This document shows, piece by piece, positions 1-64,000 of a stretch of 64,000 nt of DNA; the first letter of the stretch is position 1, and every line of letters begins with the position of its first letter. Under the pieces are notes generated by a model, which saw nothing but the letters and a program-made list of their open reading frames with translations, searched no databases and was not told where the DNA came from. The stretch covers positions 4,898,001 through 4,962,000 of the forward strand of contig NC_016946.1 of assembly GCF_000277125.1 (NCBI RefSeq), in the 5' to 3' direction. Origin of the DNA: Mycobacterium intracellulare ATCC 13950. GTDB taxonomy: Bacteria > Actinomycetota > Actinomycetes > Mycobacteriales > Mycobacteriaceae. The position numbers were made by a program, and so were the translations under genes.

Positions 1-293
1 TCGTAGTAGTTGTTGATCCACGAGAAGTTGTTGCGCAGCCGGTGCGAACGGACCTGCCGGTTGATCTCGGTGTGCCGGTGGGGCTGGGGATCACGCTGCT
101 GGGCGTCGATGAGGCAGTCCAGCAGATGCGCCTGCCACCAGTAGTGCCAGGTCCCGAACAGCCGGTCTTTGCGCTGCGCCGGCCAGGCCACCACCCCGAG
201 CTGCGTGGCGGGTAGACCCCACAGCCGCTTCAGGTGCCGTTGTGTGACAGCGGCTTCGCAGCTGGCCGCCCGGTTGGCCCATAGCTGATCCAT
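1..293 (-). CDS. GH76-family (alpha-1,6-mannanase-like) protein, N-terminal part
   Basis: The frame runs from an ATG at 293 leftwards off the window edge with no stop, so only about the first 97 residues are present. The aromatic-rich stretches FGTWHYWWQAHLLDC and LRNNFSWINNYYD are of the kind found in the N-terminal half of glycoside hydrolase family 76, an (alpha/alpha)6-barrel family that includes endo-alpha-1,6-mannanases. Mycobacterial relatives (Rv0365c-like, from memory) are about 375 residues long and presumably act on mannan-type polymers of the envelope; no signal peptide is visible. The assignment rests on motif recognition. The substrate is inferred and the catalytic Asp pair lies outside the window. 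Confidence 0.7.
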   Translation of the reverse strand, partial: MDQLWANRAASCEAAVTQRHLKRLWGLPATQLGVVAWPAQRKDRLFGTWHYWWQAHLLDCLIDAQQRDPQPHRHTEINRQVRSHRLRNNFSWINNYY

Positions 294-445
294 ACCTGCC
301 GATCCTGCCCCATGCGTGTGAGCGCGCGGCGTCGAGTGTGAACGCAGGGCTTTCGGTGTGCATGTGCGGCGGCGACACGCCGAGCTGGCCCGCCGTCAGC
401 GCACAATCAACGCCGCCGGTTCACACTCAACGCGCCCGGCGGGTG

Positions 446-1093
446 TCACCAGGCGCGGGACAGGTCGGCGTGCTGCTCCACCCAGGTGTGCATGGCGATC
501 CCCGCGGCGACGCCGGCGTTGATGCTGCGCGTCGAGCCGAACTGGGCGATCGACACCGTCAGGGTCGCGCCGCTGCGGGTGTCGTCGGTAATGCCGGGCC
601 CCTCCTGACCGAACACCAGCAGGCACTCGCGCGGCAGCGCGGTCTCCTCGAGCCGCGCCGCGCCCGGGACGTTGTCGACGGCGACGACGGTCAGGCCGGC
701 GTCCGCCGCGAAGTCGAACAGCTCGGCGGTGCTGTCGTGGTGGCACAGCCGCTGATAGCGGTCGGTCACCATGGCGCCACGGCGATTCCACCGCCGCCGC
801 CCCACGATGTGCACGGTGTGCACGGCGAAGGCGTTGGCGGTGCGCACCACCGAACCGATGTTGGCGTCGTGACCGAAGTTCTCGATCGCCACGTGCAGCG
901 GATGCCGTCGCCGGTCGATGTCGGCGACGATGGCTTCCCGGGTCCAGTACCGGTAGGCGTCGACGACGTTGCGAGTGTCGCCCTCGCGCAACAGGATCGG
1001 GTCATACCGCGGGTCGTCGGGTGGTTCGCCCGGCCACGGCCCGACACCGGCGGGCGGGGTCGCGGACCATTCGGTGGGCCCGGGTCCGCTCAT
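446..1093 (-). CDS. SpoU/TrmH-family RNA 2'-O-methyltransferase
   Basis: A 215-residue protein of the SPOUT (trefoil-knot) class that methylates the ribose 2'-OH of tRNA or rRNA using S-adenosylmethionine. Family signatures are visible: IENFGHDANIGSVVRTANAF (motif 1, with the N..N...R core), FGQEGPGI (motif 2) and SIAQFGSTRSINAGVAAGIA (motif 3, the SAM-binding knot). The ATG at 1093 was chosen because it gives an ATGA overlap with the stop of the upstream lipoprotein gene, suggesting translational coupling. It corresponds to Rv0380c in the M. tuberculosis order Rv0380c-Rv0384c. The exact RNA target cannot be deduced. Confidence 0.9.
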   Translation of the reverse strand: MSGPGPTEWSATPPAGVGPWPGEPPDDPRYDPILLREGDTRNVVDAYRYWTREAIVADIDRRRHPLHVAIENFGHDANIGSVVRTANAFAVHTVHIVGRRRWNRRGAMVTDRYQRLCHHDSTAELFDFAADAGLTVVAVDNVPGAARLEETALPRECLLVFGQEGPGITDDTRSGATLTVSIAQFGSTRSINAGVAAGIAMHTWVEQHADLSRAW

Positions 1094-1992
1094 CGCTGGG
1101 TCCACACCCCGGCGTGCGTGCCGTCGATGGCCAGGGTCGCGTAGAGCAGCGCGTCGTTGATCTCTCCTTGGGTGCATAGCGAGGCGTTGACGTGCACCGC
1201 GTCCAGCGACGCGTCGGGCAGGATCAGCACCGACGAGCCGTAGGTCGCGCAGGCGGGGTTGAGTCCCGGGGCGGGCAGCGTCGGCGAGGCCAGCAACATC
1301 ATCGGGCCGCCGCGCTTGGCGGACTCGTCGCGGTAGCGGGCCGCGATGGCGGTGGCCTCCAACCCGAGCAGCATGTAGCCGTTGCCGGTGAACGCCCCCG
1401 GATCACCCAGCTGCACCTTGGTCACCGGTTTGCCGTCGGCCCGCCACGCCGTCAGGCTGGCGGTCTTGACCGCCAGCCCGCCGCTGTCGTTGGGGTTGGT
1501 CGGCAGGAGGCCGACCGGGAAGGCGACCGGATAGGCCGACGAGCTGTTCGGGATGCGGTCGCGCGGCGAGTAGCCGTAGATGCCGCGGACCTGACTCCGA
1601 TCCTTCAGCGGCCCAAGGCAAACCGTGCCGGTGAGCCGGTCGGGCGGCGCGGACAGCGGCGCGCGAATGTCGTGCACGCCGGTCTTCGCGTTCTCGCAGC
1701 TGCCCAGGCCGTCGGCCTCCATGGGGTGGGCCAGCGCGCCGTACAGGCCGAAGCGGATGTCCTCGGGTTTGGCGTGCGGGTCCTTGGTCGAGGCGGGACT
1801 CGCGTCGACGTCCACCAGCACATAGTCGCCATCCCAGCGCAGGTTCGACACGGACATGTTCCAGCCCAGCAGCGCCAGCGATTCGCCGAGCCGCGCGCCC
1901 TGGGCCCCGTAGGGCGCGGCGGCGGGGTTGGTCGATGAGCAGCCGGCCAGGCAGAGCGCCAGGCACGCGGCGATCGCAAGGATGGTCCGCAT
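1090..1992 (-). CDS. Conserved mycobacterial lipoprotein (Rv0381c-like)
   Basis: A 300-residue exported protein. It begins with a hydrophobic signal of about 16 residues ending in the lipobox LAGC, so it should be diacylated at that Cys and anchored outside the plasma membrane. No enzymatic motif was recognised in the mature part. It sits between pyrE and the SpoU methyltransferase as Rv0381c does in M. tuberculosis, and its stop overlaps the next gene's ATG by four bases. A 226-base gap separates it from pyrE, so it may have its own promoter. Function is unknown; identification rests on gene position and signal sequence. Confidence 0.8.
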   Translation of the reverse strand: MRTILAIAACLALCLAGCSSTNPAAAPYGAQGARLGESLALLGWNMSVSNLRWDGDYVLVDVDASPASTKDPHAKPEDIRFGLYGALAHPMEADGLGSCENAKTGVHDIRAPLSAPPDRLTGTVCLGPLKDRSQVRGIYGYSPRDRIPNSSSAYPVAFPVGLLPTNPNDSGGLAVKTASLTAWRADGKPVTKVQLGDPGAFTGNGYMLLGLEATAIAARYRDESAKRGGPMMLLASPTLPAPGLNPACATYGSSVLILPDASLDAVHVNASLCTQGEINDALLYATLAIDGTHAGVWTQR

Positions 1993-2218
1993 TGAATTAG
2001 CGCCCCGGGGTCGGACCAGAACGCATCGGCCACGCGGGCCACATGCGGCACAGCAGTCCCCGCCGGAAGGGAGTGGCGAATTGCCCACCTCCGAGCGACA
2101 AGTCGGGCGCCTGCGCGCCTCGACGCCGTTGTCGCTGGGAGGCGGGCACCACGCACATCGCCCCGGCCAGGGACCGCTGCGGCGGGTGGGGCAATCGGTG
2201 CATCGAAAAAGCCGGCAC

Positions 2219-2767
2219 CTAGCCCAGCCCCAGCTCGGCCAGTCCCAGCACGCTGCGGTACGGCAGCCCCTCGGCCTCGATGGCCTCGGCGGCGCCGGTG
2301 GCGCGGTCCACCACGGTGGCCACCCCCAGCACCTCGCCGCCCGCGTCCTGCACGGCGCGCACCGCGGTGAGCGCCGAGTTGCCGGTGGTGCTGGTGTCCT
2401 CGACCACCAGCACCCGCTGCCCGGAGACCTCGGAGCCTTCGATAAGTCGTTGCAGCCCATGGGCTTTGGCGGACTTGCGCACAACGAAAGCGTCGATGGG
2501 CCGGCCCGGCGCGTGCATGATGGCGGTGGCCACCGGGTCGGCGCCCAGGGTCAGCCCGCCCACCACCGCGTAGTCCCAGTCGCTGGTCAGCTCGCGCATC
2601 AGCTTGCCGATCAGCGCCGACGCACGATGGTGCAGGGTCGCCCGGCGCAGGTCGACGTAGTAGTCGGCCTCCTTGCCGGACGACAGCGTGACCCGGCCGT
2701 GCACCACCGCCAGGCGGCGCACCAGTTCGGCCAGCTCCTCGCGCTCAGGTTCGGCCACGGCCACCAC
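2219..2767 (-). CDS. pyrE: Orotate phosphoribosyltransferase
   Basis: A 182-residue cytosolic enzyme of pyrimidine biosynthesis that joins orotate to PRPP to give orotidine 5'-phosphate. The PRPP-binding motif VLVVEDTSTTGNSA is intact, and the N-terminal VTLSSGKEADYYVDLR and the flexible-loop VVRKSAKAHGLQ are typical of PyrE. Length matches the mycobacterial enzyme (Rv0382c). Several GTG codons (2767, 2764, 2758) could start translation. The longest gives a 23-base overlap with the upstream SDR gene, so the two are probably cotranscribed. Confidence 0.95.
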   Translation of the reverse strand: MVAVAEPEREELAELVRRLAVVHGRVTLSSGKEADYYVDLRRATLHHRASALIGKLMRELTSDWDYAVVGGLTLGADPVATAIMHAPGRPIDAFVVRKSAKAHGLQRLIEGSEVSGQRVLVVEDTSTTGNSALTAVRAVQDAGGEVLGVATVVDRATGAAEAIEAEGLPYRSVLGLAELGLG

Positions 2768-3518
2768 CGACTCGTTTGGTGACCGCCCGCATCAGGGTCC
2801 GCGGGATCATCCGCTCGGCGGCGATGATCGCCTTGTACTGCAGACCCGGGATGCTGATCACCTTGCCGCGGGCGATGTCGGCGAGGCTCTGGCTGACCAC
2901 ATCGTCGACCTCGAGCCACATGAACGACGGCGACTTGGACATGTCGATGCCGGCGCGGGCGTGAAATTCGGTGCGCACGTAGCCCGGACACACGGCGTGC
3001 ACCGAAACCCCGGTGCCCTGCAGCCCGACGGACAACCCCTCGCTGAACGAGATCACCCACGCCTTGGACGCCGAATACGTCGAGCCCCGCCCGGGCACCA
3101 GCCCGGCGACGCTGGCGATGTTGATGACCGTGCCGGCGCCCGCGTCGAGCATGCCCGGCAGCGCCGCCCGGGTCAGGTGCATGACCGCGGTGACGTTGAC
3201 GTCGAGCTGGGATTGCAGCACGGCGGGGTCGGTGGACCAGAAGTCGCCGGACGTCGCGAAGCCGGCGTTGTTCACCAGGACGCGCACTCCGGCGGCGAGG
3301 CGATCGGACACCCGTTGCCGGTCGGCCGCATCGCCCAAGTCGGCGGGGAGAACCTCGACGTCGCCTGCGGTGCTCTTCAATTCGTCCGCCAGCCGGTTCA
3401 ACCGATCGGCGTCGCGGGCGACCAGCACCAGGTCGTAGCCGTCGCGGGCGAAGCGTCGCGCGTACCCGGCGCCGATCCCGGAGGTGGGCCCGGTGATCAG
3501 GGCAACGGGGCGGGGCAT
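2745..3518 (-). CDS. Short-chain dehydrogenase/reductase
   Basis: A 257-residue classical SDR. It has the Rossmann cofactor motif TGPTSGIG near residue 8, the NNAG structural motif, a catalytic Ser in IASVAG and the YSASK Tyr/Lys pair. An Arg in ARDADR after the second strand suggests NADP(H) preference. The substrate cannot be told. An ATG nine bases upstream (3527) is possible, but 3518 has better spacing from an AGG. This gene is not between pyrE and Rv0383c in M. tuberculosis as I recall it, so it looks like a lineage-specific insertion into the operon. It overlaps pyrE. Confidence 0.88.
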   Translation of the reverse strand: MPRPVALITGPTSGIGAGYARRFARDGYDLVLVARDADRLNRLADELKSTAGDVEVLPADLGDAADRQRVSDRLAAGVRVLVNNAGFATSGDFWSTDPAVLQSQLDVNVTAVMHLTRAALPGMLDAGAGTVINIASVAGLVPGRGSTYSASKAWVISFSEGLSVGLQGTGVSVHAVCPGYVRTEFHARAGIDMSKSPSFMWLEVDDVVSQSLADIARGKVISIPGLQYKAIIAAERMIPRTLMRAVTKRVGGGRGRT

Positions 3519-3568
3519 GAGCGCCATCCTAGTGACGGCGGCCCCACCGGCCTCGCGGCTACCCGCCG

Positions 3569-4447
3569 TCAGCGCTGATAGTTGGTGGCCTGGTGGCCGT
3601 TGCGCCCGGTCGGGGGCGGGCGGCGCAGCGTATCGGGGCGCGGCTCCGGTCGCGGCTGGTCGCGGCGCACCGGCTCGGCCGCGCGGCGGCCCGGCGCGGC
3701 GTCGGGCCCGAGCAGGCCGGCCACATCCTGCTGCGCGCGCCGGGGCGGCAACTCGGCGCGGCCCGCCGGCGCCAACGGGCGGCTCGGCGACGCGTTGCGC
3801 GGTCCCGCCGGTGCCCCGGACTCCTGCGGGGTCTCCTCCGGCAGCGGCGGCAGCACTCGCAACAGGTCGTTGAACTGCCGCACGGTGCGCAGACCCTCGT
3901 CCCACTCGGTGCGGGTGCTGGTGATCGGCATGGCGACCAGCGTCCAGTTCTGCTCGTTCCACATGATCTCGGCGGAATCCGGCGCGGTGTGGGCGAAGGT
4001 GACCATGCGGCGGTCGCAGGCCCGGCGGGCGGCGTCCAAGTTGGTGGAGTACACCATCCGCGGCCCGATCGCGCCCAGCAGCCAAATGTCGCTCTCCCGT
4101 GGCTCTTTGAGCCCCTTGAGCCGCAGGTCCACCACGACGTTGGTGCCAACCTTGCGGTGCAGCGCGATCACCGTGGCGACCTCTTCGAGGTCGAAGATGT
4201 AGACCGCCTCGCCTCGGATCTGGCCCAGCACCACGTTCTGCGCGGTCACGTCACCCACCGTCGACATCACGCCGCGCTTCCAGCGCTTGAGGATGTCGGC
4301 CGATTCCCGCTCGTAGTCGAATCCGTGCGACCGCGCCCACGACTTACGGCGCCTGCTGCGTCCGCGCCGACGGTCGACATCGACGTACAGCAGCACCCCC
4401 GCGCCGACAAAGCACAGCGCGGAGAGCGTGAACCAGAGGGGGACCAT
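3569..4447 (-). CDS. ttfA: TMM transport factor TtfA (Rv0383c-like)
   Basis: A 292-residue membrane protein with one N-terminal transmembrane helix (about residues 3-22), a basic cytosolic patch (RRRGRSRRRK), a soluble core to about residue 205 and a low-complexity Pro/Arg/Ala-rich tail. Start, length and position between pyrE and clpB match Rv0383c. That family was described as TtfA, an accessory protein that associates with MmpL3 and is needed for trehalose monomycolate export to the mycomembrane. The family assignment is from recognition of the N-terminus and synteny; the TMM role is established knowledge of the family. The disordered tail is probably not conserved. Confidence 0.8.
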   Translation of the reverse strand: MVPLWFTLSALCFVGAGVLLYVDVDRRRGRSRRRKSWARSHGFDYERESADILKRWKRGVMSTVGDVTAQNVVLGQIRGEAVYIFDLEEVATVIALHRKVGTNVVVDLRLKGLKEPRESDIWLLGAIGPRMVYSTNLDAARRACDRRMVTFAHTAPDSAEIMWNEQNWTLVAMPITSTRTEWDEGLRTVRQFNDLLRVLPPLPEETPQESGAPAGPRNASPSRPLAPAGRAELPPRRAQQDVAGLLGPDAAPGRRAAEPVRRDQPRPEPRPDTLRRPPPTGRNGHQATNYQR

Positions 4448-4536
4448 CCAAAACAGCGTATCTGCTATTGGCCCGGAACACAGAAGGCGACCAGGTCACA
4501 ACCCAATCACAGGATGCAGTGCGGCCCGGGCTGGCG

Positions 4537-5820
4537 TCAGCGCCGGCGGGCGAAGTACTTCTTGGAGTCCTCGGCCGCGGCCCGCAGTTCGGGTTCTGCC
4601 TGGAACTTCGGCTCGAATTTCGCCCACGCCGCCTCCCGCTTGGCCGGGAAGTACTCCGTCGGCCAGTACGGATGCTGCTGCGGGCTGTAGTCGCGCAGCA
4701 GGCGCCGGGCGACGGTGGCCTTGTGGACCTCGTCGGCGCCGTCGGCCAGCCCCATCGTCGGCGCGCTCGCATACATCGCCTGCAGCGGCGTCAGGTCGGT
4801 GGTGCCGAGCGACCCGAGGATGTGCAGGGCGTTGTACGACACGTCGCGCAGCACCTTGGCCATCGTGAACTTGACCGTCGCGATGTCGGTGCGGGCCTCC
4901 TTGGTGCTGGAATTGTCGATCTTCCACGCCGTTTCGAGCACCAGCAGCCGCAGCATGCGGATCGCGGCGTAGGAGTCGGCGATCTTCTCCTGCACCATCT
5001 GATGCTCCGCGATGACCTTGCCGTGCGACTCCCGCGACAGCGCCCGCTCGCACATCATGTCGAACGCGAGCCGGCACTGGGCGATGGTGCGCATCGCGTG
5101 GTGGATGCGGCCGCCGCCGAGCCGACGCTGGGCCAGCGTCTTGGCGCCGTCCTCGGGGCCGAGCAGGTGGTCGAGCGGAACCCGGACGTCGTTGTAGATG
5201 ATGTGGTTGTGGTTGCGCGGCTCCGGCTGGATCTCGACGCCCGGGGTGCGGCGCGGCACGACGAACATGCCGTTGGTGCACATCACGAAGAGGATGTCGG
5301 CCACCCGTCCCGCCGAGGTGAACCACTTCTCGCCGTTGATGACCCACTCGTCGCCGTCGCGCACGGCGTGGGTCTTGAACAGGCTGGGGTCGGATCCGCC
5401 CTGTGGCTCGGTCATCGAATACGCCGAGAACATGTCCTGGTTGAGCAGCGGCTCAAGCCACCGCTTCTTCTGCTCCTCGGTGCCGAACGCGGCGAGCATC
5501 TCCATGTTGCCGGTGTCGGGTGCGGCGGCGCCGAACATCTGCGGGGCCTGCGAGTAGCGGCCGATGACCTCGTTCAGTAGCGCCAGCTTGAGCTGACCGA
5601 AACCGGGGCCACCCAACTCCTCGTCGAGGAAGATCGCCCACAGCCCCTGGTCCTTGATCTGCTGCTGCAGACCGCGCACGTAGGCCTTCACCCGGGGATC
5701 GGGCGAGCGCACCGCGTAGGGGAACACGAAGTCCAGCGGCTCGATCTCCTCGCGGCAAAAATCCTCGACCCAGTCGAGCTTCGCCTGGAAATCCGGCTCG
5801 GTGCTGAAGTCCCACGCCAT
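4537..5820 (-). CDS. Acyl-CoA dehydrogenase (FadE type)
   Basis: A 427-residue flavoenzyme of the acyl-CoA dehydrogenase superfamily, predicted to introduce the alpha-beta double bond into an acyl-CoA and pass electrons to ETF. The FAD/substrate segment AYSMTEPQGGSDPS, the KWFTSAG strand and the C-terminal GLADGADEVHK typical of the ACAD10/11-like branch are present. The cognate electron acceptor etfD lies about 19 kb away in this window. It is inserted between ttfA and clpB, which are adjacent in M. tuberculosis. Chain-length specificity cannot be read from the sequence. Confidence 0.9.
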   Translation of the reverse strand: MAWDFSTEPDFQAKLDWVEDFCREEIEPLDFVFPYAVRSPDPRVKAYVRGLQQQIKDQGLWAIFLDEELGGPGFGQLKLALLNEVIGRYSQAPQMFGAAAPDTGNMEMLAAFGTEEQKKRWLEPLLNQDMFSAYSMTEPQGGSDPSLFKTHAVRDGDEWVINGEKWFTSAGRVADILFVMCTNGMFVVPRRTPGVEIQPEPRNHNHIIYNDVRVPLDHLLGPEDGAKTLAQRRLGGGRIHHAMRTIAQCRLAFDMMCERALSRESHGKVIAEHQMVQEKIADSYAAIRMLRLLVLETAWKIDNSSTKEARTDIATVKFTMAKVLRDVSYNALHILGSLGTTDLTPLQAMYASAPTMGLADGADEVHKATVARRLLRDYSPQQHPYWPTEYFPAKREAAWAKFEPKFQAEPELRAAAEDSKKYFARRR

Positions 5821-5879
5821 GTTGGCCTCCGATCTGCCGTCGGTGGGACGCTACCAATGCGCGTCCAAACGCCGAACGC

Positions 5880-5922
5880 CGACTTGTTGGGCGGTTTCCG
5901 GGGAAAGAACCACAACAAGTCG
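5880..5922 (-). terminator. Perfect 10-bp inverted repeat downstream of clpB
   Basis: CGACTTGTTG at 5880-5889 is exactly inverted at 5913-5922, and the 23-base spacer can itself pair partly (GGTTTCC against GGAAA..ACC). It lies 16 bases after the clpB stop and about 60 bases before the acyl-CoA dehydrogenase start. It could be a hairpin terminator without a U-tract, as is common in mycobacteria. Alternatively it is an operator for a TetR-type regulator of the dehydrogenase operon. The sequence does not decide. Confidence 0.45.
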
Positions 5923-5937
5923 ACGTTCGAACGCGGC

Positions 5938-8484
<2,547 letters not shown>

Positions 8485-8550
8485 GACGCCTCCATTCGGG
8501 TCGAAAGGGAGCTGGCAAAAATGCTTGTCTGCTTGTTCAACGTCGTCAAT

Positions 8551-8571
8551 GTTGAGTCTGTTCCACTCAAC
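8551..8571. promoter_or_regulatory. HAIR element (HspR operator) of clpB
   Basis: A perfect inverted repeat GTTGAGT-N7-ACTCAAC, matching the HspR-associated inverted repeat consensus CTTGAGT-N7-ACTCAAG with one symmetrical difference in each arm. It is 67 bases before the clpB GTG. The divergent DUF3060 gene starts 47 bases to the right, so HspR bound here may affect both promoters. Confidence 0.85.
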
Positions 8572-8617
8572 TCTACCGAGTTTTGGGCACTACGCCGTAC
8601 GGGGTACCCCCGTAGCG

Positions 8618-9052
8618 ATGACGCAGACGATGCAACACCCCGACCAGGCCGCCGACCCCACCCGAACCCCGCGCCGGGGCAGGGGCTTATGGCTGGCCGC
8701 CCTCGCCGGAGTGGCGCTCGCGGGCCTTGTCTCGGTCGGCCTGCATACCGACCTCGCCCACGGCAGCCAGTCCAGTGAGGTGCCCGACGCCGGGACGCTG
8801 CAGGTGAGCGGCGCCGGTACGACGAAGACGCTGCCCTGCCACGCCGGCTACCTGTCGGTGAGCGGAAAGAACAACACGATCACCCTCACCGGCCACTGCA
8901 CCAGCGTCACCGTCTCCGGCAACGACAATCGCGTCGCGGTCGACAGCACGGACGCGCTGAGCGCATCCGGAGCCGGCAACGTCGTTGTCTACCACTGGGG
9001 TTCACCCAAGATCGTCAGCGCCGGGACAGCCAACGTCGTCCGGCAGGGCTGA
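8618..9052 (+). CDS. Exported DUF3060-like protein
   Basis: A 144-residue protein with a twin-arginine-looking basic N-terminus (RRGRG), one hydrophobic helix (about residues 24-42) and a secreted C-terminal part. That part is a short beta-repeat with alternating SGKNN, SGNDN and SASGAGN turns and two Cys residues, as in the DUF3060 family of mycobacterial exported proteins. Function is unknown. It is divergent from clpB and shares the intergenic region that holds the HAIR box. The start at 8618 gives the signal peptide; an earlier start would read through the clpB 5' region. Confidence 0.75.
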   Translation: MTQTMQHPDQAADPTRTPRRGRGLWLAALAGVALAGLVSVGLHTDLAHGSQSSEVPDAGTLQVSGAGTTKTLPCHAGYLSVSGKNNTITLTGHCTSVTVSGNDNRVAVDSTDALSASGAGNVVVYHWGSPKIVSAGTANVVRQG

Positions 9053-9084
9053 ATCCACGGAATCCGAGCCTAGAATCGGGGCCC

Positions 9085-10275
9085 GTGAGCCTCGAGGACG
9101 TCCAAGCGCTGGCCGTGCTGCGCGACGCCTTCGAACCGGACGGCGCGGGCCGCTCGGGCTCCCAGGGTGATTCCGGCGAGCTGGTGCACCGCTTCTACAC
9201 CCATTGGTTCGCCCTCGACGCCTCGGTGCGCGATCTCTTCCCACCCGAAATGAGCGCCCAGCGCGCCGCTTTCGGCCACGCGATGCACTGGGTGTACGGC
9301 GAACTGGTCGCGCGGCGCGCGCGGGAGCCGGTGGCGTTTTTAGCCCAGCTCGGGCGGGACCACCGCAAATACGGTGTGCTGCCGCACCATTACGACACCC
9401 TGGGCCGCGCATTGCTGGCGACGCTCCGCTCGCATCTGGGTGCGGCCTGGACCGGCGCGGTCGACGACGCGGCCAGGCAGTCGCTGAACCTGATCACCGG
9501 GGTGATGAGCGGCGCCGCGGACGCCGAGGAGGGACCCGCCTGGTGGGACGGCACCGTCATCGAACACCTGCGGGTGTCGCGGGACCTGGCGGTCGTTCGG
9601 CTTCAGCTCGACCAGCCGATGCACTACCACCCTGGGCAATACGTCAACGCCCATGTGCCGCAATGCCCGCGCCGCTGGCGATATCTGAGCCCCGCCATTC
9701 CCGCCGATCCCGGCGGCGGGATCGAGTTCCACGTGCGCCTGGTGCCCGGCGGCCTGGTCAGCACCGCGATCGTCAACGAAACCCGCATCGGCGACCGGTG
9801 GCGGCTGTCCAGCCCACACGGCGGCCTGGGCGTCGACCGAGACGGCGGCGACGTGCTGATGGTCGCCGGCAGCACGGGCCTGGCGCCGCTGCGGGCGCTC
9901 ATCATGGACCTGTCCCGCTACGCGGTCAACCCGCGGATACATCTGTTCTTCGGCGCGCGCTACCGCTGCGAACTCTACGACCTGCCCACCCTGTGGCAGG
10001 TCGCGTCGCACAACCCGTGGCTGTCGGTGTCGCCGGTCTCGGAGTACAGCGCCGACCCGGCGTGGGCCGCCGACTATCCCGACGTCACGCCGCCGCGGGG
10101 CCTGCACGTGCACCAGATCGGCCGGCTGCCCGACGTGGTGACCAAGTACGGCGGCTGGGGCGACCGTCAGATCCTGATCTGCGGCGGGCCGGCGATGGTC
10201 AGCGCCACCAAGTCCGCGCTGCTCGCCAAAGGCGCTCCGCCCGAACGCATTCAGCACGATCCGCTCTGGAGGTAG
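9085..10275 (+). CDS. Type II flavohaemoglobin (Rv0385-like)
   Basis: A 396-residue two-domain protein. An N-terminal globin fold (about residues 1-155) is followed by a ferredoxin-NADP reductase module: an FAD-binding beta-barrel (about 165-260, HPGQYVNAHVP and RWRYLSPA) and an NAD-binding domain (LMVAGSTGLAPLRALI and ILICGGPAMV). It corresponds to M. tuberculosis Rv0385. Type II mycobacterial flavohaemoglobins differ from NO-detoxifying Hmp and were reported to oxidise D-lactate. The GTG at 9085 is the start; the epimerase gene follows after only two bases. Confidence 0.88.
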   Translation: MSLEDVQALAVLRDAFEPDGAGRSGSQGDSGELVHRFYTHWFALDASVRDLFPPEMSAQRAAFGHAMHWVYGELVARRAREPVAFLAQLGRDHRKYGVLPHHYDTLGRALLATLRSHLGAAWTGAVDDAARQSLNLITGVMSGAADAEEGPAWWDGTVIEHLRVSRDLAVVRLQLDQPMHYHPGQYVNAHVPQCPRRWRYLSPAIPADPGGGIEFHVRLVPGGLVSTAIVNETRIGDRWRLSSPHGGLGVDRDGGDVLMVAGSTGLAPLRALIMDLSRYAVNPRIHLFFGARYRCELYDLPTLWQVASHNPWLSVSPVSEYSADPAWAADYPDVTPPRGLHVHQIGRLPDVVTKYGGWGDRQILICGGPAMVSATKSALLAKGAPPERIQHDPLWR

Positions 10276-10277
10276 CC

Positions 10278-11189
10278 ATGCACGTCGTCACCCTGCGCGA
10301 TCCTTCGTCGCCACTGGTTGCCCAGTTCGTTCCGGACGCGGGGATGATCGGCACGTCGCTGCGCGACGCCGGCGCGGAGTTGCTCGGCCAACGTCGCGGT
10401 CTGGACGCCTATGTCAGCGACGGCAAGACGATGGGCATCCCGATCCTGTATCCGTGGGCAAACCGGTTGGGCGCGAACACCTATACCGCGCAGGGCGCGA
10501 CGGTGGACCTGACGCCGGGTGAGAACGGGGTGCGCGCCGACCCCAACGGGTTGCCGATCCACGGCGTCCTGGCCGCCTATCCCGGTTGGCGGGTGACGGA
10601 CGAGTCCCCGAACGAGCTGACCGCTCTGGTGGATTTCGGTGCCGATCCACGACTGCTGGCCAGCTTCCCGTACCCGCATTTGCTGACAGTGACCGCGCGA
10701 CTGGCCGATCGCACCCTGACGGTGCGGAGCACCGTCGCCGCCACCGGCGACTCGGCGGTGCCGCTGTGCTTCGGGTTTCATCCCTACCTGCAAGTGCCGG
10801 GCGTGGCCCGCGGTGACTGGGTCGTCGAGACGCCGGCGCTGCGGCACCTCGGTCTCGACGACAAGGGGCTGCCCACCGGCGAGTCCGAGCCGCAGCCGGC
10901 AGGCGGAGAGGCGTTGCGCGACAAGGCCTTTGACGATGCCTACGACGACGTCACCGAGGGCGCGGTGTTCGCGGTGTCCGGGGGCGGACGACGCATCGAG
11001 GTGCATTTCGAGCGGGGCTATCCGGCGGCGCAGATCTTCGCGCCGCCGGTCGACGATCCGTCCAAGGCCATCATCTGTTTCGAGCCGATGGCCGCACCGA
11101 CCGACGCGCTGCGCCGCGGCGGCTATCGCTGCGCTGCGCCGGGTGAGCCGGTGGTGACGCAGTTTTCGATCCGGGTGCGATCACAGTGA
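10278..11189 (+). CDS. Aldose 1-epimerase (GalM-like) family protein
   Basis: A 303-residue beta-sandwich protein of the aldose-1-epimerase/mutarotase superfamily, acting on the anomeric carbon of free or phosphorylated hexoses. Visible family marks are the N-terminal GIPILYPWANR, the GLPIHG segment with the likely active-site His, CFGFHPYL with the second His, and the C-terminal FEPMAAPTDAL with the probable catalytic Glu. It starts two bases after the flavohaemoglobin stop, so the two are cotranscribed, although no shared pathway is evident. The exact sugar is unknown. Confidence 0.88.
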   Translation: MHVVTLRDPSSPLVAQFVPDAGMIGTSLRDAGAELLGQRRGLDAYVSDGKTMGIPILYPWANRLGANTYTAQGATVDLTPGENGVRADPNGLPIHGVLAAYPGWRVTDESPNELTALVDFGADPRLLASFPYPHLLTVTARLADRTLTVRSTVAATGDSAVPLCFGFHPYLQVPGVARGDWVVETPALRHLGLDDKGLPTGESEPQPAGGEALRDKAFDDAYDDVTEGAVFAVSGGGRRIEVHFERGYPAAQIFAPPVDDPSKAIICFEPMAAPTDALRRGGYRCAAPGEPVVTQFSIRVRSQ

Positions 11190-11234
11190 CCACCTGGGTC
11201 ACTGCAGTCGCTGTCTGCTGATCACCAGGAGCAT

Positions 11235-11270
11235 GCGAAAAGCGCTAGCACATGCGCTAGCGCTTTTGCG
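11235..11270. terminator. Bidirectional hairpin terminator
   Basis: AAAAGCGCTAGC (11238-11249) pairs with GCTAGCGCTTTT (11256-11267) around a 6-base loop, giving a 12-bp stem bounded by A and T runs. It lies between the convergent ends of the epimerase gene (11189) and hspR (11328), so it can end transcription from both sides. Confidence 0.85.
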
Positions 11271-11327
11271 AATGTTGTGTGCTCCGGAGACAGGAACCCT
11301 TGGGGCGCAAGACAAACTTCCCGACGA

Positions 11328-11723
11328 TTAACGCCCCCGGCGCGGCTGCCACACCACCAGCGCGGTGCTCTTGGGCACCACCGCCACGTCGCGGCGCTGG
11401 CTGGCGCGCAGCTGCGCCAATTCCTCGTTCAACTCTTTGATCCGCGCCTGCAGGGCCTCGACCTGGTTGGTCAGCTCGATGATCCGCTTGATGCCGGCGA
11501 GGTTGACCCCCTCGTCCTGCGAGAGCCGCTGCACCTCACGCAGCAGGTCGACGTCGTGCTCCGAATAGCGGCGTCCCCCACCGGAAGTGCGGCGCGGGCT
11601 GACCAGGCCGAGGCGGTCGTAGGTGCGCAGGGTTTGGGCGTGCATGCCGGCCAGCTCGGCGGCGACCGAGATCAGGAACGTTCGGGCATCCTCATTTCGT
11701 GAATTACTCGAGCCCTTGGCCAT
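11328..11723 (-). CDS. hspR: Heat-shock repressor HspR
   Basis: A 131-residue MerR-family transcription factor. The winged HTH (about residues 16-75: SVAAELAGMHAQTLRTYDRLGL, then SGGGRRYSEHDVDLL) is followed by a coiled-coil dimerisation helix (about 80-115). It binds HAIR operators as a complex with DnaK and represses the dnaK operon and clpB, so free DnaK sets the response. Its ATG overlaps the dnaJ1 stop (ATGA), as in other actinobacterial dnaK-grpE-dnaJ-hspR operons, making it autoregulated. Confidence 0.96.
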   Translation of the reverse strand: MAKGSSNSRNEDARTFLISVAAELAGMHAQTLRTYDRLGLVSPRRTSGGGRRYSEHDVDLLREVQRLSQDEGVNLAGIKRIIELTNQVEALQARIKELNEELAQLRASQRRDVAVVPKSTALVVWQPRRGR

Positions 11724-12901
11724 CAGCGATTACCCGCCCATCCTGCCCGGGGGTCAAACCCGCTGGAGCGCTCGGCGGCGGCGTATGCCTCCAGCGCCTC
11801 CTGGGCCGCGCCCTCCAGATTCGGTGGCACGGCGACCTTTACGGTGACCAGCAGGTCCCCGTTGCCGCCGCTGCGCTTGGGCACACCGCGTCCGCGCACC
11901 CGCAGGATGCGGCCGTCGGACGTGCCCTTGGGCACCCGGACACCGACTTTGCCGTCCAGCGTGGGCACCGAAATGGTTGAGCCCAAGGCCAATTCGGTGA
12001 AGCTGACGGGAACGGTGACGGTCAGGTCGTCGCCGTCGCGGCCGAACACCTTGTCCGGGCGCACGTGCACCGTCACATACAGGTCGCCCGAAGGCGCGCC
12101 GCGCAGACCGGCCTCACCCTGGCCGGGCAGCCGGATGCGCTGTCCGTCCTCGACGCCGGGCGGGATGCGCACGTTGATGGTGCGGGTCCGGGTGGTGACC
12201 CCGGTGCCCTTGCACTCCTCGCAGGGGTGCTCGATGATCGAGCCGCTGCCCCGGCAATCGGTGCAGGGCTCGGAGAAACCGAACGCGCCCTGGTTGCGGT
12301 TGATCACGCCGGAGCCGTTGCAGGTGGGACACACCTTCGGGCTGGTGCCCGGCCGCGCCCCGCTGCCATGGCAGTTGGTGCACGGCGCCGGGCTGGTCAG
12401 CCGCAGCGGCATCGCCACACCCTTGGCGGCCTCGACGAATTCCAGCTGGGTTTCGGTCTCGAGGTCGTTGCCGCGGCGCGGCCGGCTGGGCCGGCCGCCG
12501 GCGCCGCGCCCGAACAATCCGCCGAACAGGTCGCCGATGTTGGTGCCGCCGCTGCGGCCGGCGGCGTCGAACAGATCGTTGAGGTTGAACTCCGCCCCGT
12601 CGCCGCCGACGTTGAAGCCACCGAAGCCGCCGGTATCGAACCGGCGCCCGCCAAAACCGCCGCCGGCGAACAGCCTTCGGGTTTCGTCGTATTCCTTGCG
12701 CTTGGCCGGATCGGACAACACGTTGTGCGCCTCCGACACGGCTTTGAATCGTTCACCGGCGGCGGGATTGTCCGGGTTGGCATCCGGGTGCAGATCGCGC
12801 GCCAGTTTGCGGTAGGCGCGTTTGATCTCTTCGGGACTGGCGTCAGAGGAGACGCCCAGCTCCTTGTAGAAGTCTTTTTCGACCCATTCACGCTGGGCCA
12901 T
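11723..12901 (-). CDS. dnaJ1: Co-chaperone DnaJ (Hsp40), DnaJ1 type
   Basis: A 392-residue class A Hsp40. The J-domain (about 10-75) carries the catalytic HPD motif (RDLHPDANP). It is followed by a Gly/Phe-rich linker, then a zinc-binding region with four CxxCxGxG-type repeats ([32 protein letters not shown]), and two C-terminal beta domains for substrate binding. It stimulates DnaK ATPase and delivers unfolded clients. It lies between grpE and hspR in the operon with a 49-base gap after grpE. Confidence 0.97.
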
Positions 12902-12950
12902 GTCGCGTCACCCCCTCACCTTCGGCGTTGCGTTGTGCTGATTGTGTGGT

Positions 12951-13588
12951 CTAGTCACCGGACGTGCCGGCGTTATCGTCCGATTCGACCGGCGCGGTTT
13001 CCTCAGCCTCACCGGCCGAGGCCGATTCGTCGCCTTCGTCGTCGACCGTGTCGACGACGCCGACCATGGCGTGGCGCAGGATTTGATCGCCGAGCTTGTA
13101 GCCCTGCCGCATGACGGTGCCGATCACCGGGCGAGATCCGTCGCCCTCGTGCTGGACGGCTTCGTGCAGCACCGGGTCGAAGTCCTCGCCCTCCTCGCCG
13201 AACGCCGTCAGGCCGAGCCCGGTCAGCGCGCCCTCCAGCTTGTCGGCCACCGCCTTCAGCGGGCCCGACTCGAGGTCGCCGTGCTTGCGCGCCCGGTCGA
13301 GATCGTCGAGCACGCCCAGCAATTGGTTGACGACGGCGGCCTTGGCCCGGTCCGCCGCGGCCTGCTGGTCGCGCAGCGCCCGCTTGCGGTAGTTCGCGAA
13401 GTCGGCCTGCACGCGTTGCAGATCGGCGGTCAGCTCGGCGAGCTTGCCCTCGCCCTGAACCGCCGGCTCGTCGGCCGGGGCCGGCCCTCCCGGCGTATCG
13501 CCGGGAGGGACCTGCCGTACTTCACCGGTCTCAGGATCGATTCGCCGCTTGTCGGTGACGGTCACCTGTTCCTGTGGGTTTCCTTCTG

Positions 13589-13592
<4 letters not shown>
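12951..13592 (-). CDS. grpE: Nucleotide exchange factor GrpE
   Basis: A 213-residue dimeric co-chaperone that releases ADP from DnaK. A disordered acidic N-terminus is followed by a long coiled coil (about 50-115: [21 protein letters not shown]) and the C-terminal beta-wing ([25 protein letters not shown]). The acidic Ala/Glu-rich C-terminal tail is usual in mycobacteria. The GTG start overlaps the dnaK stop by four bases (GTGA), indicating translational coupling. Confidence 0.96.
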
Positions 13593-15448
<1,856 letters not shown>

Positions 15449-15491
15449 AGTGATTCCTCCTGATTGTGTAGAGCTTGTCTGGTGCCACTAT

Positions 15492-15512
15492 GCTGAGTGA
15501 ACCCCGCTCAAG
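15492..15512. promoter_or_regulatory. HAIR element proximal to dnaK
   Basis: GCTGAGT-N7-GCTCAAG, an imperfect match to the HspR operator consensus, 44 bases upstream of the dnaK start codon. Together with the second box at 15547 it forms a two-site operator. The rest of the 318-base gap between dnaK and the divergent lipoprotein gene shows no coding sequence and must hold both promoters. Confidence 0.7.
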
Positions 15513-15546
15513 CCTGCCCCTGAGGGCGATAGGCTGTCAACCTAGT

Positions 15547-15567
15547 CTTGAGCCTGGTTCACTCAAC
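15547..15567. promoter_or_regulatory. HAIR element distal to dnaK
   Basis: CTTGAGC-N7-ACTCAAC, closely matching the HspR consensus CTTGAGT-N7-ACTCAAG, 99 bases before the dnaK start. Its centre is 55 bp from the proximal box, about five helical turns, so both could be bound on one face of the DNA. Confidence 0.8.
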
Positions 15568-15766
15568 TTGTCGATCATGTTAACGGCCCGCGGTCCCGTG
15601 TTGTTCCCGGGGCCAGCGGTGGCGGCGCACAGTCGCCCCGCGAGTCGGTCACGCGGCGGTAAAGCTTCACCATCGGCGCCGCATCGATAGGCACTCGAGT
15701 GCAGCGACTGTCGTCGGAGGGTGGGTAACCTGAGTGCCGCCATTCGAATCGTCTGGGGAGCGGCGG

Positions 15767-16360
15767 GTGCGGTTTTCGGATAATGTGCGGCGGAGCCTGG
15801 CCGGTGGTTCGCTGCTGCTCGTAGCCCTGTTCGCCGGCTCCGGGCTGGTGTCCGGCTGCAGCTCCGTCATCGGCGGCCGGCCGGTGGCTTCGCCCGGGGC
15901 GGGCGCGGGCGAACCGTCCTTCCCCACGCCGCGATCCACGCCGTCGCCGCCGTCGGCCACCGCCGCTCCGGCCCCGACGGCTCCGGCCGCGCCGACGGGC
16001 CCCACGAATCCGGCCGGCGCCATCCCCCTGCCGCCCGACCAGAACGGCTACGTCTTCATCGAGACCAAATCCGGCGTGACGCGCTGCCAGATCAACAAGG
16101 ACACCGTCGGCTGCGAGGCGCCCTTCACCAACTCCCCGCTGCAGGACGGTGAGCACGCCAACGGCGTCAGCGTCACCACCGGCGGCAAGGTGCAGTGGGT
16201 GCTGGGCAACCTCGGAGCCATCCCGACCGTCAAGATCGATTACCAGACCTACGCCGCCCAGGGCTGGACGATCATCGCCAACGTCGACGGCACCCGCTTC
16301 ACCAACGACCAGACCAAGCACGGCATGTTCGTCAGCATCGACAAGGTCAACACGTTCTAG
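15767..16360 (+). CDS. Putative lipoprotein with Pro/Ala-rich linker
   Basis: A 197-residue exported protein. The GTG at 15767 was chosen over an in-frame GTG at 15734 because GGGGAG lies eight bases ahead. The signal ends in VSGC, a lipobox, so it is likely an acylated lipoprotein. A flexible Pro/Ala/Thr stretch (about residues 40-85) leads to a C-terminal domain of about 110 residues with two Cys (TRCQINKDTVGCEAP), probably a disulphide. This domain recurs in mycobacterial lipoproteins of unknown function. It is divergent from dnaK. Confidence 0.78.
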   Translation: MRFSDNVRRSLAGGSLLLVALFAGSGLVSGCSSVIGGRPVASPGAGAGEPSFPTPRSTPSPPSATAAPAPTAPAAPTGPTNPAGAIPLPPDQNGYVFIETKSGVTRCQINKDTVGCEAPFTNSPLQDGEHANGVSVTTGGKVQWVLGNLGAIPTVKIDYQTYAAQGWTIIANVDGTRFTNDQTKHGMFVSIDKVNTF

Positions 16361-16471
16361 GGCGGTAACCTTGTCGACGGCGTGGCGGGGGGATCGGTCT
16401 GCCGCGTGATGTCGCCGACCAGCTACCGGTGCTCGCTCAGCCCGGCCTAACCAAGAAGACCTCACGACTCC

Positions 16472-17701
16472 ATGCAACTGCGCTACATCAGCGTCGCGGC
16501 GCTGATCGCTGAAGCCGGTGGTGATCCGTGGGCGGTCAACCAGAGCCTGCAGGCCGGTAGCCCGTTTCAGATTGCTCAGCTGGCGGAGGCGTTTCTCAAG
16601 GCGGGCCGATGCACCGCCGAGGCCACCAATGCGTTCGACCAGGCCCGCAGCCGCTTCGACGCCGCGTGGAACCATCAGAATGGGGATCATCCGATCAACG
16701 GCTCCGCCGAAGTGCAGCGCGTGACGAAATCCCTTGGGGCGCAGTCCTTGCAGCTGCCCAAGATCGGTGCGGACCTGGAAAACATCGCTGCCAACCTGGC
16801 CGAGGCGCAAAAGTCGGCGGCCGGGCAGATCGCGGCGCTAGAAAGTCAGTTGCAGCAGCTGGACGGCTTCATCGGCCAAGCGGTGGAGCTGGAAAAAGAT
16901 CCCACACTCACCGCGGAAGACCGACACGCGCTGGACGCGTTTATCAGCGGCCGCGAAGACGACGCCATCCGCGACACCAAAGCGGCGCTGGGCCAGCTGC
17001 AATCGACCCGCGACGGTTACGCCAACTCGTTTCAGAACGCAATGGGGACCCTGCACGCGGACGGATACGACCTCACGGCCCCCCAAACCGGACCCGCCCA
17101 GGGAGCGGCCGAGCAGCCCGGCGGGGGCGCGGCCGAGCAGCCCGGCGGCGGTCCCGCGTTGGCCCCGACGAAGGGCGAGGTGCTGACCGGCGCCGCGGGC
17201 GCGATCGCCGGTGGTACCGCCGACGGTGTGCGCGGGGCGACGACCAGATTGATTGCCGAGTCCCCCGGTACGGGTCCCGGCAAGGCTGATCCGGGCTTGT
17301 TGAGGTGGTTCGAGGATCCGAAGATCGGCGGCATCGAGCTGAAGGGGTTCTCCCGTGTCGGCGGGGTGGTCGCTGCGGCCAGCGCGGTGCCCGCCGTCAT
17401 GTCCGACATCCATGACGGCAACTCGGTGCCAGAGGCCGTCACGCGGGAGAGCGCGGGTGTCGCCGCCGGTCTCGCAGCCGGCGGTTGGGTAGGCGGCGCG
17501 GTGGCTGGCTCGGAGTTGGGTGCGGCGCTTGGTTCGGTCGTTCCAGGAGCGGGCACCGCAGTTGGCCTGGTGGCAGGCGCCGTTGTCGGAGCAGGAGCCG
17601 CCTTCGTGGCCTCCAAGACGGTAGAAGTGGCCTGGCAACCCGCCGCGGATGCGATCGGGAGTGTGGTGCATGGCGTGGAATCCGTATTCGGTTTCGGGTA
17701 G
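16472..17701 (+). CDS. ESX-type secreted toxin-like protein with glycine-zipper C-terminus
   Basis: A 409-residue protein. The N-terminal about 200 residues start MQLRYISVAALIAEAGGDPW and are helical with a long coiled coil (about 90-165). They resemble the N-terminal module of mycobacterial polymorphic, ESX-linked proteins (for example the Rv0026 neighbourhood, recalled by pattern only). A short Pro/Gly linker follows. The C-terminal half (about 225-400) is extremely Ala/Gly/Val-rich with repeated GxxxG and AxxxG spacing (SAGVAAGLAAGGWVGGAVAG), as in membrane-inserting glycine zippers. No enzymatic toxin domain was recognised. It heads a four-gene plus-strand cluster. Confidence 0.65.
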   Translation: MQLRYISVAALIAEAGGDPWAVNQSLQAGSPFQIAQLAEAFLKAGRCTAEATNAFDQARSRFDAAWNHQNGDHPINGSAEVQRVTKSLGAQSLQLPKIGADLENIAANLAEAQKSAAGQIAALESQLQQLDGFIGQAVELEKDPTLTAEDRHALDAFISGREDDAIRDTKAALGQLQSTRDGYANSFQNAMGTLHADGYDLTAPQTGPAQGAAEQPGGGAAEQPGGGPALAPTKGEVLTGAAGAIAGGTADGVRGATTRLIAESPGTGPGKADPGLLRWFEDPKIGGIELKGFSRVGGVVAAASAVPAVMSDIHDGNSVPEAVTRESAGVAAGLAAGGWVGGAVAGSELGAALGSVVPGAGTAVGLVAGAVVGAGAAFVASKTVEVAWQPAADAIGSVVHGVESVFGFG

Positions 17702-17711
17702 GACGACGACG

Positions 17712-18284
17712 ATGCGATTCGATGAGTTCACAGAAGAGCACGGCCTCGCTGTGTCCCCAGTCGATCGGTTCGTCGGGTTTGTTGTTGAGGTGGGGGTGCC
17801 GCCGGGCTGGGAACCGTTCGAATCCGCTGAGGGAGTTCGTGTGTGGGTTTGTCGTGCCGACCCATGTATCGACGTGTTTTGCGCAAACGCGGTGTTGACG
17901 ATGCATCGGGTCGAGGCCTCGCTGGATCCACCCGAAGTATTTGCCATGCTGTCTGACCAGCAGTTGCAGTCGGCGCCGAAATGCCGTGAACTGCATCGAG
18001 AATTCACCGCAGCACGCGAGGGTCCCGGTAGCGCGGGGACGCTCGCGATCCAGATCGCGCATGAACTCGGCACCATCGACAGCACGTCACAATCGAGGAT
18101 CATCACGGCCGAACGGGAGACGCTGATCGCGCAACTAACAGTGACCGCGTTACACGATTCACCGATGGATGGATCGGGTGTCTGGCTGACCACTCGATCG
18201 GGTCCGGTGACAAATCCAACGTCCGCGGGGTACCACGGCGCTATCCCGAGAACCGAACACGGGACCGTTGCTGATGGCAAGTAA
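17712..18284 (+). CDS. LpqN/LpqT-like cytosolic protein
   Basis: A 190-residue protein, ATG at 17712, ten bases after the toxin-like gene. No signal peptide is visible. The pattern (VPPGWEPFESAEGVRVWVCR near residue 30, then a helix with DPPEVFAMLSDQQL and TLAIQIAHELG) resembles the single-domain LpqN-type fold seen in mycobacterial lipoproteins and in proteins beside ESX substrates. It may be a chaperone or immunity partner of the preceding gene; that is inference from position only. Its end overlaps the next gene by 11 bases. Confidence 0.6.
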   Translation: MRFDEFTEEHGLAVSPVDRFVGFVVEVGVPPGWEPFESAEGVRVWVCRADPCIDVFCANAVLTMHRVEASLDPPEVFAMLSDQQLQSAPKCRELHREFTAAREGPGSAGTLAIQIAHELGTIDSTSQSRIITAERETLIAQLTVTALHDSPMDGSGVWLTTRSGPVTNPTSAGYHGAIPRTEHGTVADGK

Positions 18285-18999
18285 TACAGCGAAACGTCGT
18301 GTACCGAAACTGCGTTACGCCGTCGGTGGTGCACTATGCCTGTTGGCGGGCATAAATGTGCTGGTTGGGTCGGCTTGGTATCTGCCTGTCGGCGCCGCTG
18401 CGGTCGGCGTCGGCATCATTTATGGGAGCGGCCGCCGAATTTTCGGCGCCGGGGTCAGGCGGACCGGGCAGGAGATTGTCTGCCGCTATCTTCCGTGGTA
18501 CGAGAGCAACCCATACATGGCGACCTTGCTGTTCCCCCTAATCGCGATCGCCATGATTGGCGCAGGATGTGCACCCGGTAATCCGGCGTGGCTGTGGTAC
18601 GGCGGGGCCATTCTGCTGGCCATCTCTGCCTTATTGGTGGGAGTCTCCCTCTGGATCTGGCGCCGATCCCTTCTCCGTATCACCCCCGCGGCGTTGACCG
18701 TGCGGATCGCAGAGCGCGGCAGTGAGTTGACCGACATCCGGCGTGAGCATGTCCGTTCGATCGAGCCAAAGCTCGTCCCGAGCGTGGCGGCCGGTACCGA
18801 GCGGTTGCAAGTCGAAGTCGCCTACCAGCCCGCCGATGTCAGCAGCGAGGCGACCGCGACGGTGATGCTCGGAATGTATCTGAGCGTTCAACCGATCAAC
18901 CTGCTCAACGCCCTCGTGGCCTGGAAAGACGGCGGCCACGAAAACCCGTGCGAGCTACTGGATCAGGTCGAAGGGATCCTTCGGGGCAATTCACAGTGA
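18274..18999 (+). CDS. Multi-pass membrane protein, tandem paralogue 1
   Basis: A 241-residue protein with two pairs of hydrophobic helices (about 15-50 and 85-125) and a cytosolic C-terminal domain of about 110 residues with a PH-like feel (SIEPKLVPSVAAGTERLQVEVAY). It shares strong identity over its whole length with the next gene: PWYE, APGNPAWL, QPINLLNAL and WKDGGHENPCELLD are common to both. It overlaps the preceding gene by 11 bases, so the cluster is one transcript. A role as membrane immunity protein for the toxin-like product is possible but not shown. Confidence 0.65.
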   Translation: MASNTAKRRVPKLRYAVGGALCLLAGINVLVGSAWYLPVGAAAVGVGIIYGSGRRIFGAGVRRTGQEIVCRYLPWYESNPYMATLLFPLIAIAMIGAGCAPGNPAWLWYGGAILLAISALLVGVSLWIWRRSLLRITPAALTVRIAERGSELTDIRREHVRSIEPKLVPSVAAGTERLQVEVAYQPADVSSEATATVMLGMYLSVQPINLLNALVAWKDGGHENPCELLDQVEGILRGNSQ

Positions 19000-19018
19000 C
19001 CACCCGAGACCGTCACCG

Positions 19019-19747
19019 ATGATCAACGGCGAGACCAGTGGCCAGTGGCGGCGGGGACTGCGGTACACCTTTGGCGCCGCTCTGCTCCTTCTTGCGGCGG
19101 TAGCAGCATCGGTCGGAGTGCGGTGGTACCTGTCCTTGATCGCATTCTGCGCGGCACTCATGTTCATCCTCGGAAGACGCCGAATTTTTCGGCCGGGAGT
19201 CACCCGGGCGGGCGACGAGATTATTTGTCGATACATCCCGTGGTACGAGGGGAATGTGTACGTCTTGAACGTGCTGTTCCCATTGCTCGCTGTCGCAGGT
19301 ATCGGCGCGGGCAGTGCACCCGGCAATCCCGCGTGGCTTCGGTTCATCGGAATCCTTCTGCTGGTTCTGACGCCCATCTTCGTTTCCAGCGCGGTACGTA
19401 TGTGGCGCCGGTGCCTTCTGTGCATTTCGCCCTCGGTGTTGACGGTGCGCCTGACTGCGCCGAAAGAAGAGTTGACCGAAATAAGCCGTGAGTGTGTCGT
19501 GTCGATCGAGCCCAAGATCGTCCCGAATGGTGTGAGCGGCCAGTCGCTGCAAGTCGCAATCAGCTACCGCGCAACGGGTTTGAGCAGCGAGTCCAAGACT
19601 GTGCTGCTCGGCCTGCAGTTGACCATCCAGCCGATTAACCTTCTTAACGCACTAATCGCCTGGAAAGACGGCGCCCACGAAAACCCGTGCGAGCTGCTCG
19701 ACCGGATCGAACGGATCCTTCGAGGCCAGTCAATGGCTGGCGTGTGA
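19019..19747 (+). CDS. Multi-pass membrane protein, tandem paralogue 2
   Basis: A 242-residue paralogue of the preceding gene, with the same helix arrangement, the same IFRPGVTRAGDEIICRYIPWYE region and the same C-terminal block. The two start only 745 bases apart, so this is a tandem duplication that has since diverged. Tandem copies of an immunity-like gene are often seen beside polymorphic toxins. No catalytic motif is visible. Confidence 0.65.
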   Translation: MINGETSGQWRRGLRYTFGAALLLLAAVAASVGVRWYLSLIAFCAALMFILGRRRIFRPGVTRAGDEIICRYIPWYEGNVYVLNVLFPLLAVAGIGAGSAPGNPAWLRFIGILLLVLTPIFVSSAVRMWRRCLLCISPSVLTVRLTAPKEELTEISRECVVSIEPKIVPNGVSGQSLQVAISYRATGLSSESKTVLLGLQLTIQPINLLNALIAWKDGAHENPCELLDRIERILRGQSMAGV

Positions 19748-19794
19748 CCGCGCCGCACAGCAGCCCGAAAAGACGTGCCGCGCAAGCGTATTCG

Positions 19795-21342
19795 TCAGCG
19801 TGCGAAGTCTGACGGTCGGAATTTCCCCTCCGCCAGGTTCTTTTCGATTTCTTCCAGGCTTTTACCGGTGAGGTCGGGCATGCGGAAGAATACGAATATC
19901 CACGCCGCCACGTTGAACAACGCGTAGAGCCACATCGAGGGTCCGACCCCGATCGCATTGATGAGCGACAGCAGCGTCAGCGTGATGAGCAGGTTGGTCC
20001 CCCACAGCGTCGCCGAATGCACGGCGGTGCCCTCCGGTCGCACCGCCAGCGGATAGGTCTCCGAGCCGGTCAGCCATCCCATCAGCTGCAGACCGCCGGC
20101 ATTGAACACCATGAAGGCGATCAGGGAAATCATGATGTAGGCGATCACATCTCGACCGCTGTCGGCGGTGACGAAGATCAGCCCGAGCGCGAACAGGCTG
20201 ATCGCCGCGCCCGGCACCATGATGAGGGTGAGCCGGCGCCGGCCGACCCGGTCGATAATGGCCAACCCCACTAGTTGGGCGATCACGTACGTCGCACCCA
20301 ACATCACCGACACCAGCAGAGCCACGGACCGGTACACGCCGTCGTCAGTCAGGATGGTCGGCGCATAGTAGATGATCATCTCGATGCCGCTGAGCTGGGT
20401 GAACACCGCGATGCCACAACCCAGGACCAGGGCCGGGCGCACCCAGGCGTCGCGCAGCCCGCTCCACCCGCGGGTGCTGGCCTTGCGTTCCATGCGCGCG
20501 AGTTCGGTCGCCTCGTCCAGCTCGGCGCCCACGTCGTAGCCGTCGGGCCGGACCCGCTCCAGCACGGCTCGCGCGGCGTTTCGATCACCTTGCTTGACCA
20601 GCCAGCGCGGACTTTCCGGGAGGCGCAGCAACAGCCACAGCATGATCGCGGCGGGTACGCACGCGATTCCGGTCGGCCCCCGCCAGGAGACCGAGTCGAA
20701 GACCCCGATGAGGTTAGCGGCGAGGATGCCCACCCCGATGGCGATCTGGAAGCACAGCACCAACCGCCCCCGGTAGGCCGACGGCGAGAGCTCGGCGACA
20801 TACATCGGGGCCGTCTGGGTCGCCCCGCCGACGGCGAAGCCCAAGACCAGCCTTCCCAGCGACAGCACCACGACATCCGGCGCGTCGGCACACCACAGCG
20901 CGCCGACGATGAACAGCACCGCCAGCATCAACAGCGTGCCGCGCCGGCCGAACCGGTCGGATAGCCAGCTGCACGCCAACGCCCCGACGATGGCGCCGAG
21001 CAGGATGCTGGCGGCGACCACCTGCTTCCAGGCCGCGGTGAGGTTGAACTCCTCGGTGAGCTGCAATAGGGCCCAGGAGATGACACCGGTGTTGTAGCCG
21101 TAGAGCAAGCCCGAGATCGCCGAGACGAGCGCAATGACGACCACGGCGCTCGTCAGTTGGCTTCCCGCCTCCGCGACGGCACCGACTGCACGCTGCGACG
21201 CTCCCTCGTGGGCCGCATCTGCGCACTTGGCCGGGTCGGTCCCATTGGGCAGCTCCGCCGCGCGACGGTGCTGGCTCGCCGCGGTCGGGGCGTCGTCGCC
21301 GGCTTCTGACCACCATTCGCGGTCTGTGGGATCGGCGGCCAT
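19795..21342 (-). CDS. MFS sugar-porter family transporter
   Basis: A 515-residue major-facilitator protein with twelve predicted helices after a long polar N-terminal extension of about 60 residues. Sugar-porter signatures are present: LSDRFGRRGTLL in loop 2-3, PESPRWLVKQ in the central loop, DRVGRRRLTL in loop 8-9, GSETYPLAVRPEG near helix 10 and a degenerate PDLTGKSLEEIE at the C-terminus. It is likely a proton symporter for a monosaccharide or polyol, comparable to mycobacterial SugI-type proteins. It is convergent with the paralogue pair and separated from them by 47 bases. Confidence 0.88.
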   Translation of the reverse strand: MAADPTDREWWSEAGDDAPTAASQHRRAAELPNGTDPAKCADAAHEGASQRAVGAVAEAGSQLTSAVVVIALVSAISGLLYGYNTGVISWALLQLTEEFNLTAAWKQVVAASILLGAIVGALACSWLSDRFGRRGTLLMLAVLFIVGALWCADAPDVVVLSLGRLVLGFAVGGATQTAPMYVAELSPSAYRGRLVLCFQIAIGVGILAANLIGVFDSVSWRGPTGIACVPAAIMLWLLLRLPESPRWLVKQGDRNAARAVLERVRPDGYDVGAELDEATELARMERKASTRGWSGLRDAWVRPALVLGCGIAVFTQLSGIEMIIYYAPTILTDDGVYRSVALLVSVMLGATYVIAQLVGLAIIDRVGRRRLTLIMVPGAAISLFALGLIFVTADSGRDVIAYIMISLIAFMVFNAGGLQLMGWLTGSETYPLAVRPEGTAVHSATLWGTNLLITLTLLSLINAIGVGPSMWLYALFNVAAWIFVFFRMPDLTGKSLEEIEKNLAEGKFRPSDFAR

Positions 21343-21848
21343 TAGCAGGGCCGATCGTTGTAGCAGAGACGACGAACCCGGGGCGCATGGGCGGGCCGGC
21401 CGGGCATCGTGATCGCCTCCCTACCCTGCGCTCGGATTGCATGGCCGCTCGCCGCGGCGTCAGGACCCCGATGTCATACCGGGCGTCGCCGCTGTGACGG
21501 CGGGTACGTGTCGGTCGCTGGCGGCTCACTCGCCGGCCTGCCCAGCCCGGGAGGCGCCGCAGTTGATGTGGGCTTGCCGTTCGACCTCCACATCGATTCG
21601 GGAAAAGAGACTGTCACGAATATGTTGGTAAGTCAAAAGCGATGGGGCGGTCGAATTGTGCTGTACTGCAATATCATTCGTCCGGAAATGGTGTGGCGGG
21701 TGTGTTGAGCGCCACAGTCTGGCGGTAGGCTGTGGACCCTGAGTGCACGCTCTGTGTGGGAACCCGCACCCCTCCTTCTGAGCGACGCGACCGCCCCTTA
21801 GGGGTTGGCATCAGCAGGCTGGCAGGTGCGGTCAGTACCATCGGTGCC
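21343..21848. other. Non-coding divergent intergenic region
   Basis: About 500 bases between the divergent transporter and the Thr-rich membrane protein. No convincing gene was found. A locally AT-richer patch around 21600-21700 could contain the promoter for one or both genes. No clear operator or RNA element was recognised. Confidence 0.5.
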
Positions 21849-22394
21849 GTGGCATCCAACGGTCCACGCGATGACTTCCACAATCGGCCGACCCAGCATG
21901 CCGATTTCGGCATGAGCGAGCCGCCGACCGGTGAAGTCCCGCCACCGAACTTCCCGCCCCAGCCGCCCCACGGGTTCGAGCAACCCCAGGGCTTCGACCC
22001 GTTCGACCAGGAACCCGAGCCCACGCCCTGGTACCGCAGGCCCGCGATGCTCATCGCCTGGTTGATTTCCGTCGTCATCCTGATCGGCCTGATCGTCTTC
22101 GGGATCATCGAGCTCATTCACGACGACCAATCCGTCAACCACGTCCCCAAGTCGACGACGAGCACCACCACGACAACGACAACAACGACGCCGTCGACCA
22201 CGACGACCACGACCACCACCGAGTCCAGCAGCAGCGCCGAAGAGCAGCCGCCGGCCCAGCAGCCGACGCAGCAGCAGCCCACCGGGCAACAAACGCAGCA
22301 GCCCACGCATCGCCACCATCTGCCGCAGCTGCCGCCGGTGATCACCATTCCGCAGGTGCCGACGGTCATCACGGTTCCGCCGGGCCTGCGTTAG
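21849..22394 (+). CDS. Thr/Gln/Pro-rich single-pass membrane protein
   Basis: A protein of about 181 residues: a Pro/Phe-rich cytosolic N-terminus, one transmembrane helix (MLIAWLISVVILIGLIVFGI) and an outer tail with a Thr run, a Gln/Pro-rich stretch and a repeated VITIPQVPTVITVPP end. GTG at 21849 is the preferred start; GTG at 21732 and ATG at 21912 are alternatives and no strong ribosome site decides. It precedes the Hsp70-like membrane protein by 96 bases and shares the TM-plus-Thr-rich-tail layout, so the two may act together at the envelope. Function unknown. Confidence 0.65.
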   Translation: MASNGPRDDFHNRPTQHADFGMSEPPTGEVPPPNFPPQPPHGFEQPQGFDPFDQEPEPTPWYRRPAMLIAWLISVVILIGLIVFGIIELIHDDQSVNHVPKSTTSTTTTTTTTTPSTTTTTTTTESSSSAEEQPPAQQPTQQQPTGQQTQQPTHRHHLPQLPPVITIPQVPTVITVPPGLR

Positions 22395-22490
22395 CGAGTC
22401 GGCGGCAGGCCGATCACGCTCGGCGACGCGGCGCCGGCGGCGCCCTAGACTCGCTGCAATCCACGGGACTACTGACACAGGGGTGCGGAC

Positions 22491-24167
22491 ATGAGCCAGT
22501 CGCTCGGGCTATCGATCGGGGTGGCCAATCTGGTGGCGGCCCGCGCCGGCACCGCCCCGGTCACCCGCAGCTCGGTGGTCACCCTGTTCGAGCACCGTCC
22601 CACCGAAGTCGGCCTGCCGGAAGAGAATCCGAACCTGACCGCACCCGGCCTGGTGCTGCGCGGGTTCGTCGAGCGGGTCGGCGACCGGGCACCGCTGGTG
22701 GCGGCCGACGGCACCAAGTACCTGGGCGCGGCGCTGACGGTCGAGGCGATCGAGGCGATGGCCCGCACGGTCGGCTACGGGACACCGATCAGCATCGCGG
22801 TCCCCGCCTACTGGTCCGACGAACAGTTCGCGGCGCTGCGCGACGAGTTCTTCGCCCAGTCGGATCTCGCGCGCGGTGGGGTCGCGCCGATGCTGGTTTC
22901 CGACGCCACGGCCGCGGTGGCGGCCCTGCGCGGCACGCCGGGGTTTCCCGCCGACGGCGTCGTCGCGCTGTGCGACTTCGGTGCCGGCGGCACTACCGTC
23001 ACGGTGCTGGACGCCAATGCCGGCTTTGCGCCCGTCGCCCCGGCCGTGCGGCACACCGACTTCTCCGGCGACGCGATCGATCAGCTCATCGTCGATCACC
23101 TGCTGGCCTCCGATGTCAGCACCGCCGTCCTGGGCGGCGGCGCGCGGATGGGATCGCAGACCCGCCTGCTGGCCGCCTGCCGGCGCGCCAAGGAACAACT
23201 GTCGACCGCCGCGGTGAGCACCGTCGCGGGGGCGTCCGGGGAGTCCACCCAACTGACCCGCACCGAGTTCGAGCAACTGATCTCCCCACCGCTGGACCGG
23301 TTTGTCACCTCGCTGCAAGACACGTTGCGGCGCAACGGAATTCCGAACACCAACCTGCGCGCCGTGGCGATCGTCGGCGGGGGCGCAAGCATCCCGCTGA
23401 TCACCGCGCGGTTGTCGCAGCGCTTCGGGGTTCCGGTCCGCAGCGCGGCGCAGCCGGCGTCACTCGCCGCACTCGGCGCCGCGGCGCTCGGTGCGCAGTA
23501 CGCAGCGGGGGGCGCCGAAACCACCGCGGCCGCCGCCGTGGAGACGCCGACCGAAATGGTCGGCACCGCGGGAATCGGGGCCACCCAGGCCGCGTGGGCC
23601 GCCCAGGCCACCGATGTGGATGACGCCCTGGCGTGGTCGCAAGACGCCGATTCCGACGAGCCGGTGCCCTACACCGGCCGCGACGCAACCGGCGAATATG
23701 CCAGCGAGGCACGGGAATTCGAGTACCCCGAGCAGGGCGGGCTGCCCTGGTACAAGCGCACAGCGCTGGTGTTGACCGTCGCCGGGGCGGGGGTGGCGGT
23801 GCTGGTGGCCGCGGCGCTGGCGATCGGCCTGTTGATGACGAAGTCCACCCCGGCCCCCCCGACGTCCTCGCCCAACCCACCGCCACCACCACAAACGGTG
23901 ACCATCACCGGGCCGAACGACAGCACCACCGTCACCGTCGTTCCGGCTCCGCCGCCACCGTCCAGCGAGGCGCCGGCCACCACGACCACCACGACACCGC
24001 CGCCGGAGCCGTCGACCACGACGACGACACCCCCGCCGAGCACCACGACGACCACCACCGCGCCGCCCACCACGACATCGCAGGTGACCACCACGTCCGC
24101 GGCGCCGACGACGACCACCCGGGTGCGACCCCTGCCGCCGATCTTCCAGCCCCCATTCGGGCGCTGA
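22491..24167 (+). CDS. Hsp70-like (ASKHA) membrane protein with Pro/Thr-rich tail
   Basis: A 558-residue protein. The first about 340 residues follow the Hsp70/actin ATPase plan: degenerate phosphate-1 LGLSIGVANLVAA, phosphate-2 LCDFGAGGTTVTVLD, and adenosine motif AVAIVGGGASIPLI followed by ALGAAALGAQYA. The Asp of phosphate-1 is replaced by Ser, so ATP hydrolysis may be lost. A linker leads to one transmembrane helix (about 425-447) and an extracytoplasmic tail of Pro and Thr repeats. There is no peptide-binding domain, so it is not a classical chaperone. A signalling or cell-envelope role is inferred. Confidence 0.82.
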   Translation: MSQSLGLSIGVANLVAARAGTAPVTRSSVVTLFEHRPTEVGLPEENPNLTAPGLVLRGFVERVGDRAPLVAADGTKYLGAALTVEAIEAMARTVGYGTPISIAVPAYWSDEQFAALRDEFFAQSDLARGGVAPMLVSDATAAVAALRGTPGFPADGVVALCDFGAGGTTVTVLDANAGFAPVAPAVRHTDFSGDAIDQLIVDHLLASDVSTAVLGGGARMGSQTRLLAACRRAKEQLSTAAVSTVAGASGESTQLTRTEFEQLISPPLDRFVTSLQDTLRRNGIPNTNLRAVAIVGGGASIPLITARLSQRFGVPVRSAAQPASLAALGAAALGAQYAAGGAETTAAAAVETPTEMVGTAGIGATQAAWAAQATDVDDALAWSQDADSDEPVPYTGRDATGEYASEAREFEYPEQGGLPWYKRTALVLTVAGAGVAVLVAAALAIGLLMTKSTPAPPTSSPNPPPPPQTVTITGPNDSTTVTVVPAPPPPSSEAPATTTTTTPPPEPSTTTTTPPPSTTTTTTAPPTTTSQVTTTSAAPTTTTRVRPLPPIFQPPFGR

Positions 24168-24416
24168 CGCGAACGATTGCGTCTGGCCGGAAAAGGGCTC
24201 CGAAAAGGGTCATTTAACGAAATTTGGTGGCGCTGGTCACTCCGACAAACGTCACACCCGGCGAGCGGGTATCAACTAGCAGGCCAGAGGCGCCGACGAA
24301 CCCGAAGTTAGGGGAGCCTTTCTCGCGCCGAAAGCCGCGAAGATGTAACTATGAGCGGGGCTTAAGCAGGCAAATAGAGCACAGGCCGAATTATCTATGC
24401 ATTGGGGAGACCTTCT

Positions 24417-27383
24417 GTGACAACGCAGATGCTCATCAGGCTGGTCGTGGGCGTGGGCATGACGCTGGTCGTGGCCGCGCTCGCCGCACGACGGGTCCTG
24501 TGGCTGTTCAAGCTGATCACGTCCGGCAAGCCGGCCCCGGGGCACACCGACGAACCCGGCAAACGAATCTGGGCCGAGCTCTCCGAGGTCTTCGGGCAGC
24601 GCAAGCTGTTGAAGTGGTCGATCCCCGGCCTGGCGCACTTCTTCACCATGTGGGGCTTCTTCATCCTCCTCACGGTCTACATCGAGGCCTACGGGCTGTT
24701 GTTCCAGGACAACTTCCACATCCCGTTCATCGGGCGGTGGGACGCGCTGGGCTTCCTGCAGGACTTCTTCGCCACGGCCGTCTTCCTCGGCATCGCCACC
24801 TTCGCCGTCATCCGGTTGATGCGCAGCCCGAAGGAGATCGGCCGCTCATCCCGGTTCTACGGCTCGCACACCGGCGGCGCCTGGCTGGTGCTGTTCATGA
24901 TCTTCAACGTCGTGTGGACCTACGTGCTGGTGCGCGGATCCGCGGTCAACAACGGCACGCTGCCCTACGGCAACGGGGCCTTCCTGTCGCAACTGTTCGG
25001 CGCGATCCTGCGCCCGCTGGGGCAGCCCGCCAACGAGATCATCGAAACGGTGGCCCTGCTGCTGCACATCGCGGTCATGCTGGCCTTCCTGATCATCGTG
25101 CTGCACTCCAAGCACATGCACATCTTCACGGCGCCGATCAACGTCATCTTCAAGCGGCTGCCCGACGGGCTCGGCCCGCTGCTGCCGCTCGAGCACGACG
25201 GCAAGCCGATCGACTTCGAAAACCCGCCCGACGACGCGACATTCGGGCGCGGCAAGGTCGAGGACTTCAGCTGGAAGGCCATGCTGGACTTCGCCACCTG
25301 TACCGAGTGCGGGCGCTGCCAGTCGCAGTGCCCGGCATGGAACACCGGCAAGCCGCTGTCCCCCAAGCTCGTTATCATGGACCTGCGCGACCACTGGATG
25401 GCCAAGGCGCCCTACATCCTGGGTGACAAGGAGAGCCCACTGGAGAGCACGCCGGCGGGCGGGCTCGGCGAGGAGCTGTCCGGCGAAGAGCACGCCGAGG
25501 CCCACCACGTTCCCGAGTCGGGCTTCGGCCGCGTCATGGGTTCCGGCCCGGAGCAGGCCACCCGGCCGCTGGTCGGCACCGAGGAGCAGGGCGGCGTCAT
25601 CGACCCCGACGTGCTGTGGTCCTGCGTGTCCTGCGGCGCCTGCGTCGAGCAGTGCCCGGTGGACATCGAGCACGTCGATCACATCATCGACATGCGCCGC
25701 TACCAGGTGATGATGGAGTCCGAGTTCCCCTCGGAACTGTCGGTGCTGTTCAAGAACCTGGAAACCAAGGGCAACCCGTGGGGCCAGAACGCGTCGGACC
25801 GCACCAACTGGATCGACGAGGTCGACTTCGACGTGCCGGTCTACGGCGAGGACGTCGACAGCTTCGACGGCTACGAGTACCTGTTCTGGGTCGGCTGCGC
25901 CGGCGCCTACGACGACAAGGCCAAGAAGACCACCAAGGCCGTCGCCGAGCTGCTGGCCATCGCCGGGGTGAAGTACCTGGTGCTCGGCACCGGCGAGTCC
26001 TGCAACGGCGACTCCGCGCGCCGCTCGGGCAACGAGTTCCTATTCCAGCAGCTGGCCGCGCAAGCCGTCGAGACCCTGGACGGGCTGTTCGAGGGCACCG
26101 AGACCGTCGACCGCAAGATCGTGGTGACCTGCCCGCACTGCTTCAACACCCTGGGCCGCGAGTACCGCCAGCTCGGCGCGAACTACTCGGTGCTGCACCA
26201 CACCCAGCTGCTCAACCGGCTGGTCCGGGACAACAGGCTGGTGCCGGTGACGCCGGTGTCGCAGGACATCACCTACCACGACCCCTGCTACCTGGGCCGG
26301 CACAACAAGGTCTACGAGGCGCCGCGTGAGCTGATCGGGACCTCTGGGGCGAACCTGACCGAGATGCCGCGGCACGCCGAGCGCAGCTTCTGCTGCGGCG
26401 CCGGCGGCGCGCGGATGTGGATGGAAGAGCACATCGGCAAGCGGATCAACCACGAGCGTGTCGACGAGGCGCTGGCCACCGGGGCCACCACCATCGCCAC
26501 CGCGTGCCCGTTCTGCCGGGTGATGGTCACCGACGGCGTCAACGACCGGCAGGAGGAGGCCGGGCGCAGCGGTGTCGAGGTGCTCGACGTCGCCCAGATC
26601 CTGCTCGCGTCCCTCGAATACGACAAGGCGACGCTGCCCGAAAAGGGCACGGCCGCCAAGGAAGCCGAAAAACGGGCGGCCGCGGCGCCCAAGGCCGCGA
26701 CGGCCACGGCGACCGCACCCGCCGAAGAGGCCGAGGAGGCGCAAGCCGAGGCGGCCCCGAAGGCCGCGGCCGCACCCGCCGCTCCCGTCAAGGGGCTCGG
26801 GATCGCCGGCGGCGCCAAGAAACCCGGGGCCAAGAAAGCCGCGCCCGCCGCGGAAGGCAAGGCCGAAGCGGCCGCCCCGGTCAAGGGGCTGGGCATCGCC
26901 GGCGGCGCCAAGAAACCAGGGGCCAAGAAGGCGGCACCGGCCAAGGCCGAGGCACCTGCCGAAGCGGCCGCGCCCGAGGCCGAGACCGAGGCCAAGGCGC
27001 CCGCCGCGCCCGTGAAGGGCCTGGGCCTGGCCGCGGGCGCCAAGCGACCCGGCGCCAAGAAGGCGGCCCCGAAGGCCGAGGCCCCCAAGGCCGAAGCACC
27101 CGAGGCCGAAGTGGCGCCGGAAGCCGAACCCGAGGCCAAGGCGCCCGCCGCGCCGGTGAAGGGCCTGGGCATCGCCGCGGGCGCCAAACGACCCGGCGCC
27201 AAGAAGGCGGCCCCGAAAGCCGAGGCGCCGAAAGCAGAAGCCGAGCCCGCCGAACAGGCGCCGGCCGAGCCGGCACCGAAAGCGGAGTCGGCAAAGCAGG
27301 CCGACGGCGACGACGCACCGTCGCAGCCGCCGGTCAAAGGCCTGGGCATCGCCCGCGGGGCGCGACCCCCGGGCAAGCGCTGA
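24417..27383 (+). CDS. etfD: Membrane ETF oxidoreductase EtfD (Rv0338c-like)
   Basis: A 988-residue protein that passes electrons from reduced ETF (fatty-acid beta-oxidation) to the quinone pool. The N-terminal about 250 residues hold several membrane helices with His residues that could ligate haem. Next are two 4Fe-4S clusters (CTECGRCQSQC near 295 and CVSCGACVEQC near 403), then two CCG domains (CPHCFN, CCGAGGARMW) as in HdrB/GlpC-type subunits. The last about 250 residues are an Ala/Lys/Glu-rich tail with five VKGLG(I/L)A repeats, longer than in M. tuberculosis (882 residues in total as I recall). The GTG at 24417 follows GGGGAG. Confidence 0.9.
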   Translation: MTTQMLIRLVVGVGMTLVVAALAARRVLWLFKLITSGKPAPGHTDEPGKRIWAELSEVFGQRKLLKWSIPGLAHFFTMWGFFILLTVYIEAYGLLFQDNFHIPFIGRWDALGFLQDFFATAVFLGIATFAVIRLMRSPKEIGRSSRFYGSHTGGAWLVLFMIFNVVWTYVLVRGSAVNNGTLPYGNGAFLSQLFGAILRPLGQPANEIIETVALLLHIAVMLAFLIIVLHSKHMHIFTAPINVIFKRLPDGLGPLLPLEHDGKPIDFENPPDDATFGRGKVEDFSWKAMLDFATCTECGRCQSQCPAWNTGKPLSPKLVIMDLRDHWMAKAPYILGDKESPLESTPAGGLGEELSGEEHAEAHHVPESGFGRVMGSGPEQATRPLVGTEEQGGVIDPDVLWSCVSCGACVEQCPVDIEHVDHIIDMRRYQVMMESEFPSELSVLFKNLETKGNPWGQNASDRTNWIDEVDFDVPVYGEDVDSFDGYEYLFWVGCAGAYDDKAKKTTKAVAELLAIAGVKYLVLGTGESCNGDSARRSGNEFLFQQLAAQAVETLDGLFEGTETVDRKIVVTCPHCFNTLGREYRQLGANYSVLHHTQLLNRLVRDNRLVPVTPVSQDITYHDPCYLGRHNKVYEAPRELIGTSGANLTEMPRHAERSFCCGAGGARMWMEEHIGKRINHERVDEALATGATTIATACPFCRVMVTDGVNDRQEEAGRSGVEVLDVAQILLASLEYDKATLPEKGTAAKEAEKRAAAAPKAATATATAPAEEAEEAQAEAAPKAAAAPAAPVKGLGIAGGAKKPGAKKAAPAAEGKAEAAAPVKGLGIAGGAKKPGAKKAAPAKAEAPAEAAAPEAETEAKAPAAPVKGLGLAAGAKRPGAKKAAPKAEAPKAEAPEAEVAPEAEPEAKAPAAPVKGLGIAAGAKRPGAKKAAPKAEAPKAEAEPAEQAPAEPAPKAESAKQADGDDAPSQPPVKGLGIARGARPPGKR

Positions 27384-27442
27384 CCTGCGATTTTTGCGCT
27401 TGACAGCAAATTTCAGTGGACAGTGATGGCACCATTGGTGAT

Positions 27443-28720
27443 GTGACCACCCACCAGCTGCCTCATCAGCTGCCACCGCACCCGTCGGCCCATCACCGGC
27501 AGCAGCGCACTTTCGTGCAGTCGTCGAAGCTTCAGGACGTCCTGTACGAGATCCGCGGCCCGGTACATCAGCAGGCCGCGCGGCTGGAGGCCGAGGGTCA
27601 TCGCATCCTCAAGCTCAACATCGGCAACCCGGCGCCGTTCGGCTTCGAGGCGCCCGACGTGATCATGCGCGACATGATCCAGGCCCTCCCGTACGCGCAG
27701 GGTTACTCCGACTCGCAGGGCATCCTGCCGGCCCGCCGCGCGGTGGTCACCCGCTACGAGTTGGTCGACGGATTCCCCCGCTTCGACGTCGACGACGTCT
27801 ACCTGGGCAACGGGGTCTCCGAGCTGATCACGATGACGCTGCAGGCCCTGCTCGACAACGGTGACGAGGTGCTGATCCCGTCACCCGACTACCCGCTGTG
27901 GACGGCGTCGACGTCGCTGGCGGGCGGCACCCCGGTGCACTACCTGTGCGACGAGACGCAGGGCTGGCAGCCCGACATCGCCGACATGGAGTCCAAGATC
28001 ACCGACCGCACCAAGGCGCTGGTGGTGATCAACCCGAACAACCCGACCGGCGCGGTGTACACCAGCGAAGTGCTCACGCAGATCGTCGAATTGGCGCGCA
28101 AGCACGAGCTGCTGCTGCTCGCCGACGAGATCTACGACAAGATCCTCTACGGCGACGCCAAGCACATCAACCTGGCCTCGCTGGCGCCGGACATGTTGTG
28201 CCTGACGTTCAACGGGCTGTCCAAGGCCTACCGGGTGGCCGGGTATCGGGCCGGCTGGCTGGCGATCACCGGGCCCAAGGACCACGCCGGCAGCTTCATC
28301 GAGGGGATCAACCTGCTGGCCAACATGCGCCTGTGCCCCAATGTCCCGGCGCAGCACGCGATCCAGGTCGCCCTGGGCGGCTACCAGAGCATCGACGACC
28401 TCGTCCTGCCCGGCGGCCGGCTGCTCGAGCAGCGCGACGTCGCCTGGACCAAGCTCAACGAGATTCCGGGGGTGTCCTGCGTCAAGCCGGACGGCGCTCT
28501 CTACGCCTTCCCGCGGCTGGACCCCGAGGTCTACGACATCGACGACGACGAGCAGCTCGTCCTCGATTTGCTGCTGCAGGAGAAGATTCTGGTCACCCAG
28601 GGCACCGGCTTCAATTGGCCCGCACCGGATCACCTGCGCATCGTGACCCTGCCGTGGGCCCGCGATCTGGCGGCGGCCATCGAGCGGCTGGGCAACTTCC
28701 TCGTCGCCTATCGCCAGTAA
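27443..28720 (+). CDS. aspC: Aminotransferase AspC/AlaA-type (Rv0337c-like)
   Basis: A 425-residue PLP-dependent class I/II aminotransferase annotated aspC in M. tuberculosis; related enzymes (AlaA type) interconvert alanine/pyruvate and glutamate/2-oxoglutarate. The PLP Lys lies in FNGLSKAYRVAGYRAGW, the Asn/Asp contacts in NPNNPTGAVY and ADEIYDKILY, and the substrate Arg near HLRIVTLP. The GTG at 27443 gives the VTTHQLPHQLPPHP N-terminus expected for mycobacteria. It follows etfD after 59 bases in the same order as in M. tuberculosis. Confidence 0.93.
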   Translation: MTTHQLPHQLPPHPSAHHRQQRTFVQSSKLQDVLYEIRGPVHQQAARLEAEGHRILKLNIGNPAPFGFEAPDVIMRDMIQALPYAQGYSDSQGILPARRAVVTRYELVDGFPRFDVDDVYLGNGVSELITMTLQALLDNGDEVLIPSPDYPLWTASTSLAGGTPVHYLCDETQGWQPDIADMESKITDRTKALVVINPNNPTGAVYTSEVLTQIVELARKHELLLLADEIYDKILYGDAKHINLASLAPDMLCLTFNGLSKAYRVAGYRAGWLAITGPKDHAGSFIEGINLLANMRLCPNVPAQHAIQVALGGYQSIDDLVLPGGRLLEQRDVAWTKLNEIPGVSCVKPDGALYAFPRLDPEVYDIDDDEQLVLDLLLQEKILVTQGTGFNWPAPDHLRIVTLPWARDLAAAIERLGNFLVAYRQ

Positions 28721-28752
28721 GCACCCAGGAAACCGCCTCTACGCTCGACCGG

Positions 28753-30018
28753 GTGACGCACTCCCACTCGCACAGCCTGCCGCCGGGCCCGTCCGGCATC
28801 GATCCGTTGCCCGCCAGGATCGTTGTCGGGCTGCTGGTCGCGATCGGTGTGGCGGTGGCCGTCGGCGCGATCCTGTTGTGGCCCAGTCGGCAGCGCGTCG
28901 ACATCCCGATGCCGCTGCAGAACGCGTCCGGCGGCGCGGTGAGCACGCAGGCCGGGCACGTGCTGTCCAGCGGGTTGGGCGACTGCGGCAGCCCGTCGGT
29001 CAGTCAGGTCCTCACCGGCCCGCCCAAGCCCGCAGCGCCCGGCGCCGGGCGCTGCGTGTTGACCCAAGTCGCCGTCGATTCCGGACCCAACGCGGGCGCC
29101 ACCACCCTGCTCGAGTCCTCCCCCGGGCCGGGTCAACCGAAATTCGCGGTGGGCGACCGCATTCGGGTCGTGCGCCAGGTCGACGACCAGGGCGCCACCA
29201 GCTACGCGTTCTACGACTTCGAACGGGGTTGGGCGCTGGTCGGTTTGGCGATCGCGTTCGCGGTGGTGATCGTGGCCGTGGCGCGCTGGCGCGGGCTGCT
29301 CGCGCTGGTGGGCATCCTGGTCGCGTTCGTGGTGCTGGTCATGTTTCTGCTGCCGGCCCTGCGGGACGGCGCCCCCGCGGTGCCGGTGGCGCTGGTGGCG
29401 TCGGCGGCGATCCTCTACGCGGTCATCTATCTTGCCCACGGGGTCAGCCTGCGGACCAGCGCCGCGCTGCTGGGCACCCTGTCGGCTCTGCTGCTTGCAG
29501 CCGGATTATCTTGGGCGGCAATACAATTGGCGCATCTCACCGGTCTGTCGGACGAGCAGAACACCACCGTCAGCGCGTACCTGGGCAACGTGTCGATCGG
29601 TGGCCTGCTGCTGGCCGGTTTCATCATCGGGTCGCTGGGTGTGCTCAACGATGTGACGGTGACCCAGTCCTCGACGGTGTTCGAGCTCGCCCGCCTCGGG
29701 GGCTCGCGGCGAGCGATCTTCGTGGGCGCCATCCGGGTGGGGCGCGATCACATCGCCAGTACCGTCTACACGCTGGTGCTGGCCTACGCGGGCAGTTCGC
29801 TGCCGCTGCTGCTGCTGTTCAGCGTCGCCAACCGCTCACTGACGGACGTGCTGACCGGGGAGAGCGTGGCCATCGAGATCGCCCGCTCGGCGGTGGGCGG
29901 GATGGCGTTGGCGCTGTCGGTGCCGCTGACCACGGGGATCGCGGCGGTGCTGGCGAAGCCTAGCGGCGGTCGTAAGCGCGGCGAAGCCGCGCGTAGCGGG
30001 CCGCCGCCACCGGCCTAG
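28753..30018 (+). CDS. YibE/F-family integral membrane protein
   Basis: A 421-residue protein with one N-terminal helix (about 23-45), an extracytoplasmic domain of about 100 residues, and then seven or so helices from about residue 155 on. The conserved [20 protein letters not shown] and [18 protein letters not shown] segments are hallmarks of the YibE/F family, whose transport substrate is not established. An N-terminal His-rich start (THSHSHS) is notable and could bind metal. It follows aspC after 32 bases. Its TAG stop overlaps the rmlA stop on the other strand. Confidence 0.82.
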
Positions 30019-30890
30019 TGAAACCGGCTCCGCTCCAACAGGTTCAGCAGATAGGAGCCATACCCGGACTTGAGCAGGCTGTGCGCGCGCTGCGCCAATT
30101 GTTCATCGGTGATCCAGCCCTGCTGCCACGCCACCTCCTCGGGCACGCTGACCTTGAGGCCCTGGCGTCGTTCCAGCGTGCGGACGAAGTCGCTGGCGTC
30201 CAGCAGCGAGTCGAACGTGCCCGTGTCCAGCCAGGCCGTGCCGCGGGCCATCACCTCGACCGAGAGCCGGCCCCGGTTGAGATAGATCTGGTTGACCTCG
30301 GTGATCTCGTACTCGCCGCGCGCCGATTTCTTGAGCCCCTTGGCGATTTCGATCACGTCGTTGTCGTAGAAGTACAAACCCGGCACCGCGTAGTTGGATT
30401 TCGGTGTCTTGGGTTTCTCTTCCAAGGACAGCGCCAGGCCGTCGTCGCTGAATTCGACCACACCGTAGGCCGACGGGTTGGCCACCCAGTACGCGAAAAC
30501 CGCTCCCCCGCTTATGGTTTGGAATCGGCGCAAGCTGGTGCCCAGTCCCGGTCCGTAGAAGATGTTGTCTCCCAACACCAAAGCCACCGACTCGTTGCCG
30601 ATGTGGTCGGCGCCCAAAACGAACGCCTGGGCCAGACCGTCGGGCCGGTCCTGTGTCACGTAGGTGATGTTGACGCCGAATTGTGAGCCGTCGCCCAGGA
30701 GCCGCTGAAATCCCGGCGCGTCATGCGGGGTGGTGATCACCAGGATGTCGCGGATTCCGGCCATCATCAGGGTGGACAGCGGGTAGTAGACCATCGGTTT
30801 GTCGTAGACCGGCAGCAACTGCTTGCTGATGCCCGTGGTGATCGGATGCAGGCGGGTGCCCGACCCGCCGGCCAAGATGATTCCGCGCAT
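30015..30890 (-). CDS. rmlA: Glucose-1-phosphate thymidylyltransferase
   Basis: A 291-residue nucleotidyltransferase that makes dTDP-glucose, the first step to dTDP-rhamnose, which supplies the rhamnose linker between peptidoglycan and arabinogalactan. The signature [11 protein letters not shown], the base-binding [11 protein letters not shown], the metal-binding LGDNIFYG and the EEKPKTPKS segment are intact. Length fits the 288-residue M. tuberculosis RmlA (Rv0334). It is convergent with the YibE/F gene, the two stop codons sharing a CTAG. Confidence 0.97.
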
Positions 30891-30913
30891 GGATAGCTCC
30901 TGTGCCTGTGGTC

Positions 30914-31288
30914 CTAGTCGACGGCGTCGGATTCGGTGAGCTCGGTGGCCGCCAGCGCCGACGCGAGGCTGTCGTGCCGGAACACGGAGGTGACGTGGTC
31001 GCGCACCACCCGGAACGTCAGCGCGGCGTCGGTGGCGGCCCCCGGATCGCCGGTGCTGCCGGGTTTGAGTTCGACGGCGACGACACCGTCGTGCACATAC
31101 ATGCGGCCGAGCTCGGTCGCCGGCCGATGCGAGGCGGCCCAGCTGCGCAGCGCCTCGTGGCCCTGTGCGGCCCCGTGCGCGTCGCCCATCTCGATGTCGT
31201 CGCTGGACAGGGAGGCCAAGGTCTCGATGTCCGCGGCGTTGAGGGCGTCGTGCCATGCCAGAACGGTGGCGATCTCCGATGTGGTCAT
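30914..31288 (-). CDS. SnoaL/NTF2-like small protein (Rv0333-like)
   Basis: A 124-residue cone-shaped-fold protein of the SnoaL-like class: an N-terminal helix pair ([32 protein letters not shown]) and a strand-rich C-terminal half. Proteins of this fold bind small hydrophobic ligands or act as isomerases or hydrolases. Length and position next to rmlA match Rv0333. It lies 23 bases before rmlA on the same strand, so the two may be cotranscribed. Function is unknown. Confidence 0.75.
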
Positions 31289-31317
31289 GGTGTGCAAATT
31301 ACCGTGCGGCGCCGCGG

Positions 31318-32073
31318 CTAGAGCGGCGTACGGTCCAACCAGCGCTCCCACACGGCTTCGTCCCCGAACAGTTGGACGCCCGTGTCGGCCAGCGGGCGCC
31401 GGCGCAAAATCGCCAGCAGCAGCTCGGTGGCGCCGCCGCGCAGTGCCACGCTGCCCTTGCCGTGCTCGTGCGACCACGTGACCCGGCCCTGATCGACGGC
31501 GGCCGTCCACTCCCCGGCCTCGCCGAGGCCGGGGTCGGTGGCATGCAGGTGCAGGGTGGTCCCGTCCTCGAGGGGAAGCGGCGCCCCCTGGCCGCCCGCC
31601 TGGATCGCGACCCGCTCCAGCCATTCGGTGATCCCGTCGGCCGCGATGTCGGGCTCGAGGGCGAAATCGGTGCCCAGCGCGATCGCGGCGTCGGCCCGGT
31701 GCACGGCCACCTCGTGCAGCCGGCGCCGGATCCACCAGTTCGCCGGGCGCGGCCCGAGGAACGTCCAGACCGGCGTCTCCACCCCGGTCAGCTCGACGGC
31801 GTCCACCAGCCGTTGGGCGCCGCCGTGGAGCCAGGAGATCGCGTCGGCGGGGTCGGGCGGCGGCTTGCCGCCCTCCACGGTGCGGGGGTCGAGGTAGCTC
31901 TCGAGCCGGTCGCGCACGATCTGGGCCGCCCAGCGGTCGCCGCGCCCGACGTGGCGGAACAGCTGCCGCAGGGTCCACTCCGGGCAGGTGGGCACCGGCG
32001 TGGACTCGTCGGCACCGTCGAACAGCTCCGCGAAAGCCCGGTTCTGGTCGAGGAATGCGCCGGCGTAGTCCAC
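31318..32073 (-). CDS. Mycothiol-dependent maleylpyruvate isomerase/DinB-fold protein (Rv0332-like)
   Basis: A 251-residue protein with the TIGR03083-type N-terminal four-helix bundle (FAELFDGADESTPVPTCPEWTLRQLFRHVGRGDRWAA) and a C-terminal MDMPI-like domain (about 160-250). Two His in the bundle (RHVG and EVAVHRAD) fit the metal-binding DinB/MDMPI superfamily, which uses mycothiol or metal cofactors. It corresponds to Rv0332 in position beside Rv0333 and rmlA. The GTG at 32073 gives a natural VDYAGAFLDQ start. The substrate is unknown. Confidence 0.78.
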   Translation of the reverse strand: MDYAGAFLDQNRAFAELFDGADESTPVPTCPEWTLRQLFRHVGRGDRWAAQIVRDRLESYLDPRTVEGGKPPPDPADAISWLHGGAQRLVDAVELTGVETPVWTFLGPRPANWWIRRRLHEVAVHRADAAIALGTDFALEPDIAADGITEWLERVAIQAGGQGAPLPLEDGTTLHLHATDPGLGEAGEWTAAVDQGRVTWSHEHGKGSVALRGGATELLLAILRRRPLADTGVQLFGDEAVWERWLDRTPL

Positions 32074-32173
32074 GCCGGTCAGGCTACTCGCGTGGGCCGC
32101 GCCCGCTCGCCTTGCCGTGGGGATCCCGCGCCCTGCAGACTGTCGTCGATGACGAGACGATGGACCAGGCGCC

Positions 32174-32830
32174 GTGCTTGCTGACAGCGCGGGCCTCCCG
32201 GACGCGCACGCGGCGATCCGCGCGTTTTGGGAGCGCGAGGGTTCGGAATATGACCAGCGGGCCGCGCACGGTATCTCCTCGGAGCCGGAACGTCGACTGT
32301 GGACGGCGGCGCTGAGCGCAATCCCCGAGCGTTCGCGGGTGCTCGATATCGCCACGGGCACGGGCTTTGTCGCGTTGTTGCTGAGCGAGCTCGGCCACCG
32401 GGTGACCGGCGTGGATGCCTCCGAGGCGATGTTGGCCCGGGCCCGCGCCAAGGCCGCCGCCACCGCCGCGACTGTCGAGTTCGTGGAGGGTGTCACCGAA
32501 GAGCTGCCGTTCCCCGACGCCAGCTTCGACGCGCTGACGGCGCGGCACTTCATCTGGACCTTGCTCGAACCGGAGAAGGCCTTCGCGGAGTGGCGGCGGG
32601 TGTTGGCCCCGGACGCGACGCTGATCGCCGACGTCTCGCTGAACCCGCACGTGGCGGGCCACCATTACGCCGACGATGTCGCCGCCGCGTTGCCGTTTCG
32701 CGCACTCTCCGACGCTGCGCCGGTGGCCGACGCGCTCCGGTCGGCCGGGTTCGAGCACGTTCGGATCGACCTTTCTCGAGATGGCGGGGAATACCCCCGA
32801 GCCATGCTGCACGCCCGGGCCGGCCAATAG
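32174..32830 (+). CDS. Class I SAM-dependent methyltransferase
   Basis: A 218-residue Rossmann-fold methyltransferase of the Methyltransf_11/UbiE-like kind. SAM-binding motif I reads VLDIATGTGFVALLL (about 58-72), followed by GVDASEAML (motif II, acidic loop), LPFPDASFDALTARHFIW (motif IV) and LEPEKAFAEWRRVLAPD (post-motif). A small-molecule substrate is likely but not identifiable. It is transcribed divergently from the MDMPI-like gene. The GTG at 32174 lacks a strong ribosome site, so the start is uncertain. Confidence 0.82.
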   Translation: MLADSAGLPDAHAAIRAFWEREGSEYDQRAAHGISSEPERRLWTAALSAIPERSRVLDIATGTGFVALLLSELGHRVTGVDASEAMLARARAKAAATAATVEFVEGVTEELPFPDASFDALTARHFIWTLLEPEKAFAEWRRVLAPDATLIADVSLNPHVAGHHYADDVAAALPFRALSDAAPVADALRSAGFEHVRIDLSRDGGEYPRAMLHARAGQ

Positions 32831-33069
32831 CGCCGAGCCGCAACATATTTCATGACGGTGACGCGCGCCGGATTCCTCCGAAATCGGACTGTGCCGCGTA
32901 ATCAGTTGCTTTCAAGCTGATTTCAACCGTCGTCAATCGCGCGCCATGGCGCTGAACTGGGCAGGGGCTCCGGACGGTCGTACTCGCCGCGATGCCCCAC
33001 TCGCGCCGGTCATTTCGATCGCCGGCGCGGGTGCGCGGAGCATGACCGGCCGACCATTCGGAGACCTCG

Positions 33070-34392
33070 ATGACGATCGCAGAGCAGGAAAGCAGCCGGG
33101 CGGCGACCCCGCCCGAAGAGGCGGCGCCCGTCCCGGACATGCGCCGGGTGGCGCTGGCCAGTCTCGCGGGCAGCGTGCTGGAGTGGTACGACTTCTTCCT
33201 CTACGGCTTCGCGGCCACCCTGGTCTTCGGTCCGCTGTTCTTCCCGCGCGCCTCGGCCACGGCCGGTGTGCTTGCCGCACTTGGCACTTTCGCGGTGGGG
33301 TTCGTCGCCCGCCCGCTGGGCGGGGTCGTCTTCGGGCACTTGGGTGACCGCCTCGGACGCAAGAAGATGCTGGTGGCAACGCTTTTGATCATGGGCATCC
33401 CGTCGTTTCTGATCGGGCTGCTGCCCAGCTACAGCGCGATAGGGTGGTCGGCACCCGCGCTGCTGGTGTTGTTGCGGTTTCTTCAGGGGGTGGGGCTCGG
33501 CGGCGAATGGGCCGGCGCGGTCCTGGTGGTCACCGAGACCAGCCCGCCACACCGCAGCGGTTTCTGGGGATCGCTGGTGCAGACCGGGGCGACCCTGGGC
33601 CAGGGGTTGGCCACCGGCTCGCTGTTCATCCTGGCCTCGTTGCTGAGCGAGCACAGTTTCGTGACGTGGGGTTGGCGGGTGCCGTTCCTGTTCGGGATCG
33701 CGCTGAGCGTGGTCGGCCTGTTCATTCGGTTGCGGGTGATGGAATCGCCGGAGTTCACCGCGCTGCACCGCAGCGGCGAACTGTCGCGTTTCCCGTTGCG
33801 CGAGGCGGTGCGTCAGCACGGTCGCACGATGCTGGTCTGCTTCGGGGTCTATTTGGGCGGCGTGACCGTCCCGTTCTTCGTCGAGACCGTCTTCCTCACC
33901 GGCTACGGCACCAAAAGCCTTGCCCTGCCGGCCTCGTCGGTGCTGCTGGGCATCTCCGCCGTGCACGTCACCGTATTCTGGGTGCTGACGCTGCTGGGCG
34001 GCTGGCTCGCCGATCGGGTCGGCGCGCCGCGGGTGGTCCGAGCGGGCCTACTCGGATTGCTCGTGTTGCCAACGGCGGGGCTGCTGGCCGTCCTCTCCGC
34101 CTCCTCGACGGTGGCGGCGCTGCTGATCACCGAGACCTTGATCGGCGCGCCGATGTGGGTCGTATGGGGCGCGTTGCCCAAATACCTCGCCGAGTCCTTC
34201 CCGGCCCGGGTCCGCTACACCGGAATGTCGTTGTCCGGCCAGAGTTCCACCATCATCGGCGGACTCATCCCGTTGCTGCTCACCTCGGTGATCGCCCACG
34301 TGGGCGGGGCGTTGTGGCCGGTAGCGCTGACCACCACCGCGGTGGCGGCGTTCGGGGTGCTCGGCCTGCTGTGGTCGCACCGGAGCCGGTGA
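33070..34392 (+). CDS. MFS metabolite:H+ symporter (MHS family)
   Basis: A 440-residue twelve-helix transporter. The metabolite-H+ symporter signatures LEWYDFFLYGFAA in helix 1, FGHLGDRLGRKKML in loop 2-3 and RFLQGVGLGGEWAGA in helix 4 place it with ShiA, KgtP and ProP, which import organic acids, shikimate or osmolytes. The ATG at 33070 has GGAG upstream. The 239-base gap before it holds no gene and probably the promoter. Substrate unknown. Confidence 0.88.
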   Translation: MTIAEQESSRAATPPEEAAPVPDMRRVALASLAGSVLEWYDFFLYGFAATLVFGPLFFPRASATAGVLAALGTFAVGFVARPLGGVVFGHLGDRLGRKKMLVATLLIMGIPSFLIGLLPSYSAIGWSAPALLVLLRFLQGVGLGGEWAGAVLVVTETSPPHRSGFWGSLVQTGATLGQGLATGSLFILASLLSEHSFVTWGWRVPFLFGIALSVVGLFIRLRVMESPEFTALHRSGELSRFPLREAVRQHGRTMLVCFGVYLGGVTVPFFVETVFLTGYGTKSLALPASSVLLGISAVHVTVFWVLTLLGGWLADRVGAPRVVRAGLLGLLVLPTAGLLAVLSASSTVAALLITETLIGAPMWVVWGALPKYLAESFPARVRYTGMSLSGQSSTIIGGLIPLLLTSVIAHVGGALWPVALTTTAVAAFGVLGLLWSHRSR

Positions 34393-34410
34393 GGTCGGGC
34401 CCACGCCCTG

Positions 34411-34920
34411 TCAGGCGGCCCCAAAGAACTGGCCCTCCAACGGCTCCGATGGGCGCCCGTCCGGGCCGACCGGGATGTCGCCGACCAGCGTGGTCCGATG
34501 CAGCACGCGCTCGTGATCGAGATGCTCGAAGTCGCGCGGCGCGAGATGCAACGTGGCCCGATTGTCCCAGAACGCAACGCTTCCCGGCTCCCACTTGAAT
34601 CGAACCGAATACTCCGGGCGGGAGATCTGCTCGAACAACAGGCCCAGGACGTGACGACTCTCCCGCGGGGACAGGTCGACGATCTCCTTGGTGAAGAACT
34701 GGTTGACATACACCACGCGCTCGTTGGTCTCGGGGTGCACCCGCACCACCGGATGGATTGCCGCCAACGGCTTGCCGCGAACCAGCTCGCCGATCTTCTC
34801 GGCGCTGCGTTCGAAGGCCAGCGTGGCACCGAACCGGTGCTCGGCGCGAAGCCCGTCGATGAACCCACGCACCAGTGGTGAAAGGCCTTGGTAGACACCT
34901 ACGGTGTCGGACTTTTGAGG
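34411..34920 (-). pseudogene. TauD/TfdA-family dioxygenase, C-terminal remnant
   Basis: The C-terminal about 165 residues of an Fe(II)/2-oxoglutarate dioxygenase. HPVVRVHPETNERVVYVN, the distal iron His and 2-oxoglutarate Arg region FWDNRATLHLAP and the terminal RTTLVGD are well kept. The N-terminal half with the HxD iron motif is absent. Reading upstream, similarity fades around SDTVGVYQGLSPLVRGF and stops, and the frame then meets the udgA stop codon. A start at the GTG at 34872 could still make a 153-residue protein, but it would lack two iron ligands. This looks like deletion of the 5' half next to udgA. Confidence 0.75.
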
Positions 34921-34986
34921 GTAACGACGATCCGATCCCGCGAGAGCGGTTGAAATCGGACTGAAGGAAAGCCCGCTCTTGTGTCC

Positions 34987-36312
34987 CTACGGTCGCGGGG
35001 CGCCGAGCCGATATACCCGCCAGCCCGCCCGCTGCCAGCGGGCGGTGTCCAGGCAGTTGCGGCCGTCGACGATGACGCGGGCGCGCACCCCGTCGGCCAG
35101 GTCGTCGGGATCGAGCTCGACGAATTGCCGCCACTCGGTGAGCACCAGCACGGCATCCGCGCGCTCGCAGGCCTCTTCGACCGAGACCGCATAGTTCAGG
35201 GTCGGGAACAGGCGCTGCGCGTTGTCCAGCGCCTTGGGGTCATAGACGTTGACCGCGGCGCCGTTGAGCTGCAGTTGCCCCGCCACGTTGAGGGCGGGCG
35301 AGTCGCGCACGTCGTCGGATTCGGGCTTGAACGCCGCGCCGAGCACCGCGACGTTGGCGCCCAGCAGCGATCCGCCGCACGCCGCGCTGGCCAGTTCCAC
35401 CATCCGGGTGCGGCGACGCATGTTGATGCTGTCCACCTCACGCAGGAACGTCAGCGCCTGGTCGGCCCCGAGTTCGCCGGCGCGCGCCATGAATGCCCGG
35501 ATGTCCTTGGGCAGGCAGCCACCGCCGAAACCCAAACCGGCGTTGAGGAATTGGCGTCCGATGCGGGGATCGTATCCGAGCGCATCCGCCAGCAGGCTGA
35601 CGTCCGCGCCGGCCGCCTCGCACACCTCGGAAATGGCGTTGATGAACGAGATCTTCGTCGCCAGAAAGGCATTGGCGGAGACCTTGACCAACTCCGCGGT
35701 TTGCAGATCCGTCACCAGGAACGGCACCCCCGCGTCCAGCAGCGGGCCGTACAGCTCACGAACGGCGGCCTCGGCGCGCACCGAATCCTGGTGGACCCCA
35801 AGCACAATGCGGTCCGGGCGCAGGGTGTCCTGCACCGCGTAGCCCTCGCGCAGAAACTCCGGATTCCAGGCGATTTCGACGTCCACCCCGCGCGGCGCCA
35901 GCGCGGCGGCACGTTGGTTCAACTCGGCCGCGGTGCCCACCGGGACCGTCGATTTGCCCACCAGCACCGCCGAACTGGTCAACCGGGGCACCAACTCGTC
36001 GATCACGGCATAGACGTGGCGCAGATCGGCGCCGTATTCGCCCTTCTTCTGCGGTGTGCCCACGCCCAGGAAGTGCAGGTCGGCGAAGTCGGCGGCCGCG
36101 TCGTAGTCGGTGGTGAACCGCAGCCGTCCCGCAGCCAGGTTCTCGTTCAACAACTTTCGCAAGCCTGGCTCGTAAAAGGGGATGTCACCCCCGGCGAGCT
36201 TGGCCACCTTGCCCGGGTCGATGTCGATCCCGAGGACGTCGTGTCCGAGCGCCGCCATCCCGACCGCGTGGGTGGCACCGAGGTATCCCGTGCCGAACAC
36301 GGTGCATCGCAT
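34987..36312 (-). CDS. udgA: UDP-glucose 6-dehydrogenase
   Basis: A 441-residue NAD-dependent enzyme that oxidises UDP-glucose to UDP-glucuronate. The N-terminal Rossmann motif GTGYLGATHAVGMAALGH, the central GFGGGCLPKD with the catalytic Cys, and the C-terminal VAVLGAAFKPESDDVRDSPAL are all present. Length and position near dcd match Rv0322 (udgA). It provides precursors for uronic-acid-containing glycans. A short promoter-bearing gap (95 bases) separates it from the DUF7159 trio. Confidence 0.95.
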   Translation of the reverse strand: MRCTVFGTGYLGATHAVGMAALGHDVLGIDIDPGKVAKLAGGDIPFYEPGLRKLLNENLAAGRLRFTTDYDAAADFADLHFLGVGTPQKKGEYGADLRHVYAVIDELVPRLTSSAVLVGKSTVPVGTAAELNQRAAALAPRGVDVEIAWNPEFLREGYAVQDTLRPDRIVLGVHQDSVRAEAAVRELYGPLLDAGVPFLVTDLQTAELVKVSANAFLATKISFINAISEVCEAAGADVSLLADALGYDPRIGRQFLNAGLGFGGGCLPKDIRAFMARAGELGADQALTFLREVDSINMRRRTRMVELASAACGGSLLGANVAVLGAAFKPESDDVRDSPALNVAGQLQLNGAAVNVYDPKALDNAQRLFPTLNYAVSVEEACERADAVLVLTEWRQFVELDPDDLADGVRARVIVDGRNCLDTARWQRAGWRVYRLGAPRP

Positions 36313-36407
36313 ACCACTGGTGTAAGCGACCCCGATGAGCTAACCGCGTCGCCGGGCTAAGCGGGAGGCAACGGAAGATGACGGGTGGCCGCCGCTCCGC
36401 CGGCCTA

Positions 36408-37868
36408 TTAAATCCCCGGGATGCCCGGGATGTTGATGCGTGGGCCACCCCCGCCGAATCCGCCGTGACCGTGGCCACCGCCGAAACCGCCGCGCGGCCC
36501 GCCGCCGAAGCCGCCGCGCGGGCCACCGGGGAAGCCGTCGTCGTGGTCCCCGTGGCCTCCGCCGTGACCGGGGCCCCACCCGCCACCGGGCGGACCGCCG
36601 ATGCCTGGGATCGGCAGCGGGATCGGCACCGGAACGGGCGCGACCGGCGGCGGAGCGGGAGCGGGCGGCGGGGCCGCCGGAACCGGGATCGGCGCGGGCG
36701 CCACCGGGGCCGGAGCCGGGGCGGCCGGAGCCGGGGCGGGAGCCTCTGGAACGGGCGCCGGGGCCTCCGGGGCGGGCGCGGGAGCCGCGGGCGCCTGGGC
36801 AGGCGCCGGGGCCGCGGGCGCCGGGGCGGGCCGGGTGGGCGCGACCACGACGTTCTCATTCGGGCTGGGCCGCACATTCGCCGTCGGGCGGATGGCGATG
36901 GCCAGTGAGACGACCAGCGCCACCACGCCGATGACGAAGACCGCCGCCACGGCGCTGCCCACCAACTTGAAGTTGCGCCCACGATATTCCGCGCCGACGA
37001 GCTCGGTCGCCGCGGTCTGCGAGCCGGTGAAGAAGTCGTCGGGGTCGTCGGGCACGGCGCTATAGGCCAGGGCATCCACCCCGGCGTCGCCGGGCGCGTC
37101 GAAGTAGCCGGGCGCCACCGCCAGCGGATTGATTGCGCCGGTGCCGGGATCCTGCGCGTATGCCAGGGCGGCGGTGGACGACGCGAACAGCGGGGCATGC
37201 GCCGACGCCAGCGCGGCGCCGCGGGCCAGCGCCGTTTCCGGTTCCTCGGCCGCCGTCAACGGCAGGGTGGTCGCCGCCTCCAGCGCGGGCTTGATCAGCG
37301 GGATGTCGATGCCGGAGCCCACGACGAACACGGCGTCCGGGCGGCTTTCCATGTTCTCCGCACCGGAGACCAGCCGCGTCAGCTCGGCGACGGCCGCCTC
37401 GTCGTCTTCGGGGAGAACCTGGCGCCGGACGTCGGCGATGGATCCGTCGGCGCTGTCGACGATCGCCAGCGTCGCGGTTTCGGGCTCGATGTAGAGCAGC
37501 GCGGTCTGCGCGTAGTTGGTTCGGTGGCCGACCGCTTGGGCCAGCGCGGCCGCGGCCAGGAAGGCCGAGACCAGCATCACATTTTCGACCTTGTGGGCGG
37601 CGAGCTTGTCGCGCAGCGCGGCCGCCTCGACGGGGTCGGTGAAGGTGACCCCGGTCGACGCCAGTTGGTAGCCACCCTCCGCTGCGCCCTGACGCGTCCC
37701 CAAGATGGCGGAGACTACCTGGTCCGAGGCGGTGACAGTTGCTGCGTCAGTGGACGTCGTCACGTCGAAATTGTCTTCATCGACGGTCGCACCGTCGCCG
37801 TTTTCCCCCTCGACCAGCACCATCCGGACTGCGGTCGGCGCCATCGACACACCAAGTACGGTGTCCAA
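36408..37868 (-). CDS. DUF7159-type membrane protein, paralogue 1
   Basis: A 486-residue protein starting at TTG with a strong GGAGGAGC ribosome site. The N-terminal about 230 residues look like a degenerate Hsp70/actin fold: [18 protein letters not shown] (phosphate-1 without its Asp), TALLYIEPETATLAIVD (phosphate-2-like) and VFVVGSGIDIPLIKPALEAA with [11 protein letters not shown] (adenosine-like). A transmembrane helix follows (about 305-327), then a Pro/Ala-rich segment and a Gly-rich C-terminus ending INIPGIPGI. It resembles Rv0312-type mycobacterial proteins. Function is unknown. Confidence 0.72.
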   Translation of the reverse strand: MDTVLGVSMAPTAVRMVLVEGENGDGATVDEDNFDVTTSTDAATVTASDQVVSAILGTRQGAAEGGYQLASTGVTFTDPVEAAALRDKLAAHKVENVMLVSAFLAAAALAQAVGHRTNYAQTALLYIEPETATLAIVDSADGSIADVRRQVLPEDDEAAVAELTRLVSGAENMESRPDAVFVVGSGIDIPLIKPALEAATTLPLTAAEEPETALARGAALASAHAPLFASSTAALAYAQDPGTGAINPLAVAPGYFDAPGDAGVDALAYSAVPDDPDDFFTGSQTAATELVGAEYRGRNFKLVGSAVAAVFVIGVVALVVSLAIAIRPTANVRPSPNENVVVAPTRPAPAPAAPAPAQAPAAPAPAPEAPAPVPEAPAPAPAAPAPAPVAPAPIPVPAAPPPAPAPPPVAPVPVPIPLPIPGIGGPPGGGWGPGHGGGHGDHDDGFPGGPRGGFGGGPRGGFGGGHGHGGFGGGGPRINIPGIPGI

Positions 37869-38032
37869 AGCTCCTCCAATAGTCGGTTGCTAGTCATTCG
37901 CGGTGAGGGCGTCGCCGTCGCACGAAATGATGGCGCGTGACATCGCTGAGTCCCCACCGTTATTCCCCTAGTGCCCCGATTTTACGCGTGTTCGGCGGCC
38001 GGGGGGTGGGCCGGGACCCGTCCGCGGCGGGG

Positions 38033-39133
38033 CTAGGGGACCGGAAAATCGGGCCCCAAATGGCGATGCAGCCAGTCGTCCCAGTGTGGGTGGTCGCCGG
38101 ATTGCGGCGGGGACGGCGCAGGTGCCTGGGGCGCGTCGGGCGTCGGCGCTTCGGGCGGCGCCGGCGCAGGGGCCGACGGCGGGGGCGGGCCGGTATTCGG
38201 GGGCGACGGGGCCTGCGGAGCGACGACGTTCGTGCTGACCTCCGGTGGTTTGTCCGTGCCCGGATCGCGGCCGAAGAGGAGCGCGAGCGCCAACGCGACG
38301 AAGCCGGTGACGAAAATGGTCATCACGAGCGCGACGGTGGCCGCCGGCTTTCGGCTGTGCCGCTCGCGTGACCGGGCGGCCCGCGCGTCGGGGTTTGACC
38401 CGGCCGCCTCGGTCGAGGAAATCCGCGCGGACGGCATCGTGATCGTCCGCGGCGCGCCCAACCGTGCGTTCGCCGCGGCCAGCGAGGCACCCCGGGCCAG
38501 GGCCATCTCGGGTTCCTCGGGCGTGGTCACCGAGAGCGACGTGGCGGCCTCGAGCGTTGGCTTGATCAACGGGATGTCCACGTCCGAGCCGACGAGGAAC
38601 AGCCCGTCAGGCCGCGCCCTCATTGATTCGGCGCCCGAGACCATCGCCGTCAGCTTCGCCAGCGCGACGTCGTCGCGGCCGGGCAGCGGGTGCCGGTGCA
38701 CGTCGGTGACGGTCCCGTTGGAGGTGTCGACGACCGCGAGGGTCGCGCTGGTGGGTTCGACGAGCAGCAACGCCGTGCGGGCCCAGTTGGTCGCGCTGCC
38801 CATCGCCTGCGCCAGCGCCGCGGCGGCCATCACCGCCGAGACCAGCATCACGTTCTCGATCCTGCGCGCCGCCAACACATCTCGCAGGGCCGCCGCCTCG
38901 GCCGGGTCGGTCCAGCTCACTCCGCTCGATTTGAGCTGGTAACCACCCTGGGCCGCGCTGTCGCGGGTGCCGAGAATGGTCGCGACGACGTGATCCGCGG
39001 CGGCAGCTGGGGTCGGATCGCCGACGACGTCGAAGCCGTCCTGATCGACGGTCACCCCGCCCGCGGCAGCGCCTTCGACGAGCACCATGCGGACTGTCTC
39101 CGGTGCCATCGACACACCGAGTACGACCTCCAC
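38033..39133 (-). CDS. DUF7159-type membrane protein, paralogue 2
   Basis: A 366-residue, GTG-started protein with GGAGGAGC just upstream, paralogous to its two neighbours. The same blocks occur: [60 protein letters not shown] and ALARGASLAAA. One transmembrane helix lies near 285-305, and a short Pro-rich tail ends HLGPDFPVP. It is the shortest of the three and lacks the Gly-rich C-terminus. A 164-base gap separates it from paralogue 1. Confidence 0.72.
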   Translation of the reverse strand: MEVVLGVSMAPETVRMVLVEGAAAGGVTVDQDGFDVVGDPTPAAAADHVVATILGTRDSAAQGGYQLKSSGVSWTDPAEAAALRDVLAARRIENVMLVSAVMAAAALAQAMGSATNWARTALLLVEPTSATLAVVDTSNGTVTDVHRHPLPGRDDVALAKLTAMVSGAESMRARPDGLFLVGSDVDIPLIKPTLEAATSLSVTTPEEPEMALARGASLAAANARLGAPRTITMPSARISSTEAAGSNPDARAARSRERHSRKPAATVALVMTIFVTGFVALALALLFGRDPGTDKPPEVSTNVVAPQAPSPPNTGPPPPSAPAPAPPEAPTPDAPQAPAPSPPQSGDHPHWDDWLHRHLGPDFPVP

Positions 39134-39303
39134 CGCTCCTCCAAATCGCCAGACGCTTGGTTGCTGTGCTGCGCCAGCACAGCCGCGCCGGCGCCGCATG
39201 GGGGTTCGCGACGCCACCCTAGCTTGCTGAGTTATCGGTGGCCGTGACCGCCGAAGGTGTGCCCCATGCGCCGCTTGGTGGGGGGAGGCTCGGCAAACCG
39301 AGG

Positions 39304-41388
39304 CTATTTGTGGCCGCCGCCACCGCCGCCGTGACCGCCGCCGCCACCGTGACCACCGCCGAACCCGCCCAGGCCGCCGCCGCTGTGGCCGCCGCCGAAG
39401 CCACCCAGGCCACCGCCGCTATGCCCGCCGCCGAAGCCAGCGCCGCCTCTAGGCGCCGGCGCAGCGTGGCCACCGCCAAGTCCGCCGCCGGGCGCAGGAG
39501 CGTGGCCGCCGCCAAGTCCGCCGCCAGGAGCAGGAGCGTGACCGCCGCCAAGTCCTCCGCCGGGCGCAGGAGCGTGGCCGCCGCCGAGTCCGCCCGGGCC
39601 GCCCCCACCAGGCTTCGGTACGCCGCCGCCCGAACCGGGCGTCGGGACATGGCCGCCACCCGAACCACCCGAACCCGGCGTCGGGACATGGCCACCTCCA
39701 GAACCGGGCGTCGGCACGTGGCCTCCGCCGGAACCACCCGAACCCGGCGTCGGGACATGGCCGCCACCGGAACCACCCGAGCCGGGCGTCGGCACGTGGC
39801 CTCCGCCGGAGCCACCCGACCCGGGCGTCGGGACGTGGCCGCCACCGGAACCACCCGAGCCGGGTGTCGGCACGTGGCCTCCGCCGGAGCCACCCGAACC
39901 CGGCGTCGGCACGTGACCGCCACCGGAGTTACCCGGAGCGCCCGGCTTGGGCGGGGTGCCTTCACCGGGAGGCGTTTGATGGGGCGGCGACTGCGGAACG
40001 GTGCCGCCCACCTTCGGGGGCGTCGGCGGCTGAGGAATTTGCACCGGCGGTTGCGGCCGCGCCGGTTGAGGGATCGACACACGCGGCGGTGCCTCGAACA
40101 GCGGCGGCCTTACCACCGGGTTGGGAACCGGGATGCGCACCGGCACCGGAACGGGAAGGGGCGGAACCACGACGGGAACGGGGACCACCGGCGGCGCCGC
40201 CGGTACGGGAGGGGCTTCCGGCGGCGGAGGCGCGGGCAGCGGGGCCGCGACCGGGGGATTCAACGGCTTGGGGGCCGCCACCGGGGCCGGCAGGCTGATC
40301 TTCGGCTCCGGCGCGGACGCCTGCACGGGCGCCGGCGCCTGCTCGGTGGGAACGATCAGGTGCTGGTTCGGGGTGGGCTGCAATGCGACGGTGCCCGTCG
40401 TGCGGATCCCGATCGCGAGCGCGATCTCGAGCGCCAACACCGCGCTGATGCCGGCCACCGCCAGCCCGCTGCCGATCAGCAGGGCCGGCCGCCGCTGCGG
40501 CTGACTCTCTTCGGGAAGGAAGAGCCGTTCGATGACCACGGTCGGCGAGTCGGCGTCCTCATCGGCCACCGCGCTGTAGGCGAGCTCGTCGTCGCCGTCG
40601 TCGGGACCGAACGGGACATAGAGGTATTCGGGCAGTGAGTGCTGGTCGACGGCGCCGGTGCCGGGGTCCTGCGCATAGGCCAGCGCCGCGGTCGAGGAGG
40701 CGAACAGCGGGGCGTTCGCCGACGCCAGCGCCGCGCCGCGGGCCAGCGCCGTCTCCGGCTCCTCGGCCACGCTCACGTCGAGCGCCGTCGTCGTCTGCAG
40801 CGCCGGCTTCAACGGGCCGACATCGACGCCCGAGCCCACCACGAACAGCCCGTCCGGGCGGTATTCGAGCTTCTCCAGCCCGGCGACCATTCCGCTGAGT
40901 TGCTCGGCGGCGGCGCCGTAGGACTCGGCACGGATCTGCTGCTTGTACACATCGGGGATGGAGCCGTCGGAGGTCTCCACGACGGCCAGCGTGGCGGTAT
41001 CGGGCTCCACCAGGAGGACGGCGGTGCGTTCGTAACCCATTGCGCCGCCGACGTTTTGCGCGAGCGCCGCCGCGGCGAGAAACGCCGAGACCAGCATCAC
41101 GTTGTCGAGCCGGTGAGCGGTCAGCGCGTCGCGCAGGGCGGCAGCTTCGAACTGGTCGGTCCACGTCACCCCGATGGACGACAGCTCGAGGCCGGCATCG
41201 GCGGCACCCTCGCGGGTGCCCAAGATTGCCGAGATGACCCGGTCGGACGCGCTCACGGTCGCCGCGTCGTCGGCGCCGGTGACGTCGATCGCGTCCTCTT
41301 CTACCGTGGCGCCGTCGGCGTATTCGCCTTGCAGGACAACCATTTGGATCGACGACGGTGCCATCGACACCCCGAGCACGATATCCAA
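39304..41388 (-). CDS. DUF7159-type membrane protein, paralogue 3, with repeat tail
   Basis: A 694-residue, TTG-started protein with the same N-terminal pseudo-ASKHA region ([47 protein letters not shown]) and a transmembrane helix near 320-340. The outer part is unusual. A Pro/Val-rich stretch is followed by eight copies of a 13-residue [13 protein letters not shown] repeat, four GGGHAPAPG copies and a Gly/His-rich end. The tail of about 350 residues must be disordered and extracytoplasmic, and its His content could bind metal. Function unknown. Confidence 0.72.
39625..39930 (-). repeat. 39-bp in-frame tandem repeat (8 copies)
   Basis: Within the paralogue 3 gene, a 39-bp unit encoding [13 protein letters not shown] is repeated about eight times. 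One copy is shortened by nine bases and the terminal copies have diverged. All copies keep the reading frame. Such arrays commonly change copy number between strains. Confidence 0.85.
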
Positions 41389-41493
41389 AACAAACCCCTC
41401 CAAAGGCATTGCGGTGAACCACGGCCAGGTGGAGGTAAAAACCATGGCTAACTAAGTATCGCGCAGAACGGGTGCGAGCGGGCCCCGCAGAAC

Positions 41494-42066
41494 CTATGTA
41501 GACGATATGAAGTTCTGATAGGAGCGCGACGGCGTGGGTCCTCGCTGGCCCTGGTACTTCGAGCCCACTCGCGAACTGCCGTAAGGGTGTTCGGCCGGGC
41601 TGGTCAACCGCAAGATGCACAGCTGACCGATCTTCATGCCCGGCCACAGCGTGATCGGCAGGTTCGCGACGTTGGACAGTTCGAGGGTGATGTGACCGCT
41701 GAAGCCGGGATCGATGAAGCCGGCGGTCGAATGCGTCAGCAGGCCGAGGCGGCCCAGCGACGACTTGCCCTCCAGCCGTCCCGCGAGGTCCTCGGGCAAG
41801 GTGATGAGCTCCAGCGTCGAGCCGAGCACGAACTCGCCGGGATGCAGCACGAACGGCTCCCCCTCGACGGGCTCGACCAGGGTGGTCAGCTCGTCCTGCT
41901 GCTTGGCCGGGTCGATGTGGGTGTAGCGGGTGTTGTTGAACACCCGGAACATGCAGTCGAGGCGAACGTCGATGCTGGACGGCTGCACCAGGGCGTCGTC
42001 GAAGGGGTCGATGCCCAACCGGCTGGCGCTGATTTCGGCCCTGAGGTCGCGATCGGAGAGCAGCAC
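41494..42066 (-). CDS. dcd: dCTP deaminase (bifunctional dUTPase type)
   Basis: A 190-residue trimeric enzyme that deaminates dCTP. The mycobacterial enzyme also hydrolyses dUTP to dUMP, feeding thymidylate synthesis. The motifs [43 protein letters not shown] and the C-terminal [17 protein letters not shown] are all present. It corresponds to Rv0321 in position close to udgA and the Rv0320-like gene. Confidence 0.97.
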
Positions 42067-42095
42067 GCGACGAGCCTATCTGCTGCGCAGCGGGT

Positions 42096-42740
42096 TCAGC
42101 GGAGATAGACCTCGTCGCCGGTCGGATATCCGCCGCCGGTGGTCGTGACGTGCACGTGGTCGTAGTGGCCGAGCCGGCTGGCCTGCGCTCCGCCGGGGGT
42201 GTAGTAGACGCCGCGCCAGATCGCGTCCTGGATCCCGAACCGGGTGGCGTTCTGCATCACGTAGGCGACGATGGAGTTTCCCAGCGCGATGCCCTCCGCG
42301 CTGCCGGGGTTGGGGATCATGACGTCGAGCGCCAACCCGCGGGGATGCCAGGGCAGCGAATCCGGGCGCACCCCACCGATCTCGTGGATCTGGGGGAACT
42401 CCGCGCTGATGCTGCGCTCGACCAAGATCGTGCGGACCTGTAGGCCCTGCTCCGGCGCGACGCCGGCGGGCAGGAAGCGCGATCGCGTGTGGTAGCGCGA
42501 TGCCGCGGCGGGCTCCCCGTCAACCAGCGCTTTAGCGGGCCGCTTCGACGCGGCTGTCACGATTTGCACGCAACAGGGGGCGGGCTCGCTGATAACGGGT
42601 TTGGCCTGGTTGTGCGGTGCAAATGGATGGACGTCGGCGGACACCGCGAAGAACACCGCCGCGGGGGCGAGCACCGCAGCCAGGGCCACTGACGGTTTAC
42701 GTCGCTTCCTGGCTAATTCGTGTCGACCCACCCGGAGCAC
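42096..42740 (-). CDS. Exported Rv0320-like protein, peptidase-M15-like fold
   Basis: A 214-residue protein with a basic N-terminus and a signal helix (about 17-33: VALAAVLAPAAVFFAVSA). The conserved C-terminal domain includes RPDSLPWHPRGLALDVMIPNP and the final GHYDHVHVTT. This His/Asp pattern (H..G.A.D and DHVHV) is like zinc D,D-peptidase-fold cell-wall proteins, so murein binding or cleavage outside the membrane is possible. It corresponds to Rv0320. The substrate is not established. Confidence 0.78.
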   Translation of the reverse strand: MLRVGRHELARKRRKPSVALAAVLAPAAVFFAVSADVHPFAPHNQAKPVISEPAPCCVQIVTAASKRPAKALVDGEPAAASRYHTRSRFLPAGVAPEQGLQVRTILVERSISAEFPQIHEIGGVRPDSLPWHPRGLALDVMIPNPGSAEGIALGNSIVAYVMQNATRFGIQDAIWRGVYYTPGGAQASRLGHYDHVHVTTTGGGYPTGDEVYLR

Positions 42741-42903
42741 ATTACGTTGCGATAACGAAATAATAAATCTGAGCGTTATGAGAATAGTTAGATGGGCGTC
42801 TTAGATTTCGCGGTTGTGCTCTTAATCGGGAGGTAGGCGGAGGTCAGGCGCCCGCGCGGGTGAGCGCGCCTGCCGTTGGATGCTAGCCTGCTGAGGCGAC
42901 TGT

Positions 42904-42977
42904 GCCGATGTAGTTCAATGGCAGAACATCAGCTTCCCAAGCTGAATACGCGGGTTCGATTCCCGTCATCGGCTCCA
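42904..42977 (+). tRNA. tRNA-Gly (anticodon CCC)
   Basis: A full cloverleaf: acceptor arms GCCGATG and CATCGGC, D-arm with GTTCAATGGCAGAAC, anticodon stem TCAGC/GCTGA around loop TTCCCAA (anticodon CCC at 42934-42936), T-arm CGGGT-TCGATTC-CCG and encoded CCA at 42975-42977. Its 3' half is the attachment site of the integrated element; integration leaves the gene intact. Confidence 0.95.
42933..42977 (+). repeat. attL: 45-bp tRNA 3'-end direct repeat, left copy
   Basis: The 45 bases from the anticodon arm through CCA of tRNA-Gly recur exactly at 56483-56527. This is the classic footprint of a tyrosine integrase that uses a tRNA 3' end as attB and carries a matching attP. Confidence 0.93.
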
Positions 42978-43024
42978 GGATGACCAGGGCGGACCGTGGA
43001 ACGGGACGCTGTCGCCGAAGCGGC

Positions 43025-43044
43025 GGTCCCGTATCGGTCCCGTA
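43025..43044 (+). promoter_or_regulatory. Candidate integrase arm-type sites, left end
   Basis: Two direct copies of GGTCCCGTA at 43025-43033 and 43036-43044, an 11-base period, 48 bases inside the left att repeat. The same pair with the same period occurs near the right att (56319-56338). This fits arm-type binding sites for the N-terminal domain of the tyrosine integrase. Confidence 0.65.
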
Positions 43045-43051
43045 CCCGACG

Positions 43052-45514
43052 TCACGGCATCGGCAGCTGCGTCGCGATCGCCTGGCGGAGCATCTTCTCG
43101 CCCTCCAGCACCTCGTTGGCGAAACGCCGCAGCGTGTCCAGTCGGTCGAGCAGCGTGACGTACCGGGCGAGGTCGTCCGCCTTCTCGGGAACCATCACCG
43201 GCAGCGCGTTGAACGATTCCTGCTTGAACCGGTTCCGGCTCGTCTTGGTGGACCCGCTGGACTTCGCGTCCACCACGGACAGGTACTGCGGCGAGTTCAG
43301 CGCGTGGACCACGTACCGCATCACCAGGGTGGGTTCCGACACCTCGTCCCGTACACGGAAGGTCGGGAACTCGACGGACGCATACGCGCCGTCGCACTCC
43401 GCCGACACGATCCCGAATGAACCACGGAACGCAAACAGCCGGTTGTAGATCAAGGTGCCGGCAGCGAGCTTGTTCAGCCGGGCACCGCCCTTGATCTCGC
43501 GGCCCAGCTTGGACTCGCGGATAAACGATCCACCGCCCCACCACCGGACACCAGCCAGGTCGTACGTCTTGTCGGCCTCAGCGGCGACCGGTTCGCGCAC
43601 TTCCTCGAACAACTCGCCCAACTTCACGTTCCGGAAGTCGGACACCTCGTCCAGCACCTTGAGTTCGTCGCGGATGCTCTGCAGTTCCGCGTGCAGATTG
43701 CCGGCCACGGCCAGCACGGTCTCGTTGACCTCCTCCACCGGGGTGTCGGACACCGTGATGTGCGGCCGCCAGTAGAACTTCGGGTCCAACCGGTCCTCTA
43801 CCGGGCACGCCCAGACATTGACGCCCTCGATCTCCTTGCCCTGCAGCCACCGCCGATACTGCGCAAGAATCTCGGGCAGCTCATTCCCGGCGATCTCCGC
43901 GCCGTTGGGGGCATACCCCGAGTTGCGGCAGACAGCCATGAACGTCTCTTCGTCCTGCTGACCGTCGTCAGGCTGTTCCTTCTTCCGCAGGAACAAGACA
44001 GTGGTATCGGAGCGACCGCCGTAGCCCTCGAACGTCTCGGGCGGCAGGCTGATGAGGCCGAGCACCTCGGTGTTCTGCAGCACGTACTCCCGGATGTTGG
44101 CGGTGCTGGAGTTGTTGAGGATGCCGTCCATGATGATGATGCCGATGCGACCGCCCGGCTTCACGAGCCGGATGGTGCGCTCCAGGGCGAGCGCGGCGCG
44201 TTCGATCGACTTGCGTCCGTTCGACACGGTAAAGCTGCCGAGCACGTCCGTGTCCGTCTCGGCCGACCCAAAGGGCGGGTTGGTGAGGCAGACATCGAAT
44301 ACGTTGTCGCCCACGATGTTCTCGCCAGCGCCATCGTGGACATCCACGAAACCCGACTGCCGGAAGATGTGGCGCCCCGCGTCGCCGTCACCGTGCACCA
44401 CCATGTTCATGCGGCAAGCCAAGGAAGTCCGCTCGTTCCAGTCGATGCCGAAGATGCAGTCCTCGGCGAGGTGGCGCAGCGCGTCCTCCTTAGCCTTCTT
44501 CGACAACTTGGTCGAGTTGATCTGCCCTGCCGCGCGCCCGTGGTGGCTGATGAGAAACCCGCCGGTGCCGCTGAACGGGTCGATCACCTTGTCGCCAGGC
44601 CCCGGGTCGACAGCGTCCACGATGAACGTGACGACGTTCCTCGGTGTGAAGTACTGGCCCAAGCCACCGGTGAAGGTGTCGCCCAAGAAATGTTCGAACG
44701 CTTCGCCTTTCACATCGAAGCCGGTCTTGGACAGGTCGTACTTCTCGAACTGCTTGACCAACTCCCGCTTGGTCCGCTCGGACAGCTCGATCGTGGCCGA
44801 ATCGGTGAACAGACCCGAGTACTTCTTGGACTTCTTGGTCTCGTCGAAGATGGTGTCGAGGATTGAGACGCCCGCGCTCGCGAAGATATCGAACTGCTGC
44901 AAGCTGAACCGGTTCTTGCCGTCGCGCTCCTCGTAGAGCTTGGTGAACATAACCTTCGAGAGCTCATCGAACGCCTTCGTCGGGTCGTACCCCTCGTTGT
45001 TACGGATGACGTTGTGGCTGGCGCGGAGAATGCGCTTGAATTCCTCCACGTTCTCAACCCTGAAGGTTTCTTGTACCGCAGCAGCTTTCAACTGCTCCTG
45101 CTGATCCGGCTTCGCCGTCTTGGAAGCCAGCTTGATGGCCTCCTTCATGGCCGGCAGCCCGTCGGGCAGCAGGTCCTTCGACAACACGTTGTACGCCTTG
45201 GTGCCGCCGACGCTGCCGTTGTAGACGAGAGCCAGCGGGGCAATCGGGGTCAGCAGCCGCGCGTAGGACACCGCCTGGTCCCTGTCGCCTTCGGTGAGAC
45301 TCTCCTCCGGCCCCTTCGTCTCCACGACCACCAAGGGCAACGTGCGCGCGTCGTCGGCGAACACCACCGCGTCGGCAAAGATGTCCTTGGTCTTGCGGCC
45401 CTGCTTCGCCTTCAGCGTCTGGTTGTACGCAATCCGCTTCGTGTCGTACCCAAGCGCCTTGAGCACCTTCGGCAGGGCGTGGATCTTCACGTCCTCCTCG
45501 TTGTTGAGGATCAT
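43052..45514 (-). CDS. Single-chain restriction-modification enzyme (HsdR_N + HsdM + specificity domain)
   Basis: An 820-residue fusion. N-terminal about 110 residues: HsdR_N-like nuclease fold with a PD-(D/E)xK pattern (Asp-48 in ADAVV, then VVVETKG with Glu-65 and Lys-67). About 210-545: N6-adenine methyltransferase of the HsdM type, with GQYFTPRNVV, DPFSGTGGFLI (SAM) and the catalytic NPPF near 412-415. About 560-820: a target-recognition/HsdS-like half. This is a Type IIG/I-like one-protein system that could cut and methylate. The ATG at 45514 with GGGAG upstream is preferred to 45556. It is the last gene before attL, a typical cargo position. Confidence 0.82.
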   Translation of the reverse strand: MILNNEEDVKIHALPKVLKALGYDTKRIAYNQTLKAKQGRKTKDIFADAVVFADDARTLPLVVVETKGPEESLTEGDRDQAVSYARLLTPIAPLALVYNGSVGGTKAYNVLSKDLLPDGLPAMKEAIKLASKTAKPDQQEQLKAAAVQETFRVENVEEFKRILRASHNVIRNNEGYDPTKAFDELSKVMFTKLYEERDGKNRFSLQQFDIFASAGVSILDTIFDETKKSKKYSGLFTDSATIELSERTKRELVKQFEKYDLSKTGFDVKGEAFEHFLGDTFTGGLGQYFTPRNVVTFIVDAVDPGPGDKVIDPFSGTGGFLISHHGRAAGQINSTKLSKKAKEDALRHLAEDCIFGIDWNERTSLACRMNMVVHGDGDAGRHIFRQSGFVDVHDGAGENIVGDNVFDVCLTNPPFGSAETDTDVLGSFTVSNGRKSIERAALALERTIRLVKPGGRIGIIIMDGILNNSSTANIREYVLQNTEVLGLISLPPETFEGYGGRSDTTVLFLRKKEQPDDGQQDEETFMAVCRNSGYAPNGAEIAGNELPEILAQYRRWLQGKEIEGVNVWACPVEDRLDPKFYWRPHITVSDTPVEEVNETVLAVAGNLHAELQSIRDELKVLDEVSDFRNVKLGELFEEVREPVAAEADKTYDLAGVRWWGGGSFIRESKLGREIKGGARLNKLAAGTLIYNRLFAFRGSFGIVSAECDGAYASVEFPTFRVRDEVSEPTLVMRYVVHALNSPQYLSVVDAKSSGSTKTSRNRFKQESFNALPVMVPEKADDLARYVTLLDRLDTLRRFANEVLEGEKMLRQAIATQLPMP

Positions 45515-45541
45515 GCTGTCTCCCGTTCGTTCTGGAATCTG

Positions 45542-45641
45542 ATGGCAGCCTGCCATCGTGCGAACGGGTTGTCAAGCATGCGATCGGGTAGATCGCATGA
45601 GTTATTTTGGCTCTGTACGGCAGTGCGATCTCATGCATCGC
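45542..45641. promoter_or_regulatory. Operator-like cluster of inverted repeats before the R-M gene
   Basis: Three dyads in the 159-base gap between integrase stop and R-M start: ATGGCA-N3-TGCCAT (45542-45556), CATGCGATC-N5-GATCGCATG (45577-45599, perfect) and GCGAT-N7-ATCGC (45625-45641). The latter two share GCGAT half-sites, suggesting repeated binding by one dimeric regulator that controls R-M expression. No controller (C-protein) gene sits next to it, so the binder is unknown. Confidence 0.6.
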
Positions 45642-45673
45642 TACCTTTATCATGGGCGTGTCCTCGTCTGAGA

Positions 45674-47104
45674 TCAGGCGCGTCGTGGTAGTGGTAAGAC
45701 GTTTCCGGCGGGCTTGGCGATCCCTAGAGCGCCGAGCGCGGCCATGTTGCCGGTGTGGTCGTCGGTATTGATCAGGTGGGCGTAGACCGTCAGCGTCGTC
45801 TTGACGTCCCGGTGCCCCATCAACTCGGCAATGTCGATCGGCCGGATGCCCGCCGCGAGACACAAGCTGGCGTAGGTGTGGCGCAGCGAGTGGAATGACT
45901 GCTCGGTGTCCACCTTCGCGGTCGGCGTGAGCCTGTTGGCGCGCAACACCGCCGGTCGGTACACGGACTTGTAGAACGTCGCGTGGCGTAGCGGCTGGGT
46001 CCAGTCGAGCACCAACCGCTTCTCGGCGTCCTCCACGGTGAGACCGGCCAGGGCGTCGGCCTGCCGTCGCGCGCGGACCTTCGCGGTCGCGTTCGGCGCT
46101 GCCTCTTCCACACCCGTAGTGGCCGCTCCTGGTGCGCCGGGTGTCGCCCGCCTTCCCGTAGGCCGGGGCGTCGTCAGCCGCGTACCGGGGAACAGGGGTG
46201 CGGTCGGCTCGTCCCGGCGCGGGTGCTCGGCGAGGTAGTCCCGCAGCAACGCGGTCGTCTCGGCGGTCAATGGCACACGGCGGTAGCTCTGCTTGGTCTT
46301 GAGCGGGCCGTACTCGATGGCAGAACCCTTCGCGCGCGCGGCCTGCTCAATTCGCAGCACCCCTGGCTTCGCCGGGGCGTTCGGGTTCAGCGGCGGGTCC
46401 GGCAGTTCGACGTTCGCGATGGTGAGCCCGCCCAGTTCCGCCGCCCGCAAACCCGCCCACGCCGCGACGTGGACTAGGATGTTGTACGGCCAGGGCGTCG
46501 CGTCCACGAGCGCGGAAACCTTTGCGGGCGTGAGGAACATGGCCCGATCCACGACCACGCCGACTTGGCCGCCGTTAGTGCCGGTCTCGGTGGGGAGCTT
46601 GATGTGCACGGCGGGGCTCTTCGCCAGCCGGCCATCAACGACGGCCTGCTCCAAGACCATGCGGACGGTCCAGAACGCGTGCCGCACGGTAGACGGCTTC
46701 TTGCCCGCGTCGGTGAGCCGGTTGACCCACGCCTGGATGTACTCGCGGGTGATCTTGTTGAGCGGGTAGCTGCCGAACACCGCGTCAATACCGAGCGTCT
46801 TGCCGTCGCCGCGCCGGGTTGCGGCCGGGGCGAGCGCGTAGCGGTGGTTCTCGGCGTTGTTGCGGGTGTCGGCCTTGCGCGACTCCAACCAGATCGCCGC
46901 CGCGTCCCGAAACAGCATCTTGCCCTTGCCGGGGTCGAAGTCCATGCCCGTCAACGTTTCGGCGTCGGCCTTGGCGGCGAACGCCTTGGCGTCCTTGCGG
47001 GTGCGGAACCCGCCCTTGGTGCGCTCGGTGCCGTCGGGCGTGTACCAACGCACCACGTATGTTGTTGTACCGCTGGCGCGTACGCGCTTCTGAACGCTTG
47101 CCAT
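45674..47104 (-). CDS. Phage-type tyrosine integrase
   Basis: A 476-residue site-specific recombinase. An N-terminal arm-binding domain (about 1-55, RWYTPDGTERTKGGFRTRKDA) and a SAM-like core-binding domain (about 62-170) precede the catalytic domain with Arg-220 (GLRAAEL), His-405/Arg-408 (HSLRH), His-431 (LMGH) and nucleophile Tyr-441 (VYAHL). An insert of about 50 residues (about 305-350, Pro/Ala/Arg-rich) between catalytic Arg and HxxR is unusual. It should integrate the element at the tRNA-Gly 3' end, matching the att repeats. Confidence 0.93.
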   Translation of the reverse strand: MASVQKRVRASGTTTYVVRWYTPDGTERTKGGFRTRKDAKAFAAKADAETLTGMDFDPGKGKMLFRDAAAIWLESRKADTRNNAENHRYALAPAATRRGDGKTLGIDAVFGSYPLNKITREYIQAWVNRLTDAGKKPSTVRHAFWTVRMVLEQAVVDGRLAKSPAVHIKLPTETGTNGGQVGVVVDRAMFLTPAKVSALVDATPWPYNILVHVAAWAGLRAAELGGLTIANVELPDPPLNPNAPAKPGVLRIEQAARAKGSAIEYGPLKTKQSYRRVPLTAETTALLRDYLAEHPRRDEPTAPLFPGTRLTTPRPTGRRATPGAPGAATTGVEEAAPNATAKVRARRQADALAGLTVEDAEKRLVLDWTQPLRHATFYKSVYRPAVLRANRLTPTAKVDTEQSFHSLRHTYASLCLAAGIRPIDIAELMGHRDVKTTLTVYAHLINTDDHTGNMAALGALGIAKPAGNVLPLPRRA

Positions 47105-47109
47105 GGGTA

Positions 47110-47337
47110 TCAGCCCCTGCGCTCTCTGCGCCGGTACAAACGTGCGTCGCGTAGCTCATCGGCTAGGTAGTAGCCGACGTGGTGGGGGTAGTCGTCGCGC
47201 CCCTCGCAGAACTGAACCTTGTGCACCATGTCGCCCGCGTCGTTGCGCGTCTCAGTCACGGTGCCGACCTCCCCCGTGTGCGGGTCGCCGGGCATCACCA
47301 CGAACACGTGGGTGTTCGGAGGGTAGTAGTCGCTCAT
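47110..47337 (-). CDS. Small SH3-like element protein
   Basis: A 75-residue acidic protein (MSDYYPPNTHVFVVMPGDPHTGEVGTV at the start gives a beta-rich, SH3/KOW-like look). Its ATG overlaps the serine recombinase stop (ATGA), and its own stop lies five bases before the integrase ATG. It is therefore tightly coupled between the two recombinases and might be a directionality or accessory factor; that is inference from position. No homologue was recognised. Confidence 0.6.
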   Translation of the reverse strand: MSDYYPPNTHVFVVMPGDPHTGEVGTVTETRNDAGDMVHKVQFCEGRDDYPHHVGYYLADELRDARLYRRRERRG

Positions 47338-48041
47338 GCTGCTGTACCGTTCACGTTGGCGCGGCGCAGGATTCGCGCGACCGTTGCGCCGCACCACCGA
47401 CCACCCCGCTTGGTCGGGTGCCCCTCTGCGGTCAGCTCACGCGCTATCTCGTTCACCGGTACACCCTGCGTTGCAAGCGCTTTCATCTTGGCCAGGGCGG
47501 CTTGCTCGGCAGGCACAGGCACCAGCTGGCCCTTGGCGCTGCGGTACCCATAAGGCAGCGCACCGTGCGCGTAGCCGCCGCGAGCGGCCTTGGCTGCGCG
47601 GCCTGCTGCGAGCCGATCCACCGTCATCTCGCGGTCGTACTCGGAAATGGCGCCCATGATCACACGAACCAGCTTGCGCGACGGGTCTTTTGACTCGCCG
47701 TTGAGCATCTCGTGCTCGTTCTCGCGCGTCGACAAGACGATGCCGCCGAGGTCGGACAGCTTGCGTAGCAACAACTCCTGCACCATGACATCACGGGCCA
47801 GCCGGTCAAGTCGGGCGACGACCACGCCTTGCGCCTGCCCGCCCTTGACCAGGGCTGCTGCCTCGCACCACCCGGCCCGGTCGCGTAGCTCTGACGCGCC
47901 ACTGATCACGTCGGTCTGCCACGACACAACCTTGTGCCCACCGGCCTTTGCCCAAGCGCGTATCGCCGCGCTCTGCACTTCCGGCCCGTAAGCCTCCTGT
48001 TGGTGCGCGGACGACACCCTCACGTACGCGACTACTCGCAT
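47334..48041 (-). CDS. Serine recombinase (resolvase/invertase family)
   Basis: A 235-residue serine recombinase. Catalytic Ser-10 lies in YVRVSS, supported by Arg in VARLDRLARD, then the E-helix and IMGAISEYDREM. After about residue 150 come the start of a Recombinase domain (RGGYAHGALPYGYR) and a short HTH-like C-terminus (PVNEIARELTAEGHPTKRGGRWCGATVARIL). It is much shorter than large serine integrases, so more likely a resolvase or invertase than the element's integrase. GAGAGGAAC precedes the ATG at 48041. Its DNA site is unknown. Confidence 0.85.
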   Translation of the reverse strand: MRVVAYVRVSSAHQQEAYGPEVQSAAIRAWAKAGGHKVVSWQTDVISGASELRDRAGWCEAAALVKGGQAQGVVVARLDRLARDVMVQELLLRKLSDLGGIVLSTRENEHEMLNGESKDPSRKLVRVIMGAISEYDREMTVDRLAAGRAAKAARGGYAHGALPYGYRSAKGQLVPVPAEQAALAKMKALATQGVPVNEIARELTAEGHPTKRGGRWCGATVARILRRANVNGTAA

Positions 48042-48133
48042 ACTTGTTCCTCTCGTCAGGCCGCTGACCTGCGGCGTAGCTGAATACGGAGATAAAGCTA
48101 CGCCAGCACGGCACAAACGCTGGTACAAAGCTG

Positions 48134-48775
48134 CTAACGCTTGCGCCGTACCCGCACGACCCGCGCGGCCCGGTTCGCTGCGGCCGCGTCGGCGGTCGCG
48201 TCCTCCAGGGTCGCTAGCTCGCGGCTCGGCGGCTGCGCACGCTCGGCGAAGGACGGAGGTGCGCCGGTAGCGTTCGCACGCTCTCCGTCGCGCTCGGGCT
48301 GCGGTTCGGGGCCGTCCTCCACGACCTCCGCGTCCACGACCTCCATGGGCTCGTCGGCTTTGTCGACCGGGGCGGGTGGTGCCAATCCGCGCATGGCCGC
48401 GTGCTCGGCACGCGTAACGTTCGCGAAGTCGATGAGCATCTCTTCCCATGGAGCCTTTACTCCAACTTCGACTTCGGTCTTAGGGGCCATACCCGCGCGG
48501 TCCAGCGCGTCGCGAATAGCCTGCAAGGCAACGTTGTCCGCTACGTCGCCGTCGAGCGCGAAAGCGAGTAACCGCTGCACCAACACATCAGCAGCTTGGT
48601 CGAGTCTGCGTCGTGCGGCCTCGCGGACTTGGGGCGCAGAGCCGCCGTGGACCCTGCAAACGTTGGCTCCGCGAGCAGCCATGGCCCGGCACGGCTCGCC
48701 GTTCCGCTTCCGCGCTGTGCATCGGACAGCAGGAAGCACCCTCGATAGGTCGGCGCGTTTATAGGTCGGCATCAT
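48134..48775 (-). CDS. Terminase-small-subunit-like DNA-binding protein
   Basis: A 213-residue protein. The N-terminus has a zinc-knuckle-like C-H pattern (RCTARKRNGEPCRAMAARG followed by CRVHGGSAPQVREAARRRL) that is frequent in small actinophage proteins annotated as terminase small subunits, and a helical middle. The C-terminal about 90 residues are acidic and disordered. If it recognises a packaging site it could direct a helper phage's terminase to the element, as satellites do; this is inference. Its tandem ATGs (48775, 48772) overlap the stop of a small upstream gene. Confidence 0.6.
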   Translation of the reverse strand: MMPTYKRADLSRVLPAVRCTARKRNGEPCRAMAARGANVCRVHGGSAPQVREAARRRLDQAADVLVQRLLAFALDGDVADNVALQAIRDALDRAGMAPKTEVEVGVKAPWEEMLIDFANVTRAEHAAMRGLAPPAPVDKADEPMEVVDAEVVEDGPEPQPERDGERANATGAPPSFAERAQPPSRELATLEDATADAAAANRAARVVRVRRKR

Positions 48776-48912
48776 CGTTCTCCCGGTCGTGTTCGGTCCT
48801 CTGGCCAAGGCGCCCGACGCGGGTTACGTCTCGGGCGCGTTGGTATTCCACGTCGCGTTGGCTTTTGCGGCTCCCACCAATACGGTGGCGGTAGCCGGTC
48901 GTACGTGATCAC
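48772..48912 (-). CDS. Small Arg/Pro-rich protein
   Basis: A 46-residue frame starting GTG at 48912 with AGGAG seven bases ahead. It ends in a TGA that overlaps the ATGATG of the terminase-like gene. The product (ITYDRLPPPYWWEPQKPTRR near the start) is highly basic and may be a peptide for coupling translation. Support is the ribosome site and the overlap only. Confidence 0.45.
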   Translation of the reverse strand: MITYDRLPPPYWWEPQKPTRRGIPTRPRRNPRRAPWPEDRTRPGER

Positions 48913-48969
48913 TGCAATCTCCTGTTCTCTCTGTGTGGCTCGCGGTTCGGCCTCCGCGTCGCCGATTTC

Positions 48970-49192
48970 GATGTCCGGCTCGCGATGTCCGGCCCTATAG
49001 GCTCAGCCGGTGGGCCGGGGTTCACCCCGGCCACGCCACCCGGCGAAGCCCTGTCTGCCCAAGTCCGGCCCAGGTCCGGCGCAATGAGCCGGACATCAAA
49101 CGCACTGCTAGACACCATTTTCAATGTGCGGCTTGCAAGGGGTGGGCCGGACATCAGCCGGACATCGCGAGCTAACAAGCTCGATGTCCGGC
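48970..49192. repeat. Iteron array GATGTCCGGC (6 copies), candidate replication origin
   Basis: Exact copies of GATGTCCGGC at 48970-48979, 48984-48993 and 49183-49192, and of its complement GCCGGACATC at 49088-49097, 49146-49155 and 49157-49166. Two partial GTCCGGC copies lie near 49062-49080. The array sits in a 297-base non-coding gap directly downstream of the prim-pol/RepA gene. Iterons next to a replicase gene are the usual layout of a replication origin in plasmids and satellites. Some copies could equally be a repressor operator for the terminase-like operon. Confidence 0.7.
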
Positions 49193-49209
49193 CCAACTCC
49201 GGCTCGCGC

Positions 49210-51432
49210 TCAGTCATTTTCGTCGCCGTCCTGCTGTGAATCGGTCAGCCGAATCTTGCCGCTGGCACACTTCCAAACCTTCGCCTTTACCATCACCGTC
49301 TTGTCGCCGCGCCTACGCGGTACTTGGCCATCGGGGTCTTGTACGAGCAGCTGTGCGTTTTCAAGCTCCTGCCAATCAACGCGAAAGCTCTTCTCGTGCA
49401 CCTGATGGCTTTTCGCGAGCAATTCGATTGCATTGGTCTTGCTAGTGGCAGGGTTGGCTCGCACATACTCAAGAATCAGCCCCTGCCGTCCAGGTGACGT
49501 ATGCGCCTGGCTGGTGCCGTCCTTCTTCTCAGCGGTCACCGCTGATGCGACGTCCCATGTGATCTCGCCAACGTGGTGGCCGACGCCGTGGTTGAACGGC
49601 CCGAGGTTCCAGTCAATTTGCCATTCGGTACCGCCCCATTGACGACTATTGAACCCTGTGCGTAACCAGAACTCGCCTTCAGGCACGTTCGGGGGCTTGC
49701 GGTGGTACCGGGTAATCCAGCTATCGGCGTTCTCGGCCTGCCCGGCCATCGAGATGCTGTCTAGATCTAGCGATTTGGCTGTGCCGGTCGAGCGGTAGTG
49801 GTCGGTCAACAGTGACGTCGCGCCAGCGCACTCAGTACGGACAAACTTGTGGTATGCGTCGATGATCTGCCCACGCTGATACAGGTCACCCGCCTGCACG
49901 TCTCGCGGGTGGAAATTGTAAAAGCTCTCAATCAACACCAGTTCTGGTTGATACGTGTCTAGCAACCGCTTCACATCATCACGGAAGTTGTCACTGTCAA
50001 TCGGTGCGGCTCCGAACGCCGCCACAAGCGGAAACTGTGGGTCTCGCTGGATATCAGACAACTTCAACCCATACGCGCGGGCCATCCGATGCATGGTGCG
50101 CTGCACTGGTTCCCGTCCGCCTTCACCAACGATGTACAACACGACGCTTTGGTGGCGCACCGGGAACTCCTCACTGCGGTAGAGGTTGGTGCCGGTCGCG
50201 ACGGAGAACGCGATTGCCTGATTGTCGTGCGTCTTGAGTGACTTCTTGGGTCCGGCATTTACACCGAACGTGTCGCGACACAACACCTTCGCAATCAGGA
50301 ACTCAGTGTCAGGGACGTCAGCGGCCCATTCGCACGGCCCCAATACTCGGAACACCTTGTAGTCGTCGTTGGCCGTCGCCGGCCAAATCGAGTCGGGGTG
50401 CCAAATACCGCCCGGCGCCATTGCCTTCAGCGCTGAGCCAATCAACGCAAGCTCCTCAGCAGATTTCGCCCCTGCCAGCTGACCCGCATTAAGCCTCATG
50501 CGATCAAACTCGTCCTCTGCGACCTCGCGGGTCCCGCGGCCAGGTGAGTCCCACACCGCCTCAACAAACTCGGTTTTCAGCGCGCCGAGCGCCGTATTGG
50601 TACCGAGCAGCCCAGCTGCGCCATACTCCACGAGGTCACGCACGTGGCACAGCGTGGCGTCATGGCGACCGCCTTCCAGGCCGTTCACGTCGCGTATGGC
50701 GCGCAACATCAAGTCCCGCACCCCTACATCCATCACGCCGGTCGGCAGCGCTTTCAGCAGTTTTCGTGCAGCACCCACGCTTGCGAGGCCGCGCACCTCC
50801 TGCCCGTTGGCGTCACGCATCAACTCCAGCACGAGCTTGTCCGGTAGCTCAGTGCAGTCTTGTGGTCGCGGCGGCTCCCGCGACAGCTCGCCATCAGGCG
50901 CGTACCAATGCTCGGGGGTGCCGGTGTCGGGGTTGATGCCTACGTTCACATAACGGTGCCCCGCGTGAACAAGGTCAACACCAGCACCGAGATTGCTGCG
51001 CCAGTTCAGCCCCTTCGGTACGCGATATAACCGCTTCTCGCTGCCATCGGTTCTGTTGCGCAACGCCCACGTCTCAGGGAAGCGGCAACCTGCGCGGCCT
51101 TCCACTTCGTCAACTACCTCCAACGCCCGGCCCGCTGGGCGCTGCTTCTTGGCGTAGTTGTCGATGTCTACACACAACAGCCCATCCGTGAGATACAAGG
51201 CAGCATTGCCGTCGGGGTATTCACGCCGCCAAGTCTCAAGTTGTCCATGCGTTGGCAGTCGTGCATCGTGTCCTGTGAATCCAGTCGGGGGCGGCCACTT
51301 CTGCCCGTGAGGTAATGGCAATACGGACTTCCACCCTTGCTCAAGGTATATCTGCACCACATCGGAATAGCCTCCGACATAACTGGGCCGCTTCGACTTT
51401 CGACGGACGGGCTGCTCGGGTAAGCTAGGCAT
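49210..51432 (-). CDS. Prim-pol/RepA-type replication protein
   Basis: A 740-residue protein. The N-terminal about 220 residues form a bifunctional primase-polymerase (AEP) domain: YLEQGWKSVLPLPHGQKWPPPTG, catalytic pair in LLCVDIDN (about Asp-89, Asp-91) and HRYVNVG. A helical linker leads to a RecA-like RepA ATPase with Walker A AGPKKSLKT (about 393-401) and Walker B-like LVLIESFYN. The last about 100 residues are wHTH-like. Predicted to prime and unwind element DNA. The ATG at 51432 has AAGGA at good spacing; an in-frame ATG at 51486 would add 18 residues. Iterons lie just downstream. Confidence 0.8.
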   Translation of the reverse strand: MPSLPEQPVRRKSKRPSYVGGYSDVVQIYLEQGWKSVLPLPHGQKWPPPTGFTGHDARLPTHGQLETWRREYPDGNAALYLTDGLLCVDIDNYAKKQRPAGRALEVVDEVEGRAGCRFPETWALRNRTDGSEKRLYRVPKGLNWRSNLGAGVDLVHAGHRYVNVGINPDTGTPEHWYAPDGELSREPPRPQDCTELPDKLVLELMRDANGQEVRGLASVGAARKLLKALPTGVMDVGVRDLMLRAIRDVNGLEGGRHDATLCHVRDLVEYGAAGLLGTNTALGALKTEFVEAVWDSPGRGTREVAEDEFDRMRLNAGQLAGAKSAEELALIGSALKAMAPGGIWHPDSIWPATANDDYKVFRVLGPCEWAADVPDTEFLIAKVLCRDTFGVNAGPKKSLKTHDNQAIAFSVATGTNLYRSEEFPVRHQSVVLYIVGEGGREPVQRTMHRMARAYGLKLSDIQRDPQFPLVAAFGAAPIDSDNFRDDVKRLLDTYQPELVLIESFYNFHPRDVQAGDLYQRGQIIDAYHKFVRTECAGATSLLTDHYRSTGTAKSLDLDSISMAGQAENADSWITRYHRKPPNVPEGEFWLRTGFNSRQWGGTEWQIDWNLGPFNHGVGHHVGEITWDVASAVTAEKKDGTSQAHTSPGRQGLILEYVRANPATSKTNAIELLAKSHQVHEKSFRVDWQELENAQLLVQDPDGQVPRRRGDKTVMVKAKVWKCASGKIRLTDSQQDGDEND

Positions 51433-51507
51433 CACGGTCCTTCTGCTGCCAAGTTGTTGGTTCGTACCGCCCCGGTGGGTTGCCATCCCCGCCGGGGCAA
51501 CACTTTT

Positions 51508-51747
51508 CTAATGGGAGCCTTGGTATTCCGGCGCAACATAATTGCCCGGCTGTCGCCGTGACTCGACCCAATCCAGGGCATCCTGGCGTGACACGTAGTT
51601 GCCTACTCCAAGCCGAACGGGAACCAATTCCCTTCGGAGGAAGGCATATTTGATCATTCGCCGCGTGACCGGGTAACCCTGCTCCAGCAGGTATCGGTAC
51701 ACGCCATCCTCATTGAGGTTCGTGACCTTCATTGGGTCAACAGACAT
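51508..51747 (-). CDS. Excisionase-like HTH protein
   Basis: A 79-residue protein with a MerR/Xis-type winged HTH: VTRRMIKYAFLRRELVPVRLG followed by YVSRQDALDWVESRR, the typical helix-turn-helix, basic wing and C-terminal helix of HTH_17 proteins. GAGGAAAG precedes the ATG at 51747. Position just before the replicase suggests either excision control or regulation of replication. Confidence 0.7.
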   Translation of the reverse strand: MSVDPMKVTNLNEDGVYRYLLEQGYPVTRRMIKYAFLRRELVPVRLGVGNYVSRQDALDWVESRRQPGNYVAPEYQGSH

Positions 51748-51789
51748 GAACTTTCCTCTAAGTTCAGGCCCGCCAGGCAAATGCAAAAC

Positions 51790-51840
51790 GGGCGCACTTC
51801 AAAGCCCCGCACCGGTTGATGCGTTCGTTTGAGTGCGCCC
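51790..51840. other. Long inverted repeat in the gap between two element genes
   Basis: GGGCGCACT (51790-51798) is exactly inverted at 51832-51840, and pairing extends to CAAA/TTTG with one bulge, around a 24-base loop. It lies downstream of the 77-residue gene and before the excisionase-like gene (minus strand), so it may attenuate transcription or serve as an operator. There is no U-run. Confidence 0.5.
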
Positions 51841-51920
51841 GCCTAGGTCACTCGAAAATCGCCGAACCCGAACGGGTCCGGTACCGCTACCCTACGCCAT
51901 CGGTCGTAGCCGCGTCGGAG

Positions 51921-52154
51921 CTAACCGCCGAATGTATCTGCACCACTGAGCATTAAGTCCTCCAGGCGCATTTTCGTACGCGGCATCCTCCGCACGATCA
52001 GTGTCGCCTCAATCTCTTGTCCCTCATCGACAACCATCGCCGCCATGAGCTTCTGCAGTTCCTTCAACTGTCGCTTCGGCGGGTCTTGGCCGATTCTGCG
52101 TGCTTCAAAGGTCTCGGTTCCATCGGTGTCGTTGTAGTGACGGAAGGTCATCAT
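51921..52154 (-). CDS. Small element protein, unknown
   Basis: A 77-residue protein starting at the paired ATGs 52154/52151, which overlap the stop of the 46-residue gene upstream. It is beta-then-helix in appearance (FRHYNDTDGTETFEARRI, QLKELQKLMAAMVV). No motif was recognised. Overlapping start and stop in the minus-strand operon support it being real. Confidence 0.55.
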   Translation of the reverse strand: MMTFRHYNDTDGTETFEARRIGQDPPKRQLKELQKLMAAMVVDEGQEIEATLIVRRMPRTKMRLEDLMLSGADTFGG

Positions 52155-52291
52155 GCCTGTTGCACCACCGCGTCCGCGCTGAGTGCCTCTTGCAGAAAGC
52201 GCACCGCGCGGTCGCGGGGCAGCTCGCAATCATCCGCTAGCTCCAGCAGCTCCCCAAGCACCGCTAATGCCCGGCCCTCCCACATCCACAT
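52151..52291 (-). CDS. Small helical element protein
   Basis: A 46-residue protein, ATG at 52291 preceded by a near-ideal AAGGAGG ribosome site six bases away. Mostly helical (ALAVLGELLELADDC, RDRAVRFLQEALSA). Its TGA overlaps the next gene's ATG. Small proteins of this kind are common in phage early operons. Function unknown. Confidence 0.6.
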   Translation of the reverse strand: MWMWEGRALAVLGELLELADDCELPRDRAVRFLQEALSADAVVQQA

Positions 52292-52470
52292 CGTTGCCTC
52301 CTTGGCGTCGCGCCCGCAGGACCACCCTGCGGTCATACGCGCCATGTTGACAGGGAGCGCCGAAATGCGCGCGCTTTACAAACATGTGTTGGTTGTCAAC
52401 AACCGCATCCGCCCAGGTCAGGCCCGCCGTAGTTGCGACGCTTGGCGACTCGCCTCTGCCTTGTTGCAGG

Positions 52471-53172
52471 TCACGGCGTCGGTGTTGCGGCACTGCCGCT
52501 GTCGATCACCGCACCCCGTGGCAGGTCCACGCGGGCGTCTATCACGTGGGTCTTGTAGTTGTTGTCTGCGATCACGCCAGCCCGCTCTTCGCACGCGGTG
52601 CAGCAGCGGAACAACAACACGAACTGCCCCCGGTGAACCTGAATGAGCCGCGTCGTCCCGCCGCCGTAGTCGCTGACGTCGCGGCTGACCGGAGCGGTGC
52701 AGTTGTCCGCGATGTTCACGGTGCACCGCATCTCGTAGTCAGCGGGGTGCTGCCGAATGCTCGTGTCGTCGGTGTAAGCCTTGTAGTCGTTGATCTCCTG
52801 GGCGAGTTGCACCACCGATGTGAACCAGTCAACGCGATCAAGTCGGGTGTGCGGCCGTCCGACGTGGGCCAGTCCCGCCCCCACGGCCCACACCACGACA
52901 GCGTCATCCGGCAGCTGTTCCAGATCGGCCAAGTTGTTGGCGTCGTTGAGCCGGATGCGGTTGTCGGCTATGCCGTCTAGCAGCTCTTGCTTCGCTGACT
53001 TGGCCCGCTCCCACATCGCAGGACACCAGGCCGGGTCGAACAGCGGAGCGTTGTCGCGGCCATGTGCACCCGCTGTGATTCGCTCGGCGGCCAAGGCGGC
53101 TCCGGCAATTGGGTCATCGGGGTTGGGCGGATTGTCCATGCCGTACTTCGCCCTCAGTTCGCCCTGGTTCAT
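52471..53172 (-). CDS. Element protein with Cys-rich segment, unknown
   Basis: A 233-residue protein overlapping the HTH gene upstream by four bases (ATGA). It has a helical N-terminal half with MWERAKSAKQELLDGIADNRIRLNDA and a C-terminal half with Cys in RCTVNIADNC and FRCCTACEERAG that could bind zinc. No family was recognised. The 179 bases downstream, before the 46-residue gene, show no gene. Confidence 0.6.
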   Translation of the reverse strand: MNQGELRAKYGMDNPPNPDDPIAGAALAAERITAGAHGRDNAPLFDPAWCPAMWERAKSAKQELLDGIADNRIRLNDANNLADLEQLPDDAVVVWAVGAGLAHVGRPHTRLDRVDWFTSVVQLAQEINDYKAYTDDTSIRQHPADYEMRCTVNIADNCTAPVSRDVSDYGGGTTRLIQVHRGQFVLLFRCCTACEERAGVIADNNYKTHVIDARVDLPRGAVIDSGSAATPTP

Positions 53173-53426
53173 GCGCTTCTCCTCATCCGCTGCACGAAGT
53201 TGTAGAGGTCCACAGTCGAGTACCAGATGGCCCCGCTGATCTTGTAGCTCGGTAAAGTGCGGTCGTTCGTCGCCTTGGTCACGAGACCCATGCCGACGCT
53301 CGACAAACCCATCACGTCTCGATACCAGGCGACCGCACCGGCCTTGCCCTTGATGGTCGGATCATTCGACAGATCCAGTTTCGTAGTTGCAGTGGCAACC
53401 GGAGTCGCCACCATAACGCGCGCCAT
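53169..53426 (-). CDS. HTH/excisionase-like protein, first gene of the minus-strand operon
   Basis: An 85-residue protein with an HTH_17-like end (VAWYRDVMGLSSVGMGLVTK, then LPSYKISGAIWYSTVDLYNFV), similar in layout to Xis proteins: HTH, wing, then C-terminal helix. It lies at the divergent promoter region facing the capsid-like gene and heads the replication operon, so it is a candidate switch regulator. A second Xis-like protein is at 51508. Confidence 0.6.
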   Translation of the reverse strand: MARVMVATPVATATTKLDLSNDPTIKGKAGAVAWYRDVMGLSSVGMGLVTKATNDRTLPSYKISGAIWYSTVDLYNFVQRMRRSA

Positions 53427-53586
53427 TGATCGTCCTTTCGCGCAACGACATTCGTACTTAACCCGAGCCTATCCGCTACTACCCCGGCGTGTTGCCGGTA
53501 GACACACACCCCTCGTTAACGCTCAGCGCCCCAGCGCAATTCAGGCGTAGGGTCTCTCACAATCACATACAACTAGGTAGGCAACC
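53427..53586. promoter_or_regulatory. Divergent promoter region between operon and capsid-like gene
   Basis: A 160-base gap from which the replication operon runs left and the capsid-like gene right. It is more AT-rich than its surroundings, and AGGTAGG precedes the capsid ATG. Exact -10/-35 elements could not be assigned with confidence. Confidence 0.5.
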
Positions 53587-54729
53587 ATGACAACAAAATT
53601 CCGCATTTGGGGCAGCTCTGGCGGCAAGGGCGGGGTGAGCACCCACGGCGATGTCCTGGTCAATCAGACGGCCGATGGCGTTGATCTCAACGATATCTGG
53701 GCCGAGGTTCAAGAGGTTCTTGAGCTCTGGAACAAAGAGCGCAAGAGCGTCACCGACATTCTCAGCTACAAGACGGTCAACGTTGCCGACGCAGTCGCAC
53801 AGAGCATCTCATCGGACAGCTTCGAGGAGGCCACGGAATTTGGTGTCCCGCGTGCGATCCGACCGCCGAGCGACGTCCTGCGGCTTGGCTACTCGTTCAA
53901 GGACTACGACATCGCACTCCGTGCAACGTGGAAGTTCCTGCGCGAAGCCACCGCAGAGCAAATTACGGCGCAAGTTACCCGTGTGTTCGAGGCCGACAAC
54001 AAGCTCACAACTGGCTCAGTTCTGCGCCGATTGCTCGACCCCGCAACCCAACTCAACGAATGGGGTCATACTTGTTTTGGGCTTTGGAACGGTGACGGCA
54101 TGGTGCCGCCGCCCTATCTCGGCACGACGTTCGATGGCTCCCACAAACACTACCTCACCACCGGCTCAACAGTTCTCGATGCGCTCGATGTCGAAAACAT
54201 GATCAAGCACGTGACCGAGCACGGATACGGACTGTTCACTGGCTCGCAGTTGGTGTTGATCGTCAACCCCATCGACTTTGAAGCCTCAAGCATTGCGGCG
54301 TGGAAGGCTGGCGTGGACTACGGCGGCGCAACAGTCCCCAAGTACGACTTCATCCCGAGCGCGCTCATGCCCGCGTGGATCTCAAACGAAGAGATCCACG
54401 GCCCAATCCCCAACGCCGAGTACAACGGACTACAGGTGTGGGGCTCCTACAACAACGCCCTCATCATCAAGTCCAATTACATGCCGCGGTATTACGCCGC
54501 CTTGGTCGCTACCGGCGGGCCGAACAGCGACAGCAACCCGGTCGGCTTCCGCGAACACATCAACCCGGCCTACCAAGGGCTGCGACATATTCCTGGGCGC
54601 GGCCCGTACCCGATCCAAGAATCCTTCTTTGCTCGCGGGTTCGGCACCGGCACCCGGCACCGGGGCGCAGCGGTCGTCGTGCAGATCACGACCAACCTCA
54701 ACTACGCCCCACCGACGATTGAGACGTAA
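53587..54729 (+). CDS. Probable major-capsid-like (HK97-type) protein
   Basis: A 380-residue soluble protein without signal or membrane segment. The arrangement fits an HK97-fold shell protein: an N-terminal arm, a long helical stretch (EVLELWNKERKSVTDILSY, DSFEEATEFGVPR) as in a spine helix, a central P-domain-like region (GYGLFTGSQLVLIVNPID), and a C-terminal beta-rich end (FGTGTRHRGAAVVVQITTNLNY) as seen in actinophage capsids. No protease or scaffold gene accompanies it. The identification is by look and context, not by a diagnostic motif; another phage structural protein is possible. Confidence 0.5.
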   Translation: MTTKFRIWGSSGGKGGVSTHGDVLVNQTADGVDLNDIWAEVQEVLELWNKERKSVTDILSYKTVNVADAVAQSISSDSFEEATEFGVPRAIRPPSDVLRLGYSFKDYDIALRATWKFLREATAEQITAQVTRVFEADNKLTTGSVLRRLLDPATQLNEWGHTCFGLWNGDGMVPPPYLGTTFDGSHKHYLTTGSTVLDALDVENMIKHVTEHGYGLFTGSQLVLIVNPIDFEASSIAAWKAGVDYGGATVPKYDFIPSALMPAWISNEEIHGPIPNAEYNGLQVWGSYNNALIIKSNYMPRYYAALVATGGPNSDSNPVGFREHINPAYQGLRHIPGRGPYPIQESFFARGFGTGTRHRGAAVVVQITTNLNYAPPTIET

Positions 54730-54731
54730 CC

Positions 54732-55049
54732 GTGGCTCGCTACACGAGGTCAGCAGAGCCGTACCGCGACCCGCTACCGCCTCAGCCACCACGCTGCGGG
54801 GCACAGAACCCACTTCGTCTCGATTGCGAACAGGCCGGTGACCAAAGCACCGAGTTCTCATGGGGGCCAGGGCCAGTCGCGCCGCACCTCAATCGCCAGC
54901 CACCATCCGAAGGCGGCAAGTACATGCCGCGTGCGCCGCGCATCGACCCGCCAGACAGCAGCAACCCGTATGCGGTCGGTCCGCCCCGGCAGCACCGCAG
55001 GCCGCGCGACGAGGTCAAGGGCTACCCCGGTGAACAGGTGGCCGGATGA
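54732..55049 (+). CDS. Small Pro/Arg-rich protein after the capsid-like gene
   Basis: A 105-residue frame starting GTG two bases after the capsid-like stop. It is rich in Pro, Arg and Gln and predicted disordered. Its spacing suggests translational coupling to the capsid-like gene; a decoration, scaffold or head-associated peptide is conceivable. No homologue is recognised, and low complexity makes a chance frame possible. The following 221 bases, to the convergent HEPN-motif gene, show nothing further. Confidence 0.4.
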   Translation: MARYTRSAEPYRDPLPPQPPRCGAQNPLRLDCEQAGDQSTEFSWGPGPVAPHLNRQPPSEGGKYMPRAPRIDPPDSSNPYAVGPPRQHRRPRDEVKGYPGEQVAG

Positions 55050-55270
55050 GACGTGGCCAGGGTGGGGGTTACCAGCACCCGGCTACCCCGCCCTGGCCGC
55101 CTGCCTCGCCGCCAGTAGCGTGAGCTGCCCGCGCCGCGCGCACACGGATACGGGTGCGGTAGGCCGCCGGGGCGGCATACCCCTAGTCGGTCGCCGGGGC
55201 GGGTTGAGGGTTGGGGCACATTCCTCCCAGGTTGGCTGTTCGCGCCCGCCCCGGTTGCACACCAGCGGCG

Positions 55271-56248
55271 CTAGTTGACTCGCAACACAATCGGTGTCCA
55301 CGGGTGTTCGCCGACCTCAGCCACGCCTTGACTGTCGACGGCGATACCGCGGAACGACCGGTGACCGAGAGCCCAGCGCCGTTGCCGAATCTCGGCCAAC
55401 GACCGCCGCCGCCAACGAGCACCGTTCCATCCCGGTGGCGCTTCGCCGCCGGGTTGTCGGACCCAATCCGGCGTCAGGAACACTTCCTCGCCGTAGACCG
55501 TCAACTCGGCCACGTGCGCGTCGTATTCAACGCGCTCTGGTTGCATCTTCTCGTCAACCTTCTCCCAGAACCATCTGTAAAACTCGCGTACCGCTGCCGT
55601 GTAGCGGCCAATAATCGGCTGTAGGTCAATCGACTTGCCCTGCTGCTCAAGGTAAGTACGTACCTCTGCGTTCAGGCCGTCCCACTTCAATAGCGGCTCA
55701 ACATGCAGCCGGAACTGGAACTCCGCCATGGGCATCGTCTGGGAGAACTGCCACGCCGGGTTCAGATAAGGAAGGAACTTGTGCTGGGAATAGTTGCGTA
55801 GTTCTACGAGCAGCTTCGCCTCGTCTGCTTCGAACACGGCGAGGCGCTTTTTGGTGTACTCGCCGCGCTCGAACTCGGACAGCTGTTTACCAATGCTCGG
55901 CCAGATGTCGCGTAGGACTGCTCGCTGACCCGAGATGAGCGACTTCACCGAGCCGAGAAAGTTCGCGAGGAGTCGAGCCAGCTCGATGCCGAAGGGGTCG
56001 CCCACGTCGGGGTTGAACGGCTGGCTCTGGCCGATCTCGGGATACCGCCAAATGTGGGCCTGCAATTCCTCCGCGTTCTTGCTGAAGGCGTACGACGTGA
56101 GGTTCAAATCCCGCATCATCGCGATGACCTCAAACGCCCGCATCGCCATCAACATCGCCTGGCGCCGCTTGTACTCGGCAATCCACGGGTTGGTGTAGAT
56201 CGTCTCGGACGTTCCTTCGCCGACGTCCTCAACCGGGGCCTCGCTCAC
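55271..56248 (-). CDS. Cargo protein with HEPN-like R-x4-H motif
   Basis: A 325-residue, GTG-started protein that is mostly helical in its first 190 residues. At about 149-156 it reads ELRNYSQH, matching the HEPN RNase motif (Arg, polar residue, then His: Arg-151, Asn-152, His-156). HEPN domains act in toxin-antitoxin and anti-phage systems. It is the last gene before attR, outside the replication module, which is where satellites carry defence cargo. Lower GC in places than the flanks. A structural model would be needed to confirm the fold. Confidence 0.55.
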   Translation of the reverse strand: MSEAPVEDVGEGTSETIYTNPWIAEYKRRQAMLMAMRAFEVIAMMRDLNLTSYAFSKNAEELQAHIWRYPEIGQSQPFNPDVGDPFGIELARLLANFLGSVKSLISGQRAVLRDIWPSIGKQLSEFERGEYTKKRLAVFEADEAKLLVELRNYSQHKFLPYLNPAWQFSQTMPMAEFQFRLHVEPLLKWDGLNAEVRTYLEQQGKSIDLQPIIGRYTAAVREFYRWFWEKVDEKMQPERVEYDAHVAELTVYGEEVFLTPDWVRQPGGEAPPGWNGARWRRRSLAEIRQRRWALGHRSFRGIAVDSQGVAEVGEHPWTPIVLRVN

Positions 56249-56318
56249 GGAGCCAATTGTGCTGCCGCGCTATGACATCTCTCGGCGTGTCGCCGAACGT
56301 GTCGCCCATGTGTTCGAT

Positions 56319-56338
56319 GGTCCCGTAACGGTCCCGTA
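56319..56338 (+). promoter_or_regulatory. Candidate integrase arm-type sites, right end
   Basis: Two direct copies of GGTCCCGTA at 56319-56327 and 56330-56338 with the same 11-base period as at 43025-43044, 145 bases inside the right att repeat. This non-coding stretch (56249-56482) would form one arm of attP after excision. Further GTACCG-type repeats lie at 56360-56400. Confidence 0.65.
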
Positions 56339-56482
56339 GACGCAGCCGAACTGTGGGCGTACCGACGCCGTACCGGAGGCGTCCGCTAGCCGTACCGAAT
56401 TTGCATCTGACCAGTGCAAACACTGGCCCTCTTCAGCCCGCCTACCAGTGACTATCGCTCACCTGTTCGCACAGCGAAAATA

Positions 56483-56527
56483 CTTCCCAAGCTGAATACG
56501 CGGGTTCGATTCCCGTCATCGGCTCCA
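56483..56527 (+). repeat. attR: 45-bp tRNA 3'-end direct repeat, right copy
   Basis: An exact copy of 42933-42977 without the 5' half of the tRNA, so not a functional tRNA gene. It marks the right boundary of the element and is followed 36 bases later by the end of a truncated integrase gene of a different element. Confidence 0.93.
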
Positions 56528-56562
56528 CGTTGAACTGCGGCGACGCCGTTCGATCTGTTCGA

Positions 56563-57069
56563 CTAGGCCGTGTCAGTGTCACGGGATGTCACAACCCGAT
56601 TCAAAGTGTCACCAGCGGCCTTCAGCGCATCGTCCTGGGAATGGGGGTACAGCTTCATCGTGAGCGATGCGTCCTTGTGCCCGATCCACGCGGCGATCAC
56701 TGCGGCAGGCACCCCGTTCAAGTGCATCAGGGTTGCGCAGGTGTGCCTCGCAGCGTGAAGCTTGATATGGCGCACACCGGCGGCCTTCACGGCGTCGCGC
56801 CAGTATCGCGAAAGAACCGCAGGCGAGTATGGTTCGCCGATCTCGTTCGACACCACGTAGGTCCATGCGCCGCCATCGCGACCCAGGACCAGGCGTTCGG
56901 CTGCCTGCCGCCCCTTCGCAGCCTTTAGCACCGTCACCAGCCGATCCCGCAGCGGCAGGGTCCGCCGAGACATCGCCGACTTCGGATCGTTCTCCGTAGT
57001 CTTGCCGCCGGCATCCTCGATGGTCCACGTTGCACCTACCGAGCTGCCTTCATGCTCCGCACCGCTCAA
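56563..57069 (-). pseudogene. Tyrosine integrase, catalytic-domain fragment
   Basis: Only the C-terminal about 155 residues of a second phage integrase remain. From DPKSAMSRRTLPLRDRL the sequence carries HAARH (His/Arg pair), WIGH and the nucleophile Tyr in KLYPHS. The arm- and core-binding domains and the first catalytic Arg are absent. It differs clearly from the integrase at 45674. The break lies near 57020-57069, where a C-terminal fragment of another gene begins on the other strand. It is the relic of an earlier element at the same tRNA. Confidence 0.85.
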
Positions 57070-57294
57070 TCAGCGGTGGTGATCTGCGACGATGGCTCGG
57101 GGACCTATAGCTACAAGGGACTACGTCGGAAGGACAACGCGAAACTCGAACTGCCGAGCGCCTTTCCCACCGCAACCGGTTTTACGGTGGGTAACACCGA
57201 CGGCACACGCTACGACGTAAGCCGTGCGGGCCTGGTCATCTCCTCGCCGGGCGGGGATGTTTACACCGAGCAAGCAATTGCGGCTGCACCGTAA
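57052..57294 (+). pseudogene. C-terminal fragment of an exported-type protein
   Basis: An 80-residue frame (ICDDGSGTYSYKGLRRKDNAKLELPSAF, then TDGTRYDVSRAGLVI) that reads like the C-terminal domain of mycobacterial secreted or membrane-anchored proteins. It has no signal sequence, and its 5' end collides with the truncated integrase, so it is probably the remnant of a longer gene cut at the same junction. Confidence 0.5.
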
Positions 57295-57424
57295 TGCTCG
57301 TCTGTTAGAGCAATCTGACGCGTCTGTCCCGGAAGTCCGCCCAAGCCCAGCGGCGGCTCCAGAATCGACGTTGAGGTTTCGTCACCCCATAGTGCTATTT
57401 CGAATAGTGCTATATCGACTAGTG

Positions 57425-57697
57425 CTATTTCGACCGACCGGTCCCGCCGTGCCAGGAGCCTGACCCTTGCTTGTGTTGAGAGTGGCTGTATGTGCCATCT
57501 CCGTCAGGAAGGCTGCTTCGTGTGTGGTCCGGCGATGGTACGCATTGGCCGTCGACGTTGGTGTAGCCGCCGCACGACGGAAGTGGGGCTTGCGGCGACA
57601 GCGGAGCTACCAAGACCGGTTGCGCATCGGCTATGGGCGCCGCACCGATAGCGGCTCCGATGAAGATTGCGGTGCCGATGAGTACCGAACGGATCAT
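57425..57697 (-). CDS. Small secreted DUF3761-like protein
   Basis: A 90-residue protein with a clean signal peptide (MIRSVLIGTAIFIGAAIGAAPIADA, likely cleaved after ADA). The mature part CGGYTNVDGQCVPSPDH and DGTYSHSQH..GSGSWHGG matches the DUF3761 pattern of short secreted actinobacterial proteins. The usual second Cys pair (TC.HHGG) is changed to GSWHGG, so one disulphide may be lost. Function unknown. Confidence 0.7.
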   Translation of the reverse strand: MIRSVLIGTAIFIGAAIGAAPIADAQPVLVAPLSPQAPLPSCGGYTNVDGQCVPSPDHTRSSLPDGDGTYSHSQHKQGSGSWHGGTGRSK

Positions 57698-58378
57698 GGT
57701 GCATCAACTCCCTGTGTCCCAAACGATTGGCTGTGGTAGTCCCGACTACCGTCTTGGGGACGTTAGCTTGGTAGCTGTCACTGTGAGGCGGGTTTTCAGA
57801 CGAAAGTACCAAAAATGCCCCGCAGTAAGTTCGTATCGAAAGTAAGCTCGCCGCTCATGGGCGACGCCGATCCCACCTGCGCCCCTGAGTGTGCGGCCTA
57901 AGTCGCGGATAGCTACGCGAAAGCTGGTTCAACCGCTGCCACCGCGATGGTCGGAGCTGCCGGGAATCGAAGACGCATATAACACAGTTGAGCTGCGCAA
58001 ACATGCTACAGGTCAGCACGGTCCGACATGGCAAAAGATGACCTGTCATGAGCTGCGTGCTGACCGCCGTCAGCACCGAAGCGCACAGAGCATGGCCGTC
58101 TGGATCGGCGACACCCATGGCGCAGCCAGGCGAGTCAGCGGGACCTTAAGAACGCTGGTTCAGCGTTCCCGCCCCTCACGGCTGATAGCACATTTCGCAG
58201 TTGGTTCGCGATGGCCAGCTCAAACCGTTGCAGTACCAACGAATGAGGTCGCGGAAAGCCGCGGGCAATGAAATCAGTGATGGAGGCGGTGCGGACTGCG
58301 AGGACTGGCATGACCCTGGAGCAGCGGCGTGCGGGTCTTGTAACCAATGTCAGCCCCCAGGAATGCGTTAATAAGGCT
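57698..58378. other. Stretch without a convincing gene
   Basis: About 680 bases between the DUF3761-like and KAP genes. Short frames exist on both strands, but none has a ribosome site, domain or natural amino-acid composition. The 3' part is lower in GC and probably contains the KAP promoter. Confidence 0.5.
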
Positions 58379-60478
58379 ATGAAGATTCCGAGCGAAGATC
58401 CGATAACAGATCCTGCAGACGACATGCTTGGACGGGTCGGCCCCGCTCGCCGACTCGCGCGGCGAATCACGATGTTCGACTTACAGAACGGTCTGGTTGT
58501 TGGTGTGCTGGGTCCATGGGGATCCGGAAAGACGACATTCGTTAACTTCGTTCGCGGCGAACTCGCCACTTTGGGAGTTCCTATACTCGACTTCAATCCC
58601 TGGATGTTCAGCGGTGCGCAGGCGTTAGTTGATGCGTTCTTTGTCGAGATTTCGTCGCAGTTGAAACTCAAACGCGAACTCAAAGAGGTTGGCGCAGATT
58701 TGGAGGCTTATGGCGAGGCGTTAAACGGCCTCGGTTGGATCCCACTGGTGGGGACATGGATTGATCGAGCGCGTATTATCAATAAGGGCGTAGCGAAAGT
58801 GATGCAGCGCAGCCGAGGTGGCATATCAAGCCGAAAGGCAAAGATCGCCGGCCGCTTGGCGAACCTTCGGGACCCAATCATCGTGGTGCTGGATGACATT
58901 GATCGCTTAACGACTGCAGAAATACGTGATGTATTCAAATTGATCAGATTGACTGCAAGCTTCCCGAATGTCGTCTACATAACAGCATTCGATCGAGCGC
59001 GCGTCGAAAAGGCCCTTGAAGAAGAGGGGATTCGTGGTCGAGATTATCTTGAGAAGATCCTACCTCTTGCGATCGATATACCAGTTGTACCGGACACAAT
59101 CCTCCAGCAGCAGGTCTTTAAGAGCCTCAACGCAGCCATCGAAGGCGTACCGTCAGCGGTTGATTTCGCATCCGACGCGTGGCCTGACATATTCTTCGAG
59201 ATAATTTGGCCCCTGATTCGAAACATGCGCGATGTACGACGGCTGGAACTGGCAGTGCGGATCACTGCCGGCGAGCTGGAAGGGCAGGTGCAAATAGTTG
59301 ATGCGATTGCCTTAGAGGCGATCCGCGTATTCTTGCCCGATACCTTCCTACTCCTTGCTTCTAGCGTCAACGCACTTACTACCACTCATGACGCGTTTTA
59401 CGGAGGCATGACCCCTAATCCCAATATCGCACTCTTTCAAGCCCAAGTGGATAAATTGGTGGATTCTGCCGATGACAAGGCGAAAATCATCAAGGCGATG
59501 ATCCAGCGGCTATTTCCCGCAGCGAATCGTTATGTAGGCGGATCAATCTACGGCAGTGACTGGCAAGATGATTGGCGAACCTCACGCCGAGTTGCACATA
59601 AAGATATTCTAAATTTCTATTTGGAGCGCATAGCAAGTTCGAGCCTCACGGCTTTCAACTACGCTGAGCAAGCGTTCGAGAAGATGACAGACGAACACTC
59701 ACTAAAGACGCTGCTATACAGTGTGGATCCGCAACTCCGTCAGGATGTTTTGGCTGCACTTGAGTCGTTTGAGCGCAAATTCACTGAAGACCAGGTGACA
59801 CCAACATCAATCGTGTTACTCAATATGCTGCCCGATATTCCAGAAATAGAACGCGGTATGTTCGACTTAGGCTCAGGATTGCGAGTCAGCCGCATTACAC
59901 TTCGTCTGCTCAAAGTTCTACCCGATCAGGAATCAGTTGAAAGACACCTTTCGGAGATAATCCCGCGCCTAAATAGCCTAAGCGCCAAGCTGCAGATTAT
60001 CAGTGACGTTGGATATAGCGAGGGGCGGGGGGCGAAGCTCGCGTCTCGCGAGATGGTCGCCCAACTTGAGCGTCAATGGCGGGCGGACGTTCGGGCGACC
60101 GCCGCGGCGGATTTGAGTTCAGAGACGGATCTTCTGCGAGTCATGCTCACCGCCGTGAGGGAAACCACCGCGGAGGAACCGCCTATGGTTGTAGATCCTT
60201 CACCCATCGTCACGAGTGCTCTGTTGCGCTCGGCCGTGAGTGATGTTAGAAGTGCGACGCTGGGTCAACGCGCCGTGCGTAAGACGCCGCGCCTTGCGTG
60301 GGATGCACTTGTGGAAATCTATGGTTCCGAATCCATGTTAAAAACTCGGCTTGGAGAGTTGCGCGCAACGGAAGAGCTCGAACTCGAGGACCTCTTGGCC
60401 CTGGCGGCACGATACGAGAGCGGTTGGCGACCGCCGGAGTTTGGCCAATACGGCAATGCTGATGAGGACGAATCATAA
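58379..60478 (+). CDS. KAP-family P-loop NTPase
   Basis: A 699-residue protein. The start at 58379 (after AAGG) gives the usual KAP opening, DPITDPADDMLGRVGPARRLAR. Walker A GPWGSGKTT is at about 45-53, FNPWMFSG follows, and Walker B VVLDDIDRL is near 169-177. KAP NTPases often have membrane helices inserted in the P-loop domain; here only a weak hydrophobic stretch (LGWIPLVGTW) appears, so this copy is likely soluble. The C-terminal 350 residues are helical. The family is enriched in defence islands and phage-exclusion systems. Codon use is markedly AT-richer than the core genome, a sign of transfer. Confidence 0.85.
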   Translation: MKIPSEDPITDPADDMLGRVGPARRLARRITMFDLQNGLVVGVLGPWGSGKTTFVNFVRGELATLGVPILDFNPWMFSGAQALVDAFFVEISSQLKLKRELKEVGADLEAYGEALNGLGWIPLVGTWIDRARIINKGVAKVMQRSRGGISSRKAKIAGRLANLRDPIIVVLDDIDRLTTAEIRDVFKLIRLTASFPNVVYITAFDRARVEKALEEEGIRGRDYLEKILPLAIDIPVVPDTILQQQVFKSLNAAIEGVPSAVDFASDAWPDIFFEIIWPLIRNMRDVRRLELAVRITAGELEGQVQIVDAIALEAIRVFLPDTFLLLASSVNALTTTHDAFYGGMTPNPNIALFQAQVDKLVDSADDKAKIIKAMIQRLFPAANRYVGGSIYGSDWQDDWRTSRRVAHKDILNFYLERIASSSLTAFNYAEQAFEKMTDEHSLKTLLYSVDPQLRQDVLAALESFERKFTEDQVTPTSIVLLNMLPDIPEIERGMFDLGSGLRVSRITLRLLKVLPDQESVERHLSEIIPRLNSLSAKLQIISDVGYSEGRGAKLASREMVAQLERQWRADVRATAAADLSSETDLLRVMLTAVRETTAEEPPMVVDPSPIVTSALLRSAVSDVRSATLGQRAVRKTPRLAWDALVEIYGSESMLKTRLGELRATEELELEDLLALAARYESGWRPPEFGQYGNADEDES

Positions 60479-60603
60479 GTCAGCCAACCGACCCCAAGCT
60501 GCCATGAAAACGTTCCTGCAACTAATATTTCGGGCCTCTCGAAAACCGTAGCGGAGCTATCGGCGGTCGGTGAAGTGTCATCGTTTTAAAGCATTGACGG
60601 TAC

Positions 60604-61470
60604 CTATGCCGAGGTGAGCGGCGGCGGCCATTTGCGTCTTGCCGCCGCATCGCCTGCGTAATTCTCAAATGCGTCTCGCAACCGAACGATGTCGTTGTCG
60701 GCGGAGAAAGCACTTGGCGGGGGCCAGCGCACAGTAGCCGTCGTTGGCGGCCATATCTTCACAAGCTTGTCAGAAAATTCCTGAACTTCCGGAGGAACTG
60801 CATGTGCCCAAGAGGGAATCGTTGTGCTCAGGACATAGAAGAGCACTTGCCCTGCGGTGAACACATCGGAGCGGCTACCTTCGTTTCCCACAGGGCCACG
60901 GGTGAATGCTTTGTGACCTCGAAGCTCGGCGTTTCTCGGTCTCGCGAGGTTTTGCCCAAGCCATACCTGCGTGAAGATAGCTGGGCTTGGATTCGTTTCA
61001 TCCATTACACGACTTCGATCCGCCTGATTGGATGTGCGGCTAAATGGGCTGGTTGCCTCCATGATCATCACGGTCTTGTCCGCCCACCGACTTAGCATTT
61101 TCTGATCGTCAGAATTAAGATCGCGTGCTGCGCCGTCAACCATCGGCGCGAGAATGGGCATCACATTGTTCTCGAGCCGCGACATCCAGCCTCCGTTGCA
61201 GTTGTCCTTGCACACGATTGCGAGCTTGCGAGAAACGGTCGTGCCACTGTGAAGCTTCGTCGTTGGTGGCTTCGCGACGGCTCTCGGCGGATCGGTGCCG
61301 AGAATGATCTCTCGCTCTGTCTGACTGTGGTTTACGGCCAAGCAGTCAATCCCCGTATGTTTACGCATCCATTGTGGCCAGATGTGCTCTCGACTACCAA
61401 CGGGCGCGCCGCAGAATATGCACAGCAACCCCTGCCTACGTGCCGCCCTTAGCCGACTGCCCTTAGTCAC
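60604..61470 (-). CDS. HNH/His-Me-finger-type nuclease-like protein
   Basis: A 288-residue protein. The zinc and His pattern is that of an HNH finger: CIFCG (Cys-17, Cys-20), REHIWPQWM (His-29) and CKDNCNGGWMSRLENN (Cys-87, Cys-91, Asn-92). The C-terminal 180 residues are helical and unassigned. It likely cuts DNA; in this setting a defence or restriction role is plausible but inferred. It is convergent with the KAP gene, with 125 bases between. Confidence 0.75.
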   Translation of the reverse strand: MTKGSRLRAARRQGLLCIFCGAPVGSREHIWPQWMRKHTGIDCLAVNHSQTEREIILGTDPPRAVAKPPTTKLHSGTTVSRKLAIVCKDNCNGGWMSRLENNVMPILAPMVDGAARDLNSDDQKMLSRWADKTVMIMEATSPFSRTSNQADRSRVMDETNPSPAIFTQVWLGQNLARPRNAELRGHKAFTRGPVGNEGSRSDVFTAGQVLFYVLSTTIPSWAHAVPPEVQEFSDKLVKIWPPTTATVRWPPPSAFSADNDIVRLRDAFENYAGDAAARRKWPPPLTSA

Positions 61471-61473
61471 CTT

Positions 61474-61731
61474 CTAACAATAAGCCTGGCCTACCGCTGG
61501 ATCAGGCGTCACAACCGGCGGCACACGCCGCTGCCTGAGAGAACAGCCAGTGACATCGACGCAGCGCCCGTCCTCTTCCTTATGGATCTCAAAACTAAAG
61601 TTTTGCAACGCGTGACGGCGGTGGTCGTCAAGGGGAAGAACCCAAATGGGACTATCCGTATTGATCGCTCGAAAGCCTCTACGTCCGGCTGCCCGGCGAC
61701 AGCAACTACGCGATGCGGTACCTGCTGCCAT
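61474..61731 (-). CDS. Possible small protein, uncertain
   Basis: An 85-residue frame between the DUF6602-like and HNH genes. From about residue 20 it reads naturally (INTDSPIWVLPLDDHRR, then FSFEIHKEEDGRCVDV), but the start is unclear and it overlaps the DUF6602-like 3' end by 26 bases. A plus-strand frame over the same DNA (61582-61836) is an alternative, so at most one is real. Confidence 0.3.
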   Translation of the reverse strand: MAAGTASRSCCRRAAGRRGFRAINTDSPIWVLPLDDHRRHALQNFSFEIHKEEDGRCVDVTGCSLRQRRVPPVVTPDPAVGQAYC

Positions 61732-62626
61732 GCGCGAACAACTCTTTGTGCACTGCCGCTGACACGATCTTTGTCAGCGGTCGCGGATGGCCTAAGCCCC
61801 CGAAGCTGCCCGTGCCTGTCACTTCCAGGCCTCTAGCTAGATATGCCAGTTGTTGATCACGCGTAGCCAATTTTGCCCAGAGCTGAGTGACGAGGGTCGC
61901 CACTGGGTTCGGATTGGCAACTGGCTGCGGGTCGATTTCAGGCGGATGGTAGGCCGAGTGCCAGAAGTCGGTGTATGTGTCATAGTCCGACGGATCGGGC
62001 GAGCCAATCTCGTGCTGAAGGCATTCAGCCGTCCGATACCAGCAGTCAAGGTCGGCAACGCAAACAATGTCGAGCTGCCTGCGGGGGACTTCCTCGCCAT
62101 TCGCTCCAGCGAGAAGTGCGTTGGTGACCGCTGCGCGTGTCGTGGACGCTGATAGATCGTGGGTGTGCGTTAACACCCCGTAAATCAGTGGGGACACCAA
62201 TTCGCCGACAATCAAGCCCTGTCGTTCGGCGAATCCGTCGCGTACCAATCGAGCCTCGGCAATCGCGTCTTGAAGGACTTGGGCGTCTAGGGAGGACTTC
62301 ACGCTAAATGCCGCAACGACGCCAGCGACAAGCACTTCTGAGCGCTCGCGCAGTTCACGCGGATAAGATGGATGAAAGATGACAAGATCTGTTTCGTTGG
62401 AATAGGTCTCGCCATCGATATCGCGTTCGAGGAGCAGATACTTTCGCGTCCCAATCTCGTACTGCGGTGGAATCCATCTGAGTAACAAGCGACGAAACAG
62501 CGCCTCGTAATGGTGGCCTCGTTGTTGTATGTTCTCGGGCCCTTCGAGCTTGCGACGGACCTGCCAGTATTCGGCGTTGATGTCCTCGGCTAGGGCGCTT
62601 AGCCAGGCATGGTGTGCATGCTCCAT
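61706..62626 (-). CDS. DUF6602-like nuclease-fold protein
   Basis: A 306-residue protein matching the DUF6602 layout: helical start, then HYEALFRRLLLRWIPPQYEIGTR, ETDLVIFHPSYP (Asp-80) and VVAAFSVKSSLDAQ (Lys-110). The spacing Asp...xxK is like a PD-(D/E)xK nuclease core, but the position before Lys that is normally Glu/Asp reads Ser-Val-Lys, so activity may be altered. Such proteins occur in defence islands. Lower GC than the core genome. The ATG is at 62626. Confidence 0.7.
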   Translation of the reverse strand: MEHAHHAWLSALAEDINAEYWQVRRKLEGPENIQQRGHHYEALFRRLLLRWIPPQYEIGTRKYLLLERDIDGETYSNETDLVIFHPSYPRELRERSEVLVAGVVAAFSVKSSLDAQVLQDAIAEARLVRDGFAERQGLIVGELVSPLIYGVLTHTHDLSASTTRAAVTNALLAGANGEEVPRRQLDIVCVADLDCWYRTAECLQHEIGSPDPSDYDTYTDFWHSAYHPPEIDPQPVANPNPVATLVTQLWAKLATRDQQLAYLARGLEVTGTGSFGGLGHPRPLTKIVSAAVHKELFAHGSRYRIA

Positions 62627-62823
62627 ACTGATGGTTTATACGCCATCGAGGGCGGGCTAAAGCGCTCCTGCGTGGATGTGCCGAGCCGAAGGCCGCTATG
62701 AGCACGTCCACCTGGACGTAGGCCGGTACTGGCTTACGATTTATGCACGCCGGGGACGCCCCACAACGTCCGTGAGCTCAAATCAAAGGCGCCGTTGCCG
62801 CGCATCCACCCTATGTTGGCCGC

Positions 62824-63591
62824 CTAGCTGTAGAAGTCTCGGAAAGCGTTCATGATCGGGTTATCTGATCCTCCGCCAATCGGCATCGGAGGAAGCCCGC
62901 ACTGCTGTCGGTGTCTATTCGCAATTACGACTCCGTAGGCGGTGATCGCCAGTATGTAACCCTGTGCTTGATTCTGGCTGATCGCGACAACCTCGCCCTT
63001 CGCGAAGCCGAAGCCGAGACTCCTTGAGCGGTTAACGAACTGTGTGTCGGCGATACCGGCATTGTGTGCCCATACGTGCCGCACCATCTGAGCCATTTTG
63101 AACTCATCTTCGATAATGTCTGGTAGCGGTACCTCGTCCTTGAGACCGACAAACTTGAGGACCTCTTCATAGCGCCAGATGCCCGCTTTCCTACCCGCAG
63201 CCTCATTCATTGCGCGATATACCCTGTCGAACTTCTCTTCCTCAGGTGCCAGCAGATCGCGCACATGGACTTTCAACTGGAGAATCCTCTCGTCATCAAG
63301 AAGTTCGCTATTCAGCTTCATGACGCCCTTGGCGAAATCCTCGACGTAAGCTTCGAACGCCCCGAATGACGCAATGATCGAGAGTCCCCACATTTGCGAC
63401 TTCTGATAGTTCGCGTCGATGAGCGCAGCATCTCTCGCAGGAATCATCGCCTTGAGGACCGCGGACATCGCTCCGGTAAGAAGCCCTCCGATGCCCCCAG
63501 CCATCACAACGCCAAGAAGATTGTAGATGTACCGCTTAAATGCGGTCATTGCCTCTCCGGGCGGGCTGGCTTCCCATTCGTCGTCTGTCAC
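62824..63591 (-). CDS. HEPN-motif (RiboL-PSP-like) protein with membrane segment
   Basis: A 255-residue protein. GTG at 63591 was chosen because it follows the upstream stop by four bases. One hydrophobic segment near 25-47 (YIYNLLGVVMAGGIGGLL) is followed by helices; MVRHVWAHNAG at about 169-179 gives Arg-171...His-176, the HEPN R-x4-H motif as in RiboL-PSP-HEPN proteins. It probably acts as an RNase toxin or defence effector with the gene directly upstream. The 197 bases downstream show nothing. Confidence 0.65.
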   Translation of the reverse strand: MTDDEWEASPPGEAMTAFKRYIYNLLGVVMAGGIGGLLTGAMSAVLKAMIPARDAALIDANYQKSQMWGLSIIASFGAFEAYVEDFAKGVMKLNSELLDDERILQLKVHVRDLLAPEEEKFDRVYRAMNEAAGRKAGIWRYEEVLKFVGLKDEVPLPDIIEDEFKMAQMVRHVWAHNAGIADTQFVNRSRSLGFGFAKGEVVAISQNQAQGYILAITAYGVVIANRHRQQCGLPPMPIGGGSDNPIMNAFRDFYS

Positions 63592-63595
63592 AGAT

Positions 63596-64000
63596 CTAGA
63601 CCAACTGCCACTTATCACGTTCAAGGCGATTGATCTCCTCGTCCAGCTTGTCTGGTACCGCACCTAAACGCTGTTGCAAAGGTTCCGCCGATAACGCCGC
63701 GATCTGTCGAACAGTCTTCCCGGATAGCTCGCGCCTCAGCGTGCCGTACCACGGCTTGGTTTGGACGTTGGCCAAATCTGGATCTGGCACAACGTTCACA
63801 TACTCAATGGGATCGGTGATCCGATCTCGGAGCGTGGCGCGTTTCGCGACTCGCTGGGACTTACCGTCTTCGAGTTCGGCTCTGCGTAGTACCGCGACTC
63901 CTGAACGCCATTCACTAATCCGTTCGAGGCGGATCGCTCGCCGCAACCGCCTTTGCTCGATGCCCCAGTTGGCCCAGGGCGCGACCAGGGAGCCGATAGC
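63596..64000 (-). CDS. Partial protein upstream of the HEPN gene
   Basis: The frame is open through the right window edge. The visible C-terminal 134 residues include a hydrophobic AIGSLVAPWANWGI end of a membrane segment and then a charged, helical region (LRRAIRLERISEWRSG, LDEEINRLERDKWQLV). The stop lies four bases before the HEPN GTG, so they are cotranscribed, perhaps as effector and partner. No family was recognised. Confidence 0.55.
   Translation of the reverse strand, partial: AIGSLVAPWANWGIEQRRLRRAIRLERISEWRSGVAVLRRAELEDGKSQRVAKRATLRDRITDPIEYVNVVPDPDLANVQTKPWYGTLRRELSGKTVRQIAALSAEPLQQRLGAVPDKLDEEINRLERDKWQLV

Follow-up and report, generated by a model that had tools for sequence, protein, structure and literature searches.

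An integrated element of Mycobacterium intracellulare with its own capsid and small terminase genes is a candidate satellite of Patience-type phages

Mycobacterium intracellulare ATCC 13950 carries an integrated mobile element of ~13.55 kb, and its gene content supports its identification as a phage satellite. We put at about 0.6 the probability of the following reading, drawn from sequence: the element supplies its own major capsid protein (MCP) and small terminase (TerS), would build a small shell and would take the rest of its particle from a virulent helper phage of the Patience type. The element is a member of a large family in actinobacteria, whose members probably make a small shell themselves and rely on such a phage for the other parts. 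The satellite interpretation had been put forward in an earlier note on this DNA, and it gains support from the gene set, the recurrence of that set between tRNA repeats in many actinobacteria, purifying selection on both proteins, and narrow element length.

The element lies in a 64-kb window, the whole stretch of DNA that was analysed. It is integrated at a tRNA-Gly (CCC) gene (42904..42977, plus strand; ARAGORN, Rfam RF00005). Identical 45-bp direct repeats bound it, as the earlier note had it: attL (42933..42977, plus) forms the 3' part of the tRNA, and attR (56483..56527, plus) lies at the other end. At up to 14 mismatches, this sequence has only these two sites in the window. A second island, absent from the earlier note, adjoins the element in tandem on the right, and the tRNA region is also present in relatives.

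The genes for integration and replication are on the minus strand. A tyrosine integrase (45674..47104) matches Pfam PF00589 at 7e-13 and an integrase PHROG at 2e-56. A short serine recombinase matches PF00239 at 3.5e-25 and has four relatives with a Resolvase domain; its likely gene, 47334..48044, encodes 236 aa from a predicted start within an ORF open to 48449. Both recombinases had been named previously, as had a prim-pol/RepA replicase, which is borne out by Prim-Pol (PF09250, 1.5e-14) and AAA (PF13481, 4e-9) domains at 49210..51486. Six exact copies of GCCGGACATC, on either strand, lie at 48970..49192, with no further exact copy in the 64-kb window. These are the iterons described before, and they mark a candidate replication origin. 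The two proteins called Xis-like stand less firmly. Neither the 92-aa HTH protein (51508..51786; cluster C9, 15/41 loci) nor the 85-aa protein (53169..53426; cluster C10, 14/41 loci) has a Pfam match of its own; HTH_17 is found in 4 of 26 members of their joint set. The same strand holds a 95-aa ORF without a Pfam or PHROG match (47110..47397; cluster C12, relatives in 8/41 loci, window included), a 102-aa ORF with no Pfam match and no assigned function (51921..52229), and a 233-aa conserved satellite protein, likewise with no assigned function (52471..53172; cluster C8, 13/41 loci).

A single-chain restriction-modification-like cargo protein of 834 aa (43052..45556, minus) combines Pfam HSDR_N and N6 methylase domains with a specificity-like C-terminus. 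PADLOC matches are MTase_I (3e-77) and Specificity_I (3e-12); NCBIfam MAD2 falls below its cut-off. This gene was absent from the earlier note, as was a conserved 105-aa ORF after the capsid gene. In the cargo slot adjoining attR, a 325-aa ORF (55271..56248, minus) has no confident match in Pfam, PHROG or PADLOC (PHROG 12680, E = 0.0017). Among large Int-side cargo ORFs picked by hand, 5 of 10 match PADLOC models.

The MCP gene (53587..54729, plus) encodes an HK97 fold of the Patience/Adjutor type and matches PHROG 3990, 'major head protein', at 2e-104. Against PDB 8saj, the sequence gives 8e-77 and the structure model an E of 9e-33. The single gene that had been called a probable capsid thus has a viral rather than a non-viral fold, by both the match and the model. 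In the MCP tree (rows shorter than 320 residues and near-copies above 80% identity removed; 150 rows, then 109), one branch splits satellite from phage MCPs with an SH-aLRT of 100%. The MCP group table gives one change when three unclassified rows are left aside; counting them raises this to 2 for satellites and to 3 for phages. Identity among satellite MCPs is about 40-92%, with the same gene set; against helper-class phage MCPs it is 37-44%. The dN/dS ratio is 0.10-0.14 for MCP (4 pairs), 0.13-0.21 for TerS (3 pairs) and 0.32 for the 105-aa ORF (one pair), some dS values exceeding 1.2 and lying near saturation. Judged by these ratios, MCP and TerS are under purifying selection. The capsid gene occurs in 51 of 198 genus genomes, about a quarter, fragments included. 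There are 60 MCP places in the genus; 41 were examined for virion genes (window included) and 4 more later, and the 15 left are mostly fragments.

TerS (48134..48808, minus) comprises a CCCH 'HGG' zinc finger and a helical body, and is assigned by a satellite profile, hhalign, a TerS PHROG and HGG_STG. The terminase-small-like gene proposed earlier is weak when taken alone (PHROG TerS, E = 0.003) but firm at the level of the family, by hhalign, by profile matches upstream of the large terminase gene (TerL) and by the 21 of 30 members that match a TerS PHROG. A satellite-only profile gives 16 matches in 11,111 phage ORFs, every one upstream of TerL; 4 of the 16 are weak, and of 31 phage loci whose sequence reaches far enough upstream of TerL, 15 have no match. 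The TerS structure model is poor (pLDDT 67.7) and matched no solved fold.

The ORF after the MCP gene, p105 (105 aa; 54732..55049, plus), carries the motif SEFSWGxG...PPSEGGxY. It has an 18-column motif in common with phage gp1, and this gp1 motif is present in seven phages with a Patience-like MCP. As a pattern, the p105 motif is present at 71 of 116 satellite loci and matches once in 11,111 phage ORFs (Konstantine gp1), with 0.38 expected from shuffles. p105 may assist shell assembly or packaging. Its equation with gp4 of Patience, a hexamer-bridging capsid accessory protein, is unsupported (hhalign probability 0.2%). With two gp4-type proteins as direct queries, no satellite match was better than E = 0.09 and the only phage locus matched was Konstantine itself, so these direct searches are insensitive.

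Elements of this replicase–capsid type recur, with the same gene set, between tRNA att repeats in many other actinobacteria, where the earlier note had suggested looking for them. Searches of the element with Pfam (14 ORFs) and with PHROGs one by one (10 ORFs) turned up no families for portals, large terminases, tails or lysis, in agreement with the earlier description. Profiles for TerL, portal, MuF, scaffold, minor capsid, major tail and tape measure genes match in none of 97 distinct cellular loci with the MCP, among the matches listed and within the fetched stretch; at least two of the same seven are found in 72 of 79 viral contigs. The 97 loci are counted after removal of 24 repeats common to both cellular sets, with near-copies within the named set kept. 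The genome-contig profile scan kept 80 of 89 confirmed loci, among the matches listed, and could leave out a distant prophage. A locus was labelled a satellite on any one of Int, TerS or Rep plus no structural match; Int and TerS occur together in 65 of the 97, among the matches listed. Twenty further stretches, mostly re-fetches, held no virion gene. When 89 unlabelled satellite ORFs were compared with PHROGs, the 25 families listed of 49 matched held no head or tail family; besides unnamed ones they comprise families of primases, helicases and methylases, and the remaining 24 have one ORF each. No free satellite was found among the 79 viral contigs, and two satellite matches in viral contigs of 55 and 62 kb are presumably host-derived. 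The Patience portal was found in 0 of 198 genus genomes (positive control, 7/7 records), versus the MCP in 51. Tyrosine or serine recombinase domains were found in 0 of 9 phages with this MCP. Laboratory strains of Mycobacterium smegmatis or Gordonia served as isolation hosts for many Patience-type phages. Cinna-like Microbacterium phages, which have an HGG protein, were rejected as sharers of the MCP: the Cinna capsid is an annotated 621-aa 'hexamer protein', and no satellite-type MCP is marked there.

Forty-three elements, with six short ones of 5.3-9.1 kb excluded from the statistics, measure 12,695 ± 722 bp. When their parts were shuffled, the mean SD was 1,686 bp and none of 20,000 shuffles was as tight. 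Because the lengths are tighter than shuffled parts allow, they suggest a packaging limit. The 16 elements from wider fetches alone give weak size compensation (1,027 of 20,000 shuffles as tight). Ends came from 40 of 118 loci (5 near-copies dropped) and from 14 of 20 later stretches; the other six had no good repeat or re-fetched a counted locus. Fifteen of the 43 sized elements rest on repeats of 18-29 bp, one (L250) rests on a repeat without a tRNA, and the window's element was entered 44 bp too long.

We propose the following life cycle. It would begin with infection of the cell by a virulent phage whose capsid is of the Patience type. Int and the Xis-like proteins would excise the element, the prim-pol replicase would copy it from the iterons, and the element would make its own MCP and TerS. 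Satellite TerS would join the helper large terminase and pick satellite DNA, and satellite MCP would build a smaller shell on the helper portal and scaffold. About 14 kb would fit into such a shell but not the helper genome of 65-71 kb, and tails from the helper would complete the particle. Cargo slots, here with the restriction-modification-like gene, would serve host defence. We know of no demonstration that an MCP without its own scaffold, portal or protease assembles with those of a helper. The odds are about even that these elements form a separate, Actinomycetes-wide class of satellites. Its minimal 'shell plus address' kit, made up of a single MCP and a single TerS with p105 as a probable third part, would have parted once, long ago, from Patience-type virulent phages and been kept since, with a fixed ~14 kb capsid nucleated on helper portal and scaffold. 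If the capsid nucleates in this way, the satellite would therefore steal all but the shell and the address.

The same genes could be read otherwise. Satellite MCP might mix into helper capsids and alter their size, like a size-redirecting factor such as TcaP, the scaffold-like protein of PLE; packaging would still go through satellite TerS. The element brings neither scaffold nor portal and its MCP is kin to that of the helper class at 37-44% identity, both of which fit such a mosaic. Known size-redirecting satellites, however, use scaffold-like proteins and not a full MCP in the accounts drawn on here, which cover Sid of P4 (PMC10690885) and the PLE protein (PMC10945586). Here the MCP has its full length and strong purifying selection acts on it, and ~40% identity would make co-assembly less likely. 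We consider a mosaic capsid unlikely.

MCP and TerS might also poison an infecting phage at the stage of assembly or packaging, the element itself being unpackaged. Defence-type cargo adjoins att, and no sign of a helper-type phage as a prophage was seen in the 198 genomes. Yet Int, the Xis-like proteins, the replicase and the iterons are all retained, and poisoning alone would not require a tight element length, which makes a pure defence island quite improbable. It is hardly credible that the elements are decayed prophages with the capsid gene retained by chance. Damage does occur, in the six short elements, in the MCP of locus L047, which is in two pieces, and in partial MCPs. Against this, the same gene set is kept across about 40-92% MCP identity, the MCP is intact with a dN/dS of about 0.1, and the Patience-class portal is missing from all 198 genomes. 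The prospect that related elements are decayed pieces of one prophage, raised in the earlier note, runs counter to the separate MCP branch and to the 0 of 97 cellular loci (among the matches listed) with the seven other virion families.

A satellite with its own MCP and TerS has published counterparts. Abad et al. 2023 (PMC10654092) list Mycobacterium candidate PICIs, including phiRv1 and phiRv2, defined by an integrase and an MCP, and describe their induction and transduction by mycobacterial phages as still to be determined. Since these candidates are published, this kind of satellite is already known, and the earlier hint of an unrecorded gene set does not hold. Like them, the element has integrase and MCP in one region. 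The candidates, as presented there, include three tyrosine-integrase examples at tRNA genes, and some have replication and terminase genes. Their definition uses two genes and their capsids are highly diverse, whereas here one capsid lineage, with its TerS, replicase and a companion ORF, is followed through the Actinomycetes and is tied to a phage class; the two are set apart by description.

To our knowledge, SaPI-type PICIs have no MCP of their own and reshape the helper capsid; unlike them, the element carries an MCP. It resembles them in its att site, integrase and replication module with a putative origin, their described set being int, xis, pri-rep, ori and sometimes terS, with accessory genes either next to int or at the end (PMC6092414). 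For the PICI regulator trait (a Stl/Rpr repressor or AlpA/MerR activator), the corresponding observation here is HTH_17 in 4 of 26 Xis-like relatives, and no repressor gene was recognised. The genes described for cf-PICIs are those for MCP, protease, portal, connectors, TerL, TerS and HNH, and their tails are borrowed (PMC10690885). The element is likewise integrated with its own MCP and TerS. Unlike cf-PICIs as so described, TerL and portal occur in 0 of 97 cellular loci (among the matches listed), and Pfam (14 ORFs) and PHROG (10 ORFs) gave no protease, connector or HNH match, searches that diverged forms could escape. Mulch and Flayer, satellites of virulent Streptomyces phages (PMC10690885), are also actinobacterial satellites with their own capsid genes and virulent helpers, a putative helper in our case. 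In that account they have TerL, portal and scaffold and no obvious replicase, unlike the element.

Patience, Konstantine, Troll4, Onyinye, Terapin and others have the MCP family in common with the element (9/9 records), and phages with a Patience-like MCP carry a TerS homologue upstream of TerL. Unlike the element, these are full phages of 65-71 kb without recombinase domains. The shells of Patience and Adjutor are reported as T=7 (PMC10635136). We found no literature on Patience-like capsids with satellites. What appears new, set apart from Abad et al. 2023 by description, is a single capsid lineage found across actinobacteria, together with its TerS, a class of probable helpers and a length limit. 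The capsid gene is in 51 of 198 genus genomes (fragments included), so the elements may matter for mycobacterial phage resistance and gene flow. If our reading is right, it names the helper class, Patience-type phages, with capsid structures solved for two. With known hosts and two solved capsids for such a helper, how one protein sets capsid size becomes directly askable. The element would then fill a gap between PICIs that reshape a helper capsid and cf-PICIs that bring a whole head module, replacing the shell protein and the packaging address and nothing else.

The element is bounded by two identical 45-bp attachment repeats, attL (42933-42977), inside a tRNA-Gly CCC gene (42904-42977), and attR (56483-56527). 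The element has 63% G+C; the part of the window to the left of the tRNA has 69%. From attL, the genes are an 834-aa restriction-modification-like gene, a tyrosine integrase, a 95-aa ORF, a short serine recombinase, and the HGG zinc-finger protein (48134-48808). Between the HGG gene and a prim-pol/AAA replicase, a 10-bp iteron occurs in six exact copies. Xis-like and small uncharacterised ORFs follow, then the major capsid protein (MCP; 53587-54729), the 105-aa ORF p105 (54732-55049), a 325-aa ORF, and attR. The capsid gene and p105 are on the strand opposite to the preceding element genes. The earlier note had described att repeats at a tRNA, an integrase, a serine recombinase, a replicase, iterons, and a capsid gene, and this observation is confirmed. 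Its reading of the element as a satellite is well supported, more firmly than any particular use of the lone MCP.

The MCP matches PHROG 3990, a ‘major head protein’ (E=2e-104). By sequence it also matches two solved MCPs, 8saj (E=8e-77) and 8giu, which PMC10635136 assigns to Mycobacterium phage Adjutor and to Patience, respectively. A structure model was built from 35 family members (pLDDT 81.7). Its top matches are the Adjutor and Patience MCP structures (E about 1e-31 to 1e-33), which bears out the capsid assignment. Relatives are encoded in 152 of 50,697 phage records, all below 60% identity, with a maximum of 42.4% among the best 40 of the 152. The shells of both Adjutor and Patience are T=7 and also contain a minor capsid protein and the accessory protein gp4 (PMC10635136). 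Iterated profile searches matched the minor capsid family in no cellular MCP locus, and gp4 was not found in these loci by searches that are insensitive to it.

Within the genus, the MCP is encoded in 51 of 198 genomes, at 60 places. A second copy in the same genome as the window, 53% identical, lies in a 13,548-bp element at tRNA-Met with both ends found (locus L025, 6035-19583); one host therefore carries two satellites. The survey covered 40 genus loci, each fetched at up to 20 kb, and 80 named genome loci among the matches listed. Iterated profile searches for large terminase (TerL), portal, MuF, scaffold, minor capsid, major tail, and tape measure found none of these seven families in either set (41 genus loci when the window is counted, and 80 named loci). 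Of 79 viral contigs, 72 had at least two of the families by these profiles; in five others the major tail protein was the only one, and two are satellites. Removal of 24 repeats left 97 distinct cellular loci, 0 of which encode any of the seven. The HGG protein is present in 77, an integrase together with the HGG protein in 65, and p105 in 64. Recorded hosts include Mycobacterium, Gordonia, Williamsia, Rhodococcus, Hoyosella, Dietzia, Pseudonocardia, Micromonospora, Nocardioides, Aeromicrobium, Microbacterium, Agromyces, Demequina, and Quadrisphaera. MCP and replicase are co-stranded in six fetched loci (L041, L052, L053, L054, L056, and L064); the window and many other loci have them on opposite strands. 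This suggests more than one inversion of the MCP cassette.

A profile made from the 77 satellite HGG proteins alone was run on the 11,111 ORFs from 75 phage loci. Of the 16 ORFs it matched, 12 had E<1e-5 and the other four had E-values of 1e-3 to 1.3e-2. Every one of them is encoded upstream of the TerL gene on the same strand; 15 are within 3.3 kb of it or overlap it, and that of Onyinye is 7.7 kb away. Sequence upstream of TerL exceeded 1.2 kb in 31 phage loci, 15 of which gave no match. A CCCH zinc finger is also found in seven of eight phage proteins examined (Patience, Konstantine, Troll4, Hawkeye, DrLupo, Predator, and P3.1) and is absent in Onyinye. In a profile comparison, the satellite proteins align with those of the phages (98.9% probability, E=2e-17), and two PHROGs named terminase small subunit are matched by 21/30 and 16/30 satellite members. 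Because of these TerL-upstream matches, the zinc finger, the profile alignment, and the PHROG matches, we named the element protein TerS. Its phage counterparts are annotated ‘hypothetical’ in the eight records examined.

In 63 of the 64 loci with p105, the gene lies directly 3' of the MCP gene on the same strand. Its motif is SEFSWGxG...PPSEGGxY. Over 18 columns, p105 aligns with gp1 from seven phages with Patience-type capsids (86% probability, E=4.7e-6; SEFSWGPGMHPHPD in Troll4), and 16 other families gave at most 1.2%. The p105 profile run on phage ORFs had Konstantine gp1 as its top match at E=0.075, and tblastn with one satellite member gave no phage match. Kinship of p105 and gp1 is suggestive only. 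The gp1 gene is the first in Patience-, Konstantine-, and Troll4-type phages (L022 1-348, L228 1-351, and L229 1-309, fetched phage loci) and is annotated hypothetical. It has a conserved SEFSxG-like motif and is close to the TerS gene and a capsid accessory gene.

A maximum-likelihood tree of 109 MCP sequences was divided by one branch (100% SH-aLRT) into 61 satellite rows plus one unclassified row, from a short Mycolicibacterium contig, and 45 phage rows plus two unclassified viral rows. With unclassified rows omitted, the satellite/phage label changes once. The tree was made in ‘quick’ mode with SH-aLRT only, without bootstrap or outgroup, and therefore gives no direction of ancestry between the two sides.

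Variable genes occupy the element ends. PADLOC matched five of ten hand-picked large integrase-side ORFs, with restriction-modification, GmrSD-type, TIR, HipA-like PDC-M03A, and weak LeoBC types. The window's 834-aa gene (43052-45556; HSDR_N, N6 methylase, and a specificity-like end) fits this integrase-side slot. A further match, to MAD2, the methyltransferase of the MADS defence system (E=1.5e-72), falls far short of NCBI's cut-off. In ten elements at tRNA-Arg or tRNA-Val (L050, L055, L062, L063, L099, L100, L108, L124, L126, and L141), the integrase lies almost at the border, and it is the capsid side that holds the cargo. The genome has a third att copy, with 1 mismatch, ~9.1 kb to the right of attR. 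A tandem second island at the same tRNA spans 56528-64000 and continues to about 65574 (fetched locus L284), with ~57% G+C. It starts with a C-terminal tyrosine integrase fragment (56563-57069) and encodes a KAP-family P-loop NTPase (58268-60478; PADLOC PifA match, E=3e-57), likely a phage-exclusion gene.

Pairwise dN/dS was 0.10-0.14 for MCP (four pairs) and 0.13-0.21 for TerS (three pairs). Single pairs gave 0.32 (p105), 0.24 (233-aa protein), and 0.37 (integrase). Both ends were found in 49 elements; omitting six short, damaged ones left 43, with a mean of 12,695 bp (SD 722, range 11,096-14,031). The SDs of the parts are 954 bp (integrase-side cargo), 974 bp (core), and 1,002 bp (capsid-side cargo). 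When parts were shuffled among elements, the mean total SD was 1,686 and 0/20,000 shuffles were as tight as observed. Shuffling the capsid-side part alone gave 0/20,000 for all 43, 6/20,000 without the ten edge-integrase elements, 1/20,000 within those ten, but 1,027/20,000 for the 16 elements from wider fetches. Kinship among elements and the bounds of fetched stretches can inflate the signal. We read the tight length as reflecting a limit on packaging of about 14 kb. If capacity is assumed to scale as ~T^1.5, with T=7 for 65-71 kb, arithmetic gives 18-20 kb for T=3 and 28-30 kb for T=4. The satellite shell is therefore expected to be smaller than T=7, with T=3 and T=4 both candidates.

MCP and TerS, and perhaps p105, point to phages with Patience-type capsids as the probable helper class. 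Nine of nine phage records examined encode this MCP at 37-44% identity, and tyrosine and serine recombinase domains were each found in 0/9. The Patience portal was found in 0/198 genus genomes, with the same query positive in 7/7 phage records. Given neither recombinase domains nor this portal, we saw no sign of the class lysogenising the genus. Among the genomes examined, the capsid family is integrated only in satellites. These gene contents, and what is known of clusters D and H, fit a virulent lifestyle for phages with Patience-type capsids. Virulent helpers are described for PLE and the Mulch/Flayer satellites in PMC11389934 and PMC10690885.

The earlier note had hinted at an unrecorded gene set. 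Abad et al. 2023 (PMC10654092) count Mycobacterium regions that have both an integrase and an MCP as candidate PICIs, and include phiRv1 and phiRv2. The element has both and is therefore a candidate under that definition, so the hint is not supported. We found no paper linking Patience-type capsids to satellites in a literature search mostly outside subscription journals. With its own MCP, the element is not a canonical PICI. Nor is it a capsid-forming cf-PICI, since searches found no large terminase, portal, protease, or connectors. By analogy, it would work like a cf-PICI reduced to shell and address.
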